Source: Corylus avellana
Lineage: Eukaryota > Streptophyta > Magnoliopsida > Fagales > Betulaceae
Direction: 5' to 3'
NCBI RefSeq assembly: GCF_901000735.1
Contig: NC_081542.1
Span: 45,052,238 to 45,116,237 of the forward strand
Length of the DNA: 64,000 bases
Notes under the pieces: model-generated
What the model was told of the DNA's origin: nothing
Seen by the model: the letters and a program-made list of their open reading frames with translations, nothing else
Database searches by the model: none
Shown here: piece after piece, positions 1 to 64,000 of the stretch
Layout: each line of letters starts with the position of its first letter
Position numbering within the stretch: the first letter of the stretch is position 1
Program-made: the position numbers and the translations under genes

Positions 1-279
1 GAAGTTAAGTGAGATGATTGTAAAGCATTGAAAGTTTAAGGGAGTTTTTCCTATATTTTAATATATATTTCTACAGTTTGACAAAACTTTTTAAAATTTT
101 TTATTTTTTGAACTTTTTAGTTGTATATAAAGGTGAAAATAATTTTAAATGTTTTGTAAGTGTTTAATTTGTATTTTAAATTGTTTGTTAATATTTATCT
201 TATTTAATTTTTTTGCTAAAAAAACAAATTAACCTAATTAGTGTTACCAAACCAGCTTAATATATATAATAACTAAAGG
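1..279 (-). repeat. Inverted copy of the repeat at 14438-14728
   Basis: Read on the minus strand, this stretch matches 14438-14728 on the plus strand nearly throughout, including a shared motif GCTGGTTTGGTAACACTAAT near one end. The pair is a dispersed AT-rich repeat, probably one arm of a transposon. No coding sequence is visible. The gap starting at 290 hides its continuation. Confidence 0.6.
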
Positions 280-289
280 ACAAACTAAT

Positions 290-389
290 NNNNNNNNNNN
301 NNNNNNNNNNNNNNNNNNNNNNNNNNNNNNNNNNNNNNNNNNNNNNNNNNNNNNNNNNNNNNNNNNNNNNNNNNNNNNNNNNNNNNNNN
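290..389. other. Assembly gap (100 N)
   Basis: A run of exactly 100 N, the usual placeholder for a gap of unknown size. Confidence 0.99.
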
Positions 390-658
390 TCAAAATGCAA
401 TTTTATAATTTTTTAGAGGAAAAAGTCAAAGAACTGATTTTATTTTTTTACCTATTTTTTCCTAGTACAATTTTTTAGATCTTAAAAACACTTTTTAAGT
501 TTTTTAGTGTATCCCAAACAAACTCTTAATGTCTCTAGCAACTTGTTGTCAATAGTCACAAGATTACACACAAACCCTAGTTGACTTGAAGCTAAGCTCT
601 ATGGTTTAACACCCAGCTTCCAACTAGGGCTCACAAAACGGACTCAGATCCTGTAATG

Positions 659-1090
659 CAGGGGTGGAACTAGGATTTATGGAGTGGGGGAACAAATTTT
701 TTTTTTTTAGATACATTAGGAAGACAGATTATAAATACAAAATTGCATCGATATATATAATCTCTGTAAGTCTTAAATTTAATCATATAATATCACAAAC
801 ATATAATAATATAAACAAATAGCAAAATAAACTATACATGATTTATTGGGTCCAAGAAAAATGTAGCTTTGAATATGTAGGGAAACTAAATAAGTGGGGG
901 TATTTGAAGTTTTTTCTTTTTTTTTTTTTTAAAAAAAATGTTGGAAGAGAGGGCAAAACTTTAAAAAATAAATAAATTAAAGAGGGATACAAATATTATT
1001 TTGGGGGGACAAAAGTATAATTTTGAGGGAATAAATTTATAAATATACATACTTTAATACACTTTCTAAAAATTTTAAGGTCCGCCCCTG
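659..1090. mobile_element. hAT-type MITE with 8-bp TSD
   Basis: The element starts CAGGGGTGGAAC and ends with the reverse complement of CAGGGGCGGACC. It is flanked by a perfect 8-bp duplication CTGTAATG at 651-658 and 1091-1098. The paralogous segment has a single CTGTAATG at 19097-19104 and no insert, so this is a true empty-site comparison. TIR and TSD length fit non-autonomous hAT elements. It carries no coding capacity. Confidence 0.88.
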
Positions 1091-1107
1091 CTGTAATGGA
1101 AGATTTA

Positions 1108-1680
1108 ACAAGATTAGTGTCGAGAGTGGGGATGAAAACTCTATTAATATATTGGGAGATAAATGGCTCCAGTCTATTATTTCTTACACTTTCTAATCTC
1201 CGACAAGAATTTTTGACAGAGTAGCTAAAGTAAAGGAGCTTATTGATAAAGACTCAAATTGGCATGGTGGAAGGAGTCAGCAAGCATCTGTGGCATGGCT
1301 ATATCTCCCAACAACAACAAGATCAAATGGTGTGGATTGGTACCAATTAAGAATGAGAAATTTTTAGTCAAAAGTGCTTATCATCTAGAAAAAGGAAGGG
1401 TTCTATTCGGAAAAGGAGGATGCTCATATACACGACCTTTTACAAATTTGTGGAAGGAGATCTGGCAGAGTTAGAATTCTAGGGTAATGAAGATGTTTTT
1501 ATGAAGGGCTTGTAACAATATTCTTCCACAAAGAAAAATCTCTATAAGCCGAGAATAGTTCCAGACTCACTTTGTCCTATTTGTGCATCGGAAGCAGAGA
1601 CACTTGGTCATATTATTTGGAATTGTTTGTCGTGTAAAGATGTCTAGGCCGAATGTAATATGAAAATACAAAAATGTTCT
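1108..1680 (+). pseudogene. LINE reverse-transcriptase 3' region relic (zf-RVT)
   Basis: Conceptual translation in shifting frames gives the end of a plant LINE pol. One piece has the FLVKSAYHLEKG type of motif found just before the zinc-binding tail. A later piece reads CPICASEAETLGHIIWNC, the Cys/His pattern of the zf-RVT domain. Several stops and frameshifts break the frame. The longest clean piece is 1259-1474 (71 codons). The same relic occurs at 19104-19675, so it was carried along by the segmental duplication. Confidence 0.7.
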
Positions 1681-1799
1681 AGTGATCGATGAAGATGACT
1701 TCCTAAGTTTTTTTGAAAAGCTCAAAGAGAGATTAGATTCTCTCGCATTCTTTGTCGTTTATCTTTGTGAACAAAAGAAATTATCAATATAATGTACGA

Positions 1800-2405
1800 A
1801 AGGCCCATATAAAGTAAAGTCCCTTCCCCCTTCTTCATTTACAAGGTAAGTATCAATAAAGAACATCTAACAATATGATAGAAGGAATTAAAGTTTTATA
1901 GTATCAACTTTAACATCGTTCAACCTCCATTTTCTTGAATAAAAAGAAATAATCAGTATACAAAAGGAATCATCTGATAAAAGAAAACTTTCCCTTTTCA
2001 CTAAGAACAAGGTAAGTATCATAAAGAAAACATTCAATCATATCATTGAAGCAACGAATTTTTTATACTATCAAACTTATATTCTCTTTCATTTTTAATG
2101 AGGAAAAATAAATAATCATTGCATGAAAGGCCCCATCCTATATAAAGTAATAAACTTCAACAAGTACCTATTTCCCTTTTCTCTCTTAATAAGGTAAGCA
2201 TCAATAAAGACATCTAACCCTATGAGAGAAGCAATTTAGAAATCTTAATTAAAACTATATATCGATCTATGTTCCCTAGCAGTCTTCCTCTTTCATTTTT
2301 ATGGACAAAAAGATATAATCAGCACGGAAAAGGTTGATAAAGTTAAATTGTCCTACGTCCATGCCATTTTCTCTAATAGCAAGTTAGGCATCAATCACCA
2401 TCGGT
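1800..2405 (+). repeat. Four degenerate promoter/leader-like repeats
   Basis: Four copies spaced about 160-190 bp apart (near 1805, 1965, 2127 and 2327). Each has a TATAAAGTAAA-like core, then a CT-rich tract, then AACAAGGTAAGTATCAATAA followed by AGAACATCTAA. The NB genes have the same order of motifs in their leaders (for example 26325-26440). No coding sequence follows these copies. A parallel array is at 19800-20405. Confidence 0.65.
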
Positions 2406-2690
2406 GCATGGTGGTTGTTTAGTGGTCTCAAGAATATTTTCAAAGTGTTTATGTATGTATTAGGATGAAAGTTTGACTCTCGAAATGAGAATGCTCAATC
2501 CTATTAGTATTAGCCGTCTTGAATTCTACTAATACCCTGATGGAGCCGGACCTCCCACCCCCAAGGGCCATGGGGTGGTCCGGCCATTGGGGTTGGCTCT
2601 CAAGCCACCCCCAAGTAAAATGGGGTGGTCCGGCCACCCCCTATGGCCAAGATGGGGTAGCTAGCCACCCCTTAATTTTTTATTAATTTA
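2406..2690. repeat. SINE-like fragment plus GGGGTGGCC-rich repeat
   Basis: Positions 2406-2530 resemble the 5' half of the SINE at 44985 (shared CTATTAGTATTAG motif). Positions 2530-2680 are GC-rich with alternating GGGGTGGTCCGGCC and CCACCCC blocks that can fold on themselves. Relatives are at 20540-20660, 37690-38030 and 57340-57510. Confidence 0.5.
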
Positions 2691-3729
2691 TTTTATTCTT
2701 GAATAATATTTTATTCTTATTTTTTGTTAGTAGGACAGATGTCCCATTTGTGACTCTAAAATTTTTAAGAAGAAATTTTAGCCATAAAAGGGATATTTTC
2801 CGGTCCATTTTGGATTGAAGTGGATCCTATTCTGTGAAGGATGAGATATATTTTTGTACTCTTCAATATCTCTTGTTGTCATGCTTTTCATTTTGCCTAG
2901 CTTGACTAGCTAGAACTGTATAAAAAGAATGGTCAAACTATTGAAAAGTTGTTGTTGTTTTTTTTTTTTTCTTCTCTTTTATGCAGATTAATAAGTGTGA
3001 TTTAGATAAATGATACCAAAAAATTCATACATTAATGGGCAAAAGAAAAAAAAAAAAATCAATTAGCACATTTAAAAACAAAACAAAAAAAAAAACCATT
3101 ACTCATATATGTTGTTACTAATGTGCATATGATCATGAGTGACAACTTTGTACAATAATCACTGACGTACATATCATCGGCAATGACTAAAAATTTTCGT
3201 CCTTGATAGGATTGATATCATCGATGACCGAGTGTCGTGGCTGATAACTTGGAATGTAGCATATTGCCAGTCTTAGACTTCTTCAAAAACATGTATAGTT
3301 GGAACTGACTAGGAACAAGACTTAGGACGCGCAACACTGCCGTCTTTAAATTTCTTCAAAACATCTCAAGTTTGAACTAATTTGGGACCCAACTTGGAAT
3401 ATTGTGATGCGCTGCTTGATCTTCAAGGTCCTTTTTAACAAGAATAGTTCGAATTGACTTTAACGGAACTTGGAATGAGCAGTTTTGTGCAACTTTCAAT
3501 CTTCTCATTACATCCCATTTTAACGCAGTAAAAATTGGAATTCGAAACTATTCATGAAATACATAATTATAGTATTTGGAGTCAGCTTTCCAACACCAAC
3601 AACAATGTTTTCATCTAAGTTTGGAATAAAAAATTATGATTATTTTCCTCCGACTAGGTCAATGTCTGACAACACAAGTACTATTCATGTCTTGGATCAA
3701 CCTTTTCACTGACTTAACGTTACGCTTCT
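2691..3729. other. Intergenic, 3' flank of the first LRR gene
   Basis: AT-rich sequence without a gene. It aligns along most of its length with 20660-21710 downstream of the second LRR gene. The last 70 bases before the gap match 21640-21710, which lies about 400 bp beyond that gene's stop. They are therefore flank rather than coding sequence. Confidence 0.6.
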
Positions 3730-3829
3730 NNNNNNNNNNNNNNNNNNNNNNNNNNNNNNNNNNNNNNNNNNNNNNNNNNNNNNNNNNNNNNNNNNNNNNN
3801 NNNNNNNNNNNNNNNNNNNNNNNNNNNNN
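3730..3829. other. Assembly gap hiding the 3' end of LRR gene 1
   Basis: Exactly 100 N. In the paralogous copy the two sides of this gap lie at about 21711 and 22480, so roughly 770 bp is probably missing, including the last ~120 codons of the LRR gene. Confidence 0.95.
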
Positions 3830-5896
3830 CAGGTTCTTCAGGTTTAAGCGCTTTACCCAATCAGGCATCTCAGAATAGGGGAGATACCGGAGCTTCAGTT
3901 TCACTAAAGAAGAAGCAGGCGATGTAGAATCCGGAGGCTTGGTAGTGTTTTCTGTCAAATCAGCTTCGCCACCGGACGTCATCTGCTTGCCATCGGACGT
4001 CATCTTCTTGTCGACGGACGTCGTCTGCTTGTCGACGGACGTCATCTCCCTGCCGTCGGGCGTCATCTGCTTGCGGTCGGGTGTCATCTTCTCAAGATCT
4101 TTCAATTCAGAACGGCCACCCTTGCCGTCGTGGGTCATCTGCTCAAGATCTTTCTCTTCAGAACGGCCGCCCTTGCCGTCGTGGGTCATCTGCTCAAGAT
4201 CTTTCTCTTCAGAACGGCCACCCTTGCCGCCGGGCGTCTTCTGCTCAAGATTTTTCTCTTCAGAACGGCCACTCTCGCCGTCTTTTTTGTGAATATCTGA
4301 CCATGCTACTGATAACGACACGAGTTTTTCAAATTTGGATAAAGAATTCAGCTCTTTAGCTAGGAATTCTTTGTCCGTACACATTGCGTCTACATTTACG
4401 CTCAACTTGTTTAAAGATTTCAGTTTCGGCGCCAAATCAGCCAGGTTGCAGAAACCCCGTCCAGTTTTCCCAGTAATCTTCCTTTCTTTGGCATGTCTCC
4501 CAATGCAAAACCCACGAAGGACTTGGAGTTTTGAAAGCTTGGCAAGTCCAGCAGGCATGTGGCTAATGAAGTTACACCCAGACAAGTCTAACCGTGTCAG
4601 GTTTGTCAGTGAGCCTATCCCTTCTGGAAGTTTCTCCAAATATTGACAGCCATGGAGGTCCACGATGATTAGCTTGGTGAGTTTGCAAATTTCATCTGGA
4701 AGCTCCCTAACCCTAGTGATTCCCCTGAGGCTCAAGTATCGAAGATGTTTCATTTTCTTCAAACCTCTCAAGAATTCGGTATCAAATACTTCAACAGCGT
4801 CAGCCTGCTTAACCTGATCCAGAAATCTACCCAATTGAAGAACTCTCATATTCGTCATCTCTGACAGACTGTGCTCTCTTAAATCAACATAAGGCTCATT
4901 TACGTTAAACAGAGTTCCAACATTCTCCTGCTTCAGACGGAAGCCATAAGTCAACTCCCGAAGTTCTGAAGATCCTTCTTCAGTTGTTACTAGGAAACCC
5001 CTCTTATTCTTCTTGTCAGAGAAATCTGCAGTTGGATTTCCATTTGTGTGAAAGCGAATGAAATTGTTTGTTTCCGCAAGCTGAATCACAGCGTACCGAA
5101 TTAACGGGTGCATTTTGCAAAGTTCTGAGCTTGGTCTGCGCTTTTTGGAAACGCTCTCAATGATGCCTTTGGCGATAAATTCTGCGAACAAATTGTTGCC
5201 CTTCTCCTCGGCAGTCTTATCTCCACAAGTCTGGGAGGATAACAACTTCTCGCCGACCCACCAGTGGACCAATGCTTTCCTCTTAATGACCGCGTTCTGA
5301 GGGAACACTGAGAAACAGAGCAAACAGCTCTGCTTCGATTCATCTTTTAGACCATCGTAGACCACCTGAATCTCCTTGAGAATCGAGCTCTCAGCGATCA
5401 TATTTCGGAAGTCTAGCTTTAACTTCTTAGCGAAGCGGGAAGGTTTGACGCTTCTAGACTCCAAATTACCTGAAGAGAATCCGTTGGTTAACATTGAGAC
5501 AACATTCCAGGCTCCTTCAAGCCTTTCTTCTAGAATTTCGATTCCCCTGCAATTTTCTGGTGCTTCTGTTCTTTCTTTGAAGGCATCGTCCAAATTTTTG
5601 AGAATCAAATCTTTGAACTCTTTGTTGACTTTGTCTTCCCATTCCTTTAGTGTCCCACAGGCATTTTCCATGTCAGTGAGTTTCTTCTCGATTTTGTCAA
5701 ACCTTTCTTGTAGACCACTGTCCTCCTTTTGGGTAGAATTAAGAAGGTGTTGCTTTCTCTTGGATAATTGGCCTAGAAACTGCGGGATGACGAAATCAAT
5801 GAATATATGGAACGGCGTGGTTCGCCCAGATTTCAAGAATGAAAGAAGATCCAAATGCTCAAATGAAGAATTTGGAGAGCTGGATTGTTTCGACAT
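3830..5896 (-). CDS. Winged-helix LRR protein, NLR-like without P-loop (LRR1, 3' end in gap)
   Basis: Probable immune-receptor fragment: the regulatory and recognition half of an NLR. About 689 codons are visible before the gap. Residues 1-50 form a conserved start containing TTPFHIFIDF and are followed by a charged, probably coiled-coil stretch to about 130. Residues 179-219 look like a winged helix, with an RNBS-D-like motif SCLLCFSVFPQN. Residues 262-264 read MHP where NLRs have MHD. From about 340 onward there are leucine-rich repeats. No Walker A or B motif is present. A tandem-repeat insert (3975-4290) lies between LRR blocks. The start is the first ATG and is shared by all four paralogs. 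It appears to be a single exon. The 22 residues that an open frame reads beyond the gap (3659-3729) are flank, not protein. The nearest annotation would be RPP13-like protein 4 or the Arabidopsis At5g45510 group (from memory). Confidence 0.85.
3975..4079. repeat. Coding minisatellite, 21 bp x 5
   Basis: Five 21-bp units beginning GACGTC or GGCGTC at 3975, 3996, 4017, 4038 and 4059. On the minus strand they encode seven-residue units of the type KQMTSDG. The second LRR gene has four such units at 22599-22682; the third and fourth have none. Confidence 0.9.
4110..4262. repeat. Coding minisatellite, 51 bp x 3 (plus partial units)
   Basis: Units start GAACGGCC at 4110, 4161, 4212 and 4263, exactly 51 bp apart. 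They encode a 17-residue unit of the type EKDLEQMTHDGKGGRSE. The expansion is absent from the other three LRR genes, which keep at most one unit. Confidence 0.92.
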
Positions 5897-6149
5897 GGTT
5901 GATTAACAAGAAGGAATTAATGACACAATATTAATCCGAGTAAATGAATGAAATAGTGAGGCAACGTAAAACCTCAGATTGACAAGAAAGAATGGAACAA
6001 TACAATGAAATGGAGTGAAGAAATGAGCCAATTACAACCTTTGCTTGACACCAGAGGTTGAAGAGAAAAATGCGCCAGGAAGCGTATGATCATGCTGCAG
6101 GACTAAAGAGAATTAGGAAGAAAGAAAACTTTCACTTAATTGTGGCTGC

Positions 6150-6156
6150 TTTTATA
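6150..6156 (-). promoter_or_regulatory. Possible TATA box of LRR1
   Basis: TATAAAA on the minus strand, 254 bp upstream of the ATG at 5896. The aligned position upstream of LRR2 (near 24596) reads TCTAAAA, so the box is not conserved there. Placement by sequence only. Confidence 0.35.
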
Positions 6157-6756
6157 ATTATTCTTTTAACTTCAAAACCTCAAAATAGTGTACTTATTTT
6201 GCAATTTTCTATTTCAATTTCACTGATCCCTTAGAATTTTTTTTTTTTTTTTTGTTAAATTCCGTCAAAATTCTCGATATATATATTAAAAATATATTAT
6301 TTTTTTAAAAAAAGGATTTAAGCATGGGTATTTTTGCAAATTCCATTAGATCTTGAGGAGATCATTGCATTTTTTTTTTACCTAAAAGAAATAAGGGTTA
6401 TTTCAAGAATTTTGACAGTACTCTTTCGTTAGGATTTAATGATAAATCCTAACGGATTGGTGAAATTGAAAAAAAAAAAAAAAAAAAAAAATTAAAAATT
6501 AAAAAATTAAAAAATGAATTCACTAAATTGATAATTTTTTAACTTGAGTAGATAATTGTAAATGTGATAAAAGTTTAGGAAAATTAAGTAAAATTTCTCC
6601 TAAGAAAAAAAAACACACAAGAAGGGAACAAAAAAAAACATTTGATTGAGTTGCGCAATCCATGATGAGTAATTTAATTTGAAGAGTAAGAGGAAAAATA
6701 GTCACATCTCAAAATGAGTGACTTTGAGGAAACTCATTATTAAATTATGGACATAA

Positions 6757-6995
6757 ATTTCTTTCAAACTGGTTTGGAGGAAATTTTCCTTCAACCCACT
6801 CCAATAAGTGACAAGTGTCATATCTCACATATTTTTTTTAATATTTTAAGCGTCATTTATTGTCATTCCATTAATCTAGGAACTCAAACATTAATATTTT
6901 AGAAACCTAATAATGTTGAATTACATTTGTCACTTATTGAAGTAAGTTGAAAGAAATTTCCTCCAAACCAGTTTGGAGGAAATTTGACAGCTGTT
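6757..6995. mobile_element. Palindromic MITE, absent from the paralogous segment
   Basis: The arms contain AAACTGGTTTGGAGGAAAT near 6770 and its inverse near 6970, and the segment aligns as an insert compared with 25110-25160. A target-site duplication is not clear. Non-coding. Confidence 0.55.
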
Positions 6996-7117
6996 AAAAT
7001 TTACATAAAATGTGATTAATAGAGAGATAACAATATGATAGAAGTTAGAAGGAATTAAATTTTTGTACCGCCAACGTACATTAAATTCTCTAGCATTTTT
7101 TATTCTCATTTATTTTT

Positions 7118-7217
7118 NNNNNNNNNNNNNNNNNNNNNNNNNNNNNNNNNNNNNNNNNNNNNNNNNNNNNNNNNNNNNNNNNNNNNNNNNNNNNNNNNNN
7201 NNNNNNNNNNNNNNNNN
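7118..7217. other. Assembly gap (100 N)
   Basis: Exactly 100 N. The left side ends in the leader-repeat type of sequence seen at 25240-25260. Confidence 0.99.
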
Positions 7218-7414
7218 AAAAGAATTTGATTAGTACTAATGATTATTATTAGAAATAAAAAGCAATTTTAAGTCATTACTCAAAGTTATATCTAATGCAA
7301 ATGCGTTCTGATAATACAAGCCAAAGCAATATTGTTATTTTGAAAGAAGGAACAATGTATGCTAGGAATTGAAAATGGTATCCACCTTACTAATTATAAT
7401 CACTATATATATAT

Positions 7415-9025
7415 CACTACAAAAAAACAAATTTTTTTTGACGGAAATTTTCTGACGTTTCTTGGTGTCTGACACGTCAGAAAATTTTTCTGACGTGTCA
7501 TTTCTGACGCGTGTTGATTGTCAGAAATGTAGGTGTCAGCAAAAAATTTTTACTGACGTGTTAGAGGGTAGAACGTCAGAATTTTCTGACGTTCTAATAT
7601 ACCACACGTCAGAAAAAATTGCTGACGTGGTAAATGTTACCACGTCAAAAAATTTTCTGACGTGGTGAATGTACCACGTCAGAAAATAAATTTTTTTCTT
7701 TTTTAAAATTTTTTCTGCAGGAGTGGTCTAGAGATTAAATTAATTTAATCTTTATTAATTTAAATTAATCAGAGATTTTTTCTTTATTAATTTAAATTAA
7801 TTTTCAATTCAATTTTTTTTTTTTTTAGGAATTTCTCTGCACCCCACTCGAGTGGCCGGTGCAGAGATTTTCGTTTCTCTGCAGGAGAGGTGCAGAGAAA
7901 CGAAAATTTTTTTGCTTCTTTTCTCAATTTTTTCTTTCTCTCTTCTTTTCTCCGGCCACCTCGATCTCCATTTTCTCACTCTCTCTCTCTTCTTTTCAAT
8001 CTCCATTTTCAAAAATTCAAACCCAAAAAATCTTCAAAAAATCAATCTGAAAACCCAAAAACCCAAATGCCAAACTCAACAAATTTTCAAAAACCCAAAA
8101 ATCTTCTTATCTTCTAGAAGAGATCGATCTCTTCTTCTTTCTCTTTTTTTCTTTTTTTTTTTGTCTTCTGCTTCTCTTCTCCTCTTCTCCTCTTCTTTTT
8201 CTTCTTCTTCTTCTTTCTTCTTCGATTTGCTGCTTTCATTGTTTCCCTCTAGATCTAGAGGGAGCTGCCGTGCAAGCATGTGCAGAGAAGCAGGCCAGGA
8301 GATTGAGAGAGGAGAGAGAGAGAGTGTGTGAGAAAACGTGCAGATCTAGAGTGTGGAGAATTAATTAAAGGGAGAATGAGAGAGGAGAGAGAGTGGGAGA
8401 AATAAATGATGGGGGAAAGAATAAAAAGAGTAAAAAGTTGAAGGAAAAAATAAAGAGGGAAAACTTTTAAAATCCCGCCCATATTTTTGCAACAGTATTG
8501 AGGGAATTTCTGACGTGCCATGTATAGCACGTCAGAAAATTCCTGACGTGCCAGGTGTAGCACATCAGGAATTTTTTGACGTGCCATCAGGAGTTTTTAT
8601 AAAAAGATTAAAATCTAATTAATATATTTTCTGACGGGTAAAGCACCACGTCAGAAAATTCAGAAAAAAATTATATAATTATTTATTTATATATATACAA
8701 TAAATAATTAATTCTTGTATCATAATTTTCTGACGTGGCGGTGTGCCACGTCAGAAAATTCTGACGCAGCAAAAGTGGCAACGTCAGAAAATATATATTT
8801 TTTTATGTTTTAAAATTTGTAATAATTTTCTGACGTTGGAGTATTTAACACGTCAGAATTTTCTGACGTGTTAAAACTAATACGTCAGAAAATTCTGACG
8901 TGGTACTATTCACACGTCAGGAAAAAAATTCCTGACGTAGTAAAATTCCAACGTCAGAAAATTAATGACGTGGCAACAATACATGTACTGTAGCCACGTC
9001 AGAAAATCCTATTTTTTTTGTAGTG
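7415..9025. mobile_element. Non-autonomous CACTA (En/Spm)-type element
   Basis: Ends are CACTACAAAAAAA and its inverse TTTTTTTGTAGTG. Both subterminal regions (about 7440-7690 and 8500-9005) are dense in the short motif TTTTCTGACGTG and its reverse complement. Arrays like this bind the element's own transposase in CACTA families. The middle (7810-8350) is a pyrimidine-rich stretch with no convincing protein. The 3-bp flanks (TAT, TGG) do not match, so a clean TSD is not visible. The element lies between LRR1 and NB1. Confidence 0.75.
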
Positions 9026-9357
9026 TGGGACTGTATTAGGTTATGACTTAATTGGTCTTGAGGGAGCGTCTGCAGCTCTCGCCATATAGGCCTATTTTAA
9101 GCAATATTCAACGGGTTCAGATTAAATTTGTGGAAAAAGAATAAATATATATTTTTTTAAAAAAATTAGTGAAATGGGATAGCTAAAATGTTAAGGTTGA
9201 TAAAAGTGCTTTGAAAAAATAAATAGTTAAAATAGAGAAATGTAATTTTTTAATTATTTTGACTAATAAATTTAGTAACGCCATTGTGAATGCTTTAACG
9301 GAATGGTAAAAGAAAAGTGAAAGGGTATTATCATATTCCAAAGCTGATTATATTCCA

Positions 9358-9609
9358 TATAAAGTAAAGCCAACACTATATATCTAATAATAAGCTAATG
9401 ATCCTCTTTTTCTTCTCTCCCTTTTTCCATAAGAAATAACAAGGCAAAGTATCAATGGAGAACATTTATAATTAACTCTCTATTGAAGGTAGGTATCACA
9501 AGAAATAACATTTTAAAATGACGTGCGACAATGTAAACTATTGTAGTACTCTTATCAGATGATATGTGAAAAACAGAAGGCCTAAGAATAACATACAAGG
9601 TGAAAAAGG
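9358..9609 (+). promoter_or_regulatory. Promoter/leader of NB1 with uORF
   Basis: TATAAA at 9358-9363, then a CT-rich tract, then AATAACAAGGCAAAGTATCA. A possible leader intron runs 9489-9576 (GTAGGT donor, CAG acceptor, weak pyrimidine tract). An eight-codon uORF (MICEKQKA) is at 9559-9585 and contains ATGTGA, a start directly followed by a stop. All three NB genes share this layout. Transcription start and splicing are not proven. Confidence 0.5.
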
Positions 9610-10416
9610 ATGGCGCCAAAAAAAGGGAAGCCTAGTGCAGCTTCAAATGAGACAAGTGGCGCACAGCCGGAAGGATGTCACCGGTGCAGCTCTCGGTCCG
9701 TTGATGAATCTAAGGTTCATGGGTTTGAGGAAGAATGGATGTCACTGAAAAAGGTGCTTCTCAGGCAAGGAAGTGAGGATCGTTTCAAGGCAATAGGCAT
9801 CACCGGTATAACTGGTATAGGAAAAACCACACTTTGCCAATTGTTGTTCAATAAAAAGGAGGTGAAGGACTACTTCTTTACAAGGATCTGGGTATGCATG
9901 TCAGCACATTCCGGCAACGATCCGGACAAAAAAATAGCGATCCTGAAGAGAATGTTGGATAGCCTTGGAGTAGAAGAGGAGATGATCAACAACTACAAGG
10001 TCGGCCAGGAACATAATCTGAAGCAACTACTACTGTATGCTCTGCACCTGGAATTGCAGGGGAAGAGATATTTGATTGTGTTCGATGATGCCAGGGGCGG
10101 GGAGATAGACAAATGGTACGGAGAGCTGAGTTGTTCGTCTACTCGTGATGGAAAATGGGATGGTCTCGCGAATGGATTGCCGAAAGGGCGTGGGGAAGCA
10201 GTTATTGTGACCAGTAGGGATGAGAAATTAGCGAAAAGGATGGTTGGCGTGGAGGGAATCCTACATCGGCTTCTACCCCGTCCGGACGAAGAGAGCTGTT
10301 TGTCCATATTCAAAGATGCAGCTGATGCGGCCAAGAAAAAGTATGAGTCAGAGGCGGACGATCTAAAGAAAGATATCTTCCATAAGTCTGCAGGCATTCC
10401 ATTAGCTGCAAATTGA
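9610..10416 (+). CDS. NB-ARC nucleotide-binding half protein (NB1), slightly truncated
   Basis: Encodes 268 residues of an NB-ARC ATPase core without CC/TIR, winged helix or LRR. Visible motifs are Walker A GITGIGKT at residues 66-73, RNBS-A around RIWVCMS (92-98), Walker B RYLIVFDD (153-160), RNBS-B VIVTSR (198-203) with the sensor Arg, an RNBS-C-like stretch near 219-235, and GIPLAA (262-267) in the GLPL position. It should bind and exchange ATP/ADP in the cytosol. A base change or loss after GIPLAA gives a stop, so it lacks the last ten residues found in NB2 and NB3. The ATG sits in a good context (AGGATGG). Its end overlaps, in antisense, a spurious extension of the broken DUF4220 gene next to it. 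Confidence 0.85.
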   Translation: MAPKKGKPSAASNETSGAQPEGCHRCSSRSVDESKVHGFEEEWMSLKKVLLRQGSEDRFKAIGITGITGIGKTTLCQLLFNKKEVKDYFFTRIWVCMSAHSGNDPDKKIAILKRMLDSLGVEEEMINNYKVGQEHNLKQLLLYALHLELQGKRYLIVFDDARGGEIDKWYGELSCSSTRDGKWDGLANGLPKGRGEAVIVTSRDEKLAKRMVGVEGILHRLLPRPDEESCLSIFKDAADAAKKKYESEADDLKKDIFHKSAGIPLAAN

Positions 10417-10489
10417 TGGCAAAAAATCTTGATCCAGTAACACCCAAAGAGGTAACCGCTCCATAATAGTGTATCCTCACGAGAATAGA

Positions 10490-12268
10490 AACTGGCCTGA
10501 ATTTCGTTTCCACTTCGAGGATTTGTTTACAAGCTTGAAATTTATTCGATATATATCTCCTGCCAAAGAATCTCTTGGCTTCTGCACAAGTGTCTAGGAG
10601 GACTATCTGCCAATTGCCCAACACTGGCGTCATCACAACAGGCTTCATGACAAGAAGATAAAACATATAATCTGAAAGTAGTTTGCATAATTTTCTACTA
10701 TTGTCATCAGCACTAGGTTTGATTTCGGTTTCCTGCAGAAAGCAGAGTTCGGTAGCCAAGTGCCAGAGGAGAAGGCTTTCCGCGTATTGATACTCCACGA
10801 TGCTCCATTTTAGCTTGAAATAGATAGCGCTAGAAGTCTGCAGAAGAGCCCAATCACCTCTTTGTGAACATGCATCCATGGCAGCTCTTAAGTTGTTTGC
10901 AGTTAGGGATTTCATTCTCAGCTGATCGAAAATGAACCCCTTGAGATCTTCCCTGACCGTCTGTGAATGTGAAAAACGCAAGATTATCATCTTCTCTAGA
11001 ATTTTCCCAGCACCCACATAACCAGCCAAAGTGTACATCCAATTTGGAGGATCATTCAAGCAATAGCTTATCATATCCTACTGGGAAACAGATCTAGACC
11101 ACCTTCTTCTTTTCAGAAGGATTGCTGGAATGAATTTTCTCCAGCTACTCTTCAAGGCAATGAGGGTCCTGTTAGAAAAAATAAGCATCAACACCGATAT
11201 GGCCTCGAGGGCTAATGTCCCAATGAGCAAGGCATAAGTAAGTCTGGCATCGAACTTGTTCCGAAACACAAACGGCTTCTCAATTGAAACCACCATTAAT
11301 GTTGCTAGGATTGAAATGAAGCTAACAAAGCGGAGCATGTAGCCAGTTTGGCAACGAACAACATTAATCTTGGTGTGGAGAACCTCGTACATGAAATTAA
11401 GCTCACACTCTATTAGTCTGAATGCGTCAGTGGCAGTTCTAGTGAGAATAAAATCTCGGCTCAATTCTCTCTCTTTTGAGCTCAAAAGGAGGCCTACAAT
11501 AAGCCCCTTGAAGATTTCAAAGAGGCGAGATGCTTCTTCCAGTAATTGCATGTCGTCTAACCCGATCGGGTTTCCAAAGGGCTTCAAACACTTTTCTTCA
11601 CTTGTGGACAGAGAATCCATAGGATTCCCAGCATCCGAGGTTTGCATCACCTCCACATGTGATGGAACCTGGACCGACCTCATAGAAGAGTATATCTCAA
11701 TGGCTTCTTCATAGTCAGGCCCAGGATTTGGCTCCAGCAACACTGAACCCCCGAATTGGCTCAAGCTCGCAAGATACAGGGCACGCGTCCGCTCTGCATA
11801 CTTGATAGTTCCCACAGCAAACACCATTGTAGTGGGAATCCATAGCTTGCTTTGATCTGAAAGCGACTGATAGAAGATATAAGCAGTTGCCAGAACCTGC
11901 AATATGAGACCAATCAAGTGCCTCAGCCAAAACTCATTATCCTCAAGAGAAAACGAAGTAATGGTATCGGGGCCGCCAAGATGCAACAAAAGAAAGGAAG
12001 CCCAGAATGCAGTGAGATCCTCTTTCCCTTTTGGTTTACAAGCGTCTTCTTGGCTTTTGGAGATGAGCCCAATGGAGAAGACAGCAATCCAGTCGCCAAG
12101 CAAGTATGCCAGCCATATGAACACGAGAAGCAATTTGCTCCTCGTCCGTTTCCTGAAGTGCGACGCTAAAACTAAAAGTGCCTGGAGCAAGAGGCTTAGG
12201 ATAATACAGACCCGGAAATTCCATGCCTCCCATAGCCTCTGGACATTGTTGGCGATAGGGAGTTCCAT
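10490..12268 (-). pseudogene. DUF4220/DUF594 membrane protein gene 1a, broken
   Basis: Starts at 12268 (MELPIANN...) and has the DUF4220 membrane segments, then much of the DUF594 region. Two lesions are visible. First, the codon for a conserved Tyr (SISQYD in paralogs) is TAG at 11078-11080, so translation stops after 396 residues; the frame continues directly after it. Second, homology to the intact genes ends near 10490, where the sequence jumps into the 3' flank of NB1. This removes the C-terminal ~125 residues with the most conserved DUF594 block. A frame runs on to 10310, but its last ~60 residues are antisense NB1 sequence. It could still make a truncated membrane protein. Confidence 0.75.
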
Positions 12269-12856
12269 ACTATCTCTCTCTCCTTTTGGTTTAATTGCCC
12301 TGGTTAGACAATTACATTCATCGTCATCATTACAACTCCAGCTGTAAGCAACTCAATTAAATCCAGATCACTCAAATCATGATCGAAGGAAAGAGAAAAG
12401 TATATTCATGGAAGCTGTCGCGGAATCGTATATACCAGGAAGCTGTCGCTCGTGCCATATATAAGAAAGAAGTCGATAACAAATCAACGCAAATCAATAT
12501 TGTATTTTGTATATATAGTTAACATATAGTGATGATATATATAAAATCTCCATTCCGTTGAACCTTTTCAGGTGTCTACTCAGACAAAGATTCATAGCAA
12601 TATTTTCTTGCTATAAATTTTGTTTTTTGTTTTTGGTTTTTTTAATTAAGAACTTAGAATTTATTGAGTATTAGGTTGATTTATTATTCATGTTGTATAG
12701 CCCGAGTTATTACATTTACGATTTTCCATTAAGAAACAAACAAATGTATGCCGTATTAATTGCACTAATTATTGTTGAACTAGCAATATTCGGATTGATG
12801 AGAACTGATTGAGCTACCCTTAGAGACTTTATAGACTATTTGTAATTGTTGCAATC

Positions 12857-14262
12857 CAAGGGCAGACCTACTGGTATCATTGGGGGGATGAATATCCCCC
12901 AAAGTTTTTGAAATATTTTTTAAAGTAGGCATATTTTATATATTTATTCCAAAATTTACAAATTTGTCCACCCAAATTAAAAAAGATGTCCCTCCAAAAT
13001 AATTTTTTACTCACCAGACTTTTTCGATTAGGGGCGAATGTCCCATCTTCAGCAAAGGCTTTCTCGATTAAAAAAAAAACACTCACCAGAGACTTTCTTT
13101 TCTCTCAAACAATCTTTTCTCGATTAATAAAAAAAAAAAAACTCTCTCTCTCTCTCACCAGACTTTCTCTTCTCTCAAACTCTCTTTCTCCATTAAGAAA
13201 AAAAAACCCTCTTGAAGAGGGTACCAGTCTCTTATCTCTCTCAGGCTGCACCGCTACTGCATGAAGTCTTGCTGAGTTGGTGTTAATTTGTTAGCCCCCA
13301 CCACCACCCAATTCATCTGAACAAAGTCTTGCTATTCAGTATTCACCTCATTTCTCAACAAATAATTGTGCAGGTTGTTTGTCTCATATCATCTATTGAA
13401 GGTTCCTTTAAATCCTTTGTCTTTGTGACTTATATGCATTGTTAATTTGTTACTTTGTTGGTTACTTTTGTTTTGTTGGTTAATTTGATGGGTTTTAATT
13501 AATTAATTTATTTAGCATTCTTTCATTTGTTAGTGGTATTAAAAATTATAATAAAATTCTAATAAAAATCTTATACTTCTAGATATTTTAGTTAATAGTT
13601 ATTAGTAGCTGTGGGCTGTATGGCTTAGTTGTTAAAGATTAAAACTAACATTTTGACTTATCTAATTTGAGATTTTATAATATTAAAATTTGGGTTATCT
13701 TTATTATTGTAGGTTGCAGCATTGTTTTGGCTTATCTCAGACTCTTAGCATTATTGTTGGGAGCTTTAGGGGTTAGGGCATTTTGTTAAGAGAAACAATT
13801 CACGCTCAAATGTACAATTTTTTTTGAATCATATAGATTGTGTTTAGTTTATATTGCTAATAATATATGTTAATGTGTGTCTGTAATGCCATAAGATTAA
13901 AATTTTGAATAAGTATTTACTGTATTTTGATGTAGAAAAATTATACAAGTTTTATTTTTAGCTTTCATTGTTGGTTAATTTCATGGATTTTAATTCATTA
14001 ATTTATTTGGCATTCTTTCACTTGTTAGTGGTAATAAGAATTATAATACAATTCAACAAAATAACTTGTAATTTACTATGAAATTATATCTCACCATATG
14101 AACCTATGTATTTATATAAATATGATAGGTGTCACTATGGTCACGCCTAAGTAAAATAGTCACAATTAATTTCTTCAGCCTACCCATTTAATTAGAAAAA
14201 ATAAAAAAATAAAAAAATAAAAAATCAACACCCCACACTCAAAATCCTGATTCCGCCCCCAG
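12857..14262. mobile_element. hAT-like non-autonomous element, 1.4 kb
   Basis: Flanked by a perfect 8-bp duplication TTGCAATC at 12849-12856 and 14263-14270. The ends CAAGGGCAGACC and (inverse) CTGGGGGCGGAA resemble the CAGGGGYGGA ends of the MITE at 659-1090. The subterminal text (GTCCCTCCAAAATAAT) also matches that element. Internal sequence is AT-rich with CT runs and no transposase frame. Near 14125-14230 it holds a SINE-like 3' end. Confidence 0.75.
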
Positions 14263-14437
14263 TTGCAATCCTTCTACTTCAATGATTGTCATATGTTTGC
14301 ATATGAGGTGATGCAACTTCTCCTGTAATGCACGTTCTTTTATGCAAAATATCAAGTTCTTTTTAATGTTTGGCATTTATGGGAAAGCATCACCTTCTAC
14401 ATAAAGCATCACTTGTGTATTTCATGACCATTAGTAT

Positions 14438-14728
14438 GTCCTTCAGTTATTATATATATTAAGCTGGTTTGGTAACACTAATTAGGTTAATTTTTTTTTT
14501 AGAAAAAAAAAAAGATAAATATTAACAAACAATTTAAAATACAAATTAAACACTTACAAAACGTTTAAAAATTATTTTCACCTTTATTTACAACTAAAAA
14601 GTTCCCAAAAAAAAAAAAAAACACATTTTAAAAAGTTTTGTAAAACTGTAGAAATATATATTAAAATATAGAAAAAACAACTCTCATAAACTTTTAACGC
14701 TTTTGTAATTATCTGACTTAACTTCAAG
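14438..14728 (+). repeat. Dispersed AT-rich repeat (partner of 1-279)
   Basis: Inverse of the first 279 bases of the window. Non-coding. It lies directly upstream of the NB gene remnant. Confidence 0.6.
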
Positions 14729-14814
14729 AGCGTTCAACTTCGTGTATCCAACTTTAAAAGGTACGTGGAAAAATGACATTGCAAAGTTATTAAATTTAAC
14801 AAGGCTACTGTGAA

Positions 14815-15178
14815 ATCCTAGCTCTAACGGAATGATAGACCAAAAGTGATGAAAGGGTATTATTATATACCAAAGCTGATTATATATATTCCAATATAAA
14901 GTAAAGCCAAGACCAGTTCCTTTTATCTAAGAAATCTTTTTCTTTTCCCCCTTTTTCCACGAAATAACAAGGCAATTAAGAATCAATGAAGAACATATAT
15001 AACTCTCTATTGAAGGTAGGTATATATCACAAGAAGAACATTTTAAAATGCAATGCCACCATGTTTACTATATTTACTATTAAATGATATGTGAAAAACG
15101 AAAGTCCTAAGAATATCATACAACTGGCGCATGGCCGGAAGGATGTCACCGGTACGTAGAGCTAGCTCTCGGTCAGTT
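14815..15178 (+). pseudogene. Remnant of an NB gene: leader and first codons only
   Basis: Aligns with the leaders of NB1-3: TATA-like core, CT tract, AACTCTCTATTGAAGGTAGG, and the ATGATATGTGAAAAAC uORF start. About 66 bp including the main ATG is deleted. It continues with GGCCGGAAGGATGTCACCGG and AGCTCTCGGTC, which match NB codons ~20-35. It then jumps straight into the 3' flank of the convergent DUF4220 gene. The rest of the NB body is gone. Confidence 0.75.
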
Positions 15179-15221
15179 AATGCTGGTAGTTTGAATATTC
15201 CTATCAAAAGACAACTGCAGA

Positions 15222-17995
15222 TCAGTGACAACAATTAAATTTTGAAAACTCTTTGCATCTGGACGTAGGCTCAGCGGGATCATGCACTGCAGCCGCATTG
15301 TTGTTTTCATTTTGAGGATTGTCATCAATTTTGATACCAGTTTGGCGTTCATGCTCGTAGAACTGTGTTCCCAAGCCAAGGTGATTCATCAGAAGCCAAA
15401 CGAATGTCAAGAGTTCTCCACCCCTACTTGGTTGCTGTGCATGCACATTTGGTAAACACTTGATGGCAGCATAAGACATCAATTCCATCCAAACTCTGCT
15501 CATTACCATCCATTTGTCCACATCCAATTTCTTTAGCTGTTTTGCGAGGATGCATGCATCAAATAACACAGATTTGCTTTTGCTATTACCCTTCACAACA
15601 GCTTGTCTGAAATTGGATGTTTTCACAGCTAAGACTTCGCGACAGCCTTCAGGTTGCCCCGATTTTTTTATTTTTTTTTCCCTGAAGAATCTTTTGGCTT
15701 CTGCACAAGTGTCCTGGAAGGCTATTTGCCAATTGCCCAACACCGGGGCCATCAATGCAGGCTGCATAACAACAAGATGAAACATATAATCCGAAAGTTG
15801 TTTGCATATTTCTTTATCATGATTAGGCTGATTCTCATTACAAGATTCGGGAGGCTTTTTGTCAGGTTGTTCCTCCTGATAGAGTAGTTCGGTAGCCAAG
15901 TGCCAAAGCATAAGGCTTTCTGCGTATTCATACGCGTCGATGCTCCACTTTAGTTTGAAACTGCTAGAAGTCTGCATAAGAGCCCAGTCACCTCTTTGTG
16001 AACATGCCTCCATGGCAGCTTTTAAATCGTTTGCAGTCAAAGATTTCATCCTCAGCTGCTCGAAAATAAACTTCTTCAGATCTTCAGTGACCACCAATGT
16101 ACGTGAAAAAAGCAAGATGCAAATCTTGTCTAGAATTTCCCCAAGGTGGACGAAATCATTAGCAAACTTGGACAACCATTCTGCAGGACCTTTCAAGCAA
16201 TGGCTTATCATATCATACTGGGAAATGGACCTAGACCACCTTTCTGTCCTCAAAACGAAAAATGCAATGCGTTTGCTCCACTCATGCGTCAGGGCAATGG
16301 TGGTCCAGTCACAAAAAATAAGCATCAGAAGAGTTACCGCCTCGAAGGCTAACGCCCCGAAGAGCAAGGCGTAAGAAAGCTTGATATCGAACTCCTTTTC
16401 AAACAAATGCTTCTTCTCAATTGAACGGAAAGCCAGGAATGCACCCAGGAGTGAAGAAATGCCAATAAAGCGGAAGATGTACCCAACTCGGCAACGAACC
16501 ACAACCACCTTGGTGTGGAGAAGATCATAGATGAAATTAAGCTCATACGCTATTATCTTGAATGCCTGTCTTGCATTTATACTAAGGAAAAATTGCCGGC
16601 TCCATTCTCGGTCTTTTGAGCTCAAAAGGTAGCCCACAATAAGTCCCTTGAATTTTTTAAAGAGGCGATGTGCTACTTTTAGTAATTTTATTTTGGAATC
16701 CCAATCCATTTTTTCATGTGGGGAAACCTCAGGATACTTAATCTCCGGTACCTCTCTCCTACTCTGTTAGAATATTATAAATTAAATAATTAAATTAATT
16801 AACTTTTTAAATAGATAAAATTACACTTTACTCCCTCAAAGTTTGAACTCGAACATCTTTAATTTGATTTATAATGTTTCAATTTTTAATTACAATGCAC
16901 CCATCAAAGTTTTAAATTTTTTCAATGTAGCCAATTCGTTAACTATTTCCGTCAAATTTAATTGAAAATTGATCACATGCCAGACACTTGTATTTTTTTG
17001 TCTTAAATTTTTAAAAATGCCCCCAACTAAAACCTATATATATAAATTGGTGGCTTGGCCACCTCAAATGGCCAAAGAGCAACCCGAATTTTTTTTTTTT
17101 TTTAATAAAAAATAAAATTATAGGAGCAATTTAATATTTTTTTACAATTTTCGTTAGAGAAGACGGTTATGGCTAATGGATATGCCACATTTAAATGTTT
17201 TTAACTTTAGTGGGGTACATTATAAAAATTAAAACATTACAGGTCAAATTAAAAATTAACTCAAACTTTGAGAGTAAAATATGATTTTACCTTTTAAATA
17301 AATAACAATTTAATATAGTATTATAATAAAATAAAATATAAATTAAATAATTAAGTTTGGTAGAGAACCTGTAAATCAACGGTGCCCTTTTTCACCGCCG
17401 CTTCATATTGAGGCCCGGGGTCTGCATTTGGCAATACTGAACGACCAAAACGGACCAAGCTTGAGAGATAGAGAGCACGCGTCCGCTCCGCGTACTTGAT
17501 AGTTCCGGCAACAAACACCAATGCCGTGGGAATCCACAGCTTATTATGCTTCGGAAACGTTTGATAGAAGATGTAAGAAGTGCTGAGAAGCTGAACAACG
17601 AGCCCCGTGAAGTGCCTAAACCAGAACTGATTATCCTCAATGGCATAAGAAGTAATTGTATCGGGGCCTCCAAGATGGAGCAAAAGAAAGGAAGCCCAGA
17701 ATGCCATGAACTCCGCTTCATGGCTCCCTTCCTTGGGCGGTTTATGATCTCTCGCATCGTCACCTTTGTTTTTGGTGATTAGTCCGATGGCAACGGCGGC
17801 GATCCAGTCACAAAGCAAGTATGCCATCCAAACGCTCGCGTGTATCAGTTTCCGTCTGGTCCGTTTTCTCCAGGGCGATAACAAAAGTAAAGATGCCTGC
17901 ATGCCGAGGCTCAAGGCAATACAGCCCCGGAGATTCCAGGATTGCCATACCCTCTTGAAGCCGTCGAGGAGGACGTTGAACACATATCCTGACAT
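15222..17995 (-). CDS. DUF4220/DUF594 multi-pass membrane protein 1b, two exons
   Basis: Predicted membrane protein of unknown biochemical role, about 722 residues. Exon 1 is 17369-17995 and exon 2 is 15222-16763. The phase-0 intron 16764-17368 has a GT donor (CAG/GTTCTC) and AG acceptor (AACAG/AGT) and keeps the frame. Exon 1 carries hydrophobic segments around the motifs WNLRGC, YLLCDW and HLGGPDTITSY. Exon 2 holds two more membrane spans, then the soluble half ending in the DUF594 signature GGELLTFVWLLMNHLGLG. The tail ends in FNCCH. I chose ATG 17995 (MSGYVFNVLL) because it aligns with the start of the gene at 53838; an in-frame ATG at 18070 would add 25 residues. The intron contains a 478-bp MITE, and the paralogs have no intron here. 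Confidence 0.8.
16814..17291. mobile_element. Mutator-type MITE inside the DUF4220-1b intron
   Basis: Perfect 9-bp duplication TTTTAAATA at 16805-16813 and 17292-17300. The ends GATAAAATTACACTTTACTC and (inverse) GGTAAAATCATATTTTACTC are imperfect inverted repeats. The 9-bp TSD fits Mutator-like elements. An 18-bp direct repeat (TATAAATTAAATAATTAA) lies just outside it at 16776-16793 and 17337-17354. Confidence 0.85.
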
Positions 17996-18835
17996 ATTTA
18001 CTATGAATTTACCTGGATGTGCTTTTGAATCCAAGATTGTCAAGTTTATATATAAAAGCAATATATACATGTAGAGTCACATGACTCACGTTATTGGTGA
18101 ATAAATCTCACGTAGAATCTTCATTTGGAGGATCTTGTAAATTTTCAATGGATTCAGTTGATGTTAACTTGGATCACTACTAGCGGCTTCACTTAGAATT
18201 ATTATTTATTTTTTATTTTTAGAAGAACAAACTATTTACTTTTTTATTCGAATAAACTCCACAATAACTTTCTTTATATTTTTTATATACCATTTAAACA
18301 TTCTTTAAATTAAATGCGAGAAATGGAAAGGAAAGAAAAAGTCATTTAAACATTGTTTTAAATAGAAAAATGTTATGTGTTTTCCTCGTCATAGGTGAAA
18401 ATTATTTTATAAAAACTAAGTGAGAGAAATAAGAACAACTTTCTTTTTTATAAAATAATTTTCACATATGATTAGAAGGACAAGAAAAGAACACCATGAG
18501 AACATCTATCATTTTCCTTTTAAATATATGTTAGAAGAAAGAGAGGGGAGATAGAGATAAAGAATTTTTATATTAAAATAATGTTAAGAAAAGCAAAAGT
18601 GTTACCCTAAGTGCTCCATTGGGTTAGGTAACAGAAAGAGCTAGTCTGTTTCCGGTGATAATTTTTAAGAGTTTTCCTTACACTTAAAGGAATATAATGA
18701 GATTTAAAAAGGCTGAAGTTAGTGCTCTTATAACGTCTTTGTAATTGTATTGGGAAAAAAAAAATTATCTATAGAAAAAGTCTAAAAAATCTTTTTAGAA
18801 AAAAAAAAAAACCCTCCTCATTTTCAATCTTTTCT
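17996..18835. other. Intergenic, upstream of DUF4220-1b
   Basis: AT-rich promoter-side sequence of the minus-strand gene. No gene is visible. Around 18770 it changes to sequence that repeats the first kilobase of the window. Confidence 0.5.
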
Positions 18836-19103
18836 CAAAATGCAATTTTAGAATTTTTTAGAGGAAAAAGTCAAAGAACTGATTTTTTTTTTTTACCTAT
18901 TTTTTTCCTAGTACAATTTTTTAGATATTAAAAATACTATTTAATTTTTTTAATGTATCCCAAACGAACTCTTAATCTCTCTAGCAACCTGTTGTCAATG
19001 GTCACAAGATTACACCCAAACCCTAGTTCACTTAAAGCTAAGCTCTATGGTTTAACACCCAGCTTCCAACTAGGGCTCACAAAACCAACTCAAATCCTGT
19101 AAT

Positions 19104-19675
19104 GGAAGATTTAACAAGATTAGTGTCGAGAGTGGGGAATGAAAACTCTATTAATATATTGGGAGATAAATGGCTCCAGTCTCTTATTCCTTGTACTGCC
19201 TAATCACCGACAAGAATTTTTGACAGAGTAGCTAAAGTAAAGGAGCTTATTGATAAAGACTCAAATTGGCATGGTGGAAGGAGTCAGCAAGCATCTGTGG
19301 CATGGCTATATCTCCCAACAACAACAAGATCAAATGGTGTGGATTGGTACCAATTAAGAATGAGAAATTTTTAGTCAAAAGTGCTTATCATCTAGAAAAA
19401 GGAAGGGTTCTATTCGGAAAAGGAGGATGCTCATATACACGACCTTTTACAAATTTGTGGAAGGAGATCTGGCAGAGTTAGAATTCTAGGGTAATGAAGA
19501 TGTTTTTATGAAGGGCTTGTAACAATATTCTTCCACAAAGAAAAATCTCTATAAGCCGAGAATAGTTCCAGACTCACTTTGTCCTATTTGTGCATCGGAA
19601 GCAGAGACACTTGGTCATATTATTTGGAATTGTTTGTCGTGTAAAGATGTCTAGGCCGAATGTAATATGAAAATA
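19104..19675 (+). pseudogene. LINE reverse-transcriptase relic, second copy
   Basis: Same broken zf-RVT region as at 1108-1680, nearly identical in sequence and with the same stops. This shows it was duplicated after it had decayed. Confidence 0.7.
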
Positions 19676-19795
19676 CAAAAATGTTCTAGTGATCGATGAA
19701 GATGACTTCCTAAGTTTTTTTGAAAATCTCAAAGAGAGATTAGATTCTCTCGCATTCTTTGTCGTTTATCTTTGTGAACAAAAGAAATTATCAGT

Positions 19796-20405
19796 GTACG
19801 AAAGGCCCATATAAAGTAAAGTCCCTTCCCCCTTCTTCATTTACAAGGTAAGTATCAATAAAGAACATCTAACAATATGATAGAAGGAATTAAAGTTTTA
19901 TAGTATCAACTTTAACATCGTTCAACCTCTATTTTCTTGAATAAAAAGAAATAATCAGTGTACAAAAGGAATCATCTGATAAAAGAAAACTTTCCCTTTT
20001 CACTAAGAACAAGGTAAGTATCATAAAGAAAACATTCAATCATATCATTGAAGCAACGAATTTTTTATACTATCAAACTTATATTCTCTTTCATTTTTAA
20101 TGAGGAAAAATAAATAATCATTGCATGAAAGGCCCCATCCTATATAAAGTAATAAACTTCAACAAGTACCTATTTCCCTTTTCTCTCTTAATAAGGTAAG
20201 CATCAATAAAGACATCTAACCCTATGAGAGAAGCAATTTAGAAATCTTAATTAAAACTATATATCGATCTATGTTCCCTAGCAGTCTTCCTCTTTCATTT
20301 TTATGGACAAAAAGATATAATCAGCACGGAAAAGGTTGATAAAGTTAAATTGTCCTACGTCCATGTCCTTTTCTCTAATAGCAAGTTAGGCATCAATCAC
20401 CATCG
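19796..20405 (+). repeat. Four promoter/leader-like repeats, second array
   Basis: Counterpart of 1800-2405 with the same four units and spacing. A SINE-like fragment and a GC-rich GGGGTGG block follow at 20406-20660. Confidence 0.65.
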
Positions 20406-20660
20406 GTGCATGGTGGTTGTTTAGTGGTCTCAAGAATATTTTCAAAGTGGTTATACATGTATTTAGATGAAAGTTTGACTCTTAAAATGAGAATGTTCAA
20501 TCTTATTAGTATTAGTCGTTTTGAATTTTACTAATACCCTGATGAAGCCGAACCAGCCACCCTCAAGGGCCATGGGGTGGTCCGGCCTGATAGCCACCCC
20601 CAGCTAAAATGGGGTGGTCCGGCCACCCACTATGGCCAAGATGGAGTGGCCAGCCACCCT

Positions 20661-22126
20661 TTTTTATTATTATTATTATTATTATTCTTAAATAATATTT
20701 TATTATTATTTTTTGTTAGTGGGACAGGTGTCCCATTTGTGCCTCTAAGATTTATGAAAATAAATCCTAACCATAAATGGGATATTCGCCAATCCATTTT
20801 GGACTGAAGAGGATCCTATTCCGTGAAGGATGAGATATATTTTTTAATATCTCTTGTTGTCATGCTTTTCATTTTGCCTAGTTGAAGAGCTTGACTAGAA
20901 CTGTATAAAAAGAATGGTCAAACTATTGAAAAGATCTTTCTGTTTCATTTATTTATTTATTTTTTATGCAGATTAATAAGTGTGATTTAGATAAATGATA
21001 TCAAAAAATTCATACATTAATGGGTGAAAGAAAAAAAAAAAATCAATTAGCACATTTTAAAAAAAACATTACTCATATATGTTGTTGCTAATGTGCATAT
21101 GATCATGAGTAACAACTTTGTACAATAATCACTGATGTACATATATATCATCGGCAATGACTAAAAATTGTCGTCCTTGATAGGATTGATATCATCGATG
21201 ACCGAGTGTCGACGTGGCTGATAACTTGGAATGTAGCATATTGCCAGTCTTAGACTTCTTCGAAAACATGTACATATAGTTGGAACTGACTAGGAACAAG
21301 ACTTAGGACACGCAACAACACTGCCATCTTTAAATTTCTTCAAAACTTCTCAAGTTTGAACTCATTTGGGACGCAACTGCAATGTGATGCGCTGCTTGAT
21401 CTTCAAGGTCCTTTTTAACAAGAATAGTTCGAATTGACTTTAACGGAACTTGGAATGAGCAGTTTTGTGCAACTTTCAATCTTCTCATTACATCCCATTT
21501 TAACGCAGTAAAAATTGGAATTAAAAACTATTCATGAAATTAATAATTATAGTATTTTGAGTTAGCTTTCCAACACCAACAACTATATTTTCATCTAAGT
21601 TTGAATTAAAAAATTATAATTATTTTCCTCTGACTAGGTCAATGTCAGACAACACAACTATTCATGTCTTGGATGAACCTTTTCACCGACTTAACGTTAC
21701 GCTTCTTACAAAATATGTTTTGATATTGGATTATTCAACACAAAATGTATTGTTAGCTCCAACGATGTCGTTTGGTTTGAAATTACTGAAATTAAATATG
21801 AACTGTCATTTTTTTTTTTTTTTTTTGTGATAGGAGATGTCCTGTTGTTATTTCTACAGCACCAAAGCGGCATTCATATTGAACAAACATTTCATATCAG
21901 ACTTACTATCATTTTGTAGAGTAAACTGAAGATATATATACGGATCACAGAATTTAAATAAGGAATATGAAGAAGTATTAGTAGCAACATTACAATATTG
22001 TAGTACATTTTGGATACAAAGATACAATAAAAGAATTTTATAGGAGTACGTGATGCATATATATATATATATATAATTAATGTTTATGCATGCTCAGTAT
22101 CGTCTGGGAGAACTGAAGATCGATCT
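20661..22126. other. Intergenic, 3' flank of LRR2
   Basis: AT-rich, no gene. The part from about 21880 (ATTGAACAAACATTTCAT, ATCATTTTGTAGAG) is shared with the 3' flanks of LRR3 and LRR4 and probably represents 3' UTR. Confidence 0.55.
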
Positions 22127-24331
22127 TCATTGTATCCTCCTAAACGTAATGAAATTACAAATAGATTTGAGATAATTAATGCCACCTTTAGGAGGAGAAG
22201 AAGAAGAGTCTGGTTTTTCTTCTGAAATTTCTCCTGTATCTGATTCCCCGCTTACCCACTCTCCATTCTCGTCACAGGGGAACAAAATGAGTTTAGGACA
22301 TTTGATTTTCTGCACGTACCTCAACTGTGGAAACAGTGCTTGCAGTTTCCCCCAATCCATCTGTAATTCACTCAACAACTCCAAGCGGAGAATGCTAACC
22401 TTCCACTTCTTGCATCCCACTAGCTCCTCCAGTTTAGATAGCTTTCCTCCTCTTACATAGAGCTTCTTCAGCTTCTCCAGGTTGAAGAGCTTCACCCAAT
22501 CAGGCATCTCAGGATCAGGATAAAACTGAAGCTCCAGTTTCGCTAAAGAAGCAGAACGCGATGTAGAATCCGGGGGCTTGGTAGTGTTTTCGCCACCGGA
22601 CGTCATCTGCTTGTCGACGGACGTCATCTCCCTGCCGTCGGACGTCGTCTGCTTGCTATGGGACGTCGTCTGTTTGTCACCGGGCGTCGTTGGTCCATTC
22701 ACTTTTTCTTCGGAACGGCCACCCTCGCCGTCGTTTTTGTGAATATCTGACCATGCTACTGATAACGACGCGAGGCTTTCAAATTCGGATAAAGAATTTA
22801 GCTCTTTCGCTAGGAGTCCTTTGTCCGTACACCTTTCGTCTACATTTATGCTCAACTTCGTCAAACATTTCAGCTTCCGAGCCAAAGTAGCCAGCTTGCA
22901 GAAATCCTGGCCGTCGTGCAATGCAGCTTGTGTCCCAATCCAAAACCCATGAAGGACTTGGAGTTTTAAGAGCTTGGCAAGTCCAACAGGCATGTGTCTA
23001 ATGAAGTTACACCCAGACATGTCTAACCGTGTCAGGTTTGTCAGTGAGCCTATCCCTTCTGGAAGTTTCTCTAAATATTGACAGTCATGGAGGTCCACGA
23101 TTATTAGCTTGGTGAGTTTGCAAATTGAATCAGGAAGCTCCCTAACTCTAGTGATTCCCCTGAGGCTCAAGTATCTAAGATGTTTCATTTTCTTCAAACC
23201 TTTCAAGAACTCGGTATCAAATACTTTGACAGCGTCAGCTTGCTTAACCTGGTCCTGAAATCTACCCAATTGAAGAACTCTCATATTCGTCATCTCTGAC
23301 AGACTGTGCTCTCTTAAATCGACATAAGGCTCATTTACGTTAAACAGAGTTCCAACATTCTCCTGCTTCAGACGGAAGCCATAAGTCAACTCCCGAAGTT
23401 CTGAAGATCCTTCTTCAGTTGTTACTAGGAAACCCCTCTTATTCTTCTTGTCAGAGAAATCTGCAGTTGGATTTCCATTTGTGTGAAAGCGAATGAAGTT
23501 GTTTGTTTCTGCAAGCTGAATCACAGCGTACCGAATTAACGGGTGCATTTTGCAAAGTGCTGAGCTTGGTCTGCGCTTTTTGGAAACGCTCTCAATGATG
23601 CCTTTGGCGATAAATTCTGCGAACAAATTGTTGCCCTTCTCCTCGTCAGTCTTATCTCCACAAGTCTGGGAGGATAACAACTTCTCGCCGACCCACCAGT
23701 GGACCAATGCTTTCCTCTTAATGACCACGTTCTGAGGGAACACTGAAAAACAGAGCAAACAGCTCCGCTTCGATTCATCTTCTAGACCATCGTAGACCAC
23801 CTGAATCTCCTTGAGAATCGAGCTCTCAGCGATCATATTTCGGAAGTCTAGCTTTAACTTCTTAGCGAAGCGGGAAGGTTTGACGCTTCTAGACTCCAAA
23901 TTACCTGAAGAGAATCCGTTGGTTAACATTGAGACAACATTCCAGGCTCCTTCAAGCCTTTCTTCAAGGATTTCGATTCCTCTGCAATTTTCTAGTGCTT
24001 CTGTTCTTTCTTTGAAGGCATCGTCCAAATTTTTGAGAATCAAATCTTTGAACTCTTTGTTGACTTTGTCTTCCCATTCCTTTAGTGTCCCACAGGCATT
24101 TTCCATGTCACTGAGTTTCTTCTCGATTTTGTCAAACCTTTCTTGTAGGCCACTGTCCTCCTTTTGGGTAGAATTAAGAAGGTGTTGCTTTCTCTTGGAT
24201 AATTGGCCTAGAAACTGCGGGATGACGAAATCGATGAATATATGGAACGGCGTGGTTCGCCCAGATTTCAAGAATGAAAGAAGATCCAAATGCTCAAATG
24301 AAGAATTTGGAGAGCTGGTTTGTTTGGACAT
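22127..24331 (-). CDS. Winged-helix LRR protein, NLR-like without P-loop (LRR2)
   Basis: Complete frame of 734 residues and the closest relative of LRR1. Residues 1-50 hold the conserved TTPFHIFIDF start. Residues ~50-130 are charged and helical. Residues 179-219 are the winged helix, with SCLLCFSVFPQN at 190-201. Residues 262-264 are MHP in the MHD position. LRRs run from ~340 to ~690 with a low-complexity insert at ~535-590 encoded by the 21-bp minisatellite. There is no Walker A or B motif. Its C-terminus differs from LRR3 and LRR4: they end in TEHA soon after CDENGEW, while here ~40 extra residues follow. A TEHA-stop still exists at 22084-22095 in another frame, so a small frameshift or an unseen splice is likely. 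The gene lies ~2.2 kb from NB2 and divergent to it. Confidence 0.87.
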   Translation of the reverse strand: MSKQTSSPNSSFEHLDLLSFLKSGRTTPFHIFIDFVIPQFLGQLSKRKQHLLNSTQKEDSGLQERFDKIEKKLSDMENACGTLKEWEDKVNKEFKDLILKNLDDAFKERTEALENCRGIEILEERLEGAWNVVSMLTNGFSSGNLESRSVKPSRFAKKLKLDFRNMIAESSILKEIQVVYDGLEDESKRSCLLCFSVFPQNVVIKRKALVHWWVGEKLLSSQTCGDKTDEEKGNNLFAEFIAKGIIESVSKKRRPSSALCKMHPLIRYAVIQLAETNNFIRFHTNGNPTADFSDKKNKRGFLVTTEEGSSELRELTYGFRLKQENVGTLFNVNEPYVDLREHSLSEMTNMRVLQLGRFQDQVKQADAVKVFDTEFLKGLKKMKHLRYLSLRGITRVRELPDSICKLTKLIIVDLHDCQYLEKLPEGIGSLTNLTRLDMSGCNFIRHMPVGLAKLLKLQVLHGFWIGTQAALHDGQDFCKLATLARKLKCLTKLSINVDERCTDKGLLAKELNSLSEFESLASLSVAWSDIHKNDGEGGRSEEKVNGPTTPGDKQTTSHSKQTTSDGREMTSVDKQMTSGGENTTKPPDSTSRSASLAKLELQFYPDPEMPDWVKLFNLEKLKKLYVRGGKLSKLEELVGCKKWKVSILRLELLSELQMDWGKLQALFPQLRYVQKIKCPKLILFPCDENGEWVSGESDTGEISEEKPDSSSSPPKGGINYLKSICNFITFRRIQ
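22599..22682. repeat. Coding minisatellite, 21 bp x 4
   Basis: Units beginning GACGTC at 22599, 22620, 22641 and 22662. They encode seven-residue K(Q/E)TTSDG-like units between LRR blocks. Compare five units plus a 51-bp expansion in LRR1. Confidence 0.85.
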
Positions 24332-25258
24332 GGTTGATTAACAAGAAGGAATTAATGACACAATATTAATCCGAGTAAATGAATGAAATAGTGAGGCAAC
24401 GTAAAACCTCAGATTGACAAGAAAGAATGGAACAATACAATGAAATGGAGTGAAGAAATGAGCCAACAACCTTTGCTTGACACCAGAGGTTGAAGAAAAA
24501 AATGCGCCAGGAAGCGTATGATCATGCTAGCTGCAGGACTAAAGGGAATTAGGAAGAAAGAAAACTTTCACTTAACTCCCTTAATTGTGGCTGCTTTTAG
24601 AATTATTCTTTTAACTTCAAAACCTCAAAATAGTGTACTTAATTATTTTGCAATTTTTTATTTCAATTTCACTGATCCATTAGAACTTTTTTTGTAAAAT
24701 TTCGTCAAAATTCTCGATATATATATATATAAAATATATTATTTTTTTTTAAAAAAAAAGATTTAAACATGGGTATTTTTGCAAATTTCATTAGATCTTG
24801 AGGAGATCCCTGCATTTTTTTCTTTTTAATTTTTTTTACCTAAAAAAATAAGGGTTATTTCAGGAATTTTGACACTCTTTCGTTAGGATTTAATGAAAAA
24901 TCTTAACAGATTGGTGAAATTAAAAAAATAAATAAATTCACTAAATTGATAATTTTTGAACTTGAGTAGATAATAAAAGTTCAAAAAAATTAACTAAAAT
25001 TTCTCCTAAGAAAAAAAAAACATTTGATTGAGTTGCGCAATCCATGATGAGTAATTTAATTTGTAGAGTGAGAGGAAAATTAGTCACATCTTAAAATGAG
25101 TGACTTTGGGCTAAACTCATTATTAAATTATAAAATAATACACCTCTTAAGATTTACATAAAATGTGATTAATAGAGACATAACAATATGATAGAACTTA
25201 GAAGGAATTAAATTTTTGTACCGTCAACATTAAATTCTCTAGCATTTATTCTCATTTA

Positions 25259-25900
25259 TTTTTATGAACAAAAAGGAGATATTCAATGTACGAAATTCCC
25301 CGTCTCATATTATATATAAAGTAGATTATTACAGTATCCCTCTTATATCCCTAGCTTCCTCCAATAACAAGGTAAACATCAACAAAGAACATCTAACCCT
25401 AGAACTAAGGAATGAAAGTTTTCTAATATCCACGCCATATATATTCTCTAACAATATTGTTCCTCCATTTTTATGATAAAAAGGAAATAACCAGTGTACG
25501 AAAGGCATCATCCCACATAAGAGTAAAGTGTTATCGATTTCCCATTTCCTCTTTTCACTAGTCATAACAAGGCAAGCATCCGGGGGTGGTGGTCCAATAG
25601 TTTCAAAAAAAAATTCAAAGTAATGGGACATGTATTAGGGTGAGAGTTCAATTTCTGAAATGAGAATCTTCAATCCTATTAGTATTAGATGCCTAATGAA
25701 ATGCATGCAATTTTCGCCTTTTCTCTAGCACTCTTCCTTATTCATTTTAATTTATAAACAAAAGGGAATAATGGTTGTACAAAAAGACCCATTAGAAAAA
25801 GCAAACTATTATTGGTACGCATTATTCTCACTCATAAAAAGGTTATAAGCATCAATTTTTTTTTTTTTTAAGTACAATTAAAGAACATTTAGCCCACCAC
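25259..25900 (+). repeat. Promoter/leader-like repeats upstream of NB2
   Basis: Three degenerate units near 25305, 25508 and 25790 carry AACAAGGTAAACATCAACAA or variants after CT-rich tracts. A SINE-like fragment with ATCCTATTAGTATTAG is at 25590-25700. Another SINE piece (GGTCTTGAGGGAGCG) is at 25900-26060 and is shared with 9040-9110. Confidence 0.55.
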
Positions 25901-26324
25901 CAGAAACGGTAGTTAAGGAAGTCCTCATGAGGTTCAGGCATGTATTAAGACATGGGTTTTCTAAGAATCCATGATGTCTTGGTGCGGTTGGGTTAAGCAT
26001 GGCTTAATTGGTCTTGAGGGAGCGTGTACAATTCTTGCCATCTAGGCCTATTTTAAGCAATTTTCAACGGGTTCAGATTAAATTTGTGGAAAAAGAATAA
26101 ATAATTTTTTTTATTTTTTATTTTTAAATAGAATAGTGAAATGAGATAGTTAAAATGTTAAGGTTGATAAAAGTGCTTTGAAAAAATAAATAGTTAAAAT
26201 AGAAAAATGTAATTTTTTAATTATTTTGACTAATAAATTTAGTAAGGCCATTGTGAATGCTTTAACGGAATGATAAAAGAAAAGTGAAAGGGTATTATCA
26301 TATTCCAAAGCTTATTATATTCCA

Positions 26325-26572
26325 TATAAAGTAAAGCCAACACTATATATCTAATAATAAGCTAATGGTCATCTTTTTCTTCTCTCCCTTTTTCCATAAG
26401 AAATAACAAGGCAAAGTATCAACGGAGAACATTTATAATTAACTCTCTATTGAAGGTAGGTATCACAAGAAATAACATTTTAAAATGACGTGCCACAATA
26501 TAAACTATTGTACTCTATCAGATGATATGTGAAAAACAGAAGGCCTAAGAATAACATACGAGGTGAAAAAGG
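26325..26572 (+). promoter_or_regulatory. Promoter/leader of NB2 with uORF
   Basis: TATAAA at 26325-26330. A possible leader intron runs 26456-26539 (84 bp; donor AAG/GTAGGT, acceptor AACAG). The eight-codon uORF is at 26522-26548, with the start-stop ATGTGA at 26527-26532. If the intron is removed, the uORF start goes with it. Confidence 0.5.
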
Positions 26573-27409
26573 ATGGCGCCAAAAAAAGGGAAGCCTAGTG
26601 CAGCTTCAAGTGAGACAAGTGGCGCACAGCCGGAAGGATGTCACCGGTGCAGCTCTCGGTCCGTTGATGAATCTAAGGTTCATGGGTTTGAGGAAGAATG
26701 GATGTCACTGAAAAAGGTGCTTCTCAGGCAAGGAAGTGAGGATCGTTTCAAGGCAATAGGCATCACCGGTATAACTGGTATAGGAAAAACCACACTTTGC
26801 CAATTGTTGTTCAATAAAGAGGAGGTGAAGGACTACTTCTTTCCAAGGATCTGGGTATGCATGTCAGCACATTCCGGCAACGATCCGGACAAGAAAATAG
26901 CGATCCTGAAGAGAATGTTGGATAGCCTTGGAGTAGAAGAGGAGATGATCAACAACTACAAGGTCGGCCAGGAACATAATCTCAAGCAACTACTACTGTA
27001 TGCTCTTCACCTGCAATTGCAGGGGAAGAGATATCTGATTGTGTTCGATGATGCCAGGGGCGGGGAGATAGACAAATGGTACGGAGAGCTGAGTTGTTCG
27101 TCTACTCGTGATGGAAAATGGGATGGTCTCGCGTATGGATTGCCAAAAGGGCGTGGGGGAGCAGTTATTGTGAACAGTAGGGATGAGAAATTAGCGAAAG
27201 AGATGGTTGGCGTGGAGGGAATCCTACATCGGCTTCTACCCCGTCCGGACGAAGAGAGCTGCTTGTCAATATTCAAAGACGCAGCTGATGCGGCCAAGAA
27301 AAAGTATGAGTCAGAGGCGGACGATCTAAAGAAAGATATCTTCCATAAGTCTGCAGGCATTCCATTAGCTGCAAAAATGATGGCAAAAAATCTTATTAAC
27401 ACCCAATGA
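26573..27409 (+). CDS. NB-ARC nucleotide-binding half protein (NB2)
   Basis: 278 residues. Walker A is 66-73 (GITGIGKT), RNBS-A near 92-98, Walker B RYLIVFDD 153-160, RNBS-B VIVNSR 198-203, and the GLPL-position motif GIPLAA 262-267. The protein ends only eleven residues later. The N-terminal 35 residues are polar with no CC or TIR domain. In RNBS-B residue 201 is Asn, whereas NB1 and NB3 have the usual Thr. It differs from NB3 at only two residues (103 and 201). It lacks the winged helix and LRR that a full NLR needs; those are encoded by the LRR genes nearby. Convergent to the broken DUF4220 gene 2a. Confidence 0.88.
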   Translation: MAPKKGKPSAASSETSGAQPEGCHRCSSRSVDESKVHGFEEEWMSLKKVLLRQGSEDRFKAIGITGITGIGKTTLCQLLFNKEEVKDYFFPRIWVCMSAHSGNDPDKKIAILKRMLDSLGVEEEMINNYKVGQEHNLKQLLLYALHLQLQGKRYLIVFDDARGGEIDKWYGELSCSSTRDGKWDGLAYGLPKGRGGAVIVNSRDEKLAKEMVGVEGILHRLLPRPDEESCLSIFKDAADAAKKKYESEADDLKKDIFHKSAGIPLAAKMMAKNLINTQ

Positions 27410-29061
27410 GGTAACCGCTCCATAATAGTGTATCCTCACGAGAATAGTATTGTACGAGGAGCACATGCTTCTTAACAATTTTTTTTTTTTTTTTTTATGG
27501 GCTTGGTTTTGATTTCTCGATTTTTAAGTTTTCAGCTCTATTATGTTTCATTTCCTTTTGAAATAAGATTATAATGTTCCCTCTGTCTGGTGACTCTGCT
27601 CTTGCTTGTATCTTTCACCACTATTAATATATGAGAAGTGTTATACATTTATCCATTACTAATTATCTCTGTGAAACTTACATGTGATCATACATATTAA
27701 ATAATAAATTTGCTTATCTACTATACGAAAATTGATAAAAATAAAAAATAAAATAAAAAAATAAAAAATCAAACATTTCTCTTAATGTATTTGATGCAAC
27801 TTTTAGCAAAGCGCATTACTTTATTTAATTAAAGGGAAAATGCTAAATGACGCCATGACATTTGACACTTTGTCAAATAGCTCAATAATGTTTAAAAATT
27901 GAGTAATAACTTTCTATGTTAATCCTACGCGACAGATTAACTCTGTACGTACATTGAACTTTTGTTTCAAATTTTTATGGTAACCATGCATCAATGTACC
28001 ACATCATCACTAATAAAAAAAGAAAAAAAAAAAGGAGAAATTAATGTTTGGTTTCATTCTATTACACATTTTTTGTCCATCTCCTTATAAGAAATGTGAA
28101 AATTCATCATTGAATTTGTGGAGCCTACATGTAAGTCCCAAAGATTCAATGGCGAATTAAAAACAAAGATGAGCAACAAATATGTAGGAGAATGACGTCA
28201 AACACATCTATTTAAGATAGCTAAATCCATGACAAATGGCATTTTATTTAGGATAGCGAATTTGATCCACCCAACCGTCACCATATAACAGTAATCAATA
28301 GTTGTTTGAACCAAATGAATTATGTACCCTTTAACCATTTTTTTTTTTATTAAAAAAAAAAATTACTATATTTATATATTTTGCTATTATTTTCTAAGAA
28401 GTTTTGACAAAAATATTTCTGAAATTAAAGTATAATGTAATACGTAAGATTTTTTCTTTTTTTATGCATCATTTTTTGGTCTTATTACTATTACCATTTT
28501 TTCCCCAACGTTTCTTTTAAAATATTTTAGAAATTACGGGTCGTTTTGTTTTAGCGCAAAATGATTTATAGAAATACTTTTTTTATATTTCAGTATTTGG
28601 TGCGACCAAAAAAATTGTCAACAGAAAACATTTTCAATTTGACCGAAAAAACTTATTTAATTTCCGAAAAATAGTTTTCCCTTTCTAACACTATTAAATA
28701 TATATATATATATATATTTCGAGTTTGAACTTCTCATTCTCGACCAAGTCTTTGTTGGTACCTTGTTAGGACACTGTTGGGACTTCGCTGAGACTTCATC
28801 AAGTTACTCTAGAGCTAAAATAATATTTCATAGACAATTGGTGAATGTTTTCCACACTGAACACTAGTGTGTTTTATTGAATTCTATTAATAACGAAAGT
28901 GTGATGGTGTTTGTTACAACATATATAGCTTATACATGTAGTTTGATTATTGTATCAAAAGACAAGAGATCATCATTATTCAAAAAAAAGAAAAAGAAAA
29001 AGACAAGAGTAATTCACTTGCAACAATATTTTAATTTTGAAAACTTTGTTAATCTGGACGT
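27410..29061. other. Intergenic between NB2 and DUF4220-2a
   Basis: About 1.65 kb of AT-rich DNA without a gene, nearly identical to 49489-51346. The last 200 bp (ACACTAGTGTGTTTTATTG onward) are shared by the 3' flanks of the DUF4220 genes and probably hold their 3' UTR and polyadenylation signals. Confidence 0.6.
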
Positions 29062-30567
29062 GCAGCCGCTTTAATTTCCTGCTTTTCCTCCTTTTCCTGG
29101 TTCTGGTTGTTTCCCTTTGTATGACCACCCTCCTCACCTTGACTATGATCGGCCATTTTGGTTCAAATTTTGCGCTCATGCTCGTAGAACTGTGTTCCCA
29201 AGCCAAGGTGATTCATCAGTAACCAAACGAATGTCAAGAGCTCTCCACCCTTGCTGGGTTGCTGTGCATGCACAAGAGGTATACACTTGATGGCAGCATA
29301 AGACATCAATTCCACCCAAACTCGGCTCATCAGCATCCATTGGTCTACTTTCAAATTCCGGAGCTGTTTTGCGAGGATGCATGCATCGAAGAAGATAGAT
29401 TTGCTTTTGCTTCCCTTCACTGCAACTGGTCTGAACTTGGAAGTATTCACCAATAACACTTTTTTACAGGCTTCTAATTGCTGCGATCTTTTTTTTCCCT
29501 ATTGGTTGAAGAATCTCTTAGCTTCTGCACAAGTGTCCTTGAAGGCTATTTGCCAATTTCCCAACACCGGGGCCATCAATTCAGGCTGCATCAAGAAGAT
29601 AAAACATATAATGCGAAAGATTTTTGCATATTTCACTATAATTATGTTTTCTCTCTTCACCAGATTCGGGTGTCTTTTCTTTTTCTTTTTCCCACGGGAA
29701 ACAAGATTGAGGTGTCATTTCTTCTATTTTTGGCCATGGGAAACAAGATTGAGGTGCCTTTTCTTTTTCTTGAGAGCAGCTAAGATCAGTGTGATAGAGT
29801 AGTTCGGTAGCCAAGTGCCACAGGAGAAGGCTTTCTGCGTAATGATACTCCTCGATGCTCCATTTTAGTTTGAAAACACCCAGAAGTCTGCATAAGAGCC
29901 CAATCACCCCTTTGCGAACATGCCTCCATGGCAGCTTTTAAATTGTTTGCAGTCAAAGATTTCATCCTCAGCTGGTTGAGAATAAAGTCCTCCAGATCTT
30001 CACTGACCGCGTATGGATGACGCGAGAAAAGAAAGATGTTAATCTTGTCTAGCACTCCCCCAAGCCGCACTTTAGCAGCAAACCGGGAAAACCATGGCGG
30101 AGGAACTTTCAAGCAATAGCTTATCATGTCATACCTTTTTAAAACGAATGATTAAGTAATTAAATTTATCTCTTCCTATCAGCTTAAATTTTTTGAATAA
30201 TTATTGATTTAATATAGTATCAGAGCCAAAGGTCTAACCCGTGATTTAACAATACCTGAAAATGGACCTAGACCACCTTTGTCTCTTCAAAATGATTTTT
30301 GCAATGAATCTGGTCCACCCGAAGTGGGTAATGAGGGTCCAGTAAAAAAAAATAAGCATGAGAGGAGTTACGGCCTCGAAGCCTAACGCCCCCACCGAGC
30401 AAGGCGTAAGAAAGATTGACATCGAAGTATTTATCATCCCCTTAGTACTGCTTCTCAATTGAACGGAAGAGCATGAATGCAACCAGGATTGAAGAAAAGC
30501 TAATAAAGCGGAAGAAATACCCAATTTGGGTTCGAACCACAACAACCTTGGTATGGAGAAGATCGTA
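29062..30567 (-). pseudogene. DUF4220/DUF594 gene 2a, 3' half only, broken
   Basis: Closely matches the 3' part of the gene at 51347-53838 but carries many lesions. A CGA-to-TGA stop follows the FYEHER motif near 29166. A TAG replaces Lys after FFNQ near 29500. Two bases are lost after the GCM codons near 29590. One base is gained near 29875 (TTTGAAAACACC against TTTGAAACACC). The conserved intron is still visible at about 30131-30255. The 5' half with most membrane spans is missing: at 30568 homology switches to a LINE ORF1. No product is expected. Confidence 0.85.
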
Positions 30568-31650
30568 CATGAAGCACGTTGAGCATGAGTGTGACTGCTG
30601 ACGTGAACAATACTGAGTTGAAGAGATCCACTCGCATCTGTGCTTTGGGTTGAGTCAATGGGGGTTTGGACACGAGAGCTAGAACCAAGGCCTGCCGTGG
30701 ACACAAAAGGTCTTCTACAGGGTAACATAAGTTCCACACGATTAACATGAGGAGAGCTAGCTTTCAGTTTTGGACCATACCTTCCAGAGATTGGTGGACG
30801 TGGAACTATAGGACAGAAAATAGAGAGATGCCCTAGTCTTCCACAAACGTAACAAAATTCAGAGAGTCGTTCAAACTAATATGTAATTTCTGCAGGAGGC
30901 TTTGGAGCACAAAGGAGAAGGAAACCAGTTGGGAGTGGGTCATTCAAACGAAGGACAACTCGGATGCGCAGAAAACTTTTCCTGTTAGGTTTCAGATTGT
31001 CCAAGTTGTCAACTTGCACCAGACCTCCCAAACTTTCAGCAATAATATTAGCATTAGCAAGACTCATACGATCTAAGGGAAGACCATGAACTTGCACCCA
31101 AGATGGCCACTTTCAAAAAATCCACTTCTTCATAGGTTTCGTCATTTTCCCATCATTTCAAAAACAAAGGAGTACCCTTGATATTCCAAGGGGAGTTATT
31201 CAAGACCCTAAAAAGATCATCCTGATCTTCAAAAGTAAAGACCATTTTGTTGTCTTCTTTGTCTTCTGTGATGATAGGTTTCGATATTTGCCAAGCTTGA
31301 AGGATACTGCTTTTGACAGAGGATTTAGAGAAAGGTTTGAGAGAGATAATCTTGCCAACCATAGTGAGAGAGGGGGGAGAAGGTACGTCATGTGTGGGCT
31401 CAACAAGAGTTGGAGAGGGCACATTAGAGCATTGTAGAGCATTAGTGTGAGCTAGCTATAAGATTATTAATATCTTGGTTTAGATTATCCATGATCAAGA
31501 AGGGAAGGAAAAAAACAGGGACACAAGGGGGAAGGATAGGTCAAAGCTGCATGAAGAGGAGCTAGGGAAGGGGATGAACAGGGTTCAGGGAAGAAACTCT
31601 ACTAGAGAGCAGCAGGAAAGTTCACTTCTTTTGAATGAGAAGCAATCCAT
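30568..31650 (-). pseudogene. LINE ORF1 relic (DUF4283 and zinc knuckle)
   Basis: Minus-strand pieces at 31153-31422 and 30876-31097 form the DUF4283 domain of plant LINE ORF1 (motifs WQISKPIITEDKED, NNSPWNIKGTPL). It is followed near 30805-30865 by the zinc knuckle FCYVCGRLGHLSIFC, a CX2CX4HX4C pattern. An early start at about 31490 (MDNLNQDINN) is closed by TAA after 16 codons. The 5' part of the LINE is present and its 3' part is missing, the opposite of normal 5' truncation. It was probably cut by the deletion that also removed half of DUF4220-2a. Confidence 0.75.
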
Positions 31651-31922
31651 TATTGTTACTTACTATTTAAGTAATTGCCATAATTGTTACCGATAACGTT
31701 ATCATTATTGTTACCATATATTGAAGTTTTTTTTTTTTTTTTTTTTTTGATATGTTTGCACAAGATATATTGAAGTTGTTGCTGTTGAACTATAATTACA
31801 ATTATTGTTAATAGTGAAGAAATTATGAGTACTATTGAAAAGCGCAATGAAAGCATACTTAAAATCGACTGAATTAACCAACATCTGCATCTTATAATAA
31901 CAAGAATATGCTAAGCATCAAT
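31651..31922. other. Intergenic
   Basis: AT-rich with a T-run at 31726-31748. No gene or named repeat recognised. Confidence 0.4.
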
Positions 31923-32205
31923 CACTACCAAAAAAAAAAAAAAAAGTCCCAAATAGTGACGTGTGAATAGTAACATTTTTTTGTAAAAAATTAAAAATTA
32001 AAAAAAAGAAGTCAATTTTTCAGTAGTGACACGTTAAAAGCGACACTTAAAAAACATCAAAATATAAGAGGGTTGATAAATCAGGAATATTGACGTTTAC
32101 TGTTGAAAACGTCACTGATTAAGGACGTTTTAGTGTACAACGTCACCTTTTATAAGGTGACATTACTATTCGCATGTCGCCTTGACGTATGTCACCTTTT
32201 AGAAG
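31923..32205. mobile_element. CACTA-like terminal fragment
   Basis: Begins CACTACCAAAAAA and carries repeated GTGACGT/ACGTCAC motifs, like the subterminal region of the element at 7415-9025 but of another subfamily. No matching second end was found; it stops where the NB leader remnant begins. Confidence 0.4.
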
Positions 32206-32209
32206 AAAA

Positions 32210-32830
32210 ATAAAAGGTTATTATTATATATATTCCAAAGTTTATTATATGAGAAATGTTAGGAGTAATAACTCTTTCACTAACATATGGGTACTAACAT
32301 AATGTGGAGCATATTCATTGGAGCTGATCAAAACAATTAATAAAGAAAAATGTTACGAATACCAATAAATAAGCTCAACATCATATTAGTACTCATATTA
32401 GTAAAATAGTTAATACCCATAGCATTTCTCTTATTATATTTCATATAAAGTACTAAAAGCCAACACTCTTTTTTTTCTTTTTTTTTTTTCCCTGGCAAAT
32501 ACAAAGAAAATGGAAGAGTTATATACGAGATTCTTCCCACAATTAATTATAGTGAAAGATAAGATGGGAGAAAAATTAAGAATGCTTCCAAACATGAAGT
32601 TGGTAGCAACCCATTTAGCGAGGTGGTGCGCACGAGAGTTTGCATATGATAATAAGGTAATGATCATCGTTTTCTTTTTCCCTCTTTTTCCAGGAAATAA
32701 CAAGGAAAAAGTATCAATGAAGAACATTTATAACTCTCTGTTGAAGGTAGGTATCACCAGAAAGACATTTTAAAACTATTAGATGATATGCAAAAACGGA
32801 ATTGAAGGCCTATTAAAATAACATGGAGCA
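32210..32830 (+). pseudogene. Remnant of an NB gene leader
   Basis: Aligns with the promoter and leader of NB1-3 (TTATTATA...CATATAAAGTA, CCCTCTTTTTCCAGGAAATA, AACTCTCTGTTGAAGGTAGG, AAAACGGAATTGAAGGCCTA). No NB coding sequence follows. It is split by a 180-bp MITE. Like the remnant at 14815, it lies convergent to a DUF4220 gene. Confidence 0.6.
32251..32430. mobile_element. MITE with 9-bp TSD inside the NB leader remnant
   Basis: Ends GAGAAATG and CATTTCTC, flanked by a perfect TTATTATAT at 32242-32250 and 32431-32439. NB2 and NB3 leaders show the empty site (CTTATTATATTCC). The same family is at 55973-56140. Confidence 0.85.
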
Positions 32831-33692
32831 TTAAATAATGAAAACTCCTAAACTGAAGGATTCAACGTACAACATGATATACTAACAAACATATAATGCT
32901 CACTAAAAAAAAAAGACACTAACACACTATATATTCACATAACAATTAAGCTTAGAAATAGAACCACATTCTGCATTATTTCTAACATGGACGCCAATCA
33001 TCTTGTCCGGACAAAACGAAAGATAAGGAATTAAATAAACATGTGTCCTGATCAACATATCTCATGAATAAACAGTTATTTAAATTTAATAAATTCCTCG
33101 ATAACATTTATTATTTTTATTTTTATTTACTATTTACTATTTTTTCTAAGACGTTTTTGTAGAAAAAAAATATTATAATGAAAAACCCATGTAAACCCAT
33201 GTAGGCTAGTAATTTTTTTTTTTTTTTTTTTTTTTTCATTCAAAGTGGCTGGGGAAAGGAAAAGGGAAATTATAAGAAATTGAAAAAACAAAAACGACAA
33301 AGCTTTCGGAGGAACAGTCGGGAATGGGCCAACTAAAGACCCGGCCCATCAATAGAACTTAAAAGGCCAAAAGAAACTGTAATAAATGGCACAATTTCGT
33401 AAACGGAATAAAACTCATCAAGGTTACCATCACGACGATAAGTGGTAGGTTGAAGAAACCAAAACCAACCATAAGTAGTTGGTAAATAAAGGAAAAACTC
33501 TAACAAAACAGCTGAGAGTTCAACCAAAGCAGATGACTTTGTTTGCTGAATGGTACTTTCCACACTGAACAGTGTGGTTTATTGAATTCTATTAATAATC
33601 AAAGTGTGATAATGTTTGTTACAAGATAGTTTGATTATTCTATCAAAAGACAACGGATCATTATTCAAAAAAGAAAAGAAAATGACAACAGA
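32831..33692. other. Intergenic, 3' flank of DUF4220-2b
   Basis: AT-rich. The ACACTGAACAGTGTGG 3'-flank motif near 33560 is shared with the other DUF4220 genes. No gene is seen. Confidence 0.5.
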
Positions 33693-36335
33693 TCATGACT
33701 TACAACATTTTTTTAATTTTGAAAACTCTGTTGATCTGGGCGTGCAGCCGCGTCCTGCCGCCGTGTTCTGCTTTTCCGGCATATTCCCCTTGTTTTTCTG
33801 CTTTTCCGGGATTTTCCCATTGTTTTCCGGCATTTTCCCCTTGTTTTCCTGCTTTTCCTCCTTGTTTCTCTCAGTTTGACCACCCTTATCTTCATTAAGA
33901 TCCACCATTTTGGTTCGAGTTTGGCGTTCATGCTCGTAGAACTGTGTTCCCAAGCCAAGATGATTCATCAGAAGCCAAACGAATGTCAAGAGTTCTCCAC
34001 CCCTACTAGGTTGCTGTGCATGCACAATTGGTATACACTTAATGGCAGCATAAGACATCAATTCCACCCAAACTCTGCTCATTACCATCCATCGGTCTAT
34101 ACCCAAATCCAAATGATCCAACTCCGAGAGCTGTTTTGCGAGGATACATGCATCAAATAATACAGATTTGCTTTTGCTTCCCTTCACAGCAACTGGTCTG
34201 AACTTCGATTTCACCTTTAAGACTTCTTCACAGGCATCACGTTGGCGTTGCTGCCACCTTTTTATTTTCTTCCGGCAGAAGAATCTCTTGGCTGCCCCAC
34301 ATAAGACTATTTTACAGGCTTCTCTTGGCTGCAATTTTTTTATTTCCTTTTGGCTGAAGAATCTCTTGGCTTCTGCACAAGTGTCCTGGAAGGCTATTTG
34401 CCAATTGCCCAACACCGGGGCCATCACTGCAGTCTGCATAACAAGGAGATAAAACATATAATCCGAAAGATTTTTGCATATTTCTTTATAATCATGACTA
34501 CTAGATGCGGCTCCCTTTTCTTTATTTTTGGGCCAACAACGACAAGATTTGGGTATCTTTTCTTTTATTTTTGGGCAACAAGATTGGGGTGTGTTTTCTT
34601 GTTTTTCTGGGGGAGAAGATTCAGGTTTCTTGTCTTTTCTTTTTGGCCATGGGAAACAAGATTTGGGTGTCTTTTCTTTTTGTTCAGGTTGTTGGGTCTG
34701 ATAGAGTAGTTCTGTAGCCAGGTGCCACAGGAGAAGACTTTCCGCGTATTGATACTCCTCGATGCTCCATTTTAGTTGGAAACAGCTAGAAGTCTGCATG
34801 AGAGCCCACTCGCCTCTTTGTGAACATGCATCCATGCCAGCTTTTAAACTGTTTGCAGTCAAGGATTTCATCTTCAGCTGCTCAAAAATGAATTCCTCCA
34901 TACCTTTACTGACCTTGTCTGAATGTGAAAAGAGAGAGATGCTAAACTTGTCTAGAACTCCCTCGAGGCGCACGCGAGTTGCCAAACTGGAAAACCATTC
35001 TGGAAGACCTTTCAAGCAATAGCTTATCAAATCATATTGGGAAATAGACCTAGACCACCTTCGTCTCATCAAAATGATAAATGCAATGAATTTGCTCCAC
35101 CCTGTAATCTTCCTTGCAACGAGGGTCCAGTCAGAAAAAATAAGCATCACAACATTTGCTGCCTCGAAGCCTAACGCCCCCATGAGCAAGGCGTAAGAAA
35201 GCTTGATATCGAACTTCTTATCCAACCCATACTCCTTCTCAATCGAACGGAAAACCATTAATGCAACCAGGATTGAAGAAAAGCTAATAAAGCGGAAGAT
35301 GTACCCAATTTCGGTACGAACCACGACAACCTTGGTGTGGAGAAGATCATACATGAAATTAAGCTCATAAGATATTAGCCTGAATGCCTCTTCTGCATTT
35401 TTGGTAAGGAAATATTGTCGGCTCAATTCTCGGTCTTTTGAGCTCAAATGGTAGCCCACAAAAAGTCCCTTGAAGCTTTTAAAGAAGCGATGTGCTTCTT
35501 GTAGTAAATGTATGCTGGATTCTAACTTATTTTGGCAGCTGCAACATTTGAATTTCTGATCAGGACCACGTGGCGTAACCTCCAGAGTTGGCATCGCCTC
35601 CGCCTGTGATGGTGGAACGTGGATCAGATGCAATGAAGAGTAAATCGTCACGGCCTCTTCATAATCAGGCCCAGGGTTTGGCTTTGGCAACACTGAATGA
35701 CCAAATTGACCTAAGCTGGCAAGATAGAGAGCACGTGTCCGCTCTGCGTATTTGATAGTTCCCGCAACAAACACCGTGAGAGTGGGAATCCATAGCTCAG
35801 TAGTTTTAGTAAACGTTTGATAGAAGATATAAACCGTGCTGACAAGCTGCACAACCAGCCCCGTCAAGTGCCTAAGCCAGAACTGATTATCCTCGAGAGC
35901 AAAAGAAGTAATTGTATCGGGGCCGCCGAGATGCATCAAAAGAAAGGAAGCCCAGAATGCCATGAAGCCCTCACCCCCATCCTTGAGCCGTTTAACAGTA
36001 GCATCGCCTTTGCCTTTGGAGATTAGTCCAATGGCAACGGCGGCGACCCAGTCACAAAGCAAGTATGCCACCCATACGCCGCTGTGAAGCAGTTTCTGTC
36101 TCCCCCGTTTTCTGAAGGGAGCTAAAAAAAGTAGGCATACCTGGAGGAAGAGGCTTAAGAGAATACAGCCCCGGAGATTCCATGCACTCCATAGCCTCTT
36201 GACGCCGGCGAGGAGGATGTCCAGAACAGATCCTGAAATTTTTACAATTAATCCTGCATGCATGTTTACGTAGTACTCTCTCTCTCTCTGTGCCTCGATC
36301 TTTATAATTTCCTCACCCACCTTAATGTTTATCAT
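33693..36335 (-). CDS. DUF4220/DUF594 multi-pass membrane protein 2b, single exon
   Basis: Full frame of 880 residues; an ATG at residue 25 (36263) is an alternative start closer to the paralogs. Likely membrane spans lie near 54-73, 86-104, 125-140, 154-172, 182-193, 343-362 and 380-401, with landmarks WNLRGC, YLLCDW and HLGGPDTITSF. The C-terminal half is soluble and ends in the DUF594 block (VMSRVWVELMSYAAIKC, GGELLTFVWLLMNHLGLG). The exact biochemical role of the family is unknown. Two expansions are specific to this copy. One is a Cys/Lys-rich run of about four KxPKSCxPWPK-like units (34495-34700). The other is a tandem duplication of an AKRFF...ACxxVL segment of ~26 residues (34240-34370). 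The tail has KMPE/KIPE repeats and ends CCKS. There are no introns. Confidence 0.9.
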   Translation of the reverse strand: MINIKVGEEIIKIEAQREREYYVNMHAGLIVKISGSVLDILLAGVKRLWSAWNLRGCILLSLFLQVCLLFLAPFRKRGRQKLLHSGVWVAYLLCDWVAAVAIGLISKGKGDATVKRLKDGGEGFMAFWASFLLMHLGGPDTITSFALEDNQFWLRHLTGLVVQLVSTVYIFYQTFTKTTELWIPTLTVFVAGTIKYAERTRALYLASLGQFGHSVLPKPNPGPDYEEAVTIYSSLHLIHVPPSQAEAMPTLEVTPRGPDQKFKCCSCQNKLESSIHLLQEAHRFFKSFKGLFVGYHLSSKDRELSRQYFLTKNAEEAFRLISYELNFMYDLLHTKVVVVRTEIGYIFRFISFSSILVALMVFRSIEKEYGLDKKFDIKLSYALLMGALGFEAANVVMLIFSDWTLVARKITGWSKFIAFIILMRRRWSRSISQYDLISYCLKGLPEWFSSLATRVRLEGVLDKFSISLFSHSDKVSKGMEEFIFEQLKMKSLTANSLKAGMDACSQRGEWALMQTSSCFQLKWSIEEYQYAESLLLWHLATELLYQTQQPEQKEKTPKSCFPWPKRKDKKPESSPPEKQENTPQSCCPKIKEKIPKSCRCWPKNKEKGAASSSHDYKEICKNLSDYMFYLLVMQTAVMAPVLGNWQIAFQDTCAEAKRFFSQKEIKKLQPREACKIVLCGAAKRFFCRKKIKRWQQRQRDACEEVLKVKSKFRPVAVKGSKSKSVLFDACILAKQLSELDHLDLGIDRWMVMSRVWVELMSYAAIKCIPIVHAQQPSRGGELLTFVWLLMNHLGLGTQFYEHERQTRTKMVDLNEDKGGQTERNKEEKQENKGKMPENNGKIPEKQKNKGNMPEKQNTAAGRGCTPRSTEFSKLKKCCKS

Positions 36336-36416
36336 GAACCCATGCCATTATTGAATGAATTTACATGGATTGGATGTGCTTTTGAATCCAAGATTGTTAA
36401 GTCTATATATAAACTA

Positions 36417-36853
36417 GGGAAAATTACAATTTAACCCCTCAAAGTTGACGGTTTTTTTTTAATTAAAACACCAAAGTTTCAATTTTTGCAATCTACCCCC
36501 AAAGTTTTAAATTTTTGTACTTTGACCAATTATATCCAAAACTTCTCATATTGCTCATAATTTATAATTTTTTATTTTTTATAAAAAAATTAGAAGAAAA
36601 AAAAAATTTCGGGGTGACTCTTTGGCCATCTGTTCATTTTTGCACCCCCCCAAATTTGTTTTTTTTTTTTTTTTTTTTTTTTTTCTTTTATATATAAAAA
36701 ATAAAAATTATGGGCAATATGAGAATTTTGGGATAATATTGGTCGAATTGAAAAAAATTGAAACTTTGTGAGGAGTGGATTGCAAAATTTAAAACGTTGA
36801 TGTTCGAATTAAAAAACACTGTCAACTGTAGGGAGGTAAACTGTAATTTTCCT
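36417..36853. mobile_element. Mutator-type MITE with 9-bp TSD
   Basis: Perfect duplication TATAAACTA at 36408-36416 and 36854-36862. The ends read GGGAAAATTACAATTTAACC and (inverse) AGGAAAATTACAGTTTACCT. It lies just upstream of the DUF4220-2b start. Non-coding. Confidence 0.88.
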
Positions 36854-36862
36854 TATAAACTA

Positions 36863-37529
36863 AGAGAGGTATTTATGATATTGCACATAGAGTGTCACCC
36901 ATCTTCTAAAATGTGCAATTTGAAAATGTGATTCTTAAAAATGCAATTAAGCATTTGACAAAATTGTAATTTGACCTTTAAAATTGTGGGTTTTTAAAAA
37001 CGAACTAACTTAATTAGCTACGATTTAAAAATGCAAATTTTCTATTTTTTCAAATCACAAATGTTTAAAAACGGAATCCCAAATAATCACTTTTTTTTTT
37101 TTTTCAATTTAGTTTAAAATCACATTTTTTGTCTATGAAATCAACACCAAACACATGCACCCTAACCCTATGATACACGGATTCAAATCTTTATACTTTC
37201 GACATTATATTCTCTAGCATTCTTCATCGTTTCATTTTTATGAAAACAAACAGAAATAATTTGTGTCAAAAGGTACTAGTGTCTTTAATTTGTTTAGGGG
37301 CCTATATTAAATAATTGGAGTGATTTTGTTTTTTAGAAAGCGACCATTGGTAAAATGTCCAAACAAAAAAACCACTACAAACTATATAATGAAGGAAAAA
37401 AAAAAAAAAAAACTAGTCCCTCTCTCCATCCTATTAGAATAACAGAAAAATAGTTTTGCTCTTCCTTCATAGAATGTGAAGATCGAGTATATAGGAGATT
37501 GGCATATAACTCTATATAGTATAGGTGGA
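36863..37529. other. Intergenic with MITE-like and leader-like fragments
   Basis: Positions 36900-37130 hold a sequence rich in GTTTTTAAAAACG-type near-palindromes, probably a decayed MITE. Positions 37190-37260 resemble one leader repeat unit. No gene. Confidence 0.4.
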
Positions 37530-38200
37530 TTAGGATCCCCTTCCATTATTGGGAGAATTAGAGATTCTCCAATTTTCAATCCTGGCCGTCCATTTTTATC
37601 TAACAGTCCTACGATGCCACGTGTCCCACTTAGATTAAATAATAAAATATTAATTAATTGTTAAAAAGAAAATTCAAATTCAAATCAAATAAAAAAATTG
37701 AGGTGGCCGGCCACCCCAGTTGAGTCTAAGAACCACCCTAGACCGCCGGTCTGGGGTGGTCCAACCACTCTCAAAGGCCAAAAAAATTTGAAAATTTTTT
37801 TTTATTTGGCTCTTGGGGGTGGATCTGCCACCCCCAAGGTTCAAACCCATTTTATCTTAAATTGGGTTTGGACCTTGGGGTTGGCAGATCCACCCCCAAG
37901 GGTCAAATAAAAAAAGAACTTGAAATTTTTTTGGCCATGCATGGGGTGGCTACCCCCAAGCAAAGCCATCCTAAACCGCAGATCTGGGGTGACCAAAGCT
38001 ACCCCTAGACTCAAGTGGGGTGGCCTTTATTTGATTTTAATTTTTTATTATTTTTATTTTTATTTTCTTTCTAAAAATTAATTATTATTTAATTTAAGTG
38101 GGACACGTGACATCGTATGGGCTGTTAGATAAAAATAGTCGGCCAAGATTAAAAATTGGAGAATCTCCAATTCTCCTAATAATGAAAGGGGATCCTGATC
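37530..38200. mobile_element. Foldback element with GGGGTGG-rich core
   Basis: The arm at 37531-37640 (AGGATCCCCTTCCATTATTG, GGAGAATTAGAGATTCTCC, CACGTGTCCCACTTA) is repeated inverted at about 38085-38195. The core 37690-38030 consists of GGGGTGGCC/GGCCACCCC blocks as at 2530 and 57340. No transposase and no clear TSD. The arms are over 100 bp. Confidence 0.65.
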
Positions 38201-38990
38201 CTATTCTTTTCTCTTTCTCTAATAACAAGATAAGCAAAAATAATAATAATAATAATTTTAAAAATAAGATAAAAAAATAAATAAAATAAAAAGGCAAGAA
38301 GGAACCAAAATTTGTAACCTTATGAAAGGTCGTGGTCGATAATTCATTTCTAGAAACAAAAAGAAAGAAGAAATGTATGAAAGGTCCTGTCCCTAAAAAG
38401 TAAAACCAGGATTCTTTTCCCATTTCTCTATTATTAACATTAAATTCTCTAGCATTCATTCTCGTTTATCCTTATGCACAAAAAGAAATAATCAATGTAC
38501 GGAAGGCCCTTTCTCAAATTACAAGGTAAGTATGAATAAAGAACATCTAAGTTTTATAGCATCAAATACTTTAACATATATTGTTCCTCCATTTTTATGA
38601 ACAAAAAGAATAATAGGTGTACGAAAGGCATCATCCCTTAAAAATAAACTGTAAATAATTTCACATTTCTCCTTTTCACTCTTAACAAGTTAAGTATCCT
38701 TAAAGAACATCCATCATATCATAGGAGCAATAAATTTTTTATACTATCAAACTTATATTCTCTAGCATTTTATTTTTCTCCTTTTATGAATAAAAAGAAA
38801 CAAGCTTGGCATGAAACGCCCCCATCCTATATAAAGTAAACTGTTAACCAGTACATTTCCCTTTTCCCTCTTAATAAGGTAAGCATCAATAACTCAAAAA
38901 AAAGAAGGTAAGCATCAATAACTCAAAAATAAAAAGGTAAGCATCAATAAAGAACATCTAACCCTATTGAAAAAACTTATAATGCAGAAT
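38201..38990 (+). repeat. Array of promoter/leader-like repeats
   Basis: Units near 38210, 38500, 38630 and 38820. The last has its AAGGTAAGCATCAATAACTC part repeated three times in tandem (38877-38950). No coding sequence follows any of them. Confidence 0.6.
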
Positions 38991-39119
38991 TGGAAAACTT
39001 ATAAAAGCGGAATAAAGATTGAAGAAGAACCACCCTTGGTGATTATCTTATTGAAAACTGAGAATAATCAATATAAATGTTGGTCAAACCGTCCTTATTA
39101 GGCTTAAATAAAATAAAAT

Positions 39120-39960
39120 AAAAAGATGGTGTAACGTACTGTCCCAATGAAACAATATTGTTCGCTTTTGGCTAACTCAAATCAGACGTCTCATGACATC
39201 ACCAATTCTAGTACTACTCTCGCATAAAACGCTTAACTGCAGAGTTCTGACACTTGCATAAGCACACTTAACTGTAAAGTTCTAATAGATTCATAGCATT
39301 TACGACTTTAAAATGAATTGTTGTCAAGAATGATGGGAATATACATATAAGCACATTCTCATCCCCATATTCAGACGCCATAATCACCCCCTCTTGGGAC
39401 CAGCGTTCTTGCTGGTAACTCTCATACGCTTGTGCGTGCTCCTCACATCTCAGGTTGGGCAATGGCTTTAATACCATTTGTAACATCCCACCCCAATGAC
39501 AATATATTGTCCGATCTTGACTTCCTGAACCAGACTTCCTACAAGGTCACTGTGATGCCCCAAATTTCAAAACCCTAAGAAAAATACTACTATTTGAAAA
39601 ACAATTGTTTTTATTAAACATTTTCATAATGCCCTATTTACATGCAAGTGTTTTAAAACCGTTTTTATTTGAGAAAACAACCAAAAATCCAACTCTTAGC
39701 TTCTCGCCAAACGTTTGTTGGGGACCACTGAACACTCGACCTTAACCCTAACACAAACGTTCGACCTGCAACCCTAGAACCATTAGATCAGTGCTTTGAG
39801 TAAATCTCATTTCCTACTTGTGAGAGAAATTTGATTTTTCAATCATGCAACCTATTCCACACTTTATCTTTAAGTTTTTAAAACCCCGTGATCTGGATTT
39901 GACAATGAGCACCAGTAATCATAAGTATTTATCATAGTGTTGTGTGGCTTGGATCCCAAA
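39120..39960. mobile_element. LTR-retrotransposon remnants
   Basis: GCTTTAATACCATTTGTAAC at 39465-39485 is, on the minus strand, an LTR end (...TGTTACA) followed by a TGGTATTAAAGC-like initiator-Met primer binding site. A second LTR-like start (TGTGATGCCCCAAAT) is at 39549. No gag or pol is readable. Family not determined. Confidence 0.4.
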
Positions 39961-41334
39961 TGGCTAGATTATTTATTGTCTCTTCTTTTGGTTGGTATTT
40001 CTACTGAAAAATTTAAGATTGAGGTTCTCTCCTTATTAAGCTTTTGATCAGAGGCTTTCTTATAGATATCCAACAACCTTTTCAATCTATTCCACTTCAT
40101 TGAGTTTGCCTTGCAAAAGAACAAAATATCATGAAAAAAAAAAAAAAAAAAAAAAAAGTGATTTAGGTGTTTGCCTCTTTTGGAGGTTGGCCCTCCCATA
40201 AGGGCCCCCGATCTCTCTAGATGGTGGAGGAGAGAGCTAAGCTCCCAACACAAAGAAGAAAAATGTAAGGGGATAGAGGGTCCCCTTGCCTTATTCCTTG
40301 GGTTGGAGTAATTCTCCCCATTAGCGGGCCATTGACAACAATTACGTAGGAGACAGTACTAATACAAGCCATAATGATCCTTATTCATATACCGGCAAAG
40401 ATCATTCTTCGCATAACTACCTCCAAAAAAACCATATTCCATACTACTGTATGCTTTGCTTATATCTAAACTTTAGACCCATATAACCCACATATATACG
40501 AGTATGCATGTGATGCATGGGATGCAAAGTCTCATATGCTATCAGAATATTATCAGTACTCAATTTCCCTGAGATAAAGGCATTCTAATTATAAGAGATT
40601 ATATATGGAAGCACAACTTTCAATATATTTGCTAGTTGAATACTATTTATATACAACATATTGCGCATAAACTGATGGGCCTAAATTCTATCACTCTAGT
40701 GGGGTTTTTATTTTTTGGAATAAGGGAGAAATATTGGTAGAATTAATCTTCTTATCTAGTTGGCATGAGTTTAAAAAAACTAAGGACAACATTGCATACC
40801 TTCCCAACGACCGTTTCCCAATTTTGCTGGTAAAAACAGGCTAGGTACCCATATGGACCTCATGCTTTTAATGGCTACATTCTAGCCGAGGCTCTACTTA
40901 CCTCCTCTAGTGTTGTAACGCCCCACCCTAAATTCAAGGGTGAAAGTGGAAACTTTTCTTAACTAACCACGAGACGCTACTAATATATCCTTAAACAATT
41001 AACGCAACGAAAAAACTTGTAATAAATTTTTGCCTTTGAATTGACCTAATAGACTAAAAAAAAATAAAAAAATCCAAAGCTTCTATTTCGTCTCATAAAG
41101 TCAATACAACCCATTTTTTACTGAATATACAAAATTACTATGATATGCCACACTTGGCATCTATACAACTCTTAACAATTAATACTGACTTAGCTTAAGT
41201 CAGCACACCACAAACTAAGATTACCTAACTTCTTGTCCAGCGGACTTCTAAGCCTGCAACAAGAACTATGCGATTGTGGGATTTCCAGCAACAGCTACAT
41301 TTGATTTCAACTTTTTTTGCAATAACTTCCAAAA
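39961..41334. other. Intergenic, decayed retroelement DNA
   Basis: No gene. A further LTR-like start TGTAACGCCCCACCC lies near 40914 and runs to about 41330. The rest is unassigned AT-rich sequence with a long A-run at 40135-40156. Confidence 0.4.
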
Positions 41335-41367
41335 TATTGAACAAACATTTCGTGTCAGATTTTAAGA

Positions 41368-41826
41368 GCAGCTCAAATTGAATCACGTGTAAATACTTAG
41401 TTAAAGTAGTTTATAGTTTACTAGTTGGTTAGAAAGGTTTAGGGTTTGTTTGGAATTGCGTTTGAAGAGTTTAAGAGTGCTTTTAACACTAAAAAAAACT
41501 CGTTTGAAGAAAAAAAATACTCGTTTGGTAAAAAAATTAAAAGCGTTTTTAAGGGTCCAAAAAGCCTAAAAATTGCCAAAACGCAGTTTTGGCAAAAGCT
41601 TAAAAATGAAGCTTTTGCTCAAAAGCTATTTTTTACTTAAAAACTCTATTTCTCAAATGCAATCTCAAATCTTATTCGGTTAGCAAGTTAAGCTAGTTAA
41701 TTTGATTAGTTTGCTTGTAACTGATTAATACTCTAGAAAACAGAGCAGCTATAAAGTGATTCTTTGAAAGTTAATGAAAATGATTCAAAATTTCTTCCAT
41801 ATTTCATCTTCTTCCCTTAGATTTTG
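41368..41826. mobile_element. Insertion in the LRR3 3' flank with nested MITE
   Basis: The 3'-flank text CAGATTTATTATCATTTTGT, continuous after LRR2 and LRR4, is split here. The insert looks like part of an LTR (41376-41441 and 41673-41820). It contains a 231-bp MITE at 41442-41672 between two TTA trinucleotides, with ends GTTTGGAATTGCGTTTGA and an inverse relative. The MITE fits a PIF/Harbinger-like TSD, but that is uncertain. Confidence 0.45.
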
Positions 41827-41850
41827 ACAGATTTATTATCATTTTGTAGA

Positions 41851-41852
<2 letters not shown>

Positions 41853-41898
<46 letters not shown>
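41853..41898. repeat. (AT)n microsatellite
   Basis: About 23 uninterrupted AT units in the 3' flank of LRR3. Confidence 0.95.
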
Positions 41899-41900
<2 letters not shown>

Positions 41901-42011
41901 AAGATTGAAGATATACAGAAACACAGAATTCAAATAAGTAATACGAACAACTTAGTAGCAACATTATAACGTGGTACATAATTGATAAAGAGATACAATA
42001 AAAAGAATATT

Positions 42012-44123
42012 TCATGCGTGCTCTGTATCTGCTTCCCGGCCTCTTGCCCACTCTCCATTCTCGTCACAGGGGAACAAAATGAGTTTAGGACATTTGATTT
42101 TCTGCACGTACCTCAACTCTGGAAACAGTGCTCGCAGTTGCCGCCAATCCATCTGCAATTCACTCAACAACTCCAACCGTAGAATGCTAACATTCCATTT
42201 CTCGCATCCCACTGGGTGAAGTACTTGCGACAGCTTTCCTCCCCTTACATACAGCTTCTTCAGGTTCTTCAGGTTTAAGATCGTCACCCAGTCAGGCATC
42301 TCAGAACAAGGGAGAAACCGAAGCTCCAGTTTCGTTAAAGAAGCAGGCGATGTAAGATTCGGAGTCGCGGTAGTTGTGTTCGTTGAATTTCCCTGTTCGA
42401 TACTCTGCTCTTTCTCTGGCCATGCTACCGATAACGACACGAGGTTTTTAAATTTTGATAAATCAATCAGCTCCGCTACGTCCTCAGTCTTATACCTTCT
42501 GTCTACATTTATGCTCAACTTCTTCAAACTTTCCAGAATTGCCAAATCTTTCAGCTTGCAGACCTTCTGGACGTCGGGCACACAACCATTTCTATTCTCG
42601 CCGTCGTGCCCTGAAGTTTTCCCGGGACGCTTTTTTTCTTTCGGTGGTTTACCAATCAAAAAGCCATGAAGGACTTGGAGTTTTGAGAGCTTAGAAAGTC
42701 CAGCAGGCATGTGGCTAATCAAGTAACACCCAGATATGTCTAACCATGTCAGGTTTGTCAGTGAGCCTATCCCTTCTGGAAGGCTCTCTAAATAATGACA
42801 GGCATGGAGATCCACGATGATTAGCTTGGTGAGTTTGCAAATTGAATCTGGAAGAGCCGTAACTCTAGTGATTCCCCTAAGGCTGAAGTAACTAAGACGT
42901 TTCATTTTCTTTAAATCGTTCAAGAACTCGGTATCATCTACTTCAACAACTTGCTTAGTCGACTCCTGATATCTACCCAATTGAAGAACTTTCAAATTCT
43001 TCATCTCTGATAAACTGTCCTCTCTTAAATCAACATACGGCTCACTTACGTTAAACAGAGTTTCAACTTTCTCCACCTTCAGACGGAAGCCATAAGTCAA
43101 CTCCCGAAGCGACGAATATCCTTCTTCAGTTTTTACTAGGAACCCCCTCTTATTCTTCTTCTTCTCAGAGAAATCTGCAATTGGATTTCTATTTGTGAGA
43201 GAGCGAATGAAGTTGCTTGTTCCCCCCCTCGTATTACTCTTGTCAGAGAAATCTGCAGTTGGATTTCCATTTGGGTGAAAGCGAGTGAAGTTGTTTGTTT
43301 CCGCAAGCCGAATTACAGCGTAGCGAATTAACGGGTGCATCTTGCAGAGTTCTGAGCTTGGTCTGCGCTTTTTGGGAACGCGCTCGATGATGCCTCTGGC
43401 GATAAATTCTTCGAACAAACCGTTGCCCTTCTCCTCGGCACTAGTGTCGGATAAAAAACCCTCACCTACCCACCAGTGGACCAATGCTTTCTTCTTGATG
43501 ACCGTGTTCTGAGGGAACACCGAGAAACAGAGCAAACAGCTTTGCTTCCATTCTTCTTTTAGACCATGGTAGACCTCCCGAATCTCCTTCAAAATTGAGC
43601 TCTCAGACATCATGTTTTCGATATTTAGCTCTAACTTCTTAGCAAAGCGGGAAGGTTTGAAGCTTCTAGACTCCAAATTATCTGAAGAGAGTTTTTTGAT
43701 TGAATCGAGTCGAGTCTTTAACGTTAAGACAACTCCAAGGGTTTGGTCAAGCTTTTCTTCAAGGATTTTGGTTTCAATGGATTTTCTTGATTCTTCTTTT
43801 CCTTCTCTGATGGCATCGTCCAAATTGTTGAGAATCAAATCTTTGAACTCATTGTTGACGCGGTCTCCCCATTCCTTCAGTCTCTCACAGCCATTTTCTA
43901 CGCACTTTAGTTCCTCCAGGATTTTCATAAACTTTAGCTGTATACCTTCGTCCTCCTTTTGGCTAGGAGTTAGGTGTTTCTTTCGCTTGGATAATTGGTC
44001 TAGAAACTGCGGCATGATGAAATCGATGAATATATGGAAGGGCGTGGTTCGCCCAGATCTCGAGAATGAAAGAAGATCCAAAGGCTCAAATGAAGAATTT
44101 GGAGAGGTGATTTGTTTCGACAT
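42012..44123 (-). CDS. Winged-helix LRR protein, NLR-like without P-loop (LRR3)
   Basis: 703 residues, single exon, start shared with the paralogs (MSKQITSPNSSFEPLDLL). It has the TTPFHIFIDF N-terminal block, a helical charged stretch, the winged helix with SCLLCFSVFPQN, MHPLIRYAV in the MHD position, LRRs, and the usual end CDENGEW...TEHA. Between the winged helix and the LRRs a segment of ~27 residues is duplicated in tandem (NPTADFSDK and NPIADFSEK, coded around 43155-43295); the other copies have one. The minisatellite insert of LRR1/2 is replaced by a short Thr-rich run. No nucleotide-binding motif. The nearest intact NB gene (NB3) is 4.5 kb upstream and divergent. Confidence 0.88.
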   Translation of the reverse strand: MSKQITSPNSSFEPLDLLSFSRSGRTTPFHIFIDFIMPQFLDQLSKRKKHLTPSQKEDEGIQLKFMKILEELKCVENGCERLKEWGDRVNNEFKDLILNNLDDAIREGKEESRKSIETKILEEKLDQTLGVVLTLKTRLDSIKKLSSDNLESRSFKPSRFAKKLELNIENMMSESSILKEIREVYHGLKEEWKQSCLLCFSVFPQNTVIKKKALVHWWVGEGFLSDTSAEEKGNGLFEEFIARGIIERVPKKRRPSSELCKMHPLIRYAVIRLAETNNFTRFHPNGNPTADFSDKSNTRGGTSNFIRSLTNRNPIADFSEKKKNKRGFLVKTEEGYSSLRELTYGFRLKVEKVETLFNVSEPYVDLREDSLSEMKNLKVLQLGRYQESTKQVVEVDDTEFLNDLKKMKRLSYFSLRGITRVTALPDSICKLTKLIIVDLHACHYLESLPEGIGSLTNLTWLDISGCYLISHMPAGLSKLSKLQVLHGFLIGKPPKEKKRPGKTSGHDGENRNGCVPDVQKVCKLKDLAILESLKKLSINVDRRYKTEDVAELIDLSKFKNLVSLSVAWPEKEQSIEQGNSTNTTTATPNLTSPASLTKLELRFLPCSEMPDWVTILNLKNLKKLYVRGGKLSQVLHPVGCEKWNVSILRLELLSELQMDWRQLRALFPELRYVQKIKCPKLILFPCDENGEWARGREADTEHA

Positions 44124-44489
44124 GGTTGATTAACAATAAGGAGCCAACGTACAACCTCAGATTAACAAGAAAGAATGGAACAATACAATGAAATGGAGAG
44201 AAGAAACGAGCCAACAACCTTTGCTTAATTGGCAGCAATGGTCGGAAGAGAACAATGAACAGAAAATGACACAAGATTCGAACAAATGGTAGAATGAGGC
44301 TCAATCTCTTGTATATACTTACCGAGAATTTAACAACCCCTTACAAGTATAATGTCAAGAGTAGTGGAAACAATCTTTCAATGAAAAGGGGAAGATTAGT
44401 GCAACACAAAAGCTCCACTTAGAGGGATATTGAGTGATGGTGGACCCGCAGGGCTTTCAGTAGCCACTATGTTATTTTCACGTTATTTA

Positions 44490-44815
44490 CTTTTTGTTGA
44501 AGTTTAGACAATTAAGGTTATTTTAGTATTATCAATAATGGGCTTGGGGACACGTTTAGGGTTTGTTTAGACTCTATTTAAGTACCTCTTGTTTTCAGAC
44601 GGAGGCGGAATGAATAAATCTTTTATTAGCCGTCAATGAGATGAGACTTCTCGTACTCGATCAATGGTGAGACTCCATTGTAGGTTATTGTTTTTGTGAC
44701 TTCTTGGTTGAGTTTATTTGGCCTTTATTCTTGTGTGCTTACAGCTATTGGAGGATAATAAGTCTGGTTATCCTAATCTTCCTTTGGATCTGTATTGCCC
44801 CTGCATCATTGAGTG
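44490..44815. mobile_element. Possible solo LTR
   Basis: Starts TGTTGAAGTTTAGACAATTA, has a TATTTAAG core and an AATGAATAAAT signal in the order seen in Copia-type LTRs, and lacks any internal region. The right boundary is uncertain. Confidence 0.3.
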
Positions 44816-44984
44816 AAAGGAATGCTTCATTAAAAAGCATATAAACCTATAACAAAAGGAATGAGTGTACCAAATATTAACAAGGAAAGCAGCACCCTTT
44901 TCCAATATAAAGTAAAACCAAGCACCCTTTTCCCCTTTCTCTAATAACAAGGAAAGCATTAATATTACCTATACTACAACTACT

Positions 44985-45304
44985 ATCAAAGTTGGTAGTT
45001 TAATGGCTCAAGGAAGTTCTCAAGTAGTCAAAGCATGTATTAGAGAGTGGGTTCAAATCTCAGCAATGGAGAATCCCCACATATGCCTTATTAGTATTAG
45101 CTACCTTAGATTCTCATTGATAGCCTAGTGGGGCTAGGTTAGGCTATAGCTCAGTCGGACTTGAGGAAGCGCCTGCGGTTCCCACCATCTAGGACCATTC
45201 TGTGCGGCTCCCAGCAGGTAGGTGCTACTATGGTTACGCCCAAATAGAATAGCCACAATTAATCTTCCCGGCCTACCCTTTTTTGCTCCCAAAAAAAAAA
45301 AAAA
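44985..45304 (+). mobile_element. tRNA-derived SINE
   Basis: Internal polymerase III promoter: A box TAGTTTAATGG at 44996-45006 and B box GGTTCAAATCT at 45050-45060. It ends in a poly(A) tail at about 45290-45304. An imperfect duplication flanks it (CTATACTACAACT at 44969-44981, CTATTATACAACT at 45305-45317). Partial relatives lie at 2406, 9040, 14125, 20406, 25590, 25900 and 56585. Confidence 0.65.
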
Positions 45305-45349
45305 CTATTATACAACTTAGAAGGAATTAAATTTTTATACTATCAACAT

Positions 45350-45700
45350 TAAATTGATCTCTAGCATTCATTTTCGTTTTTTTTTTTTTTTTCTTGAACG
45401 GAAAGAGATAATCAATATGTACCAAAGGCCCGTCTCATATATGTAAAGTAGATTATTACAGTATCTATTTTAATAATCTTGCCTTTTCTCCAATTTTATG
45501 ATGAAAAAGAAATAACCAGTGTACGAAAAGCATCATCCCATAGAAGTAAAGTGCTAACTATTTCCCCCCTCCCTCTTCCTTGTAATTTGGTACTGTTAAC
45601 TATTTCCCATTTCCCCTTTTCACTCATAGCAAGGCAAGCACCCATAGCTTAGAAATAAAAAAGGGAAGGCATCCATAAAGAACATCCTAAAGTATATGCA
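45350..45700 (+). repeat. Promoter/leader-like repeats
   Basis: Two or three degenerate units (CTCATATATGTAAAGTAGA, CATCATCCCATAGAAGTAAA, CATAGCAAGGCAAGCA). They precede a DUF594 relic in the same relative position that the NB leader occupies elsewhere. Confidence 0.5.
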
Positions 45701-45812
45701 TTTTTGTCATCACTCTCAAAGTTTAAAAATTTATGATGTCGATATTTCAAGAATTTTTCCTGTTTAATTTCCTTAAAAAAAAAAAAAAAAAAAAAAAAAA
45801 ACAACAACCTGC

Positions 45813-46206
45813 TCAAAAAAGAAGGACACCTTCTAAAAAGGGTATACCTGCTACAGCAGACATCATAAACATATAATCCAAGAGGATCTTACAGAAATCA
45901 GAATCATCACCGTCATTGTTGTTGACTTCATTCGTATTATAGTAGAGTTGTGTAGCAACATGCCAAATTATAAGGCTCTGATCATAATTAACATCAACAA
46001 CATAAGACATGCATCAACTTACTACTACCACTATTCCAATCGATCACTATCCTGTAGAACCCAATCACCTCAAGCTGAACATATCCTCTTCGCAGTGTCA
46101 GGATCATCTTTTTTAGCTGATCAAAGATGAAATCTTGCGAAAACCATGCTTGAATAGAAGGTTGAAATGGCTGCCATAACCACACACCAGGATATAAACC
46201 GGACAA
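45813..46206 (-). pseudogene. Relic of a DUF4220/DUF594 gene
   Basis: Minus-strand fragments in two frames resemble the DUF594 half. At 45994-46206 the motif DFIFDQLKKM matches FIFDQLRMKS. At 45813-46010 the text YDQSLIIWHVATQLYYNT matches YAESLLLWHLATELLYQT, and CKILLDYMF matches CKNLSDYMF. It is more diverged than the other copies. No start, membrane region or C-terminal signature remains. Confidence 0.6.
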
Positions 46207-47289
46207 AAGATAAGGGTTTGGGTGTAAATTTTGACTCTATCAATGTGAATGGTGAGAATGAGACCACTCACCAGCCAGCCATGCAAGATACGTGGTTTGG
46301 TATATATTTTTCAATTTTCTCTTTGAGTGACAGAGTTGTTAATTGTCATTGAGGGCTGATTTTTTTGTTCTCAGCTAGTTCATTTGACATCATCTTATTT
46401 GATAGAAGAGGTCAACTCAAATTGGAACATGATTGTGGGCCAAAGTTTCACTAAAAAATAGACCACAAAATCTCCGTCAACAATCCTTATATTTTATTAG
46501 GTTTATGACCCACATCATATTTTATTAGGATCATGGCTCACCAGAGAACGGGACTCAAGTTGGGCTCCAACTCAGGATTTTTCTTCTCCACATGGTCTAG
46601 TCCAACAACCTTAAGAGGCCCAAGTATTCGTCACTCAACAATTACCATCAAGGAGTTGGCCAACTCTTATGATAATGACCCATTAAAACACAAATACAAG
46701 GAGGAGCTTATATGGGTTGGACGTCCAGTGAGTCGTTTTTTATTTCATTAGGCCCAAGTGAAGCTCCACCTAAAAAAGGGTCCAACCAAAGTGCAAACTT
46801 ACAGCCCAATCCAGTCAAAGTTTTACCATTACACCTGTAAACGTGACAACATGCACGAGTTTACATGGGTTGCGTTAAAAAAATAAATAAAAATTTGCAA
46901 GAATCTACTTGTCCATTCTTATTCTTAGAGCATATTATGGAGTTCAAAAATAATAGTTACAGTATAAAATTATTACTGACTTACAGTTGAAAAATATTAT
47001 TGAGTCATACTTAAGATTATCACTGAGTTACAGGTGAATAGTTAAAGATTATCATCTAGTTAACCTCGTTAGAGTATAAATCTATTTGTATATGACATGA
47101 TTCTCCTATAAATAGGAGCATGCTATATTGTAAATATTACTTAGAGAAATAAAAGCTTAATACAGTTTTAAAGCTTGATCTTGTAGATTTAAGTCATAGA
47201 CCGTGAATAACGTATTTTCGTCTAAATTGCAATTTTCTTTTATGGTTCTTATCATTTGTTTCGATTGATTTCACAATCACAAAACCCAT
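46207..47289. other. Intergenic, possible LTR at the right end
   Basis: No convincing gene. A TATA-like CCTATAAATAGGAGC (47104-47118) and an AATAAAAGC signal 47 bp later look like the promoter and polyadenylation site of a Copia-type LTR. Boundaries were not found. Confidence 0.35.
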
Positions 47290-48017
47290 TTATCTATAAT
47301 GTTTTATTTTTATTGGAAAAAAAAAATTGTCGTTAGTCAGATCCACGCAGAGCCAACCCACTTCCTCCCGCCGACCCTTAACGGCCATCGCCGGTGTCGT
47401 TCTCAGCCCTTCAGTTCTCGCAGCTCATTTACCAGCAGCCCTCACAGCCTTACCCAGCATCTCCAAGCAACCACAGTTGTCCTTGACCGGAAGGCCGTTT
47501 TGCAACGGAGAAGCTGGGTTTTTCGAATCATATTTCTGAAGGCCACTAAGCTCCGCCCAGTCCGTTCCACAACCAGACTTCCGACTATCTGCACCACGAG
47601 CCGTCCACCATTGCACAGCTTTCCGTTCAAGAACCCATCGCAGAGCCACCGCACAGCACCAACACAAAACCGGCGCTGCCACTAGTTGTCCACGGCTCAC
47701 ATCCCAAATTTCAACACCCAGCCACAGCACCGGTCTCTGCAACACCATTCATAGCCCCGCTCCATCCGGTTCAAACGCATCCGTTCACGCCAGATTTTCA
47801 AGGGTTGTTTTGTGGAGAAGAAGTGTTGTGTTTGGTTACAGGTTTTGATTTAACTTTATTTGGGTGTGCAGATATTCCTATTCTAGTTTAGGAACATGAT
47901 ATCTTGGTTTAGCTATTAGACCTAGATTTGTTTGGTTACATGATTTAGTTAATACTTATCCTAGTTTTCTGTAATCTACGACTAGGCTATTCCTTCAAAA
48001 AAAAAAAAAAAAAAAAA
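47290..48017 (+). other. Unassigned sequence ending in poly(A)
   Basis: A locally GC-richer stretch (47330-47780) with overlapping short frames on both strands and no recognisable protein, followed by AT-rich DNA and a run of ~20 A at 47998-48017. The terminal poly(A) suggests a retroposed sequence. The gap at 48025 follows at once. Confidence 0.35.
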
Positions 48018-48024
48018 GGAGAAG

Positions 48025-48124
48025 NNNNNNNNNNNNNNNNNNNNNNNNNNNNNNNNNNNNNNNNNNNNNNNNNNNNNNNNNNNNNNNNNNNNNNNNNNNN
48101 NNNNNNNNNNNNNNNNNNNNNNNN
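48025..48124. other. Assembly gap (100 N)
   Basis: Exactly 100 N. Directly to its right begins the segment nearly identical to 26041 onward, so the left edge of that duplication cannot be seen. Confidence 0.99.
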
Positions 48125-48403
48125 GCCTATTTTAAGCAATTTTCAACGGGTTCAGATTAAATTTGTGGAAAAAGAATAAATAATTTTTTTTATTTTTTAT
48201 TTTTAAATAGAATAGTGAAATGAGATAGTTAAAATGTTAAGGTTGATAAAAGTGCTTTGAAAAAATAAATAGTTAAAATAGAAAAATGTAATTTTTTAAT
48301 TATTTTGACTAATAAATTTAGTAAGGCCATTGTGAATGCTTTAACGGAATGATAAAAGAAAAGTGAAAGGGTATTATCATATTCCAAAGCTTATTATATT
48401 CCA

Positions 48404-48651
48404 TATAAAGTAAAGCCAACACTATATATCTAATAATAAGCTAATGGTCATCTTTTTCTTCTCTCCCTTTTTCCATAAGAAATAACAAGGCAAAGTATCA
48501 ACGGAGAACATTTATAATTAACTCTCTATTGAAGGTAGGTATCACAAGAAATAACATTTTAAAATGACGTGCCACAATATAAACTATTGTACTCTATCAG
48601 ATGATATGTGAAAAACAGAAGGCCTAAGAATAACATACGAGGTGAAAAAGG
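48404..48651 (+). promoter_or_regulatory. Promoter/leader of NB3 with uORF
   Basis: TATAAA at 48404-48409. Possible leader intron 48535-48618. Eight-codon uORF starting at 48601 with an internal ATGTGA. Essentially identical to the NB2 leader. Confidence 0.5.
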
Positions 48652-49488
48652 ATGGCGCCAAAAAAAGGGAAGCCTAGTGCAGCTTCAAGTGAGACAAGTG
48701 GCGCACAGCCGGAAGGATGTCACCGGTGCAGCTCTCGGTCCGTTGATGAATCTAAGGTTCATGGGTTTGAGGAAGAATGGATGTCACTGAAAAAGGTGCT
48801 TCTCAGGCAAGGAAGTGAGGATCGTTTCAAGGCAATAGGCATCACCGGTATAACTGGTATAGGAAAAACCACACTTTGCCAATTGTTGTTCAATAAAGAG
48901 GAGGTGAAGGACTACTTCTTTCCAAGGATCTGGGTATGCATGTCAGCACATTCCGGCGACGATCCGGACAAGAAAATAGCGATCCTGAAGAGAATGTTGG
49001 ATAGCCTTGGAGTAGAAGAGGAGATGATCAACAACTACAAGGTCGGCCAGGAACATAATCTCAAGCAACTACTACTGTATGCTCTTCACCTGCAATTGCA
49101 GGGGAAGAGATATCTGATTGTGTTCGATGATGCCAGGGGCGGGGAGATAGACAAATGGTACGGAGAGCTGAGTTGTTCGTCTACTCGTGATGGAAAATGG
49201 GATGGTCTCGCGTATGGATTGCCAAAAGGGCGTGGGGGAGCAGTTATTGTGACCAGTAGGGATGAGAAATTAGCGAAAGAGATGGTTGGCGTGGAGGGAA
49301 TCCTACATCGGCTTCTACCCCGTCCGGACGAAGAGAGCTGCTTGTCAATATTCAAAGACGCAGCTGATGCGGCCAAGAAAAAGTATGAGTCAGAGGCGGA
49401 CGATCTAAAGAAAGATATCTTCCATAAGTCTGCAGGCATTCCATTAGCTGCAAAAATGATGGCAAAAAATCTTATTAACACCCAATGA
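48652..49488 (+). CDS. NB-ARC nucleotide-binding half protein (NB3)
   Basis: 278 residues with an intact Walker A (66-73), Walker B (153-160), RNBS-B VIVTSR (198-203) and GIPLAA (262-267), ending at residue 278 just after the GLPL-type position. It differs from NB2 only at residues 103 (Asp) and 201 (Thr), and the flanks are also almost identical. It keeps the consensus Thr in RNBS-B, so of the two it is the better candidate for an active copy. Convergent to an intact DUF4220 gene 1.86 kb away. Confidence 0.88.
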   Translation: MAPKKGKPSAASSETSGAQPEGCHRCSSRSVDESKVHGFEEEWMSLKKVLLRQGSEDRFKAIGITGITGIGKTTLCQLLFNKEEVKDYFFPRIWVCMSAHSGDDPDKKIAILKRMLDSLGVEEEMINNYKVGQEHNLKQLLLYALHLQLQGKRYLIVFDDARGGEIDKWYGELSCSSTRDGKWDGLAYGLPKGRGGAVIVTSRDEKLAKEMVGVEGILHRLLPRPDEESCLSIFKDAADAAKKKYESEADDLKKDIFHKSAGIPLAAKMMAKNLINTQ

Positions 49489-51346
49489 GGTAACCGCTCC
49501 ATAATAGTGTATCCTCACGAGAATAGTATTGTACGAGGAGCACATGCTTCTTAACAATTTTTTTTTTTTTTTTTTATGGGCTTGGTTTTGATTTCTCGAT
49601 TTTTAAGTTTTCAGCTCTATTATGTTTCATTTCCTTTTGAAATAAGATTATAATGTTCCCTCTGTCTGGTGACTCTGCTCTTGCTTGTATCTTTCACCAC
49701 TATTAATATATGAGAAGTGTTATACATTTATCCATTACTAATTATCTCTGTGAAACTTACATGTGATCATACATATTAAATAATAAATTTACTTATCTAC
49801 TATACGAAAATTGATAAAAATAAAAAAATAAAAAATCAAACATTTCTCTTCATGTATTTGATGCAACTTTTAGCAAAGCGCATTACTTTATTTAATTAAA
49901 GGGAAAATGCTAAATGACGCCATGACATTTGACACTTTGTCAAATAGCTCAATAGTGTTTAAAAATTGAGTGATAACTTTCTATGTTAATCCTACGCGAC
50001 AGATTAACTCTGTACGTACATTGAACTTTTGTTTCAAATTTTTATGGTAACCATGCATCAATGTACCACATCATCACTAATAAAAAAAGAAAAAAAAAAA
50101 AGGAGAAATTAATGTTTGGTTTCATTCTATTACACATCTTTTGTCGATCTCCTTATAAGAAATGTGAAAATTCATCATTGAATTTGTAGAGCCTACATGT
50201 AAGTCCCAAAGATTCAACAGTGAATTAAAAACAAAGATGAGCAACAAATATGTAGGAGAATGACGTCAAACACATCTATTTAAGATAGCTAAATCCATGA
50301 CAAATGGCATTTTATTTAGGATAGCAAATTTGATCCACCCAGCCGTCACCATATAACAGTAATCAATAGTTGTTTGAACCAAATGAATTACGTACCCTTT
50401 AACCTCTTTTTTAAAAGAAATAAAAAAATTATTACTATATTTATATATTTTGCTATTATTTTCTAAGAATTTTTGACAAAAATATTTCTGAAATTAAGTT
50501 ATAATGTAATACGTAAGATTTTTTCTTTTTTATGAATCATTTTTTGGTCTTATTACTATTACCATTTTTTCCCCAACGTTTCTTTTAAAATATTTTAAAA
50601 ATTACGGGTCGTTTTGTTTCAGCGTAAAATGATTTATAGAAATACTTTTTGTATATTTCAGTATTTGGTGCGATAAAAAATAATGAAAAAAATGCAATTT
50701 ATCCTCCTGAAGTTTCAGGAGTTTTTCAATTTTAACCCCAAAGTTCAAAAATTGGCAATCTATCCTCCTGAAATTTCAAAAATTGGCAATTTAAACCCTA
50801 CGTTTAATTTTTCCGTCTAAATTGACGGAAATCTATGAAATTACATCATTACCCTCAAGCTTTCTTTAAAAAATTTTCGTCCAATTTAACTGAAATTAGT
50901 AATAGAAGGTTTAAATTGCCAATTTTTGAAACTTCAGGGGTTAGACTGCATTTTTCCCAAAAATAATTATCAACAAAAAATATTTTCAATTTGACCAAAA
51001 AAGCTTATTTAATTTCCGTAAAATAGTTTCTCATTTCTAACACTATAAAATATATATATTTCGAGTTTGAACTTCTCATTCTCGAATCACCAAGTCTTTG
51101 TTGGTACCTTGTTAGGACCGAGACTTCATCAAGTTACTCTAGAGCTAAAATAATATTTTCATAGACAATTGGTGAATGTTTTCCACACTGAACACTAGTG
51201 TGTTTTATTGAATTCTATTAATAATGAAAGTGTGATAGTGTTTGTTACAACATATATAGCTTATACATGTAGTTTGATTATTGTATCAAAAGACAAGAGA
51301 TGATCATTATTCAAAAAAAAAAGAAAAAGAAAAAGACAAGAGTAAT
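49489..51346. other. Intergenic between NB3 and DUF4220-3
   Basis: Near-identical to 27410-29061 apart from small indels and the MITE at 50685-50958. The final 170 bp contain the conserved 3'-flank motifs of the DUF4220 genes. No gene. Confidence 0.6.
50685..50958. mobile_element. Mutator-type MITE, absent from the NB2 copy
   Basis: Perfect 9-bp duplication AAAAATAAT at 50676-50684 and 50959-50967. The ends GAAAAAAATGCAATTTATCC and (inverse) GGGAAAAATGCAGTCTAACC continue as an inverted repeat of ~30 bp. The NB2 segment has an empty site near 28610. Confidence 0.9.
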
Positions 51347-53838
51347 TCACTTGCAACAATATTTTAATTTTGAAAACTTTATTAATCTGGACGTGCAGCC
51401 GCTTTCCTGCTTTTCTTCCTTTTCCTGGTTCTGGCTGTTTCCCTCTGTATGACCACCCTCCTGACCTTGACTAAGATCGGCCATTTTGGTTCGAATTTCG
51501 CGCTCATGCTCGTAGAACTGTGTTCCCAAGCCAAGGTGATTCATCAGTAACCAAACGAATGTCAAGAGCTCTCCACCCTTGCTGGGTTGCTGTGCGTGCA
51601 CAAGAGGTATACACTTGATGGCAGCATAAGACATCAATTCCACCCAAACTCGGCTCATCAGCATCCATTGGTCTACTTCCAAATTCCGGAGCTGTTTTGC
51701 GAGGATGCATGCATCGAAGAAGATAGATTTGCTTTTGCTTCCCTTCACTGCAACTGGTCTGAACTTGGAAGTATTCACCATTAACACTTTTTTACAGGCT
51801 TCTAATTGCTGCGATCTTTTTATTCCCTTTTGGTTGAAGAATCTCTTGGCTTCTTCACAAGTGTCCTTGAAGGCTATTTGCCAATTTCCCAATACCGGGG
51901 CCATCAATTCAGGCTGCATAACAAGAAGATAAAACATATAATGCGAAAGATTTTTGCATATTTCGCTATAATTATGTTTTCTCTCTTCACCAGATTCGGG
52001 TGTCTTTTCTTTTTCTTTTTCTTTTTCTTTTTCCCCCGGGAAACAAGATTGAGGTGTCATTTCTTCTATTTTTGGCCATGGGAAACAAGATCGAGGTGCC
52101 TTTTCTTTTTCTTGAGAGCAGCTAAGATCAGTGTGATAGAGTAGTTCGGTAGCCAAGTGCCACAGGAGAAGGCTTTCTGCGTATTGATACTCCTCGATGC
52201 TCCATTTTAGTTTGAAACACCCGGAAGTCTGCATAAGAGCCCAATCACCCCTTTGCGAACATGCCTCCATGGCAGCTTTTAAATTGTTTGCAGTCAAAGA
52301 TTTCATCCTCAGCTGGTTGAAAATAAAGTCCTCCAGATCTTCACTGACCGCGTATGGATGACGCGAGAAAAGAAAGATGTTAATCTTGTCTAGCACTCCC
52401 CCAAGCCGCACTTTAGTAGCGAACCGGGAAAACCATGGAGGAGGAACTTTCAAGCAATAGCTTATCATGTCATACCTGTTAAAATCAATGATTAAGTGAT
52501 TAAATTTACTTCTTCGTATCAGTTTAAACTTTTGAGATAACCAGCGATTTAACATATATTGGCATGAAAGCCAAAGGTCTAACCCGTTATTTAACAATAC
52601 CTGGAAATGGACCTCGACCACCTTTGTCTCTTCAAAATGATTTTTGCAATGAATCTGGTCCACCCGAAGTTGTTGGCAATGAGGGTCCAGTCAGAAAAAA
52701 TAAGCATGAGAAGAGTTACGGCCTCGAAGCCTAACGCCCCACCGAGCAAGGCGTAAGAAAGATTGACATCGAAGTATTTATCATCCCCGTAGTACTGCTT
52801 CTCAATTGAACGGAAGAGCATGAATGCAACCAGGATTGTAGAAAAGCTAATAAAGCGGAAGAAATACCCAATTTGGGTTCGAGCCACAACAACCTTGGTG
52901 TGGAGAAGATCGTACATGAAATTAAGCTCATACGCTATTAGCCTGAATGCCTCATTTGCATTTCTTGTAAGAAAATATTGTCGGCTCAATTCTCGGTCTT
53001 TTGAGCTCAAAAGATACCCCACAATAAGACCCTTGAAGCTTTCGAAGAGGCGATGTGCTTCTTGTAGTAATTTAATGTCGGCTTCCAACAGCGAACTTTG
53101 TTCCTTTTGATGATCAGTAGTACCGGTGGAGTTGGAATCCTTGTTGGGAGGCGCAATCTCCAGGGTCGGTATAACCTCCGCGTGTGTCGGAACCTGGATC
53201 AAATTCAAGGAAGAGTATATGGTGACGGCCTCTTCATAATCAGGCCCGGGGTCCGCCCCTCGCAACACCGAGCTCCCAAAATGGCCGGAGCTTGCAAGAT
53301 AGAGAGAACGCGTCCGCTCTGCGTACTTGATAGTTCCCGCAACAAACACCATGACAGTTGGTAACCATAGATCATGAAATGTAGGGAACGTTTGGTAGAA
53401 GATATAAGAAGTGCTGACAAGCTGAACAACGAGCCCCGTGAGGTGCCTAAACCAGAACTGATTATCCTCAACCGCGAAAGAAGTAATTGTATCAGGGCCG
53501 CCAAGATGCAGCAAAAGAAAGGAAGCCCAGAAAGCCATGAAGGCCTCACTCCCTTCCTTCATCTTCCCTTGCATCTTCAGCTCCATCTTCTGCTCACGAG
53601 CATCGCCTTTGCTTTTGGTGATTAGTCCAATGGCAACGGCGGCGATCCAGTCACATAGCAAGTACGCCACCCATACGCCCCCGTGTACCAATTTCTTTCT
53701 CGACCGTTTTCTGAATGGCGCTAAGATGAGCAAAGATGCCTGCAGGAAGAGGCTTAAGAGAATACAGCCCCGGAGATTCCATGAATGCCATATCCTCTTC
53801 AAGCCGCCGAGGATGGCCTTCGCTACAGATCCGGGCAT
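51347..53838 (-). CDS. DUF4220/DUF594 multi-pass membrane protein 3, two exons
   Basis: Exon 1 is 52601-53838 and exon 2 is 51347-52475. The 125-bp intron 52476-52600 has the donor CAG/GTATTG and acceptor ACAG/GTATGA. Joining restores the SISRYDMISY motif and gives about 788 residues. Likely spans lie near 25-42, 56-74, 100-115 and 132-150, with two more around the YFFRFISFSTIL and SYALLGGALGFEA motifs. The C-terminal half ends in the DUF594 signature GGELLTFVWLLMNHLGLG and a tail finishing KYCCK. A Glu/Lys/Pro stretch with two SCFPWPK-like units sits before the HNYSEICKNLSHYMF motif. The start MPGSVAKAIL is the first ATG. Role unknown. Confidence 0.87.
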
Positions 53839-55289
53839 ATTTACTTACTCTCCCTCTGTCTCCTTATTTCCTGATGATCACCTTTATATATATATATATG
53901 CATGATTGTTGAATTTGCATGGATGTGCTTTTAAATCCATGATTGTTAAGTCTATATATATAACAAGTTAATGGAGAATAAATCTCACGTAGAAACTTCA
54001 TTTCAAGCTGTAAATTAGGAGTAATGTTAGAATAAGAGTATTGTTTGCATTCTGCACAATATGATTTCATTTTTTAAAATTATTATTAAATTTGTAATCA
54101 TCATTATTAAATTTTAATTTATTAATAATTTTAAAAATCATGTCGGTGGACAAATGTAATTGTTTCTTCAACCTGCATGGTTTAGAGCAAGAAAATATCC
54201 AAATTAAACGAAAGAACTTAATGATGATGGCACCTGCAGGGTTGACGTACACAATATGAGGTGGCGAATCAAGAGGTTAAACTTGATCCTTAAAGTGAAG
54301 ACTGGAAACAATCTTTAAAAAAGAAAGCGAAGAATGTAACAAAAAATCTCCATTTAGTGGAATGCATGGGTGAAAGGCACGTTTCAATAAACATCTTGAA
54401 CCGTGATAGAAGGAAGTACTTTTTCTTTTTCTTTTCTAACTTTGGAACTTAATTATATTTCCATGAACAAACAAAAATAACCGGTGTACGAAAGACCCTG
54501 TTCCATGTGTTGAGAAATAGTCTTATATTTTTTGTATACAAGATTTTGGACGTGTTTATAAGGAATAGACAACTCTCTTTTATAGAATCGGTTTTATGAG
54601 TTGAGTTAGGCTCATGAATTTCTTCATAGTATCAAAGCTTACCACATAATGAATGGGAGCTCACACTATTTACCATGTGAAAAGGACCAAAAAAATAACC
54701 GGCATGTGAGAGAGGGTGTTGAGAAATAGACACGTACACATTGCCTGTGAATAAGATCTTAGGCATGTTTACAAGGAATGAATAACTCTCTCTTATAGAA
54801 CCAATTTTATAAGCTGAGTTAGGCTCACAAATGTATTCACCACGAATATATAAAGTAAACTCTCCGCTTTCTTTTTCTCTTTCTCTTTTTCCTTCTCTGT
54901 TTCTTTAATAAGAAGATAAACATAAAAAAGGAAATTTGACTCAACCAAAAAAAAAAAAAAACTAACGTACGTATGATATCTAGAAGGAACCGAAATTTGT
55001 GTACTACCAAGCCAAGTATAATGCTCTCATGCATTCCTGCTCTAGAAGCCGAGACAATCTTTTTTGCTGAAGTCGCCCCTGCATTGTTTCTTTTTGTGGT
55101 ACTTTTTAAAACCGAGACTATCTTTTAATAATGGCTTTACCACATGTATTAAAAATACATTTAACTATATTAGAGCATTTATAATGGAATAACCAAATTT
55201 TTATGCAAAATGGCTCCTCAAAACTCACTTTATCTAGTTTAGCTAATAAATTTTTAAAGGCGTCCTATACTTCATAAGCTATATTTTTA

Positions 55290-55320
<31 letters not shown>

Positions 55321-55972
55321 TTTATGCTTTATTGATTCTATCTTTTTTTCTTTTCTAAAATTCGTATTTCACTCTTTATTTTTTCAATAGTAATTTGTTT
55401 AGCACAATAATTTTTCAACGATTATTATTTTTCAAATAATCATTTTTGTAACTATAATATTTTTGAAACGGTTGTATTTTATAATAATTATATTTTTCAA
55501 CGGTTATATTTTTCAAATTTCATATTTGCGAACATTAAGTATAAAAACCATATTCTCATAGTATTGCATGTCAATCATATTTATGAAATATCTTTTTATT
55601 AAAAATTGTGAAAGAATATTCTCATAATGATCCATTGAAAAGTGGGAAAAGTTTTGAAAAAAAAAAAAAAACAGGTGAGAAAAACAATAAAAAATAAAAT
55701 GGCTCTCTTGAAAAGTGCTGCTACATGTAGTTTTTTTTTTTTTTTTTTGCTAATCCAATCAAATATCCATTTTGCATTTTGCGCTTCTTTTTTTTTTACT
55801 AATCTAATGTGGGGGTTTTTCTTACAAATCTTATTAGCCATTTTAGATAATAATTTTTTTTTTTTTTAATAAACAAAAAAAAAAATGAAGACCATTGGTT
55901 CTTCCATTGTGAGTGCTCTTATAAATAAACATTTAACTATTTCTCTTTTCTCCTTTTCACTTTTAACAAGGC
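53839..55972. other. Intergenic upstream of DUF4220-3
   Basis: No gene. Contains two degenerate leader-like units (near 54480 and 54840), two related stretches with TTTATAGAATCGG/TTATAGAACCAAT at 54580 and 54790, a short AT microsatellite at 55297-55320, and AT-rich DNA with several poly-T/poly-A runs. Confidence 0.45.
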
Positions 55973-56140
55973 GAGAAATGTTTTGAGTACCAAATTTTCT
56001 ACTAAAAAATAAGTACCAAAATGATGTGGAGCTTATTCATTAGAATCCATCTCTATTGATTGATTGTTTCCAACAAATAAACTCCACATCATTTTGATAT
56101 TCGTTTCTTAGTAAAAAATTTGATATCCGTAGCATTTCTC
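55973..56140. mobile_element. MITE of the GAGAAATG family inside a leader-like repeat
   Basis: Ends GAGAAATG and CATTTCTC, flanked by TAACAAGGC (55964-55972) and AAACAAGGC (56141-56149), matching at 8 of 9 positions. It splits the AACAAGGC part of a leader repeat, as its relative at 32251 splits an NB leader. Confidence 0.75.
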
Positions 56141-56560
56141 AAACAAGGCAAGTATATATTCATAAAGAGAACATCAATCATATCATAGAAACTACCAAAG
56201 AATTTTTTATACTATCAAACTTATATTCTCTAGAATTTTGTTCTCCTTCATCTTTTATTAACAAAAAGAAACAATCTTTGCATGAAAGGATCCATCCTGA
56301 ATAAAGTAAACTATTAACCAGTACATTTCATTTTCTTTCTTATATACTAAGGTAAGCATCAGTAAAAGAACGAACATCTAGCCCTATGATACAAGCAATT
56401 TAGAAATCTTTAAACTATCAATCATTCTTCCTCATTCATTTTTATGAACAAAAGGAAATAGTCAGCACCAAAAAATATTTGATAAAGTAAAATTGGCCGC
56501 ATGTTCGTCCACGCCCTTTTTTGTAATAGCAAGACAGGCATCAATATATAAGAAGCATCA
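56141..56560 (+). repeat. Promoter/leader-like repeats
   Basis: Units near 56145, 56290 and 56475 (TGAATAAAGTAAACTATTAA, CTAAGGTAAGCATCAGTAA, GATAAAGTAAAATTGGC). No coding sequence follows. Confidence 0.55.
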
Positions 56561-56584
56561 CACCCTATGTTTGAATACCATAAG

Positions 56585-56910
56585 TGGTGATGGTTTAGTA
56601 GCCTCAAGAAAATTTTCAAAGTGGTTATGCATGTACTAGGGTGAGAGTTACTTCTGAAATTGAAATCCTCAATTTTATTAGTATTAACAACATTGAGTCT
56701 CATTGATGCCCAAATGGGGTTGAGTTAGGCTATGGATTAGTTAGACTTGAGGGAATGCCTACAGTTCCCAACATCTAGACCCCTCATGTGCGGTTCCGAG
56801 CGGGCATGTGCTATTATAGTTATGCTCAAGCAGAATAGCTATAATTTTCTCCCCCGCTTGCCTTTTTGCTCATTAATAAAAAAAAAATAAAAAAAATAAT
56901 AAAAAAAAAA
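56585..56910 (+). mobile_element. SINE copy
   Basis: A box TGGTTTAGTAG at 56591-56601. The B box is decayed. The body aligns with the SINE at 44985 (ATTAGTATTA, GACTTGAGGGAATGCCTA, CATGTGCTATTATAGTTATG) and ends in an A-rich tail. Confidence 0.55.
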
Positions 56911-57115
56911 AGTGTGAATGTTATTATATACTAGCCTATTACCAACGCTATCTTAGGATTTTTGTCTTAAATTCTTCACAAAAATTCTTAAGTTACCTAA
57001 GCTATGTCTTCCCAAAATCAAATACATAACACACAAAATTACATCTTAAGACACATTACAAATAGGAAAAATTAAAATTTTTCTAAAAAAAATTATACTA
57101 TCAAATTATAAAAAG

Positions 57116-58011
57116 AGAAAAATATAGAAAAGCCCTACAAACTAACATCCATTTTTGAAAGAGCCCCATAATGTTCAAAATGTGCTAAAGTAGTCCATCA
57201 AAATACTAAAGTGTGTAAAAAAAGCAACATTTTTTTTTAATATTCCTATAATACCATTATTATTTTAAAAACTAAAATAAAAAAATTAATAAAATAAAAA
57301 ACTAAAAATTATTTTAAAAAAATTAAAAAATAAAAAAGGAAAGGGGTGGCTGCCGGTTGGGTAGCCACCCCTTTAGGGGTGGCCTATGAGCCATCCCCAA
57401 CCACCTCTAGGGTGGCTCATGGGCCACCCCATGGATCTCATGTGGGGTGGCCTGCTTGGCTAAGGGTGGCCTGCGGGCAATCCTACATTGGATCCATGGG
57501 GTGGCCCGAAGGCCATTTTTCTTTTTCTTTTTCTTTTTCTTTTTAAATCATTTTTAGTTTTTTTAGTTTAATATATTTATTTTTTTTTTTTATTAAGAAC
57601 GACACGTTTTGCCATTTTTATTGGCGTTGACATGACATTTAACAGAATTTGTCAAATGTTTTAACGAAATTTGAGTCCATGGACTAATTAAATTATTTTT
57701 TTGGCATATCTCAAGAAACTCTGATTTCACTTTTATACGATATAGAGCGATTTATAATTTATGCTAACCATAGTGGCTAATTTTTTCTTTATTCCAAAAG
57801 ACCTTTTATTTTTAATTATTTATTCGCCCCTTGGTTTAGTTTATTTTTTATTTTAGTTTTTAAAAGAATAGGGGTATTATATGAATAATAAAAATGTGGC
57901 ATTTTGGACACACTTTGGATGTTTGATAGGCTACTTTAGTACTTTTTGAACATTGTGGAGCTCTATCACAAACATCTGTTAGTTTGGGTGGCTCTTTTAT
58001 ATTTTTTTTCC
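57116..58011. mobile_element. Mutator-type foldback MITE with 9-bp TSD
   Basis: Perfect TTATAAAAA at 57107-57115 and 58012-58020. The inverted arms are ~180 bp (AACTAACATCC... and its inverse; GTTCAAAATGTGCTAAAGTA against GTTCAAAAAGTACTAAAGTA). The core 57340-57510 is a GGGGTGGCC-rich block. The family also occurs at 62856-63462 without that core. Confidence 0.9.
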
Positions 58012-58349
58012 TTATAAAAAATGAAAATTAGATTTAAACAAAGTAAAATGTGTTCCTACCTCTATGAGTTGATTTGCGCTTTCTAAGTTTTTCATTTCGC
58101 ATAAGAGGAAACAACCTCGTATAATTTTTTTTTTTTTTTTTTTTCAAAAAAAAAAAAACAAAAAACCCTCATATAATTTTTTTAAAGAAGAAGATAAACC
58201 ATTTTGAATTGAGGTTTTGTTGAGACCTAGTCCGAAAGAAGTTTTGCTCAATCTCTATATTCCTCTCTATTTTAGCAAATCTTAACGTGCAAAGAACTTG
58301 AAAGATTCATCTTGACGTTAACACAGTTTCTTGTCGGGGATATCTTCCA

Positions 58350-59235
58350 TTCGGTCGTGGCAGAAAACATGAGTTTTCTGCCACCCAATAGAAATAAGAC
58401 ACCTCATCTAAAGTAAAAAAATTGCACACAAATTTTCTAGAACAAAAACACTAGATTTTGAGAGGGAGAGAGAAAGGGTGAGAGTTAAAGTGAAAATGAG
58501 AGCTTCATCGGAGCTTCATCTGAGACCTGAACACCTTGCTTCTGAGGCAAAAAGGCCTTGCTTTGTATCAATTGTTATTTGTCCATAACCATGCATCAAC
58601 AGGCTCAACAAATATAAGAGATCCCAATTGAGGTGGAGCTGAAACCAACCACGTCCAAATGAAAACACTAGTTTCCATTGCATCAGGTGTAGAAATGTAA
58701 GCCAGACACCAACAAAGAAGTCGAAGAAGTTGTGAGAAGACCTCTAAATTTGATTTTGATTCAGAACCCTGCCAACATGGTCTCATAGAAGATTCTTCCA
58801 TTCTGTAAAAAATACACATGAAAATTGGAAATATATTTACCAGATTTGACAGGAGTCCGGCCTGAGACCCACGCGTGTCTCAGGCCGGCGTGGGTCTGCA
58901 GACCCACGCGGGTCTCAGGCCGACGTGGGTCTTCCTGACCCAGCGTGGGTCTGCAGACCCACGCGAGTCTCAGGCCAGCGTGGGTTTGCCAGCGTGGGTC
59001 ACGGCCCCATGACCCAGCGTGGTCGCGACCCAGCCGCCAACTCCGGTTACGCCGCTGCCCACACCACCGCCGATTTATCTCCTACGATCCAATGAATTTC
59101 TTTTTATTCGGTGAGTCGTGAGTTGAGTAATCTGATATTTTATATGGTGTTTTGATCTTATTTTAGGGAGATGTAATAGGTGAGGTGACAGCATTTTAAT
59201 GCAAGGCAGAAAACTCATGTTTTCTGCCTTGACCG
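58350..59235. mobile_element. Foldback element carrying a captured gene fragment (Pack-type)
   Basis: Inverted arms: GGCAGAAAACATGAGTTTTC at 58359 and its inverse ending near 59228, each with a further ~30 bp of similarity (AAGACACCTCATCTA against the inverse of TAGGTGAGGTGACAG). Between them lie a host-gene fragment (58515-58802) and a GC-rich tract of repeated GTGGGTCT/AGACCCACG units (58855-59040). No TSD could be assigned. Confidence 0.55.
58515..58802 (-). pseudogene. Fragment resembling phosphatidylinositol 4-kinase alpha
   Basis: Translation gives LLRLLCWCLAYISTPDAMET, VFIWTWLVSAPPQLGSL and VDAWLWT, then after a frameshift IDTKQGLFASEARCSG. From memory this matches plant PI4K-alpha (AELVDAWLWTIDTKRGLFAS). 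A TTTTTTACAG acceptor-like site sits just before the similarity, so the piece came from genomic DNA, not from a spliced transcript. It is too short to be functional. Confidence 0.55.
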
Positions 59236-59940
59236 TATAGCAGCACCTCTCTTTCTTGTCACTTAGGGAGTTTGTGAATGGGGCCCGCGAGGTTGGTAAA
59301 TAGTGGTTATTACGCCCGGTAATTGTCTTATAATCCAATGAAAGAGTAAAGAAGAACAAGACAAACTTTTTATGAATATGACTCCTGCTCTCATTAAGGA
59401 AATGGTCCGAGTAACCCCGCTATTTGGTCTCTTGTTCTGAGGAGTACTTCTTCGAGTACTGCTTGAAGAAGTCCTCAGAATTCAGAAACATTGCATGTTG
59501 ATCAACACATATTTTAGCAATAAAATTATACATCAAATATAGAAGTCCACGCAAATTACAGAAAAAGATGCAACTGTAGTAGTTTTATCATGATTTCGAA
59601 CAAATTAAACGTACATGCAATAATTATTATAAAAAAAAAAATAAAAAAAAAAAGCTTGAATTTCTTGGTGGGTCGATTGAAATGAACATCGCCAAAGATA
59701 ATGAAGCATTAAAGCTCGCTACAATATATTTCTTTTTTCATCAGAGTGTACGTTCCCAGTTTCGAAAATAAGAAATGGCTGATAATATATATTGAACAAA
59801 CATTTCATCTCAGATTTATTATCGTTTTGTAGAGAATACATGCATTGCAGGAGCACAGAATTCAAATAAGGAAATTACGTACTACTTATTATGGATAGAA
59901 ATTAAGATGCAATAAATTAAAGGATTTTCATAGGAATAGT
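59236..59940. other. Intergenic, 3' flank of LRR4
   Basis: No gene. From about 59790 the sequence (ATTGAACAAACATTTCATCT, TATCGTTTTGTAGAG) matches the presumed 3' UTR of LRR2 and LRR3. Confidence 0.5.
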
Positions 59941-61938
59941 TTATGCATGCTCTGTTTCTTCTTCCCCGCTTGCCCACTCCCCATTCTCGTCACACGGGAA
60001 CAAAATGAGTTTAGGACATTTTGCCTTCTGCACGTATTTCAAGTCTGGAAACAGTGCTCGCAGTTTCCGCCAATCCATCTGCAATTCACTCAACGACAGC
60101 AAGCGGAGAATGCTGACCTTCCATTTCTCGCACCCCACTGGATGCAGCTGAGACAGCTTTCCTCCCCTTACATAGAGCTTCTGCAGCTTCTCCAGGTTGA
60201 AGAGCTTCACCCAATGAGGCATCTCAGGATCAGGGAGAAACTGAAGCTCCAGTTTCGCTAAAGAAGCTGCATGCTTGGTAGATTCCGGATGCTTGGTAGT
60301 TTTGCGTCCACTGGACGTCGACCACTTAGGAGCTGTCCCTTCGGAACCGCCAGCCTCGCCGTCGTTTTTGTGAATATCTGACCATGCTACTAATAACGAC
60401 ACGAGCTTTTCAAATTCGGATAAAGAATTCAGCTCTTCCGCTAGGAGTTTTTTGTCCGTACACCTTGCGTCTACATTTATGCTCAACTTCTTCAAATATT
60501 TCAGCTTCCGCGCCAAAGTAGCGAGCGTGCAGAAATCCGGAGTAATCGTCCTTTCTTTGGCTTGTCTCCCAATCCAAAATCCATGAAGGACTTGGAGTTT
60601 TGAGAGCTTAGAAAGTCCAACAGGCATGTGGCTAATCAAGTAACACCCAGACATGTCAAGCCATGTCAGGTTTGTCAATGAGCCTATCTCCTCTGGAAGT
60701 CTCTCTAAATAATGACAGCCATGGAGGTCCACGATGACTAGATTGGTGAGTTTGCAAATTGAATCTGGAAGCACCGTAACTCTAGTGATTCCCCTGAGGC
60801 TCAGGTATCTAAGATTTTTCATTTTCTTCAAACCTTTGATCAAGAACTCGGTATCATCTACTTCGACAACCTTCTTAGTCAAGTCCGCATAATATCTACC
60901 CAATCGAAGAACTTTCATGTTCCTCATCTTTGAGAAACTGTCCTCTCTTAAATCAACGTAAGGCTCGTTTACGTTGAACAGAGTTTCAACATTCTCCTCC
61001 TTCAGACGGAAGCCATAAGTCAACTCCCGAAGTGACGAATATCCTTCTTCGGTTATTACCAGGCACCCCCTCTTAATCTTCTTGTCAGAGAAATCTGCAG
61101 TTGGATTTCCATTTGGGTGAAACCCAATGAAGTTTTTTGTTTCGGCAAGCCGAATTACAGCGTACCGAATTAACGGGTGCATCCTGCAAAGCTCCAAGCT
61201 TCGTCTGCGCTTTTTGGAAACGCGCTCGATGATGCCTGTGTCGATAAATTCTTGGAACAAATCGTTGCCCTTCTCCTCGTCAGTCTGGCAGGATAAGAAC
61301 CCCTCGCCGACCCACCAGTGGACCAATGCTTTCTTCTTGATGATCGAGTTCTGAGAGAACACTGAAAAACAGAGCAAACAATTCTGCTTCCATTCATGAT
61401 CTTTTAGACCATTGTAGACCTGCAGAATCTCCTGGAAAGTTGAGCTCTCAGACATCATGTTTTCGATGTTTAGCTCTAACTTCTTCGCAAATCGGGAAGG
61501 TTTGACGCTTCTAGACCCCAACTTATCTGGAGAGACTTCTTTGATTGAAGAGAATCGGCTGTTTAACATTGAGACAACTTTCCAGGCTGTGTTAACCGTA
61601 TCTACAAAGCATTCGTTTTTGCTGAAATTTTCTGCTGCTTCTGTTCTTTCTTTGAAGGTAAAGTCCAAATTTTGGAGAATCAAATCTTTGAACTCTTTGT
61701 TGACGTCGTCTTCCAATTCCCTTAGTATCACACAGGCATTTTCCATTTCAATCAGTTTCTTCTCGATTTCGTCCTTTTTGCCAGAACTAAGCTGTTGCTT
61801 TCTCTTGGATAATTGCTCTACAAACTGCGGCATGATGAAATCGATGAATATATGGAAGGGCGTCGATGGCCCAGATTTCGAGTATGAAAGAAGATCCAAA
61901 GGCTGAAATGAAGAATCTGGAGGGGATTTTTTCGACAT
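59941..61938 (-). CDS. Winged-helix LRR protein, NLR-like without P-loop (LRR4)
   Basis: 665 residues, single exon. Shares the N-terminal STPFHIFIDFIMPQF block, the winged helix (NCLLCFSVFSQN), RMHPLIRYAV in the MHD position, an LRR array and the end CDENGEW...TEHA. The linker after the N-terminal block is shorter than in LRR1-3. The insert between LRR blocks is a short Ser/Thr/Lys run without tandem repeats. No P-loop. No NB or DUF4220 gene lies within the next 2 kb upstream, where the window ends. It is the most diverged of the four. Confidence 0.88.
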   Translation of the reverse strand: MSKKSPPDSSFQPLDLLSYSKSGPSTPFHIFIDFIMPQFVEQLSKRKQQLSSGKKDEIEKKLIEMENACVILRELEDDVNKEFKDLILQNLDFTFKERTEAAENFSKNECFVDTVNTAWKVVSMLNSRFSSIKEVSPDKLGSRSVKPSRFAKKLELNIENMMSESSTFQEILQVYNGLKDHEWKQNCLLCFSVFSQNSIIKKKALVHWWVGEGFLSCQTDEEKGNDLFQEFIDTGIIERVSKKRRRSLELCRMHPLIRYAVIRLAETKNFIGFHPNGNPTADFSDKKIKRGCLVITEEGYSSLRELTYGFRLKEENVETLFNVNEPYVDLREDSFSKMRNMKVLRLGRYYADLTKKVVEVDDTEFLIKGLKKMKNLRYLSLRGITRVTVLPDSICKLTNLVIVDLHGCHYLERLPEEIGSLTNLTWLDMSGCYLISHMPVGLSKLSKLQVLHGFWIGRQAKERTITPDFCTLATLARKLKYLKKLSINVDARCTDKKLLAEELNSLSEFEKLVSLLVAWSDIHKNDGEAGGSEGTAPKWSTSSGRKTTKHPESTKHAASLAKLELQFLPDPEMPHWVKLFNLEKLQKLYVRGGKLSQLHPVGCEKWKVSILRLLSLSELQMDWRKLRALFPDLKYVQKAKCPKLILFPCDENGEWASGEEETEHA

Positions 61939-62855
61939 GGTTCATTAACAGAAGAAATTGAAGAGAACAAGAAGCGATTGGAAAAATGATCAAAGAGTAA
62001 ATATGCTTACAGAGCATTTGACAACCTTAATGTCAAGAGTACTGGAAACAATCTTTCAATGAAAATGGGAAGAATGCAACACAAAATCTCCATTTGGAGT
62101 GACAATTAGTGAAAGGAATGCTTCACTAATAACACAAAATCTAAACCAATAACACAAAGAATTAACTATTCTTCCTTATGTAGGATGCTAAATCTGATTC
62201 AACCCAACAGCGAAGATCATAAAGATTTTATTTGATTTTTATTCTAATTTTAGCCACAACTTAAACTCAACTTTGGCCTAACTTCTAGACCAAAATTTTC
62301 TCTCCCTAGTTTAAGGCTCTATCTCTCCTCCACAGGCAGTTTTTCTTTTGAACTTAAAAGAAAAGTTTGGACAAAATTGAGTTTAAGTAGTGCCTTTATC
62401 ATTTTCCTTTTAATTAAGACTTATTTTTTCTTTTTCTTTTTTTAAGATTATCTTCTTACTATGATTAAATTTACTTTCACTATTATGAGCAGATTTATTA
62501 TCTGTATAAGTATTTCTCTTTTATATATATATATTAGTCTGGAATGCAAAAGACACAATTGAATTACTATCAAAACTGAGAATTTTTCAAATACTTTGCA
62601 GAATTTAATCTTATGGGTTTGTTTTATTTTTAGAAGATGCAGAAGTTTTTAATTGTTGTTATCAATTCTTCCGCTACTTTATTTCCTTCCTCATTCACTT
62701 TATGAACAAAAAGAAAAAATCAGTGAAAGAAAGGCCCCACAAAAAAAAATTAAAAATTAAAATTATAAAATTAAAAAAAAAAAAAAAAAAGGTAAAACAA
62801 GCACCCTTTTTCCCTTTCTCCCTTTCTCTAATAAGAAGGAAAACATTAATATTAA
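61939..62855. other. Intergenic upstream of LRR4
   Basis: AT-rich, no gene. One leader-like unit (CTCTAATAAGAAGGAAAACA) lies near 62790-62850. Confidence 0.45.
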
Positions 62856-63462
62856 GGGAAAAATATAAAAAAGCTCTCCAAACTAACAACGGTTTAGAAT
62901 AAAACTCTACAATGTTCAAAAAGTATTAAAGTAGCCCATCAAATTACTAAAATATATCAAAAATGTTACTTATTTTTTTATATTCATATTATACTCCTAT
63001 TCTTTTAACAAATAAAATAATAGTAAAAAAAACAATTTTTTAAAAAATACAAAAAAAAAGAAATAAATAAATAATTAGTCACTGTAGTTAGCCTAAATAA
63101 CAAATTGTTTCATGTCGTATGAAAGTAAAATCAAAGGTTCTCGAGATATTTCAAAAAAAAAAAACAATTTAGTCTTTGGAGTCAAATTCCGTTAAAAAAT
63201 TGTTTTTATTCGCCCATTGGTTTTTTTTTTTTTTTTTGTATTTTTAAAAAATTGTTTGGTTTTTTTCACTATTATTTTATTATTTATTTGTGAAAAGAAT
63301 AGGGGTATTATAAGAATATAAAACAATAATAATAATAATAAGTGACATTTTTGATACATTTTGATAGTTTAATGGGTTACTTTAGTACCTTTTGAACATT
63401 GTAGAGCTCTATCGCAAACGAGTAACTACTGTTAGTTTGAGAGACTTTTTTGTATTTTTCTC
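62856..63462. mobile_element. Mutator-type foldback MITE with 9-bp TSD
   Basis: Perfect TAATATTAA at 62847-62855 and 63463-63471. The arms (GGGAAAAATATAAAAAAGCT and its inverse) are long and related to those at 57116-58011. Non-coding. Confidence 0.9.
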
Positions 63463-63471
63463 TAATATTAA

Positions 63472-64000
63472 TAATACATAGAGATGTCATGTAAACACTA
63501 AGATAGGAGAAAAGTGTACGAAATGCATCATCTACTATATTGTTCCCATTTTCCCTTTTCACTCATAACAAGGCAAGCATCCATATATAGCTTAGAAATA
63601 AAGAAAGGAAAGCATCCATAAAGAACATCCAACCATGTGATAGAAGTGTTTATTAAAAAAAAAAAAATACAGATATGACAAAAGTAACAAATTAAGTTTC
63701 TATACATACAATCAACCTTATATTCTCTAGCAGTCTTCCTCGTTCATTTCAATTTATAAACAAAAGGGAATAGTGGTTGTACGAAAAAGACCCATGCTAA
63801 AAAAAGTAAACTATTATTCTCACTCGTTAAGAAGGTAAGCACCAATTAAAGAACGTCGGCCGTCAAAAGCTGCATTCTCAAGTGACTTTCATATTCCCGG
63901 ATTTCCTTCAAGGCTCTATGGTGCTTGTAGTCTATCTTGGTTGGGTTATTATGTCCTCTTATTTTTAATTTTGTATTTTCCTTTCCCTCATCTTTCAAAC
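63472..64000 (+). repeat. Promoter/leader-like repeats at the window end
   Basis: Two units: near 63530 (CATAACAAGGCAAGCATCCA) and near 63790 (AAAAGTAAACTATTATTCTC, AAGGTAAGCACCAATTAAAG). The last ~130 bp are unassigned. Confidence 0.5.

What the first reader, a model, noticed from the sequence alone, without database searches (positions are those of the whole stretch)
3830..61938. A split NLR: P-loop half and winged-helix/LRR half encoded by separate, interleaved gene families
Seen: the NB proteins contain Walker A, RNBS-A, Walker B, RNBS-B and a GLPL-type motif and stop 1-11 residues after it. The LRR proteins contain RNBS-D and an MHD-like motif plus LRRs and have no P-loop. Together they make one NB-ARC-LRR with no missing and no doubled motif. 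The cut falls between ARC1 and the winged helix. Both halves recur as intact frames in several copies, which argues against random decay. Known: NLR activity depends on contacts between the nucleotide pocket and the MHD motif, so the halves would have to assemble in trans. Inferred: a two-part receptor. From memory, Arabidopsis has the same kinds of genes together near At5g45440-At5g45540.
Basis: partly seen in the sequence, partly recalled or inferred. Interest (0 to 1): 0.85.

Follow-up and report, generated by a model that had tools for sequence, protein, structure and literature searches.

The report
ZAR1-like immune receptor in two genes
In hazelnut and other eudicot plants, an immune receptor related to ZAR1 seems to have been cut into two neighbouring genes, one for the nucleotide switch and one for its lid and sensor; whether the two proteins work as one receptor is not yet tested.

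Summary
The window (hazelnut chromosome 2, inferred) has three NB genes (+) interleaved, head to head, with four winged-helix/LRR genes (-), plus DUF4220/DUF594 genes. Predicted structures tile ZAR1 without overlap: NB3 covers 150-373, LRR4 378-847. The cut is no local accident: 47 of 48 aligned NB sequences end 14-70 residues after GLPL; none of the 120 LRR relatives listed (of 647) shows NB-ARC. Both halves have hits on one contig in 19 of 30 named species (hand count). The LRR half is sister to ZAR1 (100/99). The NB half joins ZAR1 only weakly (58/3) and ties structurally with NRCs, but its relatives' coiled coil resembles ZAR1's.

Corrections: 'MHD' is MHP; D is absent in 50 of 50, H kept in 28. 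NB1-3 lack the coiled coil of full relatives. The LRR half has its own N-terminal helical domain, with dN>dS in five of six pairs, clear in one or two. A ZAR1-like receptor split into a linked pair is my best reading; assembly in trans is plausible, not shown. The halves may act apart.

The parts
9610..10416 (+). NB1: NB-ARC half (P-loop to GLPL), 268 aa, ended early by an in-frame stop
26573..27409 (+). NB2: NB-ARC half, 278 aa
48652..49488 (+). NB3: NB-ARC half, 278 aa; AlphaFold model tiles ZAR1 150-373
48847..48870 (+). P-loop of NB3 (residues 66-73); G66, G69, G71, K72 in 48 of 48 aligned sequences
49435..49446 (+). GLPL-type motif of NB3 (residues 262-265, GIPL); the chain ends 14 residues after the Pro
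3659..5896 (-). LRR1: winged-helix/LRR half; holds a 100-N run (3730-3829), so its C-terminal end is uncertain
22127..24331 (-). LRR2: winged-helix/LRR half, 734 aa
42012..44123 (-). LRR3: winged-helix/LRR half, 703 aa
59941..61938 (-). LRR4: winged-helix/LRR half, 665 aa; AlphaFold model residues 150-658 tile ZAR1 378-847
61513..61899 (-). N-terminal helical domain of LRR4 (residues 14-142), no detectable likeness to coiled coils; dN>dS against LRR3
61168..61362 (-). winged-helix domain of LRR4 (residues 193-257, PF23559)
61174..61182 (-). MHP, at the place of the MHD motif (residues 253-255)
33693..36335 (-). DUF4220/DUF594 gene in one open frame, the third family of the repeated unit (880 aa)
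11078..12268 (-). DUF4220 frame, companion gene beside NB1 (tblastn match to the family runs on to 10484)
15222..18070 (-). second DUF4220/DUF594 gene, in two frames
51347..53844 (-). DUF4220/DUF594 gene beside NB3, in two frames

Best explanation
A ZAR1-like coiled-coil NLR was split in an ancestor of the eudicots that carry both halves, between the GLPL helix and the last stretch before the winged helix. One product (coiled coil + nucleotide-binding domain + most of HD1) keeps the nucleotide switch. The other (a new N-terminal helical domain + winged helix + LRR) keeps the lid and sensor. The two often stayed neighbours, in hazelnut together with a DUF4220/DUF594 protein. Most likely the WHD-LRR protein docks on the NB protein in trans, as the same domains do in cis in ZAR1, holds it off and lets it go on activation. 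Shown: complementary halves, a conserved break, linkage in many genera, ZAR1 kinship of the LRR half, invariant P-loop. Inferred: common origin of the NB half, physical binding, regulation, output. In hazelnut the CC-less NB1-3 are probably regulatory or decoy switch halves; the CC-bearing neighbours outside the window are the better candidates for signalling.
Confidence: 0.45

Rival explanations
1. The halves act apart. The NB family is a CC-NB (CN) signalling or regulatory module like TN proteins, pairing with full-length NLRs. The WHD-LRR family is an independent scaffold whose N-terminal helical domain does the work. Linkage is historical.
For: Degenerate MHD. Own N-terminal domain on the LRR half with dN>dS for LRR3/LRR4 (0.300 against 0.124; bootstrap P(dN<=dS) 0.000) and LRR2/LRR4 (P 0.017). 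TN10 is reported to associate with the TIR domains of two clustered, head-to-head TNLs (PMC8069298, abstract).
Against: The NB half stops just where the WHD-LRR half begins, and that end is kept in 47 of 48 aligned sequences; WHD-LRR relatives sit beside NB relatives in several genera.
Confidence: 0.3
2. The WHD-LRR protein mainly partners with the DUF4220/DUF594 membrane-type protein of the same unit, with the NB half as a third or accessory member.
For: DUF4220 matches lie in all three units. In Malus two protein clusters carry a whole DUF4220-DUF594 protein followed by a whole LRR half.
Against: In Malus the LRR half keeps its own start Met after the junction, so the join may be two adjacent same-strand genes merged by annotation. 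Of the DUF4220 copies here only 33693-36335 is one open frame.
Confidence: 0.15
3. A decaying NLR cluster: fragments of full-length NLRs without function.
For: NB1 has an early stop, DUF4220 copies are broken, a retrotransposon-like frame lies beside one NB copy outside the window.
Against: The same two architectures recur in many eudicot genera; invariant P-loop; dN/dS below 1 over the NB domain in 34 of the 35 hazelnut pairs with a finite value (exception L017/L018, 1.09; L012/L015 is 0.95; NB2/NB3 has no value).
Confidence: 0.04
4. One full-length NLR is made by splicing across the loci.
For: None found.
Against: NB genes lie on the + strand and LRR genes on the - strand; relatives of each half are listed as separate proteins.
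Confidence: 0.01

Closest known systems
ZAR1 (HOPZ-ACTIVATED RESISTANCE 1; PDB 6j5t, named RPP13-like protein 4)
   Same: Best PDB match of both halves by sequence, and of the LRR half by structure; LRR half sister to it; coiled coil of full NB relatives resembles its coiled coil; RWS stretch before the P-loop in 53 of 120 NB relatives
   Different: ZAR1 is one chain with IHD at the MHD place; here two chains, MHP, and a new N-terminal domain on the LRR half. ZAR1's W825, which I recall as part of the RKS1 interface, is aligned with K in LRR4 (alignment)
At5g45490 / At5g45440 / At4g19060 NB family of Arabidopsis
   Same: Database names of the NB relatives. At4g19060 is listed as NB only (PMC8116057, passage, which lists At5g45490 as CNL), At5g45490 as CN (PMC2175511, passage); PMC4008172 (passage) lists both as NBS with 1 in what I take as the exon column
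   Different: The window copies lack the N-terminal coiled coil; the passages seen do not pair them with a WHD-LRR half
At5g45510 and proteins named RPP13-like protein 4 without NB-ARC
   Same: RPP13-like protein 4 is the database name of many WHD-LRR relatives; At5g45510 is called a divergent NL and is induced by salicylic acid like At5g45490 (PMC2175511, passage)
   Different: I did not align At5g45510 itself here; its place in this family is recalled
Head-to-head NLR pairs (RPS4/RRS1 recalled) and the TN10-TNL40/TNL60 cluster
   Same: Divergent linked genes whose products cooperate or associate
   Different: There at least one partner is a full-length NLR; here neither is
Artificially split Rx and Bs2
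   Same: Domain interaction and intramolecular complementation, by titles in the reference lists of PMC3782705 and PMC3801107 (passages); details recalled
   Different: Made in the laboratory; here the split is in the genome and shared by many genera

Membership tests
Canonical plant CC-NLR | Coiled coil, whole NB-ARC and LRR in one chain | tested here: not met
   NB-ARC stops at profile 197-203 of 248 in NB1-3, and LRR1-4 have no NB-ARC
Canonical plant CC-NLR | P-loop, Walker B, RNBS-B and GLPL | tested here: met
   NB half: G66, G69, G71, K72, G262, P264 in 48 of 48; D159 in 46, R203 in 47
Canonical plant CC-NLR | MHD motif | tested here: not met
   LRR half: M in 50 of 50, H in 28, D in 0
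ZAR1 lineage | Phylogenetic placement of the WHD-LRR half with ZAR1 | tested here: met
   100/99; WHD alone 95/92; rows were 26 hazelnut NLRs and 16 family members
ZAR1 lineage | Phylogenetic placement of the NB half with ZAR1 | tested here: inconclusive
   Best careful tree joins them at 58/3 inside a 99/99 group; the quick tree does not
ZAR1 lineage | Partnership with ZRK/RLCK-XII kinases | not testable with these tools
   Needs binding assays; W825 is not kept in LRR4 (role recalled)
Head-to-head NLR pair | Divergent linked genes | tested here: met
   LRR1/NB1, LRR2/NB2, LRR3/NB3 start 2.2-4.5 kb apart on opposite strands
Head-to-head NLR pair | Cooperation of the products | not tested
   No interaction or phenotype data
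At5g45490-like NB family | Coiled coil + NB-ARC ending soon after GLPL | tested here: inconclusive
   Ending is met; no coiled coil in NB1-3. Neighbours L012-L015, L017 and L018 have the coiled coil; L012-L015 have a long repeat tail after GLPL

The most novel reading that the evidence does not exclude
A two-component resistosome widespread in eudicots: a ZAR1-like receptor split in its STAND ATPase module, so that a detachable WHD-LRR lid, bearing its own fast-evolving N-terminal domain and controlling nucleotide state without a canonical MHD, regulates a separate CC-NB executor and possibly tethers it through a DUF4220 membrane protein.
Probability: 0.3. Interest if true: 0.9.

Novelty: new variant of a known kind. 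Interest (0 to 1): 0.68.

Why it matters
If the halves assemble, plants would have a natural experiment in splitting an NLR inside its switch. Lid release could then be measured as dissociation of two proteins, and the roles of MHD, nucleotide and LRR could be separated genetically. It would also give a function to annotated but unexplained gene families found here in many eudicot genera and, by the names of the relatives, in Arabidopsis.

Tried and rejected
Random decay was rejected: both architectures recur in many genera. Splicing across loci was rejected: opposite strands. A local truncation of a longer NB-ARC was rejected: relatives also stop soon after GLPL. I first thought that long open frames of neighbours (553-587 codons) might hold the missing winged helix; they hold a coiled coil in front and a QQLPEGAAPNGS-type repeat behind GLPL. 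N-terminal domain of the LRR half as a second coiled coil: not supported (hhalign probability 0.5-7.6). It was not folded or searched alone, and the structural hits barely cover it, so no claim on its fold. Literature: the listings of searches over open-licence PMC papers showed no title or abstract that I recognised as describing this pair as a split NLR; most subscription papers are not held there. Adachi 2023 on ZAR1, Moffett 2002 and Leister 2005 are not held. The commentary PMC10533319 was read whole. Of PMC8069298 I saw the abstract and section list; of the other papers cited, passages.

Rows dropped: of 42 hazelnut NLR loci, 4 (L031, L035, L050, L055) gave no open frame over 500 aa with a P-loop, leaving 38. 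L040-L042 were left out of the careful NB tree as long branches. 12 NLRs were left out of the careful LRR tree as long or near-duplicate. Family members were chosen by hand for spread: 20 NB rows; 20 LRR rows, 16; 48 rows in A3 and 50 in A4, each with 2 rows of the window. The 120 listed NB relatives include one protein of the window, the 128 LRR relatives (together) three.
Full report
What is there. The window is G000:C2:45052238-45116237. Three NB genes on the + strand alternate with four WHD-LRR genes on the - strand and with DUF4220/DUF594 genes on the - strand. Each NB gene starts 2.2-4.5 kb from the start of an LRR gene on the other strand: head-to-head pairs in a unit LRR-NB-DUF4220, present three times, followed by LRR4. 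NB2 and NB3 lie in a block of 2.57 kb at 98% identity, so at least this part is recent. The array goes on downstream: of the 14 best matches to NB3 in the genome, three are the window's, nine lie on the same contig between 45.12 and 45.35 Mb (two of these close together, probably pieces of one copy), and two partial ones lie on C3 and C4. The twelve on C2 are all on the + strand.

Complementarity. Pfam, PDB sequence search and structure comparison agree. AlphaFold models have mean pLDDT 82.7 (NB3, 48 sequences) and 79.0 (LRR4, 50 sequences). The top VIA row of each is the ZAR1 resistosome chain 6j5t_C: 150-373 for NB3 and 378-847 for LRR4. For LRR4 ZAR1 stands clear (29.0 and 28.7, then NRC2 25.9); for NB3 it is tied with NRC4, NRC2 and NRC3 (18.4-18.7), so the NB fold alone does not single out ZAR1.

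The break is conserved. In 48 aligned NB sequences (2 of the window, 46 chosen from 120 listed) the chain ends 14-70 residues after the GLPL proline in 47 and 138 after it in one. In 33 of the 48 there are 158-198 residues before the P-loop, room for the coiled coil; NB2 and NB3 have 65. Similar short forms in Carpinus (P0003) and in an unnamed source (P0002) show that this CC-less form is not unique to one genome. The listing of NB relatives is limited by length (at most 1.75 times 278 aa), so it could not have shown fused receptors. The LRR search could, and none of its 120 listed rows carries PF00931. Three Walker-A-like strings among 128 LRR relatives are chance matches by their surroundings.

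Linkage. Counting by hand named species have contig-bearing hits for both halves. In 19, hazelnut among them, an NB and an LRR hit share a contig length, which I read as one contig. In 11 they do not (Prunus dulcis, P. armeniaca, P. mume, Malus, Pyrus communis, Ziziphus from two assemblies, Actinidia chinensis, Quercus lobata, Q. suber, Fragaria, Castanea sativa). Where locus tags of one series can be compared (10 species), 8 have NB and LRR within five tag steps, taking steps of 100 in P. persica and 10 in P. speciosa as one gene; Liquidambar and Fragaria do not. An unnamed contig of 6,677 bp holds one of each (P0056, P0183). The species with near tags span Lamiales, Malpighiales, Ericales, Rosales and Fagales (orders recalled).

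Ancestry. Hazelnut has two ZAR1 orthologs, L001 and L002 (identified by likeness to ZAR1). The WHD-LRR half is their sister in three trees. The NB half is one clade (100/100) inside a group of ZAR1 and other CNLs (99/99). Its join with ZAR1 has support 58/3 in the careful tree and is absent in the quick tree. Two other signs favour ZAR1: the coiled coil (probability 94 against 55 for the set of the 36 other NLRs; a set of ZAR1 and nine others gives 93) and the RWS stretch, found in 2 of 38 NLRs (the ZAR1 pair) and 53 of 120 NB relatives. The window's NB3 itself has RCS there. One split event is likely but not proven; two separate losses from ZAR1-like duplicates would look alike.

How it may work. 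The P-loop lysine is invariant (48 of 48), so nucleotide binding is probably kept. Of 83 NB relatives with at least 130 residues before the P-loop, 63 have a recognised alpha1-like start, and in 40 of these the eleventh residue is acidic; ZAR1's E11 as channel residue is recalled. The WHD is under purifying selection between LRR3 and LRR4 (dN 0.081, dS 0.232) while the N-terminal helical domain shows the reverse (dN 0.300, dS 0.124; bootstrap P(dN<=dS) 0.000 of 2000). LRR2/LRR4 gives P 0.017, three pairs 0.076-0.087, LRR1/LRR2 the opposite (0.990). These six pairs are not independent, and gene conversion could lower dS. The picture is a conserved lid with a fast-evolving new domain. Against a canonical lock stands the loss of the MHD aspartate in all 50 aligned LRR halves and of the histidine in 22. 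If the halves meet, the off state must be held by other contacts.

Known context. Arabidopsis NB members of this family have been hard to classify: three of them changed group between NB-ARC and CC-NB-ARC trees (PMC6312357, passage), and NLRtracker did not report AT4G19060 and AT5G45440, which Resistify did (PMC11752215, passage).

Judgement. The split itself, its spread over eudicot genera and its linkage are well supported; the two-part receptor is the most economical reading but untested. I put trans assembly at a little under one half, separate function at about a third.

Noticed in passing
61513-61899 (LRR4) and the same part of LRR1-LRR3: The N-terminal helical domain of the WHD-LRR half has dN above dS in five of six pairs, clearly in LRR3/LRR4; the winged helix has dN below dS in all six.
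   Followed up: partly
P0180 and P0181 (Malus domestica): A whole DUF4220-DUF594 protein followed by a whole WHD-LRR half in one protein record; real fusion or merged gene models.
   Followed up: partly
L012-L015, behind GLPL: NB genes downstream of the window end in a long repeat of QQLPEGAAPNGS type, roughly 150-220 residues.
   Followed up: no
290-389, 3730-3829, 7118-7217, 48025-48124: Runs of exactly 100 N, probably assembly gaps; one lies inside LRR1 and one 527 bases before NB3.
   Followed up: no
29067-30573: A decayed DUF4220/DUF594 copy in several frames, in a stretch 93.5% alike to the copy beside NB3.
   Followed up: no
7580-8973: Tandem units built of inverted CACGTCAG...CTGACGTG motifs.
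   Followed up: no
L016 (C2:45266689-45270312): A truncated NB copy followed by a retrotransposon-like frame (by eye).
   Followed up: no
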